Below, piece after piece: positions 1 to 48,390 of a stretch of 48,390 nt of DNA. Each line of letters opens with the position of its first letter. The stretch's first letter is position 1. Under the pieces are notes generated by a model, which saw only the letters and a list, made by a program, of their open reading frames with translations, had not been told where the DNA came from and ran no database searches. Position numbers and translations under genes: made by a program. Origin of the DNA: Gemmatimonadota bacterium (GTDB taxonomy: Bacteria; Gemmatimonadota; Gemmatimonadetes; Gemmatimonadales; GWC2-71-9); NCBI GenBank assembly GCA_003222205.1, contig QHVC01000047.1, positions 1 through 48,390 on the forward strand. Reading direction: 5' to 3'.

Positions 1-465
1 ATCCGCCCCGGCAACGACAACGACTTCCAGATCCGCAACCCGTCCGATATCCTCGCGACCTTCGAGCAGACCACGCAGACGTTCAAGCTGCTGCTCGCCG
101 GCATCGCGGCCGTGAGCCTCGTCGTCGGCGGCATCGGCATCATGAACATCATGCTGGTCTCCGTCACGGAGCGGACCCGCGAGATCGGTGTGCGCAAAGC
201 ACTCGGCGCGACGCCCAACAACATCCTCTTTCAGTTCCTGGTCGAGGCGCTCGTGTTGTGCCTCGTCGGCGGCATCCTGGGAATCGTGTTCGGCTCCCTC
301 GGCGCGGTGCTGCTGTCCAAGGTGGCGGGCTGGAACACGCTGATCTCCCCGCTGTCGGTGATTCTGTCGTTCTTCTTCAGCGCCCTCGTGGGGTTGTTCT
401 TCGGGATCTGGCCGGCACGAAGGGCGGCGAGCCTGGATCCGATCGACGCGCTGAGATACGAATAA
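1..465 (+). CDS. MacB/FtsX-type ABC transporter permease, C-terminal part (5' end outside window)
   Basis: Frame open from base 1; GGIGIMNIMLVSVTERTREIGVRKALGA is the hallmark of MacB-like permeases, with a final TM helix and PARRAASLDPIDALRYE end. Confidence 0.92.
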   Translation: MRPGNDNDFQIRNPSDILATFEQTTQTFKLLLAGIAAVSLVVGGIGIMNIMLVSVTERTREIGVRKALGATPNNILFQFLVEALVLCLVGGILGIVFGSLGAVLLSKVAGWNTLISPLSVILSFFFSALVGLFFGIWPARRAASLDPIDALRYE

Positions 466-590
466 GTGCGGAATGCGGAGTGCGGAATGCGGAATTGAAG
501 GGCAGGCTTCGAATCGCAGGTGACGAATCGTAACCCCGCCCTGACATTCCGCATTCCGCATTCGACATTCCGCACTTTATCTTAGTAACA
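466..590. repeat. Iterated CGGAATG-type inverted repeat (long imperfect hairpin) between genes
   Basis: gtgcggaatgcggagtgcggaatgcggaatt ... acattccgcattccgcattcgacattccgcac form complementary arms of about 30 nt. Confidence 0.8.
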
Positions 591-591
591 C

Positions 592-2898
592 ATGCTCCCC
601 GCCCTGCTCCTGCTGCTGCAGTCGGCCGGCGATCCGGGCCCCGTCTACGACGGCCGCGCGCACCGGCTCGATGTCCGCCTCCCGCGCATCGACACCGCGA
701 TCACGATCGACGGCCGCCTCGACGAGCCGGTGTGGCAGCAGGCCGCCGTGCTCACCGGCTTCTCCGAGTACCGGCCGGTGGACTCGCGCCCCGCCGCCGA
801 CTCGACGCAGGTGCTCGTCTGGTACGCGCCGGACGCGATCTACTTCGGCGTGCGCGCTTTCGAGGCGCACGGCACCGTGGTGCGCGCGACGCTCGCCGAC
901 CGCGACAACATCGACCGCGACGACCGCATCCACATCCTGCTCGATACGTTCCACGACCACCGCCGTGCCCTGCTCTTCGCCGTGAACCCGCTCGGCGTCC
1001 AACAGGATGGCGTGTGGAGCGACGGCGTGGACGCGGGCGCGGCGGGCGGCCCCAGCGCCGGCGGCCGCTTCGACGCGACCATCGACCTGAACCCCGATTT
1101 CGTGTACCAGTCGCGCGGCCGCGTCACCCCATGGGGCTTCGAGGTGGAGGTCCGCATTCCGTTCAAGAGCCTGCGCTACCAGAGCGCGGACCCGCAGGAC
1201 TGGGGGCTGCAGATCGAGCGCATCACCCAGCACAATGGCTACGAGGACACGTGGACGCCGGCGGTGCGCGCCAGCGCCAGTTTCCTGATCCAGTCGGGCA
1301 AGATCGTGGGCCTCACCGGCCTGCACCGCGGCGTGGTGATGGACGTGACCCCCGAGTTCACCACGCGGGTGGAGGGCCGGCCGGCCACGCCGCAATACCT
1401 CTACACGGGCCGGCCGGAGCTGGGCGGCACGCTGCGCTGGGGCCTCACGCAAAACCTCAACCTCACCGGCACCGCCAACCCCGACTTCTCCCAGGTCGAG
1501 GCCGACGTCGGCCAGGTGACTGTGAACCAGCGGTTCGCGTTGTTTTTTCCCGAGAAGCGGCCGTTCTTCCTCGAGGGGCTCGAGCAGTTCGACACGCCGA
1601 ACCGCCTCATCTACACGCGGCAGATCGTGCAGCCGGTGGCCGGGGCGAAGCTGACCGGCAAGGCCGGCGGGATGAACGTCGCCTATCTCGCCGCGGTCGA
1701 TCAGACGGACGCCGTCACCGACGCCCACCCCGTGTTCAACCTGCTGCGACTGCGCCGGGACCTGGGCGCCAGCTCGACCCTCGGCGTTGCCTACACCGAC
1801 CGCATCGACGGCGGCGCCTACAACCGCGTCCTCGGCAGCGACGTGCGCGTGCTGTGGCGCCAGCTGTGGTTCTCTTCCGTCCAATTGGTCGGCTCGTGGA
1901 CCCTCGACGGCGGGGGGCCGCGGGCCGGCAAGTTGTGGGACGTGACCTTCGCGGACCGCACCGGCCGGTCCTACGGCAACCACTACAGCCTCCAGGGGGT
2001 GAGCCCCGACTTCCAGGCCGCGAGCGGCTTCGTCAACCGCACCGGCTACGTCACCGCCCGCGTCGCGAATCGTCTCACCTGGTACGGCCGCCCCGGCGCG
2101 CTGATCGAGCAGTCCTCCACGTACCTGTTTCTGAATCCGCTGTGGCGCTACGACGACTTCTGGAAGGGCCGCGGCACCATCGAGGGCGGCTTCCAGATCA
2201 TCAGCGGCACTAATCTGCGCGGCGGCTGGACGATCAACGCCCAGATCCAGAACGTGATGCAGCGCTTCGACAGCGCCGGCTACGCGTCGTACCGCGTGGA
2301 CCGTACGGTGGACACCATCCCGTTCACGACCCCGCACAGCCTTTACAACCTCTGGAGCGTGAACGCAGGCGCCGCGACGCCGAACCGCGCGCTCACGCTG
2401 GGTGTGAATTTCGGCTATGGCGCCGCGCCCATCTTCGCGGAAGGCAGCGAGGGTCATCAGTTCAACGCCGGGCTCACCGCCACGTGGCATCCCACCGCGT
2501 CGCTGCGCGTGGAGGCGCTGTGGACGCACCAGCGCATCACGCGGGCCAAGGGCGGCAGCCACTTTTCCACCGCGGATATCCCCCGGGTGAAACTCGAGTA
2601 CCAGCTCACGCGCGCCATCTTCTTCCGCTACATCGGCCAGTACTTCGCCCAGAACCAGGCCGCGCTCGCCGACCCGCGCACCGGGCAGCCGATCCTCGTG
2701 AACAACGCGTCCGCGGGGCCGGCCAGCGTCAACGATTTCCGCAGCGACGTGCTGTTCTCCTGTAAGCCGACGCCCGGCACGGTGTTCTTCTTCGGCTACG
2801 GCGCGTCGCTGGACGAGCCCGACGCGTTCCGCTTCCGCAACCTGAAGCGTTCGAGCGACGGGTTTTTCCTGAAGGCCAGCTACGTCTACCGGCTCTAG
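592..2898 (+). CDS. DUF5916-like protein with N-terminal CBM9-like domain, predicted outer-membrane beta-barrel
   Basis: ITIDGRLDEPVWQQA...YAPDAIYFGVRAFE...DRDNIDRDDRIHILLDTFHDHRRALLFAVNPLGVQQDG typical of this family; ends SYVYRL. Confidence 0.8.
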   Translation: MLPALLLLLQSAGDPGPVYDGRAHRLDVRLPRIDTAITIDGRLDEPVWQQAAVLTGFSEYRPVDSRPAADSTQVLVWYAPDAIYFGVRAFEAHGTVVRATLADRDNIDRDDRIHILLDTFHDHRRALLFAVNPLGVQQDGVWSDGVDAGAAGGPSAGGRFDATIDLNPDFVYQSRGRVTPWGFEVEVRIPFKSLRYQSADPQDWGLQIERITQHNGYEDTWTPAVRASASFLIQSGKIVGLTGLHRGVVMDVTPEFTTRVEGRPATPQYLYTGRPELGGTLRWGLTQNLNLTGTANPDFSQVEADVGQVTVNQRFALFFPEKRPFFLEGLEQFDTPNRLIYTRQIVQPVAGAKLTGKAGGMNVAYLAAVDQTDAVTDAHPVFNLLRLRRDLGASSTLGVAYTDRIDGGAYNRVLGSDVRVLWRQLWFSSVQLVGSWTLDGGGPRAGKLWDVTFADRTGRSYGNHYSLQGVSPDFQAASGFVNRTGYVTARVANRLTWYGRPGALIEQSSTYLFLNPLWRYDDFWKGRGTIEGGFQIISGTNLRGGWTINAQIQNVMQRFDSAGYASYRVDRTVDTIPFTTPHSLYNLWSVNAGAATPNRALTLGVNFGYGAAPIFAEGSEGHQFNAGLTATWHPTASLRVEALWTHQRITRAKGGSHFSTADIPRVKLEYQLTRAIFFRYIGQYFAQNQAALADPRTGQPILVNNASAGPASVNDFRSDVLFSCKPTPGTVFFFGYGASLDEPDAFRFRNLKRSSDGFFLKASYVYRL

Positions 2899-2907
2899 GC
2901 GCTACCT

Positions 2908-4569
2908 ATGACCGCCCCGGCCTCACTCGAAGACCAGCTCGCCGCCGAGCAGCTCGCCAAGCGCCGCCGCTACGTGCTCGCCAACACGCGGGCGCGCTGG
3001 GCCCTCGTCGGCTTCGCCGTAGTCTTGCTGGCCACGCTCCGGCTGGCGCTCATCGTGCCGCTCTCGTGGGGCTTCCTCGCAGTGTTTGCGGGAGCGTCCG
3101 CGGCTGTCAACTACGGCATGTACCGGCTGGTGCACGACACACCGTTCCGCACCTGGTACGTGTATCTCAACATCGTCGTCGGCAGCGCCATGATCTCCGC
3201 GGTGCTCTACGGCCTGGGGCCCGGCGGCCACCTGGTGTACGCGGCCTACCTCATCGCGCCGCTGCAGGCGGCGGTCTATCTGGGGCGGCGGGAGGTCTGG
3301 CAGGCACTCGGCATCAACGGCGCCGGGTTCGCAGTCGTGACGACGCTGCGCGTCTTGGACGGCCTGGGGACCTGGGACGTGTTCCTGCAGGAGACGCTGG
3401 TCCTCGTGTTCACGACCGCGGCGCTGGCGCCGCTGTTCGGCGGGATGGTCGAGCGCCTGCGCGCGGCGCGCGGCGCCCTCGCGCTCATCGAGCGGGGCGA
3501 TCTCGCCGCCCGGGTGGACGATCCCGAGCTCGACGAGCTCGGCTACCTGGGGTTGAGTCTCGGCCGCACCACCGACGCGATCGCGGAGATCATTCGCATG
3601 GTGCAGACCCAGGCGCACGACCTCTCGGCCACCGCCGAGCAGCTCGCCGCGTCCGCTCAGCAGCTGCAAGCGTCCTCGCAGGAAATCTCGGCGACCACCC
3701 AGCACCTCACGGAAGGCACCGAGCGCCAACGGCGGTTGATCGAGACGGGGCGCGAGGACACCGAGAGCGCGGCGGGGGTCGCGGCCAGCCTGCACGGTCG
3801 CGCCCAGGAGGCCCAGCAGCGCATCACCACCATCGCCCATCAGGCGCAGCGCCACGGGCAGGAGATCGCCCGCGCGAGCGATCTGTTGGGGACGCTGGTC
3901 GAGCACATGGACCACGTCTCGCAGGCGGCGTCCACGCTCGAGCAGGGCTCCCGGGAAGTGGGCAAGCTCGTGGACAGCATCACCCGCATCGCGAGTCAGA
4001 CCGATCTCCTGGCCTTGAACGCCGCAATCGAGGCGGCGCGGGCGGGCCAGCACGGCCTGGGGTTCCGCGTCGTAGCCGACGAGGTGCGCAAGCTCGCCGA
4101 GCAGAGCGCGCGGGCCGCGGCGGAGGTGCGCGCGCGGGTGGCGCAGACGCAGGAGCAGATCCTCCGGGTGCTCACCGCCATGCAGGACGGCCGTGCGGCC
4201 GCGCAGGGCGTCGGCGCCGCATCCGCCGCGGTGCGCCAGGCGCTCGACGCGATCTTCGCGGACCTGAACAGCACCGTGCAGTTCGCCGTCGCGTTCGAGT
4301 CCGAGACGGAGGGTCAGACCAAGAAGATGCGGGAGGTCGTGCGCCGCATGGGGGAGATGGCGCAGATCGCGCAAACCGCCACCGAGGGCGCCCAGCAGAC
4401 CTCGGCGGCGACCGAGCAGCAGATCGCCTCGCTGGGCGAGCTCACCACGACCTCACAGCACCTCTCGGTCGCAGCGGCGAAGCTGACGGAGACGATTCAA
4501 AGATTCAGGGTGAATGGCGTCGGACGGTCGGACGAGCCTGCCCCGAGCGCAGCGAGGGGGACGGTCTGA
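2908..4569 (+). CDS. Methyl-accepting chemotaxis protein
   Basis: N-terminal TM helices, HAMP-like segment, signalling hairpin [36 protein letters not shown]. Confidence 0.93.
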
Positions 4570-4640
4570 CAGTTAAACGCTGACCGACCACAGTCGTCCA
4601 CGCTCCGCCTAACGGTCCGACAGTCCGACGGTCCGACGCC
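4525..4640. repeat. Iterated GTCGGAC/GTCCGAC inverted repeat containing a CCCCGAGCGCAGCGAGGGG palindrome, overlapping the MCP 3' end
   Basis: ggtcggacgag..cctgccccgagcgcagcgaggggg...cggtccgacagtccgacggtccgac. Confidence 0.7.
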
Positions 4641-4666
4641 CCACTGATTTCGTACCCGGTTTCCGT

Positions 4667-4750
4667 TGCTCGCCCGCATCACACGCCGGGCGGGAGCGAC
4701 GTGCAGGCGAGCACGAGCGACACGTCCCGCGAAGTTGTAGCGTGCTCGCC
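4667..4750. promoter_or_regulatory. Candidate activator half-sites TGCTCGCC / GGCGAGCACG / CGTGCTCGCC upstream of bEBP-1
   Basis: TGCTCGCC at 4667-4674; GGCGAGCACG 4706-4715 and exact reverse complement CGTGCTCGCC 4741-4750. Confidence 0.5.
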
Positions 4751-4756
4751 ACGTCT

Positions 4757-4772
4757 CGGCACGCGTCGTGCT
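4757..4772 (+). promoter_or_regulatory. Sigma-54-type -24/-12 promoter for bEBP-1
   Basis: cGGcacgcgtcgtGCt: GG and GC separated by exactly 10 nt; 33 nt before ATG 4805. Confidence 0.65.
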
Positions 4773-4804
4773 GCGAAACGATCTGCCTCCTACGACCTTG
4801 GTCC

Positions 4805-5770
4805 ATGGTCCCGCTCGACCTAGCTGTTGATCCGGATTTGACCGATGCCCTAGTCGCAGCGTCTCCAGCAATGCTGGAGGTGGTACGGCAGTTGTCGATC
4901 TACGCGATCGCGCAGACGCCCCTGGTGCTGGCGGGGGCCACGGGGACGGGGAAGACATTTTGCGCCCACTTGGCTCACGATTGGAGCCGGCGGCGTGGGG
5001 CGTTCCTGGCGGTCAGCGCCGGCGAGTTGAACTCCCCGCTCGCCGCCAGCGAGCTGTTCGGGCACGTCCGAGGCGCCTTCACCGGAGCCGCAGGAAGTCG
5101 CGGCGGCTACTTCGCGTCGGCGCGCGGGGGCACCCTGCTGCTCGATGACTTTCAGAACCTCAAGCTGTCCAGACAGAAGATGCTGCTTGGCGTGCTCGAG
5201 GACGGGTCGTATCGCCCCGTGGGCTCTGACCGCCCGGTGTCGCTCGACTGCCGAGTAGTGATCGGACTCGACGACGACCCTGACACCCTGGTCGAGGCGC
5301 GGCGGCTGCATCCGCACCTCCGGTACCGGTTCGGGTATGCCGTGGTGCGGTTGCCGCCCCTCAACGAGCGGCGCGAGGAGATTCCGGCGTTGGCTCAGCG
5401 GTTCCTGGAGGAGTGCGCGGCGCGCACGGGGGTGGCCGATGGACCACGGGTGATCGCGCGGGACGCGCTGGCAACGCTGATGATGGGGGACTACCCGGGG
5501 AACGTGCGGCAGCTGCGCGGGATGATCGAGGCAGGGTACTTGCTCGCCAAAGGCGATGCGGAGCTACAGACATCGCATCTTCCGGGGAGCGCGCGAAGCG
5601 GTCTGCACTACGACCGACGGGCGCCGCGCGATGAGAACCTGCGCGCGATGTCGGCGGCGCTGGCCGCGACGGGGGGGCGGATCGAGCCGGCCGCGCGGTT
5701 GATTGGGGCAGGGAGGACGACGGCGTTTAGGCTGGTGAAGTACTTGGGAGGTGTAGAGCGCACCCTCTAG
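4805..5770 (+). CDS. Sigma-54-dependent transcriptional activator-like AAA+ protein (AAA+ plus HTH, no N-terminal sensory domain), bEBP-1
   Basis: Walker A GATGTGKT, GAFTGA loop, GGTLLLDDF, PGNVRQL, Fis-like C-terminal HTH (AALAATGGRIEPAARLIGAGRTTAFRLVKYL). Start moved from 4742 because the promoter precedes 4805. Confidence 0.85.
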   Translation: MVPLDLAVDPDLTDALVAASPAMLEVVRQLSIYAIAQTPLVLAGATGTGKTFCAHLAHDWSRRRGAFLAVSAGELNSPLAASELFGHVRGAFTGAAGSRGGYFASARGGTLLLDDFQNLKLSRQKMLLGVLEDGSYRPVGSDRPVSLDCRVVIGLDDDPDTLVEARRLHPHLRYRFGYAVVRLPPLNERREEIPALAQRFLEECAARTGVADGPRVIARDALATLMMGDYPGNVRQLRGMIEAGYLLAKGDAELQTSHLPGSARSGLHYDRRAPRDENLRAMSAALAATGGRIEPAARLIGAGRTTAFRLVKYLGGVERTL

Positions 5771-5854
5771 GACTGGGCTCTAAGGTTGGAGGAGGCCCAG
5801 GCCGAACGCGGACCGACCCATCGCCAACGCCAACACATAGAGCGCCCGACTTCC

Positions 5855-6286
5855 TTAGCGAACCGTGAGCTTCCTCACTACCATCACGATATCCCGATAG
5901 TGATGGGCGGTAAACGCGTGAAACAGGAGGCCCTTGGCAACGACAACGCGACCAACTAATTGCAGGTACTGCTCCTCAGGCGCAGCCATGTTCAATTGGA
6001 TCTCGGACACACCGGCTGTGGTGATATTGTTCTTGTCGCGAGCGGTATCCTGCTGGACGGTTACCGGGCTGGCTAGAATAAGAATCGGAAGCCGGAGTTT
6101 CTCGTCTCGCGCAGGGGTTTCCCCGTAGCCAGGTGCACCGAGGTGGTCCTCCACCTTAAGGCGACCGGTGAGTTCGACGATGGCCGGTGCGTATCGAAGT
6201 TCCGGGCCGCGCATTGCACGTTGGCACGATAGAGAGAACGTGCAGGCCCACCCGAGAGTGAGAATAGTCAGCATCGAAGCTCTCAT
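5855..6286 (-). CDS. Small envelope protein, candidate cognate immunity protein (DUF4431-like from memory)
   Basis: N-terminal signal-like segment MRASMLTILTLGWACTFSLSC; ATGA 4-bp overlap with the preceding RHS tip; motif LFHAFTAHHYRDIVMVV. Confidence 0.6.
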   Translation of the reverse strand: MRASMLTILTLGWACTFSLSCQRAMRGPELRYAPAIVELTGRLKVEDHLGAPGYGETPARDEKLRLPILILASPVTVQQDTARDKNNITTAGVSEIQLNMAAPEEQYLQLVGRVVVAKGLLFHAFTAHHYRDIVMVVRKLTVR

Positions 6287-7881
6287 GGCCACCACGACCA
6301 GGTTACCGTTCCAGGTGCATGCCCCTCTTGTCGATAAATTGCGCTAGCTAACAGGTTGATCTGGTCTCGACTAAGGGTGCTCAAGAGAGTCGATCCTGAA
6401 ATGCCGGTCCAGCTCCTGACGTTCGCTTGGTATGTGGCAACGTCGGTTCGGCTCCATGCCGCGATGGCGTCGTTCAGTGTCAAAGCTTGGTAGGTTGAGG
6501 TCGTCAGATTGGCAACCTCGGCACGCCAGCCTGAACCGAAATCGGCGAAGATCGCAAAACGGCGCCCATCAGGTTCGTCGAGTTCCCCGATCGCTGCGTT
6601 CTCCCACGCAAACTCTCCATTTGCTGTCAGGTTACCGGGATTGTTCGCCCGCCATGCGGGATCGCCCCCGGACCGAATCTCCTCAGTGCCGTCGTCATAC
6701 AAGATATGCACGCTGAGGCCATCATCAGAGTAGGCGTAGAAAGCCCGTGGTCCCTGAGCTTGCGCGAAGCGAAGCCGATCCGCCCGTGCCTCATCCAACC
6801 CAGCCCACGGGCTGAGCGTGCCATCGCGAAGGCCTGGTCCCGAGAAATCCCAGTCACCAGCGTCATCACCGAGAGGGGCTCCGTCAAGGTAGACCGCCGG
6901 GCCGCTGTACCAGGATCGCCACGGCCTCATTGGGATCGGGTCGACGCCGTACGTCATTCCACTCGCGTCCCTCCCCTCCAGCGGACCCCCGTCGCCGTAT
7001 GCGTAGAGGTTTCCCCCCCCTCCATACCCAATCGGATCCGCCTGGATGAACCGCCGGACGCCAGGGTCGTAGTACCGCGCCCGGAAGAAATAGAATCCGG
7101 TTTCGCTGTCATACTCCCGCCCCGTCCACTGATACCGCAGCTTCAACGTGAGCGTGCGGCTGGAGTCATTAGACACGACCGCCCCGTACGGCCCGTAGCG
7201 CAGGCTCCGCAGCCATGTGCCGTCGCGCTTGATCAGCCCGCGCACGCTGTGCAGACGGTCCTGCACCACGTAGTACACCGTCTTGCCCACCCCGGCCACG
7301 GTGTCTTGAATGGCCAGGAGATCATCGCTCGCCGGGCCATATTCGTAGCGGAGGCCGATGGTCCCGCCGGAATCCGTCTCGAACCCCACGTTCGCGCCGC
7401 GATACACGAAGCGGGTATAGGCCACGGTCCCGCCGGTGCTATTCGAGTACACGCGCTTGGCGATGCGGCGGCCGAGCACGTCGTAGCCGTAGCGCACGAT
7501 GAGAGTGCCGTTGTAGCGCGCGCTGCGCAGACGATTCAAGGCGTCGTATTGGTACGTCCACGTGTTCGCGCCGCAGGTCCGCGATATGAGGTTGCCGGCG
7601 CGGTCATAGCTGAAGCTCGAGCAGCCGGCCGTCGCCGTGAGGCGGTCGGTGGTGAGGTCATACACCTCGGCCCCGGCCGTCGTCTTGATGTTCCCCGCCC
7701 GGTCGAAGGCAAACGTGTCCCGCGCCACCCAGTTCGTGTCGAGCTGCTTCTCCACCCACACGGTGAGGCGCTCCCAGCCGTCGTAGGTCACCGAATCGCG
7801 CAGCGTGTCCACCCTGGTGCCGGACCCCAGCTGCTCGTGCCAGGTCGGAATGAGAGGGAATCCCGGCGCGTCCGGCTCCAC
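6283..7881 (-). CDS. 5'-truncated orphan RHS cassette: RHS core plus C-terminal tip with phage-lysozyme-like RANNPGN...GRRFAIF region
   Basis: RHS core RYYDPGVRRFIQADPIGYGGGGNLYAYGDG; RHS homology runs to about 7985 with no N-terminal secretion region; near-duplicate of the 10345-11345 segment. Confidence 0.8.
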   Translation of the reverse strand: MEPDAPGFPLIPTWHEQLGSGTRVDTLRDSVTYDGWERLTVWVEKQLDTNWVARDTFAFDRAGNIKTTAGAEVYDLTTDRLTATAGCSSFSYDRAGNLISRTCGANTWTYQYDALNRLRSARYNGTLIVRYGYDVLGRRIAKRVYSNSTGGTVAYTRFVYRGANVGFETDSGGTIGLRYEYGPASDDLLAIQDTVAGVGKTVYYVVQDRLHSVRGLIKRDGTWLRSLRYGPYGAVVSNDSSRTLTLKLRYQWTGREYDSETGFYFFRARYYDPGVRRFIQADPIGYGGGGNLYAYGDGGPLEGRDASGMTYGVDPIPMRPWRSWYSGPAVYLDGAPLGDDAGDWDFSGPGLRDGTLSPWAGLDEARADRLRFAQAQGPRAFYAYSDDGLSVHILYDDGTEEIRSGGDPAWRANNPGNLTANGEFAWENAAIGELDEPDGRRFAIFADFGSGWRAEVANLTTSTYQALTLNDAIAAWSRTDVATYQANVRSWTGISGSTLLSTLSRDQINLLASAIYRQEGHAPGTVTWSWWP

Positions 7882-7985
7882 ATCGTTCCGCTCCCAGGTC
7901 CCAGGCTCCCAGCTCGACGACGGCAGTGTGTTGGCTAGCGTGGTGAGCTCGCCCGTAAGGTTCCAGTCGGACCAGCGGCTGAGGC
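6960..7985 (-). repeat. Direct repeat of RHS core shared with 10345-11345
   Basis: Long near-identical blocks, e.g. cggtcgaaggcaaacgtgtcccgcgccacccagttcgtgtcgagctgcttctccacccacacggtgaggcgctcccagccgtcgtaggtcaccgaatcgcgcag in both. Confidence 0.9.
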
Positions 7986-7999
7986 CGCCCGAGAGGAAG

Positions 8000-8206
8000 G
8001 GGAGTTACAGGTACCGCATCTTCGGGGGAACGCGCGGAGCGCTTGGCCTACGACCGCCGTGCGCCGCGGGGCGAGAACTTGCGCGCGATGGCGGCGCTAG
8101 CGGCGACGGGTGGGCGGTCGAGCCGGCAGCGCGGATGATCGGGGCGGAGAGGACCACAGGGTTCAGGTTGAAGCGAGCGCTCAAGAACAGTGGCGGTGGT
8201 CCCTGA
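8000..8206 (+). pseudogene. 3' remnant of a bEBP gene homologous to bEBP-1, frameshifted
   Basis: ELQVPHLRG...RRGENLRAMAALAATGGR then, in another frame, VEPAARMIGAERTTGFRLKRALKN, versus bEBP-1 ELQTSHLPG...RDENLRAMSAALAATGGRIEPAARLIGAGRTTAFRLVKYL. Confidence 0.85.
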
Positions 8207-8380
8207 CCTTCGCACGGGAGAATGTGGGGGTATTCCCAAGCTCAGCATCCAGTCGTCTAGCTCGCGGCACCACGATGCCCACACAACACTCAGGCGCTCG
8301 TTTGATGCGTTCCGTTGAGATAGTGCGTGGATGATGAGCAGGGGACGTGTCGCTCAGAATTACACTAGACCCAGGAGCCC

Positions 8381-8965
8381 TCATCGATGCCTGTGGCGTG
8401 GAGAGCGCACCCATCTAGATGATCTCGTGAACCGGTCAATTGCTGTCTCGAAATCGCGGAGCGCCGCCGGTGCCCACAAGCAGCCCCCATAATCCACCAC
8501 TCGCTTTACCCTGACAGGTAGAAAGAGAGTCACTATCGCAGTTGAGGCGTCTGTGACGCGTGCTGCGCAATAGCTGGAGTCATCCGCGATGCGGTCGGGA
8601 AGTCGGAGTAGTCCTCCTCTCCGAAATGCAAAGTCCAATTCATCGAAGGCGCCTTTCGGAAGCCCGCCGCTGGCGGTTCTCCCGGAATCATCTGGATTTA
8701 GGGATTCGAAGTGAATAGTCCCGAATCTGGAAACGACGAGACGATAAGCGGGGCAGGACCCAAAGCAGCCTGTACGTTCAAGTACTATGCTATCGAGACT
8801 TGGGACCTGCATCGAAGAAGGATCCCGCTGCTCCATCGCGGCAGCCACACAGCGCACAATGAGGCCAACCGCCAAAGGTCCGGCGACATCAAGTCGGCAA
8901 CCAAACGTGAACAGTCTCGTAACAATCACTTGGCACACCCACGTGCTATCTGTGAGTACTATCAA
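8381..8965 (-). CDS. DUF6438-like hypothetical protein; exact start uncertain
   Basis: IVLERTGCFGSCPAYRLVVSRFGTIHFES resembles DUF6438 (from memory); upstream hydrophobic stretch. Confidence 0.55.
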   Translation of the reverse strand: MIVLTDSTWVCQVIVTRLFTFGCRLDVAGPLAVGLIVRCVAAAMEQRDPSSMQVPSLDSIVLERTGCFGSCPAYRLVVSRFGTIHFESLNPDDSGRTASGGLPKGAFDELDFAFRRGGLLRLPDRIADDSSYCAARVTDASTAIVTLFLPVRVKRVVDYGGCLWAPAALRDFETAIDRFTRSSRWVRSPRHRHR

Positions 8966-9573
8966 TGGACTACTATGGCTCTGAGAAGCTGATCAGGGAA
9001 CAGGCCGAACCTGGTCGATTGGGAAGTGGATGCTTTTTGGCTCGACCGGACCTTCACGACTCGTTCCTGAAACTCGTACAATGTGAGAAGAGTCACGTAC
9101 CGCACGCCCGCCCTCGAGATGGCTGCCGCGACTGTGCGCTTTGGTACGAGTATACGGCCAACCTTGAGGGTAGTGCTATCCTGAAACGCAATGCGATAAT
9201 CATCCAACTCGTGCCTCGTCCGCTGAATCTCCAGCGCCTCGACGAAAAGTTGTGCTTCGTGCGCGAGAACGGCCGGAAGTGTAGCACCAGCCTCGAAAGA
9301 GGGGGAAGGTCTTGGGTATACAAAGACGGTGATCACCTCCGCTCCTGGCCCGGAATACCTGTATGCCGTTGCGTTCCCCACGAATGCGCTATCTGTAAGG
9401 ACGTAATTCCCAACCTTGACAGGCAACCGGATGAGAGAATCCTGGGTCTGAGCTCCGAGAGCCCAGAACCTAAAAATAGGCCGGTCATCTTCCCCTGAGA
9501 CGATGCTAAGCTCCAGCAGGAGAGGCCAGACCCCCCAGACGAGTGCAACCCATCGTTGGACGGCGTTCAACAT
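8962..9573 (-). CDS. Hypothetical protein with N-terminal hydrophobic segment; candidate immunity protein for the RHS at 9688-14604
   Basis: MLNAVQRWVALVWGVWPLLLELSIVSG start; first gene downstream of the RHS tip, same strand. Confidence 0.55.
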   Translation of the reverse strand: MLNAVQRWVALVWGVWPLLLELSIVSGEDDRPIFRFWALGAQTQDSLIRLPVKVGNYVLTDSAFVGNATAYRYSGPGAEVITVFVYPRPSPSFEAGATLPAVLAHEAQLFVEALEIQRTRHELDDYRIAFQDSTTLKVGRILVPKRTVAAAISRAGVRYVTLLTLYEFQERVVKVRSSQKASTSQSTRFGLFPDQLLRAIVVH

Positions 9574-9687
9574 TCGATTCGGGCCTCCCCGCGCGATCTC
9601 TTCATCCTTCGCGTTCCTTAGCCGGCACTTAAGCAATCGAGCTCTGTTTGGAACGTGAATCGGGCCTCCGGTTAGCCTCGCCAGGCT

Positions 9688-12600
9688 CTAGACCGGTCCG
9701 GCACACACATCCCCCCACAAGTTGGCCAACCCGGTTCCAGTGTCGTCCGCGTCGAAGTCGAGAGGGTTAGCTTCATGGTACTCCTCGTGGGCGAGCGTGT
9801 TCGCGAGCTCGCCAGTGTCGAACGCGTGCTTCCCGAGGGTCACTACGCCTGTGAGAGGGTCCCATGCTCCGTAAGCCCACTTTCCCGTTTGAGGGTCGCG
9901 GAGGTTCCGTTGGTACACCATTCTGAACCTGGTAAAATCGCGTGCGGCAGCGAAACCAAACGCACTGCATTCCGGCATCGGACTTGATTGGAGGTTGTCC
10001 ATAGCTCCGGCGAGCTTGTCGCACTGGTTCCGACTGAACCCCTCCATCTTGCATGTCTGATACCGCTTGTCATCCTGTTGCTCCTGTCTTTGCTCAGCTC
10101 TGCTACGTAGCCTATTGTCTCTCTGCTCAGCGTCAAGGAACGCGGCCTCATCAGGGCCTAGGAACGCCCACGGATCGCCCCACATTGGACCAAAGTCAGG
10201 GTGCACATCGAACCGGCTACCTCCACCGAAGAGGTCGAAATCGGGGTCTACACCAACCCCGCTACAGTCCAGACTCCAGCAATTGTTGAACACAGGGCCT
10301 GTGCAGGAACCCGTGTCGCAGTTCATTGTCGTTCCGATAGGGTCTCTTCCCTCAAGCGGCCCCACGCCGTACGTGTATAAGTTCCCCCCACCCCCGTACC
10401 CGATCGGGTCCTCCTGGATGAACCGCCGCACGCCAGGGTCGTAATACCGCGCCCGGAAGAAATACAGCCCAGTCTCCGAGTCATACTCCCGCCCCGTCCA
10501 CTGATACCGCAGCTTCAACGTGAGCGTGTGGTTGGAGTCATTTGACACGACCGCCCCGTAGGGCCCATAGCGCAGGCTCCGCATCCACGTGCCGTCGCGC
10601 TTGATCAGGCCGCGCACGCTGTGCAGCTTGTCTTGCACCACGTAGAAGTGGTTCCCGCTGGCGTCGCGAATGGCGAGCAGATCGTCGCTGGCCGGCCCAT
10701 AGGTATACTGGAGGCCGATGGTCCCGCCGGAGTCCGTCTCGAACCCCACGTTGGCGCCGCGATACACGAAGCGGGTATAGGCCACGGTCCCGCCGGTGCT
10801 ATTCGAGTACACGCGCTTGGCGATGCGGCGGCCGAGCACGTCGTACCCGTAGCGCACGATCAGGGTGCCGTTGTAGCGCGCACTGCGTAGACGATTCAGG
10901 GCGTCGTATTGGTAGGTCCACGTGTTCGCGCCACAGGTGCGCGCGGTGAGGTTGCCGGCGCGGTCGTAGCCGAAGCTCGAGCAGCCGGCCGTTGCCGTGA
11001 GGCGGTCGGTCGTGACGTCATACACCTCGGCCCCGGCTGTCGTTTTGATGTTCCCCGCCCGGTCGAAGGCAAACGTGTCCCGCGCCACCCAGTTCGTGTC
11101 GAGCTGCTTCTCCACCCACACGGTGAGGCGCTCCCAGCCGTCGTAGGTCACCGAATCGCGCAGCGTGTCCACCCTGGTGCCGGACCCCAGCTGCTCGTGC
11201 CAGGTCGGAATGAGAGGGAATCCCATCGCGTCCGGCTCTACATCGTTCCGCTCCCAGGTCCCGGGCTCCCAGCTCGACGACGGCAGGGTGTTCGCTAGTG
11301 TGCTCAGCTCGCCGGTGAGGTTCCAGTCGGACCAGCGGCTGAGCCCCAGCCCGGCGGCGCGAATGGACGGGCCACGGGGTCGGGACTGCCCGTCGAAGTC
11401 GTACGTGATCGTGTCGGCGAACGGCGTGATCAACGTGTCCGCGTACCCGCGGCTTGCTTCGTACCGCAGGGTCCAGGTGCCGACCGGGTCCGTCGTCGTG
11501 CTGCGGCGCTCGTAGGTATCGTAGGTGTAGGACGTGGCCCGGACCGTCGCGCCGGTGTAGCTCGTGTCGGCCTTGAGTCGCCCGCGCAGGTCGAAGCCCC
11601 AGCGCAGCTCGGCGTTCACCCCGCCGATCGAATCCACAGGACTGTCGTACCACGCGCGCGTTACTTGATCCAGCGGTCCGCCGAAGGCCCGCCGCAGCGT
11701 TCCCACGCCGGGGATCACCGACAGTGTATCGCGGTTGCGGCTGTCGTAGTTGGTCGTCAACGTGTCGCCGCGGCGGGTGATCGTCTTCTTCACGTTCCCC
11801 GTGATGTCGTACACGAAGCTGTCCCGCACCGCCATGGAATCGGTCCACGGGTGGCGGCTCACCACGCGGCCCAAGCGGTCGTAAAGATACAGCACGGCCT
11901 TACCGCGGTCGTTGAGGCGGAGAGAGTCCCGTCCTGCACGATCGAACCGGTAGCGCACCCGGACGACATGGATGCTGTCGGTGTCGAGGTTGCTCGGCCA
12001 CCCTGCGGCGTTACACGGATTGTTGCAGGTGTCGGTACGGATCAGGCGAGCAGAGTCGGTCTGGCCAGCGACGTTGAAGAACGCCTGCGAGCGGCGCCAC
12101 TGCCACCTGGGTGCTGTATCGGGCTGCTGCACGCGGATCTTGCGGTCGGAAACCGAGTCGCGGCCCAAGACATCTACCTGCGTCGTGTCGGTGAGCATGC
12201 CGCTCTCGTCGTGTGCGCTCACCGCGTTCTTCCATGTCGGGTGATAGCTGAACCGGCGCGACTTGGTGACCCCGGGCAATCGGGTCGAATCGAGGAGCCC
12301 GTCGCTGCGGTACCAGAACTTCGTCGTGTCGTTGTGCGGCGTGATGGAGTAGATGACCCGGCCCAGCGAGTCGTAGGTCACGCGGGAGGTGTCCCCGATC
12401 AGCCCGATCGTCTTGATCACACGGTGGCTGGCATCGTAGACCAGGCTGTCGAGCCGCAGGATGTCGTTCGCGGCGCGCGTGATGTAGCTCTTGACGGGCC
12501 GGCCCAACGCGTCGTACGCGTGGTAGACGCGGCTCGAGTCGGCCACCTTCCCCTCAGTCCATAGCACGAACCCCTCTGCTGTGTACTCGCTGCGACCCAG

Positions 12601-14604
12601 CGTGCCGAGCGCGTCCCACGTCTTGCGCGCCTCACCCCAGCGGTTGAGCAGCGACCGCGTCCAGTTGGCGCGCGGGTCCTTCATCTCCACGTACACGCTG
12701 TCGAGGCTGCGCAGTGCGCCGAAGCCCTGGCGCTCGTAAGCGGTGTAGGTGATCACCGGCCGCACGATAGCTCCGCCCGTGTCCACAGCGGGCAACGACA
12801 CCTGCGCCGGCCGCCGCTTGAAGGTGCTGTCGTAGGTCACGATCGTCGTGTCGGCGATGACCCCAATGCGCTGGGTCAGGACCAGAGTGCCTGTCCCGGC
12901 ATACGGCTGGTAGGTAAAGCGAGTCGTGAAGGGCCTGGTCGTTGAGGAGCTGATCGAGTCGTACGTGAGCTGGTTGGTCGAGCCGTCGATCGACACCTTC
13001 GACTGTCGAGTGCCGGGATCGGTCCAGGTTGCCAGCTTGCCGTTGCCGTCGTAGCCGAGGGTGATCCCCTTCCCCACCGGGTCCACGAACGCCGTCACCT
13101 GGTCGCTGGCGCCCGAGTAGGCGATCGAGTCTCGATTCCCGCTCGCGTCCGCCGACGCCTGGAGGCGTCCGTTGCTGTCGAAGACGAGCTTGGCGGGCGT
13201 GCCGCGGAAGTGCAGCTCCCACCCCGAGCCCACCTTGACCAGCGTGGAGAGGTCCCCCGGCGGCGCGACCCAGAGACTGTCGCCGTTCCCCCGGAACACC
13301 GCTGCCGTCCCGCCCGCGCCGACCAGCAGCCGGTCACTCCCCACCCCCACGAGCTGCAGCGCGCCGCTCGGCCACCACCCCGACCCATAGCGCGTCGTGC
13401 GCCGGTCCACCAGCACCACCTCGACCGAGTCCGTGGCGATGTGCGTCGTCGCGCCGGAGGTCACGCGTGCTTCCACCGTAAGCCACTTGCGGGTCGGGGT
13501 CGAAAAGCCGGGGGGGCCAGAAAAGTCCCCTTGCAGCACGAGACGGCACCGGCGCGCCGGTCCCGTCGCACAGGTCGGGCTCGACACAGCGAGGGAGTCG
13601 AGCTTCGTCCCCCCAGAGTCGTAGAGGATCACCTTGATCTGGTCCGGCGTCCCGGCCGGCCAGGTGAGCTCGAGATCGATCGGCACGAGGGCCCGCGGGT
13701 AGGACTGCCGAGTGGAGTACACCAACCCCGCGCTGTGGCCCGCGCCCATCGAGACGTAGGCGGGAATCCCGATGCCGGTTTCGACCTCTCCTCCGCTCAC
13801 CGCCAACCCCGGTCCGAATGGCGCCCCGAACTGGCGGCCCAGCGCTTCGAGCGGCGCTCCCGTGAAGCCGATGACCGCCGCGCTGTCGTTGGGCAGAACC
13901 GCCCAGCGTGTGGCCGTGGCGCAGACACTGTCCAGAGAGCAGATCTTCACCGTCATCAGCCCGGAGTCGGCCAGGCCGAGCCAATGGGTCGAGTCTACCT
14001 CCCACTCCAGCAGCCCGCGATTGATCCTCGCCAACGTAGTCACGGTGTCCGTGGTGGACGCGCGTTTCCAACTCAGCACGACCGCGGTCGTGTCGATCCC
14101 GGCCCCGTGCGGCAGATAGGTCGCCCGGAGTAGCGGCTGGCGGTTGTGCACTACGGCCCGACTCCCGGACGTGAGCACCGGGGTGACGATGGCGATCGTT
14201 GGCTCCGTGCTGATCACGATGGTCCCGGGGTCGCTCGCATGCCCGGTGGCCGTCAACTGGAGGGTGCCCGGGCCGCTCACCGAATAGGTCACGGCCACCT
14301 TCTTCATCTGCTCGGCAGCCAACGTCGCCGAGCCCGGACTGACGGACACACAAGTCAGGCTCCCGGTGACTGAGCAGGAGAATGTGTAGAAGTCAGCGGC
14401 CGTACCGCTGTTCGTGACGACGAAGGTATCCACGTACTGTGCACCGGTGAGACGGCCCTCGTGCAGCCCGTCCGGCTCCACGTCCACGCTGTAGGTGCCG
14501 GTGCAGCCGGTTTGGCATTGTTGTGCGGCAGCGTGGTGAGGGCGAACGGCGACTCCGATGAAGAGCAAGGTCGTCAGTATTACAGCGGAGCGACAGGCGA
14601 GCAC
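9688..14604 (-). CDS. Full-length secreted RHS/YD-repeat protein; C-terminal tip with HEEYH metalloprotease-like motif
   Basis: Signal MLACRSAVILTTLLFIGVAVRPHHAAAQQ, Ig-like N-terminal repeats, YD repeats, RHS core RFIQEDPIGYGGGGNLYTYG, tip ...ELANTLAHEEYHEANPLDF. Start moved from 14643 to GTG 14604 because the -24/-12 element covers 14639-14654. Confidence 0.88.
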   Translation of the reverse strand: MLACRSAVILTTLLFIGVAVRPHHAAAQQCQTGCTGTYSVDVEPDGLHEGRLTGAQYVDTFVVTNSGTAADFYTFSCSVTGSLTCVSVSPGSATLAAEQMKKVAVTYSVSGPGTLQLTATGHASDPGTIVISTEPTIAIVTPVLTSGSRAVVHNRQPLLRATYLPHGAGIDTTAVVLSWKRASTTDTVTTLARINRGLLEWEVDSTHWLGLADSGLMTVKICSLDSVCATATRWAVLPNDSAAVIGFTGAPLEALGRQFGAPFGPGLAVSGGEVETGIGIPAYVSMGAGHSAGLVYSTRQSYPRALVPIDLELTWPAGTPDQIKVILYDSGGTKLDSLAVSSPTCATGPARRCRLVLQGDFSGPPGFSTPTRKWLTVEARVTSGATTHIATDSVEVVLVDRRTTRYGSGWWPSGALQLVGVGSDRLLVGAGGTAAVFRGNGDSLWVAPPGDLSTLVKVGSGWELHFRGTPAKLVFDSNGRLQASADASGNRDSIAYSGASDQVTAFVDPVGKGITLGYDGNGKLATWTDPGTRQSKVSIDGSTNQLTYDSISSSTTRPFTTRFTYQPYAGTGTLVLTQRIGVIADTTIVTYDSTFKRRPAQVSLPAVDTGGAIVRPVITYTAYERQGFGALRSLDSVYVEMKDPRANWTRSLLNRWGEARKTWDALGTLGRSEYTAEGFVLWTEGKVADSSRVYHAYDALGRPVKSYITRAANDILRLDSLVYDASHRVIKTIGLIGDTSRVTYDSLGRVIYSITPHNDTTKFWYRSDGLLDSTRLPGVTKSRRFSYHPTWKNAVSAHDESGMLTDTTQVDVLGRDSVSDRKIRVQQPDTAPRWQWRRSQAFFNVAGQTDSARLIRTDTCNNPCNAAGWPSNLDTDSIHVVRVRYRFDRAGRDSLRLNDRGKAVLYLYDRLGRVVSRHPWTDSMAVRDSFVYDITGNVKKTITRRGDTLTTNYDSRNRDTLSVIPGVGTLRRAFGGPLDQVTRAWYDSPVDSIGGVNAELRWGFDLRGRLKADTSYTGATVRATSYTYDTYERRSTTTDPVGTWTLRYEASRGYADTLITPFADTITYDFDGQSRPRGPSIRAAGLGLSRWSDWNLTGELSTLANTLPSSSWEPGTWERNDVEPDAMGFPLIPTWHEQLGSGTRVDTLRDSVTYDGWERLTVWVEKQLDTNWVARDTFAFDRAGNIKTTAGAEVYDVTTDRLTATAGCSSFGYDRAGNLTARTCGANTWTYQYDALNRLRSARYNGTLIVRYGYDVLGRRIAKRVYSNSTGGTVAYTRFVYRGANVGFETDSGGTIGLQYTYGPASDDLLAIRDASGNHFYVVQDKLHSVRGLIKRDGTWMRSLRYGPYGAVVSNDSNHTLTLKLRYQWTGREYDSETGLYFFRARYYDPGVRRFIQEDPIGYGGGGNLYTYGVGPLEGRDPIGTTMNCDTGSCTGPVFNNCWSLDCSGVGVDPDFDLFGGGSRFDVHPDFGPMWGDPWAFLGPDEAAFLDAEQRDNRLRSRAEQRQEQQDDKRYQTCKMEGFSRNQCDKLAGAMDNLQSSPMPECSAFGFAAARDFTRFRMVYQRNLRDPQTGKWAYGAWDPLTGVVTLGKHAFDTGELANTLAHEEYHEANPLDFDADDTGTGLANLWGDVCAGPV

Positions 14605-14638
14605 GCGGAGCCCCAGGAAGAGGGACGCGTGGTGCTGT

Positions 14639-14654
14639 CGCACGGTCTATGCCG
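14639..14654 (-). promoter_or_regulatory. Sigma-54-type -24/-12 promoter for RHS 14604-9688
   Basis: Reverse complement cGGcatagaccgtGCg; 10-nt GG/GC spacing. Confidence 0.6.
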
Positions 14655-14726
14655 TGTGGAGTAGGGCTGCAGTTGACACGAGACTACGGAGCGACGAGTC
14701 CCGCGAGCAGGCGGAGCCCAATGCTC

Positions 14727-14895
14727 ACCGTACCATTTACGCATCGTGGTGGTACGGTTGGTACCGTCGTTGACGCTCAAGAATCAGCGGTCGACCCGCT
14801 GAACCGCGACTTGCTCTGCGGCACCCTTCGCAAGACCGGACGACTCCGTTGGTACCGTACCATTCGCGCCTCGGTGGTACGGTGAGTGGTACGGT
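14727..14895. promoter_or_regulatory. Two inverted-repeat activator sites ACCGTACCA-N12/14-TGGTACGGT plus extra half-sites between divergent sigma-54-type promoters
   Basis: ACCGTACCA 14727-14735 / TGGTACGGT 14750-14758; ACCGTACCA 14854-14862 / TGGTACGGT 14875-14883; third TGGTACGGT 14887-14895. Confidence 0.7.
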
Positions 14896-14936
14896 CTGCT
14901 CCTAACGCGAACGCACCTCTGCCTCGCGACCCTCGG

Positions 14937-14952
14937 CGGCACATCTCCTGCC
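14937..14952 (+). promoter_or_regulatory. Sigma-54-type -24/-12 promoter for bEBP-2
   Basis: cGGcacatctcctGCc; 10-nt GG/GC spacing; lies inside the naive ORF, implying a downstream start. Confidence 0.6.
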
Positions 14953-14993
14953 CACTTGATGAGCGTACTTCTCCACAGAGGGCATTCATCCGC

Positions 14994-16022
14994 GTGCCTT
15001 CCAGACTGGTCTCGGCGACAGCGAAACACAGTGAGCTCACCACACGCGGTGAGGCTCCCGACTCTCGAGTAGCGACCTCCGTCGTGCGGAAAGGCGTGCT
15101 CGCCTCGGTGGTCGCGACGTCGGGAGCGATGCTGGACGTGGTGGAGCGGGTGCGGCAGTACGCCCCCGCCCGTGCGCCCGTCGTCCTGATCGGGGCCACT
15201 GGCACCGGCAAGTCGCTGTTCGCGCGCGCGCTGCACGAGGAGGGCGGCCGCAGCGGCGCGTTCGTGCGGGTGACGGCGCGGGAGGTGGTGCCGGCGTTGG
15301 CGGCAAGCCAGTTCTTCGGGCACGAGGCGGGAGCATTCACAGGGGCGGTCGGCCGGCACGAGGGGTTTTTCACGCTCGCCCGGGGTGGGACGCTACTGCT
15401 CGACGACTTCCACCTAATGCACCGTGCGGTGCAGGCGCTGCTGTTGCGGGTGGTAGAGGAGGGCGTGTACCGGCCGGTGGGGGGAAAGCGGGACATTGCG
15501 GTCACCTGCCGGCTGGTGTTCGGCGTTGGGGAGGACCTGGATCAGCTGGTGGCCGAGCGGCGGCTGCTCGCAGACCTGCGGCACCGGATGGGCTATTGCG
15601 AGGTGCGGTTGCCGCCGCTCGCGGAGCGGCGGGAGGAGATTCCGGCGCTCGCCTACGGGTTGCTCGCCCAGTGCCGGGCCGAGGAGTCCGAGCTGGCGGA
15701 CGTTCCCACGCGATTCGGGCCGGGGGTGCTCGGGGTACTGGAGCAGCTCTCCTATCCAGGGAACGTGCGGCAGTTGAAGCAGCTCATCAAGGTGGCGATG
15801 CTGCACGCCCGCGATGCGAAGGATATACGGCTAGAGCATCTGCCGGCGTGGGCGGGGGCGGTGCCGGTGTTCCGCCGCGGGGCGCGGCGCGAGGAAAACG
15901 TCAGCGTGATCGCTGAGGCGCTGGCGCGGAGTGAGGGGAACGTGGCGCGGGCGGCGCGGATGATCGGGACGAGCTGGAGGACGGTGGCGCGGGTGAAGGG
16001 AGAGGGGGGGAGCGCGCGTTGA
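14994..16022 (+). CDS. Sigma-54 activator-like AAA+ protein bEBP-2 (AAA+ plus HTH)
   Basis: GATGTGKS, GAFTGA, GGTLLLDDFH, PGNVRQLKQL, C-terminal HTH. Alignment with bEBP-1 supports a start downstream of the ORF-track start 14886. Confidence 0.82.
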   Translation: MPSRLVSATAKHSELTTRGEAPDSRVATSVVRKGVLASVVATSGAMLDVVERVRQYAPARAPVVLIGATGTGKSLFARALHEEGGRSGAFVRVTAREVVPALAASQFFGHEAGAFTGAVGRHEGFFTLARGGTLLLDDFHLMHRAVQALLLRVVEEGVYRPVGGKRDIAVTCRLVFGVGEDLDQLVAERRLLADLRHRMGYCEVRLPPLAERREEIPALAYGLLAQCRAEESELADVPTRFGPGVLGVLEQLSYPGNVRQLKQLIKVAMLHARDAKDIRLEHLPAWAGAVPVFRRGARREENVSVIAEALARSEGNVARAARMIGTSWRTVARVKGEGGSAR

Positions 16023-16299
16023 GAGGAGAGGGGGGAGCGCGCGTTGAGAGCAGAAACTTCCATCCACACCCGCGCTTCCTATCGCGGGCCAGCGCAGGGC
16101 CCAACACCGTCCACACTTAAGTGGAATAAAGTCCTCAGTGCGCCGCTGAGAAAGTGCGACCTAGAGTATCGTAATGGGATTTGACAGCGGGGAGGTGAAT
16201 GGCTGTAACTCGCAACGATATTCCGCGCAGGCCGCGAATTCTTCGCGAAGGTTGGGCAGACAGAGCGAAGCTCCATCGATGCGAAGATGCAACACGATT

Positions 16300-16468
16300 C
16301 GACGGCTCCCCCTGCCAGGGACAGAGCACCGGCGCCCCGTCGGCGAACGTGCTGTAGTCCGGGCGGCCCCGCCACGTCCAGTGCGGGATGACGGCGAACG
16401 GAGCCCACCAGTGCCGGGGGCCGTTCCACACCGTATCCCCATAGGCGATGCGGATCACGCTCAGGATC
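16300..16468 (-). repeat. Short RHS-core fragment (about 165 bp), near-identical to about 19700-19860
   Basis: IRIAYGDTVWNGPRHWWAPFAVIPHWTWRGRPDYSTFADGAPVLCPWQGEPS; only about two mismatches by eye, then abrupt divergence. Confidence 0.9.
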
Positions 16469-16478
16469 CTAAAGGAGA

Positions 16479-16500
16479 GAGCCCGGCCGTGACCGGGCTC
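16479..16500 (-). terminator. Possible hairpin terminator downstream of the 16528-16833 gene
   Basis: agcccggccgtgaccgggct; on the minus strand followed by ctctctccttt. Weak U-tract. Confidence 0.35.
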
Positions 16501-16527
16501 CGTTGTTCAGAGCGACGTAACCCAGCG

Positions 16528-16833
16528 TCAAGATGTGTCGGACCGCGGGGCCCTCTCCGTCGAGGGGGCGGACTGATCGACATAGAAGGCGTATGCCTTG
16601 TCCACAAGCTCGTCCCACGATCTGTGAGCAAACTCGTCGACTAGGCCAACGGCCGTGCTTAATATCACGTGCGAGGGCGTGCGACGATTCTGGAAGATCT
16701 CGCGTGCTTCGCGGAGCTCTCCGTCGAGGCCGAGAAGATGTCTGAGATCTTCGGGGCTCTTGGAAACAGCGACAGCGCTTAGCTCTCCTAAGAAGCTCTG
16801 GATCGCGCGAGCAAATTCAACCCGAGACATCAT
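16528..16833 (-). CDS. Small soluble protein, candidate immunity protein of the orphan RHS tip
   Basis: ATGA overlap with stop of 16830-17861; no signal segment. Confidence 0.6.
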   Translation of the reverse strand: MMSRVEFARAIQSFLGELSAVAVSKSPEDLRHLLGLDGELREAREIFQNRRTPSHVILSTAVGLVDEFAHRSWDELVDKAYAFYVDQSAPSTERAPRSDTS

Positions 16834-17861
16834 TTGATCACGTCGAAGTGATTGAGATTACCAAGTTGGTCGAACCCTCGTTGCAGGATGCTTGTCACCT
16901 TTCCACCTTTGTCGACAATATAGGTGTAGATTGCGGAACTCACACGATCTCCGCCCTTTACGAACCTGTTGACCATCGCCCCACCACCCTCAAGCAGTTG
17001 GACGCCCCACTCCTCACCTCTGCCTGAGCTGAGGACGCCTTTGATGCCCCGGATCACCTCCGGTGCAGCATCGAGACCACGTAGCCCTGCACGGACCGCG
17101 GCCTTCGTACCTTGCACGGCTTCCCCGCCACCGGGAATCGCGTTTGCGCCGATTTCCACGGCCATGAGGCCAAAGGCTAGGCGGTTACCACGGGCTGCTT
17201 CTTTCGCGTGCTCATCGACGCTCGAGGCACCAAAGAGGAAAAACATGTTCGATACGAACTGCGCACCAACCGCCCCCCAGTAACCCTTTCCACCAATCTT
17301 TGCCCACACCAGATCATTGATGCAGGCGATGTCGTGCCAGGGACACAGCCCGAACGGATCTGCGAAGTTGACGGGATCCCCGCTGGCGAACCCATACAGG
17401 TTGAGCCCGCCCGCGAGCCCGATGGGATCTTCCTGCGTGAACCGCCCGGTCGCCGGATCCACGTAGCGGTTCCGGTGGAACTGCGTCCCCGTTCCATCCT
17501 CTCGCCCATGCGTCAGCGTGCCATACCACGAGGGGGCGATGGTATCGCTCGCCGCCAGGGCGACCGCGAACAGCTCCGGCTTCCACAGACGCCCCACGCA
17601 GCGCGACGGCTCCCCAGGCCACGGGCAGAGCACCGGCGCCCCATCGGCGAACGTGCTGTAGTCCGGCCGGCCCCGCCACGTCCAGTGCGGGATGACGGCG
17701 AACGGAGCCCACCAGTGCCGGGGGCCGTTCCACACCGTGTCCCCGTATGCGATGCGGATCACGCTGAGCGGCTGGTCGAGCGTGGCTCCGTAGGTGTAGG
17801 CGACCCGGCCGAGCAGCGGATTGCCATCGAAGAGCGTCAGGCCACTCAGCCAGGTCGCCAC
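16830..17861 (-). CDS. Orphan RHS C-terminal cassette (core plus distinct tip)
   Basis: Core ATGRFTQEDPIGLAGGLNLYGFASGDPVNFADPFGL nearly identical to RHS 24441-18964, but the tip (...GRGEEWGVQLLEGGGAMVNRFVKGGDRVSSAIYTYIVDKGGKVTSILQRGFDQ...) differs. Confidence 0.82.
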   Translation of the reverse strand: MATWLSGLTLFDGNPLLGRVAYTYGATLDQPLSVIRIAYGDTVWNGPRHWWAPFAVIPHWTWRGRPDYSTFADGAPVLCPWPGEPSRCVGRLWKPELFAVALAASDTIAPSWYGTLTHGREDGTGTQFHRNRYVDPATGRFTQEDPIGLAGGLNLYGFASGDPVNFADPFGLCPWHDIACINDLVWAKIGGKGYWGAVGAQFVSNMFFLFGASSVDEHAKEAARGNRLAFGLMAVEIGANAIPGGGEAVQGTKAAVRAGLRGLDAAPEVIRGIKGVLSSGRGEEWGVQLLEGGGAMVNRFVKGGDRVSSAIYTYIVDKGGKVTSILQRGFDQLGNLNHFDVIK

Positions 17862-17945
17862 TGGCGGAGGGACACTGTCGTTCTCCAGGTCGTAGGCAGG
17901 TACGTTGCCACTCCAGCCCAGGCTGCCCGGGATCTGGATCTCGTA
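17395..17945 (-). repeat. Direct repeat of RHS core shared with about 19480-20040
   Basis: Long near-identical nucleotide blocks including gcggatcacgctgagcggctggtcgagcgtggctccgtaggtgtaggcga. Confidence 0.9.
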
Positions 17946-17954
17946 GAACTCTGA

Positions 17955-18201
17955 TCACCGGCCCAGTCGGGTGCGTCGGCGTGTAGCCGCCGTCGGGGGT
18001 AACGGAGACGGTGTTCGTGACCCCGGTGTAGGTCGCCTGGACGGTGGCCGTCCCGATCCCGTCGCTCACTTGCCCGGAAACGACGTTCGAGCCTGCCTCC
18101 ACGGTGATGGTGAAATCACCGGATTGAAGGTCCGAGCAGGAGGGATTGGAACCGGGTTGCGTGGACCCAATCGTGCCGCCGTTCCAGCGGGTCTGCACCA
18201 C
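17955..18201 (-). pseudogene. N-terminal-domain fragment of an RHS gene fused out of frame to the orphan C-terminal cassette
   Basis: WNGGTIGSTQPGSNPSCSDLQSGDFTITVEAGSNVVSGQVSDGIGTATVQATYTG matches WFNGGTIGNTMPGSNPLCSDFQSGDFTVTIQPGLNTVSAQVSDNLGTAYVEARYNE of RHS 24441-18964; sequence then jumps to the distal core. Confidence 0.82.
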
Positions 18202-18235
18202 CAGGCGGCATGCAGACCCGCAGCCCGCCAGCTAT

Positions 18236-18967
18236 CTAGGCGCCTCCGACGATGACGCGAGCGGAGTCGCTCTGCGGAGCGACTACGGGGTACTGGCGGA
18301 GCGATACCACGCTTCCCTGGGGATCGAACGCAAACTCCCACTTCACTAGTTCAGAGCCGCGATGCTCGCCGTCATAGAAGGCGATGAGGACGGTGCCCCG
18401 CCACCCGTTCGCAGGATCGCCGTTCAAGGCCGGCCCTGTTGCGCCCGTGATGGACGACAGATCTCCGACCAACTGCGACTTGGCCAGCCCTGTCAGGCCG
18501 TTCGGGTCATATAGCTTCGTGGAATTGCCAATGGGATTAACTGCCGATCCCAGTGCGAGCAGCCTTTTCCACACAGCGCGCCGACTCGGTAGAGGGACGG
18601 CGGGTAACGCGCGGATCCAGTCACCGAGGTTCGAGCACGTCCAGCCCGCGACGCGATAGGCGCTCTTGTCTATGACACCGGCCCGATAGAGCCGTCCGAG
18701 GCGTCCCTGCCTTGGCTCGAAGCGATACAGTCGCACTGAGGGTCCGAAGGGCGTGGGCTGCACACGGATCGTGACTTGCCCGCCTGGGGAAGCTACTGCG
18801 CCCGGAGGGAATGTCACCGAGCTATCGCGAGCCACCTCAGCAACAAGCGTGTCAAGCGCTGTCGGCGGTGGGCAGGAAGGCTGCTGATCCCGCCGGCCCA
18901 CCACCGGTAAGGGACTGGCAGTGAATAGCCAGATGATTTTGGCGACCCCTGAGCTGTACATGATCAT
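18236..18967 (-). CDS. Membrane-anchored/exported hypothetical protein, candidate immunity protein for RHS 24441-18964
   Basis: MIMYSSGVAKIIWLFTASPLPVVG start; ATGA overlap with the RHS stop at 18964-18966. Confidence 0.6.
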   Translation of the reverse strand: MIMYSSGVAKIIWLFTASPLPVVGRRDQQPSCPPPTALDTLVAEVARDSSVTFPPGAVASPGGQVTIRVQPTPFGPSVRLYRFEPRQGRLGRLYRAGVIDKSAYRVAGWTCSNLGDWIRALPAVPLPSRRAVWKRLLALGSAVNPIGNSTKLYDPNGLTGLAKSQLVGDLSSITGATGPALNGDPANGWRGTVLIAFYDGEHRGSELVKWEFAFDPQGSVVSLRQYPVVAPQSDSARVIVGGA

Positions 18968-21900
18968 CTGCAAGGTCCTCCCGTTTCGCACGTCACCTTG
19001 CTTACAACCTTGTCCACCTGCGCCTGGGAAGAAGCCTTGTAGCCTTGCTCCCAGAGAATCCCGTGTGCGAATTCGTGGACTTGAATGTTACCCAGAGTGG
19101 GGTTTCCACCTTGTGCCCTAGCCATGGTCACCAGGTCTTGATTGCCTAGATCCTTCATGCTCACATACGCATCTATGTGCGCGATTGGAGTATCTGGACT
19201 CTTTGCAGGGTCGAATGCGCTCCCCTGAGCGTCGCGAGCCACAGTTGCCCCAAAAGCCTCACCGCCTTTGCTCGATTCGTAAACGCTGACGTTCGTTTGC
19301 TGCAGCACGAACTCCGGCTGACTTGACTTGCTCGCTTCTGCCACCAGACCGCGGAGGTACGGGCTTGACTGCACCATACGGTTCCAGCTAGCTGTAAAAT
19401 GCGGATCGCCTTCAACTCTGAAGCACGGAGGGTGCGGACACAGCCCGAATGGATCGCTGAAACTTAGGGGATCTCCCCCCGCGAAGCCATAGAGGTTCAT
19501 CCCCCCCGCGAGCCCGATCGGATCTTCCTGCGTGAACCGCCCGGTCGCCGGGTCCACGTAGCGGTTGCGGTGGTATTGCGTCCCGGTCCCGTCTTCCTTC
19601 CCATGCGTCAGCGTGCCGTACCACGACGGCGTGATCGTATCGCTCGCGGCTAGCATTACCGCGAACAACTCCGGCTTCCACAGGCGCCCAACGCAGCGCG
19701 ACGGCTCCCCCTGCCAAGGACAGAGCACCGGCGCCCCGTCGGCGAACGTGCTGTAGTCCGGGCGGCCCCGCCACGTCCAGTGCGGGATGACGGCGAACGG
19801 AGCCCACCAGTGCCGGGGGCCGTTCCACACCGTGTCCCCATAGGCGATGCGGATCACGCTGAGCGGCTGGTCGAGCGTGGCTCCGTAGGTGTAGGCGAGC
19901 CGGCCGAGCAGCGGATTGCCATCGAAGAGCGTCAGGCCACTCAGCCAGGTCGCCACTGGCGGAGGGACACTGTCGTTCTCCAGGTCGTAGGCAGGTACGT
20001 TGCCACTCCAGGCCAGGCTGCCCGGCATCTGGATCTCGTAGAGCTCCTGGTCGCCGGCCCACACCGTGCGGCGGATCGTGCCCAGGTCGCACGCATGTGG
20101 GTTGCCCTGACCGATGCCCAGTTCAGAGCTGCATTCCCGCCGCGCCCGCACCAAGACACGGCGCCCCAGCGCGTCGTAGCGATACTGCTCGAACGTCATC
20201 TTGAACGGCCGGTCATCCGGCCCGCCCCCGACCCAGCGGTACTCGGCGACCTTGAGCCGACCGTCCGCCGCATACCACGAGGCGCGGTCTTCCCGGCTTG
20301 CCGATGACGACACCTGATAGGTGAAAACGGTGCTGCCAGCGGCGTCGTACCAGACCGTATCCGTACTCTGAGCATTGTCGGACCCCCGGAGTCGTCCGGT
20401 CGGTGGGCCGCCCGCGAGCGGAGCGAACCGGTAGTGGCCGCCCCCGTTCGAAATGCCCTTCATGCCCACGCTCGGGGTGACATTGGTGGTGATCGCGGTG
20501 TTGAAGGTATTGCCGAGCGCGTCGTCGCTCGAGACCTCCGTTGAGAAGATGCGGCCACCCTGCGAGCAGTTTGTGCTCCCCGGTGCAGACGAAGCAAGCT
20601 GGTGCATGTGACCGAGGCCGCCATAGGTGACGTTGGCGGTATCCTTCCAGCAGACTGCATCCAGTGCCGCTGAGACCCGTTCGGCGTCCGCGTACTGCAT
20701 CGTGGTGCGGCGCAGTGTCGGGTCAGGGTTGCGGTTGGGGGACGAACTGTTGTTGACCACGGTGTCCGCTACCAGGCGGCCGTCCGCGTCATACCCGTAG
20801 TGCCCACTGACAAGGCCGGGGAGATCTAGGCGAATCGGATTGTTCCGGCTGTTATAGGTGTAAGTGAACGCGTCCCCGAGCGCGTCGGTCACCGTCTCCA
20901 GGGCGCCAGTGAGCGCGTTATACGTGTAGCGGGTGCTGTCGGCGACGTTTCCGCCAACCTTGGGCGCCAGCTGCGTCGGGTGCTTGAGGACCAGGAGCCG
21001 CCCGGAGAGGTCGTACCGGTAGGCGACGCCATAGACGTGCTTCGTCGTATCCTGACCTAGGAACGTGCGGACCTTCAGGGTATCGCTCTTGATGCGGCCG
21101 TCGTTGAAATAGGATCGCCTGATCCAGGCGTCATCATTGTCGGCGGTTAGCAAGTTACCCATGGAGTTATAGGTGAATCGCGCCGTCTCCCCCGAGATGA
21201 CGAAGGTGTCCGGCGGCGTCTGCTGCATGCCGATCAATGAACAGACGTCGGGGCCCGTGTCCGTGGGATACCACGGATACGAGACGAGGCACCCACGGAT
21301 CGGAACCGTCGCGATCCCCACCCCGGCGATGCGCGCATAGGACACGTTGGGGACAACGCGTTGCCGCAGGCGATTCAGTGCATCATAAACCATCGTGATG
21401 TGGTGGCCCCGCCGAGTGACGACCTCCACAGGATTTCCCGCCGGATCGTAGCGTGTCGTTTCCGCGATGTTGTCCGGGCTGATCTCGACGATCTTTCGTC
21501 CCGCGGCGTCGTACTGCCACCTCGTCGTGATCGTCCCGACAGCAGCCGAGTCCGGCTCCGACGAGCGCTGAAGGCTGTCGGGCTGGCCCTCCGCGTTGTA
21601 GAAGGTGCGCACGACGAGCTTCTGCGCCGCAGCACCAGAGACGGCCGGCCCGTACGACGCGCTGCGAATGATCAAACCGCGCTGATCGTAGTAGGTGGAG
21701 TCGTCGCGATAGACACTGCTCACCGGGGAGTGGGCGAGCGTGGGGCGCCCGATCCGGTCGGAGACATACGTGGTCTGGTAGCCCAGCGGCGAGCGGCTCA
21801 GGGCCAGATTCCCGCGGATGTCATAGGCCACCGAGTCCTTGTTCCCCAACGCATCGGTGATTGTCTTGAGGAGGCCGCCTGGGGTCGCGATCGGGTTCCC

Positions 21901-24441
21901 GGATGGGTAGTAGCCGAAGTTCACGCGGCTGGAGACCCCTCGTCCGTCCTGCTGCCAGAGGCGGTTGCCGTTCGAGGCGTCGTAACCGAACTGGGTGATC
22001 TCCCCGGTTGGCAGGGTGATCTCGGTCACGCGATCCCACGTCTGGTCCCACTGATACTGCGTCGTGGCGTGCTGCCCCGGCGCGTAGAGGCTCGTGTCAG
22101 TCGAGGCCGCGAGGTTGCCCCGCGCGTCGTAAGAGGCGCCGATGATGCGGCCGTTCGGGTACTGAATCCGTGTGGCCAGAGCCGGCCACCGAGAGTCGGT
22201 CCGATCGATCATCGTGATGTGCGAATAAGAATCTCGGACCTTAGTCACCTCACCAAATCGGTCTACCCAGAAGTGCATCACGTCGGCGCTGTCTGTCCTC
22301 GGACCGTCGAAGATTGCGTAGGCGCTCTCGGGTGCGACGAGCGTCGGGCTGCACGCCGCGAGTCCGCGGACGTCAGCCGTGCAGAAGTTCAGGATGATCG
22401 AGTCGGCGCCAGGAACGCCGAGACGGCTCGACGAGAGCCGGTAGGCAGCATCGTAGACGAACGACGTCAGCGTGCTGCGGCGGTCTCGGCGCCCGACGAT
22501 ACGGTTGCTGCCGCCGGTGAGGTACGCAAAGACGACCGGCGAAGCGGTCGGGTCCGTGATCTTGAGTGAGTCGCCGATCCAGGTGAGCGTCGTCACCCGG
22601 AACGTGCCAGGAGCGGAATCTGGGACGGAGACAGCTGCCAGTCGGGTCGGCGTGCCAGTGTAGGAGAACGTGAACTTGAGGGTCGTATCCCCCGGCGGCG
22701 TGATCCGGACGAGGAACCCCGCCGAATCGGTGAAGGTCGTGACGTAGCCGACGCGATTCGTCGTGCGACTGTGCTTGCCGGTTGAGGCGAAGGTGACCTT
22801 CACTCCTCCCGGTACGAGGCGGACCCACTCCCCGGTCGTCGTGTGGAGCAACGTGTCCGGGTCGGCCAGCGGCGGGCCTGCGTAGGCTGTATCCGCCCCG
22901 CGGGGCCCGATGCGCTCGTAGCGCCGAGCGCTGCCGTCGCCGCCCACCCACAGCACGCTCGTGTCGGCGAGGAAGAAAAGCTGCTCGTACCCGGCCAACC
23001 ACCACCCCGCGCCGAATGCGCTGTTGGCGCGGTTCACGATCGGCACTTTACCCGAGAAGGTGGTGAGAACCGTATTGCTCTGCCCCGTGATGCGGCGGAT
23101 CTCGAGCGTATAGGCATACACGCCGGTGCTGAGGCTCGCTGCGTCGAACCCCACAACGACCCGTCGCGTTTGTCCAGCGCTTCCCCAGGCGGTGCCCGCC
23201 CAGGTCTGCATGTAATTCACGCTGTTCACGGTGAGCGTCGCCTGCACGGTGGTGGGCAAGGGATCGCCTACCGGGAGCGTCACGTCCGCCGTGACCAGCG
23301 GGTACGGGTGCGCCGCTTGGCTACCGTACAGGAGCGTGGGGGCGCGGGTCTTGTTGAGGGTGCGAATCGCTGCCAGCCCATGCACGAGTCGCAGATCGCC
23401 GCACTCGAAAGCCGCGCTCGGCCCAGCCGCGATGGTGAGACACAGCGCTCGGTCCGTGACGGGCCCGGCCGGCGCCACCGTCAGATTCACCCAGCCGGAA
23501 TCCTTCTTGGTGGCGTCGGAGGTCGCTACGGCGGTGAGCTTAACGGTCCCAGTCGCCCCGGCCGCCCCCACACTGTAGCTCACGTCGGCGGTCCCCGTCG
23601 CGCCCGTCCCCAGTGGGATCGACGCTGGCGTGACGGCACAGCCGGTCGCTGTCCCCGAACACGCGGGGGTCAACGTGTAGGTCGTGGTCGGCGAGAGGTA
23701 GTTCTGGATGGCGAACCGCTGGGTGGCGAGCGACTTCGCTGCGGGGACTGCCGTTCCGGCGTCCGGTGTGACCACCACCGGTATGGCCGTGACGCTGTAC
23801 GAGCCCACGTCTGAGGAACGGCCACCCGCGCTCAACGTCAGCGTGCCATTCGTCCCACCGAGGTTGAAGGTCACGTTCACATTGCCACTCGCGCCGACCC
23901 CGAGCGTCATGCTAGCCGGACTGACCGATCCACAGGTCACACCGCCTGTCGCCGAACACTGCAGTCCATAGGTGTCTGAGACGTTGCCGGTATTGGTGAC
24001 GGTGAACGAAACGGTGTTGGGACCGCTGTTCGCCGGGAGGGAGGTGGCCTGCGCATCGGGCGACACGGATACGGCGTCAATCTCATTGTACCTCGCCTCG
24101 ACATACGCCGTACCGAGGTTATCCGACACCTGCGCCGACACGGTGTTGAGCCCAGGCTGGATCGTGACCGTGAAGTCCCCCGACTGGAAGTCAGAGCACA
24201 AGGGGTTGGAACCGGGCATCGTGTTGCCGATCGTCCCCCCGTTGAACCACACGGTTCCCCAGGAGTCGAAGAATCCACCGTTGCTACAGAACTCGACGTG
24301 AACTTGGACCTGGCTGCCAACAGGATACGTCCCGCTGGCGGGGGTGATGGAACCATTCGGCGGAGCCTGGGCGGCCGCGGGTAAGGCATTGCTCAGGAGC
24401 GCAAGGAAGAGGGGCAGCGAAAGGGCCGAGGGGAATGGCAT
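18964..24441 (-). CDS. Full-length secreted RHS/YD-repeat protein; C-terminal tip with HEFAH metalloprotease-like motif
   Basis: Signal peptide MPFPSALSLPLFLALLSNALPAAAQA; Ig-like repeats; YD repeats; RHS core; tip ...LGNIQVHEFAHGILWEQGYKAS. ORF-track TTG start at 24606 rejected in favour of about 24441. Confidence 0.88.
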   Translation of the reverse strand: MPFPSALSLPLFLALLSNALPAAAQAPPNGSITPASGTYPVGSQVQVHVEFCSNGGFFDSWGTVWFNGGTIGNTMPGSNPLCSDFQSGDFTVTIQPGLNTVSAQVSDNLGTAYVEARYNEIDAVSVSPDAQATSLPANSGPNTVSFTVTNTGNVSDTYGLQCSATGGVTCGSVSPASMTLGVGASGNVNVTFNLGGTNGTLTLSAGGRSSDVGSYSVTAIPVVVTPDAGTAVPAAKSLATQRFAIQNYLSPTTTYTLTPACSGTATGCAVTPASIPLGTGATGTADVSYSVGAAGATGTVKLTAVATSDATKKDSGWVNLTVAPAGPVTDRALCLTIAAGPSAAFECGDLRLVHGLAAIRTLNKTRAPTLLYGSQAAHPYPLVTADVTLPVGDPLPTTVQATLTVNSVNYMQTWAGTAWGSAGQTRRVVVGFDAASLSTGVYAYTLEIRRITGQSNTVLTTFSGKVPIVNRANSAFGAGWWLAGYEQLFFLADTSVLWVGGDGSARRYERIGPRGADTAYAGPPLADPDTLLHTTTGEWVRLVPGGVKVTFASTGKHSRTTNRVGYVTTFTDSAGFLVRITPPGDTTLKFTFSYTGTPTRLAAVSVPDSAPGTFRVTTLTWIGDSLKITDPTASPVVFAYLTGGSNRIVGRRDRRSTLTSFVYDAAYRLSSSRLGVPGADSIILNFCTADVRGLAACSPTLVAPESAYAIFDGPRTDSADVMHFWVDRFGEVTKVRDSYSHITMIDRTDSRWPALATRIQYPNGRIIGASYDARGNLAASTDTSLYAPGQHATTQYQWDQTWDRVTEITLPTGEITQFGYDASNGNRLWQQDGRGVSSRVNFGYYPSGNPIATPGGLLKTITDALGNKDSVAYDIRGNLALSRSPLGYQTTYVSDRIGRPTLAHSPVSSVYRDDSTYYDQRGLIIRSASYGPAVSGAAAQKLVVRTFYNAEGQPDSLQRSSEPDSAAVGTITTRWQYDAAGRKIVEISPDNIAETTRYDPAGNPVEVVTRRGHHITMVYDALNRLRQRVVPNVSYARIAGVGIATVPIRGCLVSYPWYPTDTGPDVCSLIGMQQTPPDTFVISGETARFTYNSMGNLLTADNDDAWIRRSYFNDGRIKSDTLKVRTFLGQDTTKHVYGVAYRYDLSGRLLVLKHPTQLAPKVGGNVADSTRYTYNALTGALETVTDALGDAFTYTYNSRNNPIRLDLPGLVSGHYGYDADGRLVADTVVNNSSSPNRNPDPTLRRTTMQYADAERVSAALDAVCWKDTANVTYGGLGHMHQLASSAPGSTNCSQGGRIFSTEVSSDDALGNTFNTAITTNVTPSVGMKGISNGGGHYRFAPLAGGPPTGRLRGSDNAQSTDTVWYDAAGSTVFTYQVSSSASREDRASWYAADGRLKVAEYRWVGGGPDDRPFKMTFEQYRYDALGRRVLVRARRECSSELGIGQGNPHACDLGTIRRTVWAGDQELYEIQMPGSLAWSGNVPAYDLENDSVPPPVATWLSGLTLFDGNPLLGRLAYTYGATLDQPLSVIRIAYGDTVWNGPRHWWAPFAVIPHWTWRGRPDYSTFADGAPVLCPWQGEPSRCVGRLWKPELFAVMLAASDTITPSWYGTLTHGKEDGTGTQYHRNRYVDPATGRFTQEDPIGLAGGMNLYGFAGGDPLSFSDPFGLCPHPPCFRVEGDPHFTASWNRMVQSSPYLRGLVAEASKSSQPEFVLQQTNVSVYESSKGGEAFGATVARDAQGSAFDPAKSPDTPIAHIDAYVSMKDLGNQDLVTMARAQGGNPTLGNIQVHEFAHGILWEQGYKASSQAQVDKVVSKVTCETGGPCR

Positions 24442-24491
24442 GCGGGCGCTGACCACGGGCGGACTCCGGCAAGGAGGTTCGCCCCGGCAAA

Positions 24492-24507
24492 AGCATACGC
24501 CGTGCCT
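24492..24507 (-). promoter_or_regulatory. Sigma-54-type -24/-12 promoter for RHS 24441-18964
   Basis: Reverse complement aGGcacggcgtatGCt; 10-nt GG/GC spacing. Confidence 0.7.
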
Positions 24508-24604
24508 TGCTGCGCCCTCCCCGCGTCGAACGCGCGAAATGCGTTCCCCCGCAATGAAATCCGGCCCCGCGGCGCACCCGGAACCGACTCGGCAAAGAGC
24601 CGCC

Positions 24605-24728
24605 AACTATGACATTCGAGCCCTCCAAATGCATAGCACTATGCCTTCGGCCGAACTCGTGCGGGAAACGGGCGTCGGCAGCTATGCAATTCGGCCCTCC
24701 GAAATGCATAGTGCTATGACATTCGCCT
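24605..24728. promoter_or_regulatory. Tandem direct repeat of about 45 bp containing dyad GCATAG-N2-CTATG: shared enhancer between divergent RHS and T2SS promoters
   Basis: ctatgacattcgagccctccaaatgcatagcactatgccttcg and ctatgcaattcggccctccgaaatgcatagtgctatgacattcg; dyads at 24631-24644 and 24706-24719. Confidence 0.75.
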
Positions 24729-24784
24729 CGTCGGACCCACGATTTCCCTTCATTAGTGCAGTGACCTTCCAAATGCGACCGGCT

Positions 24785-24800
24785 CGGCACGCTCGTTGCC
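24785..24800 (+). promoter_or_regulatory. Sigma-54-type -24/-12 promoter for the T2SS operon
   Basis: cGGcacgctcgttGCc, near consensus TGGCACG-N4-TTGCW; 35 nt before ATG 24835. Confidence 0.75.
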
Positions 24801-24834
24801 TCCGATACAAGCGGTGCCAACCCGGGCTACCGCG

Positions 24835-26328
24835 ATGGACACAGCGCTTATCCCCAAGCTCTCCCTCCCCGATTCCTTCGACTCGGGCTACCTGGAATTC
24901 AACGGCATCCTCCCCCTCGAGGTTGCCGAGGGGAAGCTCCGCGTCGCCGTCGCCGGCGAGCCCGCGATCGAGGTCCTCGACGACCTCGAGATGTCCTTCG
25001 GCGTCCCGCTGGTACTGCTTCCGGTAAGCAAAGAAGAGCTGCTGGACGGCGTCCGCCGCGCCTACGCGGCCGCCGAGTCGGTGGTCGAACTGGTGAAAGA
25101 TCTCGACGGCGTGGTCGGGACAGGGATCGAGGGCAGCGACGCGCCGCTCGCCGACGCCCGCGACCTCGCCAACCAGCCGCCGGTCATCCGCTTCGTGAAC
25201 CTCCTGATCAAGGAAGCGCACGAGGCCCGCGCGTCGGACATCCACCTAGAGTCCACCCGGGATGGATTGCACGCCCGCTTCCGGATCGACGGAGTGCTGA
25301 CCGATGTGCCTAGCCCTCCCAAGGGGCTGCAGGCGGCTGTCGTCTCCCGCGTGAAGCTGCTCGCCGAGCTGGACATCGCCGAGCGGCGCCAGCCGCAGGA
25401 CGGACGTATCCGCGTCCGGCTCGAAGAACGGGAACTGGACCTCCGGGTCTCGACGGTGCCGACGCTGTACGGGGAGTCGGTGGTGCTGCGGCTCTTGGAC
25501 CGCGGCGGCCGGCCCGTCGCGCTCGAAGAGCTGGGGATGGCGCCCGAGACGGTGGACCGCTTCCGCCGCCTCGCCGAGCGGCCGCACGGGATCGTGCTGG
25601 CGACGGGGCCCACCGGCAGCGGTAAGACGACGACGCTGTACGCGGCCCTCGGCCTCCGCCCGCGAAGCGCTGAGAAGATCATCACGGTCGAGGACCCAGT
25701 CGAATACCACCTCGAGGGCGTCACACAGGTGCCGGTGAACCGCAAGGCCGGGATGACCTTCGCCACCGCGCTGCGCAGCCTGCTGCGCCAGGACCCCGAC
25801 GTGCTGATGGTGGGCGAGATGCGAGACCCCGAAACGGCGGAGATCGCCGTGCAGGCGGCGATGACGGGGCACCTGGTGTTCTCGACCCTGCACACTAACG
25901 ACGCGCTCAGCGCCGTGGGGCGACTCCTGGACCTGAAGGTCGAGGCGTACCTCGTCGCGGCAACGCTCGAGGGCGTGTTGGCCCAGCGTTTGGTGCGCCG
26001 CATCTGCCCCGACTGCCGCGAGCGTTACACCCCGGACCCGCAGGCCGTCGCCCTGCTTGCCAATAAGCCAGTCGGGAACGTCACGCTACAGCGCGGCCGC
26101 GGCTGCGAGTCCTGTCGCAATACGGGCTACAAAGGGCGCACGGGGATCTTCGAGGTGCTGGTCGTAACCGATGAATTCAAGCGCGAGTTCGGCGGCGCGC
26201 CGTCGTTGCCGCGGCTGCGTGATGTCGCGAAGGAGGCGGGCATGCGCACGCTGCGCGAGGACGGCTGGGCGAAAGTGCAGGCGGGGCTGACGACGGTCGA
26301 GGAGGTGCTGCGTGTCACGGAACACTAG
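24835..26328 (+). CDS. gspE: Type II secretion ATPase GspE
   Basis: GPTGSGKTTTLYAAL, GEMRDPETAEIAVQAAMTGHLVFSTLHTNDA, CPDC...CESCRNTGYKGRTGIFEVL. Confidence 0.93.
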   Translation: MDTALIPKLSLPDSFDSGYLEFNGILPLEVAEGKLRVAVAGEPAIEVLDDLEMSFGVPLVLLPVSKEELLDGVRRAYAAAESVVELVKDLDGVVGTGIEGSDAPLADARDLANQPPVIRFVNLLIKEAHEARASDIHLESTRDGLHARFRIDGVLTDVPSPPKGLQAAVVSRVKLLAELDIAERRQPQDGRIRVRLEERELDLRVSTVPTLYGESVVLRLLDRGGRPVALEELGMAPETVDRFRRLAERPHGIVLATGPTGSGKTTTLYAALGLRPRSAEKIITVEDPVEYHLEGVTQVPVNRKAGMTFATALRSLLRQDPDVLMVGEMRDPETAEIAVQAAMTGHLVFSTLHTNDALSAVGRLLDLKVEAYLVAATLEGVLAQRLVRRICPDCRERYTPDPQAVALLANKPVGNVTLQRGRGCESCRNTGYKGRTGIFEVLVVTDEFKREFGGAPSLPRLRDVAKEAGMRTLREDGWAKVQAGLTTVEEVLRVTEH

Positions 26329-26815
26329 CGGAACGCGGAACGCGGAAGTCGGAACGCGGAACGAACTGGGGAAGTTCTGTTCCGCGCTCCGCGTTCCGCG
26401 CTCCGCGTTGGGGTTCACCTTGATCGAGCTCCTCGTCGTGATCGTGGTGATCGGGATCCTCGCGGGGCTCGTGGGGCCGATGGTGTTCCGCAACGTCGGC
26501 GACGCGAAGATCTCGGCGGCCAAGGCGCAGCTCGAGCTGTTCGGGTTGGCCCTCGACCAGTACCGGCTCGACAACGACTACTACCCCTCGACCGCGCAGG
26601 GACTGGAGGCGCTGCGCACGGTGCCGCAGGGTGATCCCGCGGCCCACAACTGGCGCGGCCCCTACCTCAAGAAGCCAATCCCGCTCGATCCGTGGGGGCA
26701 TCCGTACGTGTATCGCTCGCCGAGTGAGAAAGACCCCAACGGCTACGACCTCTTGTCGTACGGGCGCGACGGTAAGCCGGGGGGCGACGGCGAGGACGCC
26801 GACATCATCCAATGA
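26312..26815 (+). CDS. gspG: Major pseudopilin GspG with unusually long leader
   Basis: G^FTLIELLVVIVVIGILAGLVGPMVF, YRLDNDYYPSTAQGLEAL, DPWGHPYVYRSPSEKDPNGYDLLSYGRDGKPGGDGEDADI. Confidence 0.93.
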   Translation: MSRNTSGTRNAEVGTRNELGKFCSALRVPRSALGFTLIELLVVIVVIGILAGLVGPMVFRNVGDAKISAAKAQLELFGLALDQYRLDNDYYPSTAQGLEALRTVPQGDPAAHNWRGPYLKKPIPLDPWGHPYVYRSPSEKDPNGYDLLSYGRDGKPGGDGEDADIIQ

Positions 26816-27996
26816 GTGCATTTCGGTATCAGGCCGCTCGGGACGACGGGGCGCTGGTGCGTGGGGTCATCGAGTCGACTTCGACCTCGGACGCCGCCGC
26901 CGTGCTCTCGGCTCGGGGGCTCTACCCGGTGTCGGTTGAAGAGTCCCCGACACCTGATACCTGGCACCTGTCGCCCCGAATTTCGGCGCAGCACCTGGCC
27001 ACGGTGTTCCAGAGTCTTGCGTCGCTCGTCGAAGCCGGGGTGCCCCTCGAGAAGGCGCTGCGTGCAACGCAGCCGCTGGCGACGGGAAAGCTGGGCGAAG
27101 CGCTAGAGCGCGTCGGAGCGCGGGTGCGCGAAGGCGCATCCCTGGGCACCGCGCTGGCTCAGGAGCACGGCCTGTTCTCCGGTGTGACGGTGGGATTGGT
27201 CAGGGCGGGGGAGCGCGGAGTGGGGCTGGATCGAGCACTGCAGCAGGCGGCCCTTCAGCTCGAGCGCGAGGCGGAGACGGTGGCGAAGCTGCGCGCGGCG
27301 CTTGCGTACCCGATGCTGCTCGCCGTGGTGGGAACAATCTCGGCCGGCGTGATCATGCTGTTCGTGGTGCCCAGGTTTGTGGCCCTGCTCTCGGACCTGG
27401 GGCAGGCGTTGCCGGTTGCCACGCGCATTCTGATCGGCGTCTCGGCCACGGCGCGGCGGTTCGGGTTGGTGATCGGGGCTGGCGCGTGCATCGGCACTGT
27501 CGCCGGGACACGGCTCATCGCCGCGCGACGGGCCGTGTGGCACGGTTGGCTGCTGTCGCTGCCGGTCGTCGGCCCCATCCGCCACGCCCTCGCTACTGCC
27601 CGAGCCTGCCGAACGCTGTCCGCGCTGTTGGGCACGGGGACACCGGCGCTCGCGGCGCTACAGATCGCGCGTGACGCGGCAGGCGACGAAGCGGTCGGCG
27701 CGCGCCTCGACGCCGCGCGCAGCCCGGTCGCAGAGGGCGGGGCGCTGAGCAACGCTCTGGAGGCGACGGGGGCTATGACCCCGGGCGCTCTGCAGCTGGC
27801 GAGGATCGGCGAAGGCTCCGGGCGCCTCGCGCCGCTACTCGCCAAAGCTGCGGAGCTCGAAGAGCGCGAGGCGGAGCGGCGGCTCAAGACGCTGGTGACG
27901 TTCGTTGAGCCGGCGCTGATCCTCATGTTCGCGGCGCTCGTCGCCTTTGTCGCGGCGGCGCTGTTGCAAGCCGTGTATTCCCTGAGGCCAGGATGA
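26812..27996 (+). CDS. gspF: Type II secretion inner-membrane protein GspF
   Basis: ATVFQSLASLVEAGVPLEKAL, three TM helices, LVTFVEPALILMFAALVAFVAAALLQAVY. Confidence 0.9.
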   Translation: MSAFRYQAARDDGALVRGVIESTSTSDAAAVLSARGLYPVSVEESPTPDTWHLSPRISAQHLATVFQSLASLVEAGVPLEKALRATQPLATGKLGEALERVGARVREGASLGTALAQEHGLFSGVTVGLVRAGERGVGLDRALQQAALQLEREAETVAKLRAALAYPMLLAVVGTISAGVIMLFVVPRFVALLSDLGQALPVATRILIGVSATARRFGLVIGAGACIGTVAGTRLIAARRAVWHGWLLSLPVVGPIRHALATARACRTLSALLGTGTPALAALQIARDAAGDEAVGARLDAARSPVAEGGALSNALEATGAMTPGALQLARIGEGSGRLAPLLAKAAELEEREAERRLKTLVTFVEPALILMFAALVAFVAAALLQAVYSLRPG

Positions 27997-28307
27997 CGAA
28001 GGCAGCGATCGCGAACCCCGGGCGCAAGCCCGGGGAAAGCGAAACGCGGCGGCGTGGCGTCACGCTGCTGGAGCTTGTGGTGACGCTTGCTCTGCTCGCC
28101 TTGATCCTCGGCGTGAGCGGGCTGGCGCTGGCGAGCCTGCGGCCGACGTCTCGGGCAGAGGCCGAGGGTCGGCTCCGACAGGCGAGGGCGGATGCGATCC
28201 GAGGAGGCGCCGCGGTGCGCGCGGAGTCGGTGCTGTTCCTGCCGGATGGAAGAGCGGTCGGTGAGGGTGTGGATCCTTTGACCGGAACGCCGCGTGCGAG
28301 CCGATAA
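27993..28307 (+). CDS. gspH: Minor pseudopilin GspH-like
   Basis: RRG^VTLLELVVTLALLALILGVSGLALASL; operon position. Confidence 0.7.
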   Translation: MTKAAIANPGRKPGESETRRRGVTLLELVVTLALLALILGVSGLALASLRPTSRAEAEGRLRQARADAIRGGAAVRAESVLFLPDGRAVGEGVDPLTGTPRASR

Positions 28308-28650
28308 CCGCGGCATCGCGCTCCTGGAGGTGCTCGCCGCGGTCGCGATCCTCGGCGTCGCGGGGATCGCCTTAGTCGAGCTAGTTGCGGGCGGGACGCG
28401 TGCGGTCGCGACGGCGCGCGCGCGCGAGCAAGAGCTTGGCGATGAGGACCGCCTGCTCGCGGCCTACACGTTGCTCAGGCGAGAGGACTTGGATCGGCGA
28501 TTGGGAGATCGGGAGGTCGGGCCGTACGTGGTGAACGTGCAGCGGCCGGAGCGGACGCTGTACAGGATCGCGATTAGAAGGAAGGAGGCACCGCAGGTGG
28601 AGGAGTTGGTGACGGTGGTATATCGAGCCGAGGTGCGTCGTGCACCGTGA
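28294..28650 (+). CDS. gspI: Minor pseudopilin GspI-like
   Basis: NRG^IALLEVLAAVAILGVAGIALVEL; operon position. Confidence 0.72.
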   Translation: MRADNRGIALLEVLAAVAILGVAGIALVELVAGGTRAVATARAREQELGDEDRLLAAYTLLRREDLDRRLGDREVGPYVVNVQRPERTLYRIAIRRKEAPQVEELVTVVYRAEVRRAP

Positions 28651-29185
28651 GCGCGGTTTCACCCTCATCGAGGTGATGCTCGCGTTAAGCCTCGGCGCCC
28701 TCGTCGTCCTTGCCGCCCACCGGATCTTCACCGGCGTCGTGGACGGCGTGGAGCGGATGGACGCGGCGCGCGCCGACTTGGACCGCGCCATGAACGCCCG
28801 CCGTTGGCTCACGGCAACGGTCGGCTCGCTCGCGGTCGGCGACCAGGATGGCCCCTTCGTCGGGAAGCCCGACCAGGTCGCCTTCGGGAGCTGGCAGCTG
28901 ACGCTCGAGGGGTGGCTGACACGCCGGCGAGTCGCCCTCGGCGCCGCGAACGGCCGGTTCGTCGCTGTAGCTCCACAGGGCGATCCGCTGGTGCTCGCGG
29001 ACAGCGTGCGTGACGTGCAGTTCGACTACCTGCTCGACCCCGGCGAGAATGCGACGTGGGTGCGGGAGTGGATCTCGCCGGTCTCGGCGCCGCTCGCGAT
29101 TCGAGTGCGCGTAACAAGGGGATGCGGGAGGGGGGAGAGGGGATGCGTGGATACGCTCCTGTTGATCGTGGGGCCACGCGGATGA
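28640..29185 (+). CDS. gspJ: Minor pseudopilin GspJ-like
   Basis: ERG^FTLIEVMLALSLGALVVLAAHRIF; operon position. Confidence 0.72.
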   Translation: MHRERGFTLIEVMLALSLGALVVLAAHRIFTGVVDGVERMDAARADLDRAMNARRWLTATVGSLAVGDQDGPFVGKPDQVAFGSWQLTLEGWLTRRRVALGAANGRFVAVAPQGDPLVLADSVRDVQFDYLLDPGENATWVREWISPVSAPLAIRVRVTRGCGRGERGCVDTLLLIVGPRG

Positions 29186-29940
29186 CGCAGAGCCGCCGCG
29201 GGTTTGCGCTGATCGCCGTCCTGTGGGTCATCACCGCCCTGACGGCAGCAGTGGGCCTCGGCCTGGCCACTACCCGACTCGGCCAGCGAATCACACTCAA
29301 TCGGGTTGCGCTCGCGCGCGGGCGGTGGGCGGCCGAAGCCTGCCTCGCGATCGCGGCCGCCCGCTGGACCCAGGGGAAGCTCTGGGACACTACGACAGTG
29401 GACCTGGGTCGTGAGACGCGGTGCGTGTGGCGGGTGGAGGATCCGACCGCCGGGCTGAACGTCAACACGGCGGATGCCGAACCGCTCGAAAGGCTGTTTT
29501 CGGTTGTCGGTTCACGGTTGTCGGTGGACTCAGTCGTCCGGGCGCGGCCGTTCGAGAGCCTCGATCAGGTGGGCGACTCAGGTCTCCTCCCTTTCCTCTC
29601 TATAGACGGCCCTGGCACCGTGAACCTCAGCGCAGCGCCCCGGCAGGTGCTGCTCGCGTTGCCGGGTATGAGCCCCGAAGCCGTAGACCGCCTGCTCGGC
29701 CGCCGTACGTTGGGCCGCTCCTATCCCAGCCTCGATGCGCTCGCGGCGGATCTGTCTCCATCAGGGCGGGCCTCTCTGCTCGCACGCTACGCCGACCTCG
29801 CGCGCTCGACCACCCTCGGCGCCCCGCAGCTCGTGGTGACGGCGCAGGGTTGGGTCGAGGGTCAATTGCCGCGGGCGACGATCGAGGTGGTCGTGGTGCC
29901 ACTGCCGGAGCGGTTGGCAGTGGTGAGGAGGAGGATGTGA
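29182..29940 (+). CDS. gspK: Minor pseudopilin GspK-like
   Basis: RRG^FALIAVLWVITALTAAVGLGLA lacking Glu at position 5, as typical for GspK; helix-hairpin-helix-like repeats. Confidence 0.8.
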   Translation: MTQSRRGFALIAVLWVITALTAAVGLGLATTRLGQRITLNRVALARGRWAAEACLAIAAARWTQGKLWDTTTVDLGRETRCVWRVEDPTAGLNVNTADAEPLERLFSVVGSRLSVDSVVRARPFESLDQVGDSGLLPFLSIDGPGTVNLSAAPRQVLLALPGMSPEAVDRLLGRRTLGRSYPSLDALAADLSPSGRASLLARYADLARSTTLGAPQLVVTAQGWVEGQLPRATIEVVVVPLPERLAVVRRRM

Positions 29941-31214
29941 TGAGCCTCCACACGCTGAGGCGTGCGCTCGGCAAGGCGCTGCGCTTCAGCGCAGTGTCGG
30001 CCGAGCCCATGCTTTCAGCATGGGGACGGTGGCGGCCGGCGCTTGGTATCTCCGTCTCCTCCTCAGCCGTCCGCGCCGTCCTGGTCGAGCGGGGCAGGAT
30101 CCGCTGGGCTGGGCAGGCAGACTACGCCACGGTCGAGGACCTCGCCGAGGTCATCGCGCGGCTCGCCGGCGAGGCCGAGCGCCCGGTGTCGCGGGCGCGG
30201 ATCGTCTTGGAGCGGGACGTGCTCCAGCTCAGGAGCGTCACCCCGGCGCCGCCGCTTAAGGGCAAGGCGGTGCCGGGCTGGGTCGCTCTCGAGGCCGAGA
30301 GGCTGTTTCGCAAGAACGGCTCCCCACTCGTGACCGACGGCGTGATCGTGCCGCTGGGGAAGGACGCTGCAGCACTGTGGGCCGCCGCCGCACCGGAGCC
30401 GGTGGTGCGGGCGGTGCTCGACGGTTGCGCGCAGGCGGGACTGACGGTCGCGTCGCTTGGTCCCGCATCCGAGGTGTTGGCGCACGCCTTCGTGTCGATC
30501 CGCGACGGCCCACTCGTCATCCCGAGCGGCAAGTCGGCAGAGGCGATTGATATAGGCCCCTCGGGTGCGTGGCGGAGCCGGCTCGTACCGACAACCGACA
30601 GCCGAGAACCGCAATCACTCATTCCGGCCCTCCGCTCCCTCGGCGAATCCTTTGCGCCAGCCTTCGCCGCAGCGGTGGCCCTGCCGAGGATTCAGCTACT
30701 TCCTGCGGATACTCGCGCCGCGCGCGAGCGGATTGCCAGACGAAGGCTGCTGCGGGCCCTGTCCGTCACGATAGGTCTTTGGGTGGCAGCCGGGACGGTA
30801 TATGCTGGACGCCTCGGCTTGACGATCTCCCGCTCGACCCATCTGCTCGACGCCTCTCGGTCTTCAGTCGACAGCGTCCTTTCCTTACGGCGGGACCTCG
30901 ACGCCGCGGTGGCCACCCTCGCGACCATCGCCGGCGCCGAGCGAGATCGTTCCCGCCACCTCGGCCTGCTCGCCGCGCTCACCCGCGCGCTCGACGACTC
31001 GACGCACCTGGTCGCCCTGCGCATCGGTAACGACCACACGGTGCGGTTGGTGGGTTACGCGCCGCGAGCCGCGAAGGTGTTGGCGGAGCTCGAGAAGGTG
31101 GCGGCGCTGCGCGACACGCGATTCGAGGGGCCGGTGACGCGGGAAGGCCGGCAAGGGGGCAGTGGAGAGTGGGATCGGTTTGCCATCGTCGCCCGGTTGG
31201 AGAGAGTGCCATGA
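29940..31214 (+). CDS. gspL: GspL-like type II secretion protein
   Basis: Cytoplasmic ASKHA-like N-terminus, single TM ALSVTIGLWVAAGTVYAG, coiled periplasmic part; overlaps gspK stop. Confidence 0.75.
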   Translation: MSLHTLRRALGKALRFSAVSAEPMLSAWGRWRPALGISVSSSAVRAVLVERGRIRWAGQADYATVEDLAEVIARLAGEAERPVSRARIVLERDVLQLRSVTPAPPLKGKAVPGWVALEAERLFRKNGSPLVTDGVIVPLGKDAAALWAAAAPEPVVRAVLDGCAQAGLTVASLGPASEVLAHAFVSIRDGPLVIPSGKSAEAIDIGPSGAWRSRLVPTTDSREPQSLIPALRSLGESFAPAFAAAVALPRIQLLPADTRAARERIARRRLLRALSVTIGLWVAAGTVYAGRLGLTISRSTHLLDASRSSVDSVLSLRRDLDAAVATLATIAGAERDRSRHLGLLAALTRALDDSTHLVALRIGNDHTVRLVGYAPRAAKVLAELEKVAALRDTRFEGPVTREGRQGGSGEWDRFAIVARLERVP

Positions 31215-31768
31215 CTTTGCGCGACAAGCGGGCTCTAGCCATGGGCGGCGCACTGGTGCTGGTCGCCGTGCTGGTCTTGGAGGTGTTTCCGTGGGTGGTG
31301 CGCTCAGTTGTGGCGCTCCGATCGCGGGCGCTCGCCCAGGCAGCCACCCTGGCACGGGCTGAGGATGTCCTCGTGCGCGAGCCCGAGGTGCGGGACTCCC
31401 TCACCCAGGTGTTGAGCCGGGTCGTCGCGCTGGCGCCCAAAGTCGTGGACGGCAAGACCGGCGCCGAGGCACAGGCGAGCCTGTCGGGCCTGGTGTCGCT
31501 GGTCGCCAATCGCCAACAGCTCAAAGTCGTGCGGCTCGATCCCCTCCCGGACTCCACAGCGGGGGCCTTCACACGCGTGGCGATGCACGCCGAGCTGGAA
31601 GGGGATGTGGCCGGCCTCACACTTTTCCTGAAGGCCGTAGAGACGGGAGACCCGCTGCTCACCGTCACGGCGTTGTCGGTGATGGCACCGGATCCCAACG
31701 CGCGGACTGAGGCGCTGCGGATGGAGCTTGACTTGGCGGGCTATTACCTGGCGCGAGGCGCGCGATGA
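31211..31768 (+). CDS. gspM: GspM-like type II secretion protein
   Basis: MTLRDKRALAMGGALVLVAVLVLEVFPWVV; operon position; 4-bp overlaps both sides. Confidence 0.7.
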   Translation: MTLRDKRALAMGGALVLVAVLVLEVFPWVVRSVVALRSRALAQAATLARAEDVLVREPEVRDSLTQVLSRVVALAPKVVDGKTGAEAQASLSGLVSLVANRQQLKVVRLDPLPDSTAGAFTRVAMHAELEGDVAGLTLFLKAVETGDPLLTVTALSVMAPDPNARTEALRMELDLAGYYLARGAR

Positions 31769-32250
31769 AAGGCGTGGGGGCGTGGGGGGCGGGGGCGCTC
31801 GGGCTCGTCGGCGTGGTCGCTCTTGGGACGGCGAGTCTCGCACCAGTTGGCGATGACGGTGACCGGTCGACGGTTGCCGGTTATCGGTCGTCGGTTACCA
31901 CACCGGCGCAACCGTATCCAGCGGAGTCACTCGGCACGGTTGTCATCTCGCGCGACGTGTTCAGGGTTACCCGTCGTGCTGCGGACGTCGCCTACGATCC
32001 CGTGCGCCTGGCGCAGGTTGCCCTCCAGCCTCCAGCGCCCAAGCCCGTGCTCGTGCTGACCGGGATCGTGTGGGGCGCCGAGCCGCAGGCGGTGGTCGAA
32101 GGATGGCCGGGCGTGGAGGGCCCGCGCGTCGTACGCGCCGGCGATGTCGTGAGCGGGCTCAAGGTCAAGCGGATCGACGGGACGCGGGTGACGGTGGTCG
32201 GGATGGATACCACGTGGGTGCTGCAAGTGAGGGAGCCATGGAAAAACTGA
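31765..32250 (+). CDS. GspC-like (HR-domain) type II secretion protein
   Basis: VLTGIVWGAEPQAVVEGWPGVEGPRVVRAGDVVSGLKVKRIDGTRVTVVGMDTTWVLQV; N-terminal TM. Confidence 0.6.
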   Translation: MKGVGAWGAGALGLVGVVALGTASLAPVGDDGDRSTVAGYRSSVTTPAQPYPAESLGTVVISRDVFRVTRRAADVAYDPVRLAQVALQPPAPKPVLVLTGIVWGAEPQAVVEGWPGVEGPRVVRAGDVVSGLKVKRIDGTRVTVVGMDTTWVLQVREPWKN

Positions 32251-33743
32251 AACCCGTCGGATTGTCGGACGGTCGGACAGTCGGACTGTGGCTGGCCCTT
32301 GTGGCACTTGCTGCGCCGCTGCAGGCACAAGACACGGCGGCTGTCCGGATCGCAAACGACAGTGTCACGGTTCGGTTCGTCGAGACCGATCTGCGCGCGG
32401 TGATCCAGGCCCTCGGCCGTTATCTGCCGAAGCCCGTGCTGGTGGGCAACGTCCAGCCGGTGCGCGTCTCGCTGGAGACCCCAGGCCCCGTTGATCGCAA
32501 GACACTCGTCTCGCTCCTCAAGGGTCTTGTCGAATCACAGAGTCTCGACTTCACCGAAGACTCCTCGTTCTTTCGCGTTGGGCCGCGAGCACCTGACCGC
32601 CCGACCGCCGGACCGCCCGGGGGTGGGGGACCGGGGGGACAGGGGACCGCCGCAGTTCAGTTGTTCGTCGTTCGGTTGAAGCACGCCCGAGCTTCCGACG
32701 TCGCCGCCACGCTGAACCAGCTGTTCGGCGCCGGCGGAGAGTTCTCGGGTCGAGCGGGGCTCTCGACAGGCACGCTGTCCGACGAGCTGCGCCGCAACCA
32801 GGTGCCTCCGCAGCCCACGGGCGCCCAGCCCCCGCCCTCACCGTCCGTCAGTCCGACCGTCCGACGGTCTGCCTTGTCCGGTCCCGTCATCATCGTGCCC
32901 GATGAGCTGACGAACTCTTTGCTCATCCGGGCCGCGAAGGACGATTACGACGTGCTCGTGCAGGCGGTAGGCGAGCTGGACATCCGGCCGCTCCAGGTCT
33001 TGATCGAAGTGCTCATCGTCGAGGCGCGGCGCGACCGCACCTTCTCGATCGGCTCGAGTTTGTTCGTGCCACCGCAGCGGGTGGATCACGGCGACGGCAC
33101 GGCGTCCGTCAACGTCACGGGCGGCAGCCTCGGCGATTTCGTCTTGAAGCTCCTGAGCCTCGGCCACGCGGATGTGGATGCGACGATCACCGCGGCCGAG
33201 AGCCGCGGTGACGTGAAGATCCTGTCGCGTCCCGTGCTGCTCGCGTCGAATAACACCGAAGCTCGATTGCTCGTGGGGTCGCAGCGGCCGTTCGTCCAGG
33301 TGAGCCGCAGCCTCCCCACGGAGACGCCCACACGCGACCAAGTGGTGCAGTACCGGGATGTGGGCACGCGGCTCACGGTGCGGCCCACGATCAACCAGGA
33401 CGGGTACGTGTCGTTGCTCATTCAGCAGGAGGTGAACCAGGCGACGAGCGAGGTCGCGTTCGACGCTCCCGTGATCTCGACGCGCGAAGCGGCGACGCAG
33501 GTGCTGGTCAAGGACGGCCAGACGATCGTGATCGGCGGCTTGAAGGACGAGCAGCGGGATGTGACTCAGGGTGGGGTCCCGATCCTTTCCGGGATCCCGC
33601 TGATCGGGGGGCTGTTCGGCAGCGCCAGGAGGCAGAAGACGCAGACGGAGCTGTATCTGTTCCTGACGCCCAGGATTCTCAAGACCGATGCGGATGCGGA
33701 CAGTGTGACGGCGCCGCGGCTGCCGAAGGGGGTGGAGCGGTGA
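32238..33743 (+). CDS. gspD: Type II secretin GspD
   Basis: N-domains, GPVIIVPDELTNSLLIRA, VEVLIVEARRDR-type region, secretin signature VLVKDGQTIVIGGLKDEQRDVTQGGVPILSGIPLIGGLFGSARRQKTQTELYLFLTPRIL. Confidence 0.92.
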   Translation: MEKLKPVGLSDGRTVGLWLALVALAAPLQAQDTAAVRIANDSVTVRFVETDLRAVIQALGRYLPKPVLVGNVQPVRVSLETPGPVDRKTLVSLLKGLVESQSLDFTEDSSFFRVGPRAPDRPTAGPPGGGGPGGQGTAAVQLFVVRLKHARASDVAATLNQLFGAGGEFSGRAGLSTGTLSDELRRNQVPPQPTGAQPPPSPSVSPTVRRSALSGPVIIVPDELTNSLLIRAAKDDYDVLVQAVGELDIRPLQVLIEVLIVEARRDRTFSIGSSLFVPPQRVDHGDGTASVNVTGGSLGDFVLKLLSLGHADVDATITAAESRGDVKILSRPVLLASNNTEARLLVGSQRPFVQVSRSLPTETPTRDQVVQYRDVGTRLTVRPTINQDGYVSLLIQQEVNQATSEVAFDAPVISTREAATQVLVKDGQTIVIGGLKDEQRDVTQGGVPILSGIPLIGGLFGSARRQKTQTELYLFLTPRILKTDADADSVTAPRLPKGVER

Positions 33744-34753
33744 GCGCCCAACCAGAGTTAAGCCCGATCGTCGGCGCCTCGGTCGCGATGCGCCGCGCGC
33801 GGGAGCTGGTCGAACGCTACGCGCCCACCGCGCTGCCGATTCTCCTGGTCGGGGCGACCGGGACCGGCAAGGAGCTGCTGGCGCACCACATCCACCGGCG
33901 TAGTGGTCGTGTCGGGCGGTTTGTACCGGTGAACTGCGGTGCGCTGCCACGCGAAATGGTGGAGGGGCTGCTATTCGGCTTCGAGCGCGGCGCGTTCTCA
34001 GGAGCGGTGAAGCTTCACCGCGGGCACTTTGAGCGCGCGGATGGCGGGACAGTGTTTCTCGACGAGTTGCTGGCGCTGCCGCTGGAGAGTCAGGTCAAGC
34101 TGCTACGAGCGCTCGACGCCGGGGAGATCACGCGGTTGGGGGGAGAGACCGAGCGGTGCGTAGACGCACGGGTCGTGGCGGCGGTGCAGGAAGACGTGGG
34201 CGACCGGATCACCGGGGGCGATTTCCGGGAGGACTTTTATCAGCGCCTCGCGGGGGTGCGGATCGAGCTACCCCCCCTGGCCGATCGGCCGGAGGACATA
34301 CCGCTTCTGGCCATCCATTTCGCCGCGTGCCGAGGGCAGGTGCTCGAGCCGGCAGCGCTACGGGAAGTCAGACGGTACGAGTGGCCGGGGAACGCCCGGG
34401 AGCTGTTACTGGCGATGGAGCGGGCGGGGTGTCTCGTCGATGATGGAACCGTGTCGAGGGCCGCCGTGCTGGAGGCGATCGCGCTCGGCGGATCGGACCC
34501 GCGCCACCATCGCACGCCGGTGCGGTGCAGTGATGAAGACCAGCGGATACTCGATGCCTGTGTGGCTACACGGTGGGACCTTGGGAGCGCAGCACGGACC
34601 CTCGGCATCCACTTGGCGACCGTATACCGCCGGCTCCGCGCGATGGGCGTGTCCCCGCGCGAAGCGCGGGTGCAGGGACTGTTAGGGAATGCGAATTCGC
34701 AGGTTCGTCGCGCGAATTCGCGCGCAAATCAATCGATGGGGATCGGTAACTAG
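33740..34753 (+). CDS. Sigma-54 activator-like AAA+ protein bEBP-3, co-operonic with the T2SS
   Basis: GATGTGKE, GAFSGA (variant of GAFTGA), GGTVFLDEL, PGNARELLLAMERAG, C-terminal HTH; GTGA overlap with gspD. Confidence 0.88.
   Translation: MSAQPELSPIVGASVAMRRARELVERYAPTALPILLVGATGTGKELLAHHIHRRSGRVGRFVPVNCGALPREMVEGLLFGFERGAFSGAVKLHRGHFERADGGTVFLDELLALPLESQVKLLRALDAGEITRLGGETERCVDARVVAAVQEDVGDRITGGDFREDFYQRLAGVRIELPPLADRPEDIPLLAIHFAACRGQVLEPAALREVRRYEWPGNARELLLAMERAGCLVDDGTVSRAAVLEAIALGGSDPRHHRTPVRCSDEDQRILDACVATRWDLGSAARTLGIHLATVYRRLRAMGVSPREARVQGLLGNANSQVRRANSRANQSMGIGN
34690..34724. promoter_or_regulatory. Paired palindromic activator sites TGCGAATTCGCA and CGCGCGAATTCGCGCG, centres 21 bp apart, inside the bEBP-3 3' end
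   Basis: Perfect palindromes 34690-34701 and 34709-34724; same layout at 41614-41647. Confidence 0.75.
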
Positions 34754-34776
34754 GGTCACAACAAGGGGGGGGCGTC

Positions 34777-34792
34777 CGGCACGCGACGTGCT
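34777..34792 (+). promoter_or_regulatory. Sigma-54-type -24/-12 promoter for RHS 34831-39435
   Basis: cGGcacgcgacgtGCt; 39 nt before ATG 34831. Confidence 0.7.
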
Positions 34793-34830
34793 ATCAAGCA
34801 TGGCCGAAACCTCCACGTGAGCTCGGTTCA

Positions 34831-37800
34831 ATGATCGCCCCACGATTGTGGCCCTCCGTTCTCCTGGCTGTGGCTTTGTTTCCCGGGACTACGCCACCCA
34901 GGCTGCGAACCCGAATCGCTTCGCACCGCATCTCACTGCCCGGCACCAGCGCCAAGACCTGCCCCAAACTTCCCCAGGGGCCAAGCGGCGCTGAGCCTGA
35001 TGTTCTGAGCGAGGCTGGTCCGCCCACTTACGTAGACTACGCCGTATCGGTCACACCAGACGGCAGCCCCGTCACCTGGAGCGCATACACCAACGGGCAC
35101 ACCTCCACGTTTACGGTCACCAACACCGGCCTTTGCGGGGACACCTATACCTTCGCGAAGTCCGCGTGGGGGCCGATTTCTGGAGTCAGTCTCAACAAGA
35201 CCAGCTTTACCTTGCAGCCGGGGACCAACACGACGGTCGTTGCGACATACAACGTTGGTCCCCCGGGCACTGGTGTCCTTACACTAACCGCGACGGGCGT
35301 CAACGGTCTCGAGTCCGACAACGGCACCTTCAATGTAACAGTCCCGCTATTGAACGGGCCGGTGATTTCGCTTGCGGCGCACAACGGTGCATACCGGGAT
35401 GTGTCCAAGTGCGTCGCGGCGTGTTTCGACGCCGTGGCGAGCTATGCGACGCCACCGTACTTCAGCTTGGATGTGCCACGAAGCATACAACTCATCTACA
35501 CCAGCGCTCAAGCGAAGCCCATGGGACTCGTGCAGGTTGACGCGACCGATACGACCTCAGTCTCACCGGTCAAGATGTCCCTGCTGTTGCGACGGCCCGA
35601 CGGGACCTTCGTGAATTTCACCAACGGTTCTCAGGAGCTGTTCTTCGTTTGGGCCGCAGGAGCGAACCGACTCGTGGCGCAGTTTGACGCCAGCACGCTC
35701 GCCTCCGGTGCCTATGCGTACGTCGCCGTGGTGCGCAGCTATCGCGCGGACAACTCCTTTCGGGAGAATCTGGCGCCGGTGCGTGTGCTCATCAGCAATG
35801 AACAGAACAGTCCGTTCGGCGCTGGCTGGTCGATTGCGGGACTACAAAGACTCTTCTTTCAATCCGACAGCTCCATCGCAATCACCGAAGGGAATGGCTC
35901 CGTGGCTTACTTCGGCTCCGCGGCGTCCTGCCAGAGCAGCTGTTCCTATCCGTCATCCGCCAGCGACTTCTCGACTCTCACGAGCCGTGGCTCGTGGCCG
36001 GATAACGTCAAGTTCGATCGCCGGTATCCTGATGGAACGACATACTCTTTCTTCACGGATGGCCGGCTCGCGTACGTGAAGGATCGCTTCGGCAACACCA
36101 TTACCTACTCGTACAATGGCGCGAATCTCTTGACGGCAATCGTCGATCCCGCCGGTAAGGCGGATTCGCTTGGCTACTCGGGGAGCAACAAGCTGCTTTG
36201 GATCAAAGATCCTGGTGGCCGGCTGGACTCCGTAACGATCGACGCTTCCTCAAACTTGACAAGGATCCGGGACTACGCGGGAGGGCTTCCCTTCCAAGGC
36301 AGTTATGATGGCAATCACCGTCTTCTGGGCTGGTCGGATCGGCGAGGGGGCGCATGGGGTGTGTCCTATGACTTCTCCGGCAAGGTCGCGTCCGATACAG
36401 CGCCGCAGGTTACCGCGAGTGGACAGCAGCTGCGCCCGACCCGTTTGTATACATCGATCGAGAAGGGAATCTTGGTCGATCCGGCGTCAGGGTACGGGAC
36501 CTCTGGGAACCCGGCACCGCATATCAATACGTCGGCGCTACGCGCCACCGTCACAAATCCCAGAGGTTACACGACCGCGTACGCCCTCGATCGGTACGGG
36601 GCTCCGACACGTATCGAGGAACCGTTGGGCCGCACGACAGCCTTCCAGCGGGACACGAGTGCCCACGTGACTCGCGACAGTTTGCCCTCCGGCCAGGTCA
36701 TCAAATACACGTGGAGCGGCCCGAACCTGACGCAACGGTGGGATAGCGCCACGGGTCGGACCATCAACTACTTGTACGAGATGACCTATAACCGGGACAC
36801 CCTTGTCTACGGCGACGTGGATACCGTCCGCAACCGTTGGCACGGTGGTCATCTCGATAGCACCCTGGTTACGGGGTGGGGGGCGTGGCAAACCTATACT
36901 TACTCCCCGTCTGGGCGCCTCCTCACCCGCACCGATCCGGGAGCCCACGGCGCCATCTACCACTATCAGGCGACGGGATTTCAGAACCTGGATACGGTGA
37001 CCTCGACTGCCGGCGGTTACACAATCGGGAAGGTGACCCGCCAGTACGATGGCCACGGCCAGCCACTCACGGCCGTCAATGAGGTGGGAAGTACAACCAC
37101 GCTGGTATACGATTCGACTGGCCGCGTTTTCAAGACGATAGGCCCCCTCTCCGACACGACCATCCAAACTTTCGACTCGCTGTATCCGATCCAGGTCCGC
37201 GATGCGAAGGGTCAGCTCTACAGGTCGTGGGTGAACGCCCTCGGCTGGGCCGATTCGATTGCGGATCCGGGGGGGCATGTCGATCACTATGGGTATGACG
37301 CGAACGGGAATCTCACCAGCTGGACGACCCGGCTCGGGCAGAGTATCCAGTTCACCTATGACTCACTCGATGTCGCACGCTTGGTGATCGTCGGCAACGA
37401 TACGACCAAGCTCTATACGGACCCGGCCGGGCGTTACGCGGCCGTTTCTAACCGCGAGAGTACCGATACGCTGCGCTTCGACGTTGCCGGCCGGCCTCTG
37501 GTCGCGATCACCTGCCGTGTCCTTGCCGCCGGCAACGCCGCGCAATGCTTCAGAGACAGCTCGTCGTACCAAATCAGGGACCGGCGCACGGCCACGGTGG
37601 TAGCGGCGCCGGGCATCTGGGGCGGTTCACAGTTTTCGATACTGTACCATTACAACAATCGGTCGGTGCTGGATACGCTGACGAATTTTGCCGGTGAGAA
37701 GGCGACCTTTGCGTCAAACCCCGAGCTCATGCCGGCGGGGACGACGCTCCTGGGTCTGAACAACCTCAGCATTGCATTCGAGTACGTATGGAATCACCGG

Positions 37801-39435
37801 AGTGATGAGATTCAGCTGAGCGACTCAACGCTGAATGCGGCGCTGCGCATGGGATACTATTTCGGCCTCTCGGGCAGTACGGATGAGAGGTACCACGGGC
37901 CCGCCGGCTCTCCGGACACCAGCAGGAGTTTCGAGTATGACAATGCCGGGGAACTCACCTCGTATATCGACACGCTTCATAGCTGGGGCCAGCAGACCTC
38001 AGGGTGCAATAACAACCTTCGTGGGGATGAGTGCTCCTCCCACTTCGACACCCCGACTTTGCTCCGCTGGGTCAGTTACACCTACGACCGCGTCGGCAAC
38101 CGGCAAGATCCCGTAGCGCCGGCGGGAGGGCTTGACGTTGGGAACCGGTTGCGCCGCTGGCAGCAATACCGCATGGACTACGACGTGGCGGGAAATCTCA
38201 TTCTGAAGCGCACGGTGAGCGCTACCGACACGACGGTCGTTTTGCGGAGAGACTCGCTGTTCTGGAGCGCTCTGGGAAGGCTCGATAGCGTCCGTACGCG
38301 AGACAGCGTTGGCGCCTTGACCAAGGTCGCCTTCGGTTACGACGGGTTGGGGCGAAGAGTTCGGAAATCGAGCGCCTCCGGAACAAGCCGCTTTCTCTGG
38401 GATGGTGATGCGCTTTTGATGGAGCTCGACACGCTGGGGAATCGGGTGGCCGAGTACACCTACAACCCGGCGGTCGACGCTCCACAGAGCGTGGTGCGCC
38501 ACGATCTCGGGGATGCGATCTACTACTATCTGCAAGGGGTCGAGGGCAACATTCTGGCGCTCCTCCAGCGGAACGGGACGAGTGTCACGATCGCGAATCA
38601 GTACCGCGAGGGTCCGTTCGGTGATGAGAGGGTGGCTAACGGCACGGCTCCAAACGCCCTCCGTCACGCCGGCCGGGAGTATGACTCGGAGACGCAGTTC
38701 TACTACTTCCGTGCCAGGTACTACGACCCTGCCGTCGGTCGCTTTATTTCGGAGGATCCGTTAGGCCTGGGTGCTGGGATAAACCAATACGCTTACGCCG
38801 GGAACGATCCCGTGAATCGTGGGGATCCAAGCGGCCTGAGCGGCGGTTGCAGCTCAACTCCTAAACTGATGGCGTCCGCAGCGTCCTCCGCGAGCTGCTC
38901 GAGCGGTGGTGGTAGCTCGAACATGGACATTGCCGATGCGGTCGATGCATGGTTTTGGTCGAATTTCGGCTTTGGGCTCTCTGATGCGTTGGCCATGCCG
39001 GGTGACGATATCCTGTTCTTCATTAACCCTTACGGTTACGCGCAGTGGGAGGTCAAGGGTGGCGTAGCAGAATTCGCCGACGACTTCCAAGGAACCCAAT
39101 TCGGTCGCGAACGGAAGTGGGTAATCCCAGGTTTGCAGAAGAGATGCCCTCTCGTTGCTGGTCGGAGTCTCGTTGAAGGACGCGTGAACGATGGAGGGGA
39201 TTTCGTCTACGTCACTGGTCTGGTGCTCTTGCATCGGACCTCGGATCGCGGCAAACCCTATGTCCTTACGGGAAAGGGATACTATGCGGGGCGTATCTCG
39301 GTGTATGGTACGCCCTACTACCTGTTCAAGTTGTTCGGTATTGATATTCCGGGCAAACCTTATGGTGGCCCGGTGACAGGTACCTTAGACTGTGTGACTG
39401 GTGTGGCGGAACTCCAGGGTTTTAGTGTCAACTAA
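34831..39435 (+). CDS. Full-length secreted RHS/YD-repeat protein with a C-terminal tip of unknown activity
   Basis: Signal-like MIAPRLWPSVLLAVALFPG, Ig-like domain, YD repeats, RHS core REYDSETQFYYFRARYYDPAVGRFISEDPLGLGAGINQYAYAGNDPVNRGDPSGL. Confidence 0.88.
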   Translation: MIAPRLWPSVLLAVALFPGTTPPRLRTRIASHRISLPGTSAKTCPKLPQGPSGAEPDVLSEAGPPTYVDYAVSVTPDGSPVTWSAYTNGHTSTFTVTNTGLCGDTYTFAKSAWGPISGVSLNKTSFTLQPGTNTTVVATYNVGPPGTGVLTLTATGVNGLESDNGTFNVTVPLLNGPVISLAAHNGAYRDVSKCVAACFDAVASYATPPYFSLDVPRSIQLIYTSAQAKPMGLVQVDATDTTSVSPVKMSLLLRRPDGTFVNFTNGSQELFFVWAAGANRLVAQFDASTLASGAYAYVAVVRSYRADNSFRENLAPVRVLISNEQNSPFGAGWSIAGLQRLFFQSDSSIAITEGNGSVAYFGSAASCQSSCSYPSSASDFSTLTSRGSWPDNVKFDRRYPDGTTYSFFTDGRLAYVKDRFGNTITYSYNGANLLTAIVDPAGKADSLGYSGSNKLLWIKDPGGRLDSVTIDASSNLTRIRDYAGGLPFQGSYDGNHRLLGWSDRRGGAWGVSYDFSGKVASDTAPQVTASGQQLRPTRLYTSIEKGILVDPASGYGTSGNPAPHINTSALRATVTNPRGYTTAYALDRYGAPTRIEEPLGRTTAFQRDTSAHVTRDSLPSGQVIKYTWSGPNLTQRWDSATGRTINYLYEMTYNRDTLVYGDVDTVRNRWHGGHLDSTLVTGWGAWQTYTYSPSGRLLTRTDPGAHGAIYHYQATGFQNLDTVTSTAGGYTIGKVTRQYDGHGQPLTAVNEVGSTTTLVYDSTGRVFKTIGPLSDTTIQTFDSLYPIQVRDAKGQLYRSWVNALGWADSIADPGGHVDHYGYDANGNLTSWTTRLGQSIQFTYDSLDVARLVIVGNDTTKLYTDPAGRYAAVSNRESTDTLRFDVAGRPLVAITCRVLAAGNAAQCFRDSSSYQIRDRRTATVVAAPGIWGGSQFSILYHYNNRSVLDTLTNFAGEKATFASNPELMPAGTTLLGLNNLSIAFEYVWNHRSDEIQLSDSTLNAALRMGYYFGLSGSTDERYHGPAGSPDTSRSFEYDNAGELTSYIDTLHSWGQQTSGCNNNLRGDECSSHFDTPTLLRWVSYTYDRVGNRQDPVAPAGGLDVGNRLRRWQQYRMDYDVAGNLILKRTVSATDTTVVLRRDSLFWSALGRLDSVRTRDSVGALTKVAFGYDGLGRRVRKSSASGTSRFLWDGDALLMELDTLGNRVAEYTYNPAVDAPQSVVRHDLGDAIYYYLQGVEGNILALLQRNGTSVTIANQYREGPFGDERVANGTAPNALRHAGREYDSETQFYYFRARYYDPAVGRFISEDPLGLGAGINQYAYAGNDPVNRGDPSGLSGGCSSTPKLMASAASSASCSSGGGSSNMDIADAVDAWFWSNFGFGLSDALAMPGDDILFFINPYGYAQWEVKGGVAEFADDFQGTQFGRERKWVIPGLQKRCPLVAGRSLVEGRVNDGGDFVYVTGLVLLHRTSDRGKPYVLTGKGYYAGRISVYGTPYYLFKLFGIDIPGKPYGGPVTGTLDCVTGVAELQGFSVN

Positions 39436-39497
39436 CGCACAGGCGGTGGCCCAAGAGCATCATTATTCTCTTCCTTTGGGAATCGAGGCAGCCTGTT

Positions 39498-40112
39498 ATG
39501 AGACAGATCGGAGGGATTCTTGTGGCGGTGCTTGGCATCAGCTGCGCCATATGGGAGGGAGGTTCAGGTAACATGCTTTCGTGGGACTCGCCTGAATTCC
39601 GCCAAGCAAGGATGGCACTCATAGTGCTGCGAGCAATTCGTGAGGACTCGTCGCCGCTGGGTGAGGGCTATATGTTCCATCCCTCTCGTCAGGTGCTTGT
39701 AGAGCATGATGCCGCGGCGTTCCTGGCGAATCAACTTAAACCTGTCCTATGCACGTCGTCCGCCATCGAGGGAAGTCTGTCTATAGACTGTCGCCACTTG
39801 GTGACAGATGATTCCGTGCGGCCTTGGGATGTACAAGGAGAACAAATGCTTCTTGAGTTAAGGGAGGCTCTGCGAGACCTGAATCCAGCGTCACAACCGA
39901 TCACTGATAGTAGCCTCATCCTGGTAACCGGACCTAGAGAATCTGAGTTGTTTCCTCTCACGGACTTGGAAGCCTTTATTCGTGACTTCCGGATTCCCTT
40001 TTCGTTTTCGATTGTTCCCCCCCACATTGAGGGCCGCTCGAGGGGAGCGGTTGCAGTCTTCAGCATTGGGCCTACCGACATGATCGAGACGGGTTCGGGA
40101 CCGAAGCCGTAG
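39498..40112 (+). CDS. Exported hypothetical protein; first of three tandem paralogs downstream of the RHS tip (candidate immunity)
   Basis: Signal-like MRQIGGILVAVLGISCAIW; paralogous to the next two degraded units. Confidence 0.6.
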   Translation: MRQIGGILVAVLGISCAIWEGGSGNMLSWDSPEFRQARMALIVLRAIREDSSPLGEGYMFHPSRQVLVEHDAAAFLANQLKPVLCTSSAIEGSLSIDCRHLVTDDSVRPWDVQGEQMLLELREALRDLNPASQPITDSSLILVTGPRESELFPLTDLEAFIRDFRIPFSFSIVPPHIEGRSRGAVAVFSIGPTDMIETGSGPKP

Positions 40113-40122
40113 ACAGAACGCG

Positions 40123-40663
40123 GTGATAGATACACCCGACAGTGATTTGTTGTCGGCCCGTGTTGCGCTTGTTGCGCTCCGGGCGGGACTCGCCGATCGA
40201 GAGAACGCTAAACCGAACGCGTTTGTTATCGAGCCCGATTCGATTGTCCTTAGTCAGGCCCAAGCGGGCTGAAGCTCTTGCGAGCCTGGAGAAGCCCATG
40301 GCATGCGAGGGCAGTGTTGCAAATGAGCTTCTAAGCGTTAGATGTAGCACCATCGTGCGGCCTGACCTTCTGGGTTTTCAAGAGGAAGACTCGAACGAGA
40401 CGATCTCGGAGTTCCAGATTGCGGTTCGCGGTATGGACCAACTCAAGGACCCTGACCCAATCGTTGAACTTCGAGGGTACCATGAATCGTTGCTTGTTCC
40501 GTTTCACATCGTGGAGAGTTTCTTTCGAGACTATTGCCTGTCAAGCTATGGCGTGAGATTGGATCCCGTAGATGATAGTGCGCGATCACGTGGAGCCTCA
40601 GCAGTGTTGACATTTGGGCGTGGAGAATTCCGCATGGATGAACCAACGGATCACCTCCGATAG
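40123..40663 (+). pseudogene. Second tandem paralog, frameshifted
   Basis: SDLLSARVALVALRAGLADRENAKPNAFVIEPDSIVLSQAQAG* then, in another frame, LASLEKPMACEGSVANELLSVRCSTIVRPD...HIVESFFRDYCLSSYGVRLDPVDDSARSRGASAVLTFGRGE, versus the intact copy. Confidence 0.75.
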
Positions 40664-40699
40664 CAGAGCGGTCGAGATGTGGCTGTGCTCCCTGATGAA

Positions 40700-41213
40700 G
40701 GCGCGTTCGGATGAGGGACCCCGACCTTGCCGCGGCGGCTTTGACCGTAATGGCGCTTAAGGCATCGCTGCCCTAGGGTTCTGCACCACGATCGTCGAAG
40801 TGGGTCCTCCTTCCCGAGAATAGAATTGTCACTCCGGAAGACCTTGTTCGTATCTTGGCCCGAAAACCCAAGCCCCTTGACTGTGCGGCCCAGCCTGTTG
40901 CCGACGGTATCGGGGTCCTCTGCAAGTTTCCCGTTGATACGAACCAGGTCCGGTTCCATCGCCTAGCGGCCGACAACATTAGTAGGCAGGTCCAGGCTGT
41001 TCACACAGGCGCCATGAGCGACCTACGGGTGCTGGTGCAGGGACTTGATGAAATCGATGGTCATTCCATTTGAGGTTCATCAGGCGTGGCTGTCTGAATA
41101 CTTTGTGCGCCGTTCTAGGTACCTACTCCGGTTCAACCCGCCGCCACCACAAGCCATCAGCGCGGGGGCAGAAATGCTGGTCACTCTAGGCCGCGCCGAT
41201 GATGTCGATTAGC
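40700..41213 (+). pseudogene. Third, more degraded tandem paralog
   Basis: DLAAAALTVMALKASLP*...NRIVTPEDLVRILARKPKPLDCAAQPVADGI and, in another frame, VIPFEVHQAWLSEYFVRRSRYLLRFNPPPPQAISAGAEMLVTLGRADDVD*. Confidence 0.65.
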
Positions 41214-41455
41214 CTCTCGAAATCCACGACACGACTGGAACGTGAGACACAACCTTGAGCGGTTCCTCGGACGTTGATCGCTAGTGGGCGTCCCAACTCA
41301 ACTGTTCAGGCTGACTGTTCCCTCATCCTCCAAATTCTCCAACTGGGTTCAACCAATTCCCTAGCCCGAATCGCTCCCGGGAAGCGCGCCGGGTCCGGCG
41401 TGAATGCCGGAAACACGGCGCTCAGGTCCTGGGCACCGAGGTGGCGCGCCAAGCT

Positions 41456-41602
41456 GCGGATCGGGCCCGACCCCCGGCAGCTCCGCCCCGATCGACCCGG
41501 CCACGTGGCCCAGCCGCGAGAACTGGATCCACTCACCCAGCCTCGACCATCGGGACCACCCGCCCCTAGGTTCTTGGCTACGCCGAGTCTCGGATTCAGA
41601 GG
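41456..41602 (-). pseudogene. Internal/3' remnant of the 47541-48390 gene
   Basis: ccggcagctccgccccgatcgacccggccacgtggcccagccgcgagaactggatccac ... gcctcgaccatcgggaccacccgcccctaggttcttggctacgccgag versus the 47630-47800 region. Confidence 0.8.
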
Positions 41603-41605
41603 CCT

Positions 41606-41676
41606 CCGGGAGCGCGAATTCGCACCCTCACCGCGCGAATTCGCGCGAAAATCAGTCGGCGCGAATCGGTAACTAG
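41606..41676 (+). pseudogene. Duplicated 3' tail of bEBP-3 carrying the palindromic activator sites (41614-41623, 41632-41647)
   Basis: ANSHPHRANSRENQSARIGN* versus bEBP-3 ANSQVRRANSRANQSMGIGN*; two GCGAATTCGC palindromes with centres 21 bp apart. Confidence 0.8.
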
Positions 41677-41698
41677 CGTCACTACAAGGCGGTGGGCG

Positions 41699-41714
41699 GG
41701 GCATGGGACCTGCC
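41699..41714 (+). promoter_or_regulatory. Sigma-54-type -24/-12 promoter for RHS 41750-47425
   Basis: gGGcatgggacctGCc; 10-nt GG/GC spacing; 35 nt before GTG 41750. Confidence 0.6.
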
Positions 41715-41749
41715 CTTACGGGACTCGGACCCTCATCCGGAGCCGCCCC

Positions 41750-44700
41750 GTGGTCGCTCGTCGTGGTTCTCTCGGCGCCTTGCTCGCCGTGGCCGCCGTT
41801 CTCGCATCGGCCGCTCCCTCGACCGACCAAATCAGTGTAACTCCGGACGCCGGCTCCCTCATAGTCCCTTTGAACTCCCTGGAAAAAACAGTCTCATTCA
41901 CGCTGTACACTGGGGCTAGCACCCAGCAGACCTGGCATGTCTCGCCTGTCTGCTCCGGCGTTATCACAAATTGCTGGGCTCCTAACGGCTACGACGTCAC
42001 GTTCATGCAGGCGACTGGCGTACCGATCAAGTTCTCCACACCCTTGGCAGGCTCTGGTACGATCACCTTGACCGCCTCCAGGCTCGGCGTCTCCGATTCC
42101 GGCTGGTACAACGTCACCGTGGACGGGACTCCTCCCGACATTCGGTTGCTCGCGCCCTCGGGCGACGTGGGAGTCGAGTACCCCACCATCCAGCTCGCTT
42201 GGTGCGACAACACCTCGCTGGATGCGGCGAGCCGCTGGATCAAGGTGAATGGCGTCGACAAGACGACGAGCTTCGATTATGTCGGCGGCGGTCCCCCGGA
42301 CTGCGTGGTGAAGGCGACCTCCACCACCTCCAGCGTCTCGCTCGTGGTGGGGAGCAACACGGTCGCGGCGCACATCTGCGACGCTGCTTCGAACTGCACG
42401 TTCGCGAGCTTCTCGATCACGCGGGTGACCTACGGCGTGGCGGTGACGCCAGACGGCGCGACCACCCCGCAGCGCCCCGCCAATACCTCGGGCTACAGCG
42501 AGAATTTCACGGTGCAGAACACGGGGACCGGGCAGGACAATTACAGCCTCTCATGCGGCGGCTCGGCGAACGTGACGTGCACGGGGTTGACGATCGATGG
42601 CGTACCCGCGTCCAGTGTAAACTTGGTCGGCGGCGCCCTGAAAACGGTCGTGGCCTCGTACAATGTGGGCGCCGTGGGGACTGGGACGCTGAGTCTGACG
42701 GCGACGGGGACTTACGCCAGCGACGGAGGCAGCTTCACCGTCCCCGTGGTCACTCCGAGTGCTCAGCCGTCGATCGTGGATGTCAGCGCCGTGAACCCTG
42801 GCACCTTCGTTGGCCGCGACCTCTGCCTCACGATTGCGGCCGGCCCCGCTGCCGCTTCCGAATGCGGCGACCTCCGGATCGTCCACGCGCTTCCGCCGAC
42901 CCGGACGATGAACAGGGCGCGGACGCCAACGCTCTTGTACAACAGCCAAACGGCGCACCCCTACCCCATCGTTGCGGCCAACGTGACCCTGCCGTCAGGA
43001 GCGACGGTCCCGGACAGTGTGACCGGGACCTTGACCATCGGCGGGGTGACGCGTGCCCGCGCGAAGTGGCTGGGCAACCAGTGGTCGCCCGGCCAGACTC
43101 GGCGCGTCGCGTTCGGCTTCGATGCATTGAACGACGCGACCGGCGTCTACTCCTACACCCTTGAGATCCGTAACTGGTATCCTGACCCCACTCCCAGCCA
43201 GCCAACGACGGTGAATGCGGAGGTCGTCATTGTAAACCGCAGCGGCAGCCCCTTCGGTGCGGGCTGGTGGCTTGCGGGCCTTGAAGAGTTCCGGTGGATC
43301 GCCGACGGGCGAAAGCTCGTGATCGGCGGCGACGGTACGATTCGTGTGTACTCCACGGTCGCAACGAATCTCTACACTGCCCCGAACCCCACGCGCCTCG
43401 ATACGCTGGACGGCACGGGTGCCGACTACGTTCGCGTGGCGCCGCATGGTGTTGGCGTGCACTTCAGCGCAGCGACCGGGAAACACATCGCAACCGTCAA
43501 CCGTCTCGGGCAGCGAACGGAGTTCCGCTACGACGACTGCGGTCGACTGAGCCGGATCATGTTGCCGCCCGACACGACGAGCCGCATGTACACCTTCACC
43601 TACACGTCCGCCACGGACTGCACGACCCCGCTGGCGAGCGTCACAGCCCCGCCTGCCGGCGTTCAGACCCGGGTCGCAACGGTCACGGTCGTCGGCGGCC
43701 AGGTCACCACGATTCGAGACCCCGACACGTTCAGCGTGGGCTTCGGCTACGACCCGGGCTTCACGAACCGGATCATCTCCCGGACTGACCAGCGGGGCAA
43801 CACCACGTTCTACTCCTTCGATGCCGCGGGCAAACTCGCTACGGACAGCTTGCCGCTCGGGACGGGGCAGACCCCGATCGTGCAGCGCCTCCGAGCGGTC
43901 GAAGCCGTCGGCCTTACCACGGCCATCGACACGGCGGCGGCGTACACCCGCATGGACGGCCCACGCGTGGATGTGGCCGATACGAGTGCGCTCTGGCTGG
44001 ACCGGTTCGGGGCGCCGCGGCGGATCGTGAACTCGCTGGGCTACGAGACCGTGATCAAGCGGGAGAACCCGATGTTCGCCGGGTTGGCAACCGAGGTGCG
44101 CAGCCCGGACGGATTCGTCACGCAGGCGAAATACGATCCTCGCGGCAACATCGACACGCTCATCGCGGTCAATCCGCTCGGTGACGGCCGGAACGCCGTC
44201 ACCCGGTATCACTGGGACGCGAAGTGGGACTTCGTCGATTCCATCGTCACCCCGATGGGCGTCACAACGACGATGGGGTACGACGCGCAGAATGGAAGCC
44301 GTCTTTTCCAGCAGGTGGGAGCGGATGTGAACAGGCGAGTCTCATTCAACTACGGCAACGCGCAGAATCTACTCTCATCGGTGGTCGTGCAGTCTATCAA
44401 GGAAGACTCGGTCGTGTATGACGGTCAATGGAATGTGGCGGGCAGCCGGACGGCCAGAGGGTTCTGGACGAGCTACTACAAGGATGCCATCGGCCGTGAT
44501 ACCCTCCTCGTGACGCCCATCGACAGCACCGACAAGACCCGGGGCGGCGCCCAGGACATGACCATTCGCCAGCGGCAGCGGACGGTCTTCACGGTCATGG
44601 ACCGCGATTCGATTATAGAGACCATCGCCCCGAACGGCGCAGAAGAAGTGCGAGTGGACAAGCGCTACGATGGCGCCGGCAACCTGCTTTCACTCGCCCG

Positions 44701-47425
44701 GGTCTCGATCCCTGACCCTGCTGCTATTGGCACGATCACGACCCAGTGGCGTTACGACGTCGCCAACCGCAGGGTGGCCGAGGTCGCTCCCGATGGCATG
44801 GTCGATAGTACCAATTATGATCCGGCAGGCAACGCCGTAAATGCTGTCACTCGTCGCAAGGATCCCACGAGTGGAACGCGCCTGACGATCAACCAGAGCT
44901 ACGACGCGCTCAACCGGCTGACGACGCGTGTCCTACCTCAGATCACTTATCTGTCCCGACCGACGGCCTTCTACATCCAGCCCCCGCATAGCGTGTGGGA
45001 CGCCTTGGACTACCCCGCGTACGCGATCCCAGCCGAAACGCACACGTTCACGTACGACCCCATGGGCCGGCTGCTGACAGCCGACAATGCCGATGCCAGA
45101 GTGAAGCGCACGTACTACCCCGGGGGCCTCCTGCAGACGGACAGCCTGCGGATCCAGACGGTAGCCCGCGACGATTGGAGCCGTCACATGTATGGGTTGC
45201 GGAACACGTACGATCTGGATGGTCGTCGGACGGTGCTCGCCGTACCGCACCAGCTCGGGATCGGTAACGATACGACGATCTCCTTTGCGTACGACGCGCA
45301 GCTCGGCGCGCTGCAGACCGTCACGGATCTACAGAGAACCTCATACGGCTTTGGATACAATTTCCACGGGGACCTCGGCTCGATCGCCGATCCGGGGTCG
45401 TACAGCGAGGCACTGGGATACGATGTGGACGGCCAGCTCGCGGCGGATACGATCCGGAACAACGGCTCTGCCAACTACCCGAGGATCCAGAGTGCTCCAT
45501 TCGTCAGGGCGACGAGGTTTCTCTTCGACGCGAGGCACAAGCTCCAATTGAGCGGCGAGGCGATCCAGTTACGGGACAGCCTACGGCCGACCTACACAGG
45601 TCTCGGGAACCTCAAGAGCACGTACTGGACCGAGTGGGGGTGCAACGGCTGCCAAATAGCGCCAACGGATCGCCACGCAACCGTCGAATCCTACACATTG
45701 GATGCGTTTGGCAATCTGACCCAAAGCTTCGTCGGAGACACGATCAATGGAATCGTGTATTACCCCGACGGCGACCAGTGGCATTATCAGAGCAGCACCA
45801 CGTGCTGTGATACCTGGAGCTATCAGCCGGGCACAGGGCGAATGACGACGATGTCCGTGGCCCAGCAATACCCGCGCTCGTTCTACTATGATTCGGCGGG
45901 TAATCAAGAGTTCTCTTCGGCGATGGATCCCGACAACGTCGTTACCCACCCGGCTACGGAGCGGGCTTCGTTCTTCGCGGCGGACGGCAGCCTCCGTATG
46001 GTCGACGCCCGCGCGGCAAAAGTTCCGCACGTCTACATGGGAGATTGGCAGACGTATGTCGTGGAAGACTATCGCTACGATGCACTAGGACGCCGGGTCT
46101 GGGTGCGGGCGCGGAAGTGGTGTGACGACTATGGGAAGAGCCTGCCGGCCGCCACCGAGTGCCGCGTCGGCGTCCTGCGACGGATCATTTGGGACGGCGA
46201 CCAGGAATTGGCCGAGATCCAGATGCCTTGGGCTCTCCAAGGCGTGTACATCGGTGGGTACGATACCACGCAGCAGGCGCAGTGGTGGGAAAACGACGTG
46301 AACCCTGTATCGCTCCCTCTCCTGAACGTGAACGGCTCGCTGGTCGGGGACCCCAATCCCTACTTCGGGCACGTCATCTATGCCGGTCGGCGAGGGGTCG
46401 ATCAACCGATCGCGATCACGCGTGTGAACTACGTGATGGGCATGGATTGGTACTACGGGAACAACGGGTCGCAGTTCGACTATAACCCGCCTCGTGTGAA
46501 GGCACCGTTCACGATCGTGCCCTTCTGGAATGCGCGCGGCGATGCGCCTGTGGGTGTCTTCAGCACTGGAGACCAATTCTTGTGCGGTGTCCCCCACATC
46601 TATCCGGCCGGCTATGATACCGCATGTGTGGCGATTCGGTGGCCGTTCAATTGGTCATCGTCCGACCGCAATGGGGGACTGCCGCACGACTACTGGCATG
46701 GGACCCTGCTCGAGGGCAAGCGTGACGGGTCAGGTTTCCGGTATATGCGAAACCGTTACTACGATCCGTTGACGGGCCGGTTTACGCAGGAAGATCCCAT
46801 GGGCCTCGGCGGGGGCCTCAACGCCTACGGGTTTGCGGCGGGCGATCCGATAAACTTCGGTGATCCATTCGGGCTGCAGCCCGAAACAAAGGAGGAATGC
46901 GAGAAGCATGGCTTAGAGGATTATGAGACCTACATAGTGATCGCCCGCCTTCCCGACGGCCAGGTACTTAAAATTCGTGAATTCCACGACTGTTCGCGCT
47001 GGAGGCGGGCTCACGAGCTCGAGGTGGCGATGACGTGTCGCTTCAACGATCCGATGAGCGGCATCTGTCTCGATCCCTTGCCGACGAAGGCGCCCCAGTG
47101 TGCGGTTGCCCACGTGGCTATTGGGGTCCATCTGATCATGGATGCGTTTGGTGTAAGCAAGGTCGGGGCGATTGTCAACGCGGGTGGCGGCCCCCTCAGA
47201 GTTGCTGGTAACTGGCTATGGGAGGGTCTCCAGCACTCCGGAGTGCATGGCTTGTTAGGCGCTGGAGAGGCGTTCGCCGAGGGAGAACGGGATCCCCAGC
47301 GACTCGGCGCACACGACGCCCTGGGTATGATGGAAAGCTTCGTCCCAGGCAGCGGCACTTTGGCCGCCGGTGCCGAAGCCAACAAGGTGTGCTCCGACAT
47401 GGGTGATCCGATCAACCCGAAGTGA
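41750..47425 (+). CDS. Full-length secreted RHS/YD-repeat protein with a C-terminal tip of unknown activity
   Basis: Signal MVARRGSLGALLAVAAVLASAAPS, Ig-like repeats, YD repeats, RHS core RNRYYDPLTGRFTQEDPMGLGGGLNAYGFAAGDPINFGDPFGL. Confidence 0.88.
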   Translation: MVARRGSLGALLAVAAVLASAAPSTDQISVTPDAGSLIVPLNSLEKTVSFTLYTGASTQQTWHVSPVCSGVITNCWAPNGYDVTFMQATGVPIKFSTPLAGSGTITLTASRLGVSDSGWYNVTVDGTPPDIRLLAPSGDVGVEYPTIQLAWCDNTSLDAASRWIKVNGVDKTTSFDYVGGGPPDCVVKATSTTSSVSLVVGSNTVAAHICDAASNCTFASFSITRVTYGVAVTPDGATTPQRPANTSGYSENFTVQNTGTGQDNYSLSCGGSANVTCTGLTIDGVPASSVNLVGGALKTVVASYNVGAVGTGTLSLTATGTYASDGGSFTVPVVTPSAQPSIVDVSAVNPGTFVGRDLCLTIAAGPAAASECGDLRIVHALPPTRTMNRARTPTLLYNSQTAHPYPIVAANVTLPSGATVPDSVTGTLTIGGVTRARAKWLGNQWSPGQTRRVAFGFDALNDATGVYSYTLEIRNWYPDPTPSQPTTVNAEVVIVNRSGSPFGAGWWLAGLEEFRWIADGRKLVIGGDGTIRVYSTVATNLYTAPNPTRLDTLDGTGADYVRVAPHGVGVHFSAATGKHIATVNRLGQRTEFRYDDCGRLSRIMLPPDTTSRMYTFTYTSATDCTTPLASVTAPPAGVQTRVATVTVVGGQVTTIRDPDTFSVGFGYDPGFTNRIISRTDQRGNTTFYSFDAAGKLATDSLPLGTGQTPIVQRLRAVEAVGLTTAIDTAAAYTRMDGPRVDVADTSALWLDRFGAPRRIVNSLGYETVIKRENPMFAGLATEVRSPDGFVTQAKYDPRGNIDTLIAVNPLGDGRNAVTRYHWDAKWDFVDSIVTPMGVTTTMGYDAQNGSRLFQQVGADVNRRVSFNYGNAQNLLSSVVVQSIKEDSVVYDGQWNVAGSRTARGFWTSYYKDAIGRDTLLVTPIDSTDKTRGGAQDMTIRQRQRTVFTVMDRDSIIETIAPNGAEEVRVDKRYDGAGNLLSLARVSIPDPAAIGTITTQWRYDVANRRVAEVAPDGMVDSTNYDPAGNAVNAVTRRKDPTSGTRLTINQSYDALNRLTTRVLPQITYLSRPTAFYIQPPHSVWDALDYPAYAIPAETHTFTYDPMGRLLTADNADARVKRTYYPGGLLQTDSLRIQTVARDDWSRHMYGLRNTYDLDGRRTVLAVPHQLGIGNDTTISFAYDAQLGALQTVTDLQRTSYGFGYNFHGDLGSIADPGSYSEALGYDVDGQLAADTIRNNGSANYPRIQSAPFVRATRFLFDARHKLQLSGEAIQLRDSLRPTYTGLGNLKSTYWTEWGCNGCQIAPTDRHATVESYTLDAFGNLTQSFVGDTINGIVYYPDGDQWHYQSSTTCCDTWSYQPGTGRMTTMSVAQQYPRSFYYDSAGNQEFSSAMDPDNVVTHPATERASFFAADGSLRMVDARAAKVPHVYMGDWQTYVVEDYRYDALGRRVWVRARKWCDDYGKSLPAATECRVGVLRRIIWDGDQELAEIQMPWALQGVYIGGYDTTQQAQWWENDVNPVSLPLLNVNGSLVGDPNPYFGHVIYAGRRGVDQPIAITRVNYVMGMDWYYGNNGSQFDYNPPRVKAPFTIVPFWNARGDAPVGVFSTGDQFLCGVPHIYPAGYDTACVAIRWPFNWSSSDRNGGLPHDYWHGTLLEGKRDGSGFRYMRNRYYDPLTGRFTQEDPMGLGGGLNAYGFAAGDPINFGDPFGLQPETKEECEKHGLEDYETYIVIARLPDGQVLKIREFHDCSRWRRAHELEVAMTCRFNDPMSGICLDPLPTKAPQCAVAHVAIGVHLIMDAFGVSKVGAIVNAGGGPLRVAGNWLWEGLQHSGVHGLLGAGEAFAEGERDPQRLGAHDALGMMESFVPGSGTLAAGAEANKVCSDMGDPINPK

Positions 47426-47441
47426 GCAGCCTAAGCGGCGG

Positions 47442-47493
47442 TGAAGGCCGCGGCCAAGCTGACGGAGACGATTCAAAGATTCCGGGTGAATAG
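47442..47493 (+). pseudogene. 3'-end remnant of an MCP gene
   Basis: gccgcggccaagctgacggagacgattcaaagattccgggtgaat (47447-47491) versus gcagcggcgaagctgacggagacgattcaaagattcagggtgaat (4471-4515): 42 of 45 identical by eye. Confidence 0.85.
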
Positions 47494-47498
47494 TAATA

Positions 47499-47538
47499 GC
47501 TGACGTCTGATGTCTGACGCCAGACATCAGACGTCAGC
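47499..47538. repeat. Perfect 18-bp-stem hairpin with 4-nt loop between convergent units
   Basis: GCTGACGTCTGATGTCTG-ACGC-CAGACATCAGACGTCAGC. Confidence 0.85.
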
Positions 47539-47540
47539 CA

Positions 47541-48390
47541 TTACCACCCCTTGAACAGCCCCGCATCGCCGAAATCCCACAGCAGAAACGCGATCAGCTT
47601 CGGTCTTCGCGGCTCCGGTCCCACCGCCGGCAGCTCCGCGCCGATCGATCCGGCCACGTGCCCGAGCCGCGAGAGCTGCATCCACAGCTGCGGATAGAAC
47701 GACAGGGCGTGGTCGCCCTGGCGGGGCACGACCCACCCCGCTTCGACCATCGGGATGACGCGCCCAAAATCCTTCGCCACGCCGAGCCGGTACTCGAAGC
47801 CGGCGATGCCCGCCTGCTCTTCCCAGGTCCCGACGATCTGCCCCTGAACGGTCACCACCTCATGCGGGCTCCAGCCGAACGCGAGGAACGGTTCGACCTC
47901 CCAGCGGTCCTGTCGCCCGAGCCGCGGCGTGGCCTCGAGGCCGAGGGTGGTGATGGCGAGCGCCTGCGGGGAGTGCCAGAGGTCGAGCTTCCCCGCGAGG
48001 CTCGCCCCGTCGAAGCTGTTGGGCGCTCCGTCGAACGCGGTCCGCGCTTCGGCCTCGATCTGGAAGCGGGCGCCGAAGCGCCGCTCGAAGATGTAGTTCT
48101 GCTCGCGGTCGTGATTGACAAGCACAACCTCGTTTTCGGGGAACGCCTTCTCGACCAGGAAGCCGCGCGGAAAGTTCAGCTCTCCCGGCGGCCACGCCGC
48201 GCTGCCGCACAACGAGCGCACGTAGCGCACCACCCAGCGGATCTGCTCCGGCGTCGCGGCCTCGCCGAACGCCGGCATGTCGAGCGAGAGGCCATAGGCG
48301 GCGCCGCCCCGCGCGACGACGCCGCGCCAGCGTTCCGCAGGCTCAGGCGTGCTGGCCGCGCAGGTCGCGAGATCCGCGGGCGGAACCGTG
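47541..48390 (-). CDS. Protein with cytochrome c-like segment and outer-membrane/beta-rich C-terminus; start outside window
   Basis: SLDMPAFGEAATPEQIRWVVRYVRSLC resembles the distal part of a cytochrome c domain; the frame continues open to the window end. Confidence 0.6.
   Translation of the reverse strand, partial: TVPPADLATCAASTPEPAERWRGVVARGGAAYGLSLDMPAFGEAATPEQIRWVVRYVRSLCGSAAWPPGELNFPRGFLVEKAFPENEVVLVNHDREQNYIFERRFGARFQIEAEARTAFDGAPNSFDGASLAGKLDLWHSPQALAITTLGLEATPRLGRQDRWEVEPFLAFGWSPHEVVTVQGQIVGTWEEQAGIAGFEYRLGVAKDFGRVIPMVEAGWVVPRQGDHALSFYPQLWMQLSRLGHVAGSIGAELPAVGPEPRRPKLIAFLLWDFGDAGLFKGW

What the first reader, a model, noticed from the sequence alone, without database searches (positions are those of the whole stretch)
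4757..41714. Seven exact-spaced sigma-54-type promoters unite RHS genes, bEBPs and the T2SS operon into one regulon
The element GGCAY-N6-TGC (GG and GC separated by 10 nt, as in TGGCACG-N4-TTGCW) lies about 33-51 nt before the start codon of all four full-length RHS genes (14639-14654 -, 24492-24507 -, 34777-34792 +, 41699-41714 +), bEBP-1 (4757-4772), bEBP-2 (14937-14952) and gspE (24785-24800). bEBP-3 is inside the T2SS operon. Sigma-54 plus a dedicated AAA+ activator would give all-or-none expression of effectors and exporter. Motif positions were read from sequence; function is inferred.
Basis: partly seen in the sequence, partly recalled or inferred. Interest (0 to 1): 0.93.

Follow-up and report, generated by a model that had tools for sequence, protein, structure and literature searches.

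The report
Sigma-54 promoters of a toxin-exporter locus
In a soil bacterium, four giant RHS toxin-like genes, a type II secretion operon and two of their regulators all carry the same rare sigma-54 on-switch, but pairs of them carry different upstream docking sites, so the locus looks like several matched switches sharing one sigma factor, not one master switch.

Summary
All seven GGCAY-N6-TGC sites are at the stated positions, 33-51 nt before plausible starts. Their raw number is unremarkable against shuffles (9 found, 4.7 expected). Their placement is not: 7 of 9 lie 15-75 nt before transcription-unit starts (P about 1e-12), and spacers other than 6 nt give 0-1. Elsewhere in the genome only 4 of 327 sampled genes carry the motif there; three are typical sigma-54 targets (a P-II gene and two pilin genes). 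rpoN and GAFTGA-type activators are present. The box recurs before RHS, gspE and bEBP genes in orthologous loci of five other genomes.

The 'one all-or-none regulon' reading is only partly supported. I found three different palindromic enhancer types: ACCGTACC pairs (RHS-A and bEBP-2), CTATG/CATAG arrays (RHS-B and gspE), and GCGAATTCGC pairs (RHS-C and RHS-D). Genome-wide, the first and third occur only here. Orthologues keep the core box and enhancer position, but enhancer sequences differ between genomes. Best model: one sigma factor and several sensor-less activators, each matched to its own cassette, with bEBP-3 (last gene of the T2SS operon) activating RHS-C and RHS-D. Activator pairing is inferred; nothing has been measured.

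The parts
4757..4772 (+). sigma-54 core promoter of bEBP-1 (GGCACGCGTCGTGC), 33 nt before ATG 4805
   Evidence: the bEBP-1-like gene of G073:C3 has GGCCCGGGCGTTGC upstream
4805..5770 (+). bEBP-1: AAA+ sigma-54 activator, no N-terminal sensor domain, GAFTGA, Walker B 'DD'
9688..14604 (-). RHS-A gene, start GTG 14604, hydrophobic Sec-like N-terminus
   Evidence: start chosen by eye
14639..14654 (-). sigma-54 core promoter of RHS-A (GGCATAGACCGTGC), 35 nt before GTG 14604
14727..14758 (.). UAS type 1, copy 1: ACCGTACCA-N14-TGGTACGGT
   Evidence: one of only two such sites in the genome
14854..14883 (.). UAS type 1, copy 2: ACCGTACCA-N12-TGGTACGGT
14937..14952 (+). sigma-54 core promoter of bEBP-2 (GGCACATCTCCTGC), 42 nt before GTG 14994
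14994..16022 (+). bEBP-2: AAA+ sigma-54 activator with Fis-type HTH, no sensor domain
18964..24441 (-). RHS-B gene, ATG 24441, hydrophobic Sec-like N-terminus
24492..24507 (-). sigma-54 core promoter of RHS-B (GGCACGGCGTATGC), 51 nt before ATG 24441
24607..24645 (.). UAS type 2, copy 1: CTATG-N20-CATAG-CA-CTATG array
   Evidence: CATAGYRCTATG absent from the 395 kb genome sample
24682..24720 (.). UAS type 2, copy 2: CTATG-N20-CATAG-TG-CTATG array; 29 of 39 bases equal to copy 1
24785..24800 (+). sigma-54 core promoter of the gspE operon (GGCACGCTCGTTGC), 35 nt before ATG 24835
   Evidence: conserved before gspE in G118 (GGCACGTGCTATGC, 28 nt)
24835..33743 (+). T2SS operon: gspE, G, F, H/I/J-like pseudopilins, K, PilN-like L, M, a C-like protein, secretin D
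33740..34753 (+). bEBP-3, last gene of the T2SS operon: AAA+ sigma-54 activator, GAFSGA, Fis-type HTH
34691..34721 (.). UAS type 3 before RHS-C: GCGAATTCGC-N11-GCGAATTCGC, inside the 3' end of bEBP-3
   Evidence: unique in the genome together with the RHS-D copy; similar element in G213
34747..34756 (+). TAACTAGGGT element between UAS and core promoter; likened to TAA[CG]TC.. found 40-41 nt before the core box in orthologues
34777..34792 (+). sigma-54 core promoter of RHS-C (GGCACGCGACGTGC), 39 nt before ATG 34831
34831..39435 (+). RHS-C gene
41614..41644 (.). UAS type 3 before RHS-D: GCGAATTCGC-N11-GCGAATTCGC
41670..41679 (+). TAACTAGCGT element, RHS-D copy
41699..41714 (+). sigma-54 core promoter of RHS-D (GGCATGGGACCTGC), 36 nt before GTG 41750
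41750..47425 (+). RHS-D gene, GTG 41750

Best explanation
The seven sites are real sigma-54 (RpoN) -24/-12 core promoters. They bring four RHS genes, a T2SS operon and two sensor-less enhancer-binding proteins under RpoN. Cassette-specific palindromic enhancers about 60-105 nt upstream of the box (a second copy sometimes further out), each read by its own bEBP, decide which promoter fires. Proposed wiring: bEBP-3, made as the last gene of the T2SS operon, binds GCGAATTCGC pairs and switches on RHS-C and RHS-D, so effectors follow the exporter; bEBP-1 or bEBP-2 acts on the CTATG/CATAG arrays shared by RHS-B and gspE and on the ACCGTACC pairs shared by RHS-A and bEBP-2 (the latter auto-activating). 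The bEBPs lack sensor domains, so their activity would be set by how much of each is made or by an unseen anti-activator. Shown by sequence: core boxes, enhancer palindromes, bEBP domains, conservation. Inferred: transcription, which bEBP binds which enhancer, the cascade, and that the T2SS exports the RHS proteins.
For: Core promoters: exact spacing control and placement; 7/29 window genes against 4/327 elsewhere, three of those four being P-II and pilin genes; rpoN with RpoN box. Orthologous loci keep the box: RHS in G014 (GGTACGGGGCGTGC, 34 nt), G073 (two, 35 nt each), L182 (36 nt) and G213; gspE in G118 (28 nt); bEBP-1-like gene in G073:C3. Separate enhancers: three unrelated palindrome types, each shared by two promoters; types 1 and 3 occur nowhere else in the 2.97 Mb genome, type 2 not in the 395 kb sample. 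Perfect arms of at least 9 in 4 of 7 upstream regions against 15 of 324 background regions. In orthologues a palindrome sits at about the same distance with other letters: GTTCACTGAAC in G073, GGAATTCC in L182, GTCGCACC..GGTGCGAC in G118. G213, whose bEBP-3 helix (HRATVYRR) nearly equals the window's (HLATVYRR), also has GCGAATTCGC. In G102 the bEBP loop reads GAYTTA and its RHS gene has no GG-N10-GC at the usual place.
Against: No transcript, start-site or binding data. The bEBP-1 promoter has no clear palindrome. bEBP-1 and bEBP-2 have DD for DE in Walker B and lack the first arginine of the FR..L.R region, so they may be weak ATPases or hetero-oligomer partners. RHS-C and RHS-D share their UAS inside an 88-nt block that is 81% identical, so that sharing reflects duplication and is not independent evidence; the RHS-A/bEBP-2 and RHS-B/gspE pairs share theirs because they are divergent. 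In G073 the RHS gene after bEBP-3 has no core box and reads in frame with the bEBP gene, so read-through from the T2SS operon is possible. The helix/UAS match rests on one pair of genomes, and the G102 covariation on one case.
Confidence: 0.72

Rival explanations
1. One all-or-none regulon: a single bEBP, or interchangeable bEBPs, activates all seven promoters together.
For: All seven have the same core box, and the three bEBPs are related to one another (33-34% identity of bEBP-1 and bEBP-2 to bEBP-3). Sensor-less bEBPs at high level can activate promoters without a specific UAS (own knowledge).
Against: Three unrelated, locus-specific palindromes; different recognition helices; sigma-54 is also used by P-II and pilin genes in this genome, so the box alone defines no regulon.
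Confidence: 0.15
2. The core boxes are real but the palindromes are operators of unrelated regulators (repressors, or a toxin/antitoxin-like autoregulator), and activation does not depend on UAS type.
For: Palindromes alone do not name their binder, and the arms vary in spacing (about N10 to N14).
Against: Position about 60-105 nt upstream of -24 in most loci and in orthologues whose bEBP differs, which suits enhancers better than repressor sites; UAS type 3 is found with near-identical bEBP-3 helices in two families.
Confidence: 0.1
3. Chance: GGCAY-N6-TGC matches in GC-rich sequence that a reader happened to collect, with transcription from ordinary promoters.
For: The count in the window is within the shuffle range.
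Against: Placement P about 1e-12 and the spacer control, genome control, conservation in five other genomes. No sigma-70-like promoter found in 24400-34900, though that scan may not fit this phylum.
Confidence: 0.03

Closest known systems
RpoN/Sfa2 control of the Pseudomonas aeruginosa H2-T6SS and its vgrG/effector islands (PMC8855297; VasH of Vibrio cholerae is the homologue there)
   Same: A bEBP encoded with the secretion machine and sigma-54 jointly drive machine and toxin genes; separate bEBPs (Sfa2, Sfa3) are not interchangeable.
   Different: Here the machine is a T2SS and the cargo RHS genes; three sensor-less bEBPs lie in one locus (Sfa2 has a GAF domain); each pair of promoters has its own enhancer palindrome.
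HrpR/HrpS (type III secretion, Pseudomonas syringae) and PspF: bEBPs without a sensor domain (own knowledge)
   Same: AAA+ core plus HTH only; control by abundance or anti-activators; a secretion system as target (HrpR/S).
   Different: HrpR/S act mainly at one promoter (hrpL); here several bEBPs appear divided over separate cassettes.
Sigma-54 as controller of the bacterial exterior (PMC3162934; title and abstract only)
   Same: Targets are exported or surface components.
   Different: I know of no described sigma-54 T2SS-RHS locus; paper searches found none.
Sigma-54 regulome and bEBPs of Desulfovibrio vulgaris (PMC4641369; abstract only)
   Same: Many bEBPs in one genome sharing sigma-54 promoters.
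   Different: Here several enhancer types lie within one 40-kb exporter/effector locus.

Membership tests
sigma-54 (-24/-12) promoter | GG-N10-GC core with C(A)Y after GG and T before GC | tested here: met
   only spacer 6 of GGCAY-Nk-TGC gives the seven sites
sigma-54 (-24/-12) promoter | rpoN in the genome | tested here: met
   (PF04552, E 1.9e-63), RpoN box ARRTVAKYR
sigma-54 (-24/-12) promoter | the same pattern marks known sigma-54 genes of the genome | tested here: met
   P-II and two pilin genes among 4 of 327
sigma-54 (-24/-12) promoter | palindromic candidate bEBP sites upstream | tested here: met
   palindromes or half-site arrays in six of seven upstream regions; binding itself not shown
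sigma-54 (-24/-12) promoter | IHF site between UAS and core | tested here: inconclusive
   one perfect consensus match (G073 RHS2); most others at background level; a different conserved TAA[CG]TC element seen; two HU/IHF-family genes in the genome
sigma-54 (-24/-12) promoter | transcription start about 12 nt after GC and loss without rpoN | not testable with these tools
   needs RNA data
bacterial enhancer-binding protein (NtrC/NifA family) | Sigma54_activat AAA+ domain with Walker A and GAFTGA loop | tested here: met
   (GAFTGA, GAFTGA, GAFSGA)
bacterial enhancer-binding protein (NtrC/NifA family) | Walker B DE and both arginines of the R-finger region | tested here: inconclusive
   met by bEBP-3; bEBP-1 and bEBP-2 have DD and lack the first arginine
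bacterial enhancer-binding protein (NtrC/NifA family) | C-terminal Fis-type HTH | tested here: met
   PF02954 in bEBP-2 and bEBP-3; bEBP-1 only by alignment
type II secretion system | GspE, F, G, K, M, D and pseudopilins in one operon | tested here: met
sigma-54-controlled T6SS plus effectors (Sfa2/VasH type) | T6SS core genes at the locus | tested here: not met
   the exporter genes of the window are T2SS; T6SS genes not searched genome-wide
RHS exported by T2SS | RHS proteins leave the cell through this T2SS | not testable with these tools
   Sec-like N-termini seen by eye only

The most novel reading that the evidence does not exclude
A recurrent, rapidly diversifying module (T2SS operon ending in a sensor-less bEBP, followed by an RHS gene) in which the sigma-54 core promoter is fixed while each bEBP and its palindromic enhancer change together, so that one genome holds several insulated effector switches behind one sigma factor, and the exporter operon encodes the activator of the effectors it may export.
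Probability: 0.45. Interest if true: 0.72.

Novelty: new variant of a known kind. Interest (0 to 1): 0.56.

Why it matters
Which machine exports RHS giants outside T6SS is not settled, and shared control with a T2SS operon is a concrete lead. The locus also offers a natural set of bEBP/enhancer pairs that differ between close relatives while the core promoter stays fixed, which makes bEBP DNA specificity and insulation of sigma-54 circuits directly testable.

Tried and rejected
Count of the motif in the window as evidence: rejected, shuffles reach it. Full consensus TGGCACG-N4-TTGCW: too strict for this genome; with 2 mismatches it is no better than shuffles. IHF sites as a general feature: rejected as background-level except one. 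Finding more orthologues by profile at 1e-70 in the class: most hits were generic bEBPs; only the clear score gap (G014, G073, G118, G102) plus G213, checked by gene order, was used. G075, G390 and G463 hits: response-regulator-type or unrelated bEBPs, no RHS or T2SS seen nearby. Wrong binning of the contig as cause: the orthologous loci G014, G073, G118 and G102 lie in the same family as the window's genome, which speaks for the placement, although a near-identical contig is filed in a bin labelled Acidobacteria.
Full report
Observation. The seven GGCAY-N6-TGC sites are present at the stated coordinates. Using starts chosen from coding statistics and, for several genes, by eye, they end 33, 35, 42, 51, 35, 39 and 36 nt before the start codons of bEBP-1, RHS-A, bEBP-2, RHS-B, gspE, RHS-C and RHS-D. 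The count in the window is not unusual against dinucleotide shuffles, but it is four times the genome's own rate (131 in 2.97 Mb; P 4e-4). Placement is what convinces: 7 of 9 lie 15-75 nt before a transcription-unit start. When the spacer is set to any value from 2 to 10 other than 6, no site (one for spacer 9) lies before these starts.

Rest of the genome. In 20 stretches (395 kb) 4 of 327 genes have the motif 15-75 nt upstream. They are a P-II gene, two tandem pilin-like genes on a contig that also carries bEBPs, and a TPR protein. P-II and pilin genes are classical sigma-54 targets (own knowledge), so the pattern reports sigma-54 promoters in this organism. Of 30 other genome matches read, 20 lie inside genes and 3 stand 17-58 nt before a start. 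rpoN is present with its RpoN box, and the genome has about 15 clear bEBPs. All RHS-repeat matches in the genome fall in this window.

Orthologous loci. bEBP-3 orthologues are rare: 4 of 288 genomes of the order (the window's own included) at E below 1e-68, plus G102 and G213 and L182 from the contig collection. In G073, G118, G102 and G213 the secretin gene precedes the bEBP gene, with an RHS gene after it in G073, G102 and G213; L182 has bEBP then RHS on a stretch that starts inside the bEBP gene; G014 has bEBP then RHS but has lost most of the T2SS. The core box stands before RHS in G014 (GGTACGGGGCGTGC, 34 nt), twice in G073 (35 nt each), in L182 (36 nt) and in G213 (about 96 nt by my choice of start); before gspE in G118 (28 nt); and before the bEBP-1-like gene of G073 as GGCCCGGGCGTTGC. 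The second G073 box precedes a degenerate reading frame. Two absences fit decay or a change of mechanism: G014, with truncated gspE and no box before it, and G102, whose bEBP loop reads GAYTTA and whose RHS gene lacks GG-N10-GC at the usual place. Both are single cases.

Upstream elements. The divergent RHS-A/bEBP-2 region holds two ACCGTACCA-N14/12-TGGTACGGT repeats, the only two in the genome. The divergent RHS-B/gspE region holds two 39-nt arrays CTATG-N20-CATAG-YR-CTATG (29 of 39 equal); CATAGYRCTATG is absent from the sampled 395 kb. RHS-C and RHS-D each have GCGAATTCGC-N11-GCGAATTCGC; with up to two mismatches these are the only two in the genome, but they sit in an 88-nt duplicated block. 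Perfect inverted repeats with arms of 9 or more occur in 4 of 7 upstream regions and in 15 of 324 background regions. In orthologues a palindrome stands about 60-100 nt upstream of the box with different letters: GTTCACTGAAC at both G073 RHS promoters, GGAATTCC in L182, GTCGCACC..GGTGCGAC in G118 gspE, GCGAATTCGC in G213. Between palindrome and box, TAA[CG]TC... stands 40-41 nt before GG in G014, G073 (both), G118 and L182; TAACTAG stands 30-31 nt before it at RHS-C and RHS-D, about one helical turn nearer. It resembles an IHF site only in one case, so its role is open.

Mechanism. One sigma factor, several enhancers: the box commits these genes to RpoN, and the enhancer type decides which activator is needed. 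bEBP-3 lies last in the T2SS operon and directly before RHS-C. Its recognition helix nearly equals that of G213, the other genome with GCGAATTCGC, so bEBP-3 acting on RHS-C and RHS-D is the best-supported pairing. bEBP-1/2-type genes sit next to gspE in G118 and G014, which suggests, weakly, that this type drives gspE. bEBP-1 and bEBP-2 have DD in Walker B and lack the first arginine of the finger region; they could work as weak or mixed oligomers. None of the three has a sensor domain in Pfam. RHS-C may also be read through from the T2SS operon.

Known relatives. Control of a secretion machine and its toxins by sigma-54 with a locus-encoded bEBP is known for T6SS: Sfa2 in Pseudomonas aeruginosa and VasH in Vibrio cholerae (PMC8855297). 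Paper searches found no sigma-54 T2SS-RHS system; the library is incomplete. I therefore call it a new variant of a known kind.

Noticed in passing
window 39614-39627 (+): An eighth, high-scoring sigma-54-like site (TGGCACTCATAGTGCT) inside ORF 39498-40112, 44 nt before the in-frame ATG 39672; it could be the promoter of a shorter version of this small gene between RHS-C and RHS-D.
   Followed up: partly
window 7805-8206 (+) with 6283-7881 (-): A remnant of a bEBP C-terminus (GWAVEPAARMIGAERTTGFRL, similar to bEBP-1) beside a truncated RHS gene: a decayed RHS/bEBP cassette.
   Followed up: no
window 16300-18201: Orphan RHS 3' fragments 84-98% identical to the 3' part of RHS-B, followed by a different C-terminal tip: displaced tip modules.
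   Followed up: no
window 35619-35730; L180 5949/5950: A contig 99.99-100% identical to 29670-44862 (QHWJ01000061.1) lacks 112 nt inside RHS-C, which shifts its frame, and is binned as Acidobacteria gp6, in conflict with the family of the window's genome.
   Followed up: partly
G102:C80 (L147) 8032-9150: bEBP with GAYTTA instead of GAFTGA, no -24/-12 box before its RHS gene, but several TGAGACG half-sites upstream: possibly a bEBP that has left sigma-54.
   Followed up: partly
G073:C102 (L095) 12639-18746 (-): The bEBP-3 orthologue and the following RHS gene form one open frame of about 2036 codons with no stop between them, and no sigma-54 box in between.
   Followed up: partly
L095, L097, L090, L182: 40-41 nt before the core box: Conserved TAA[CG]TC.. 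element at fixed distance in five promoters of four genomes; binder unknown.
   Followed up: partly
window 3390-3482 (+): ARAGORN calls a tRNA-Ala inside the MCP gene; 93 nt long and within a strong coding frame, probably false.
   Followed up: no
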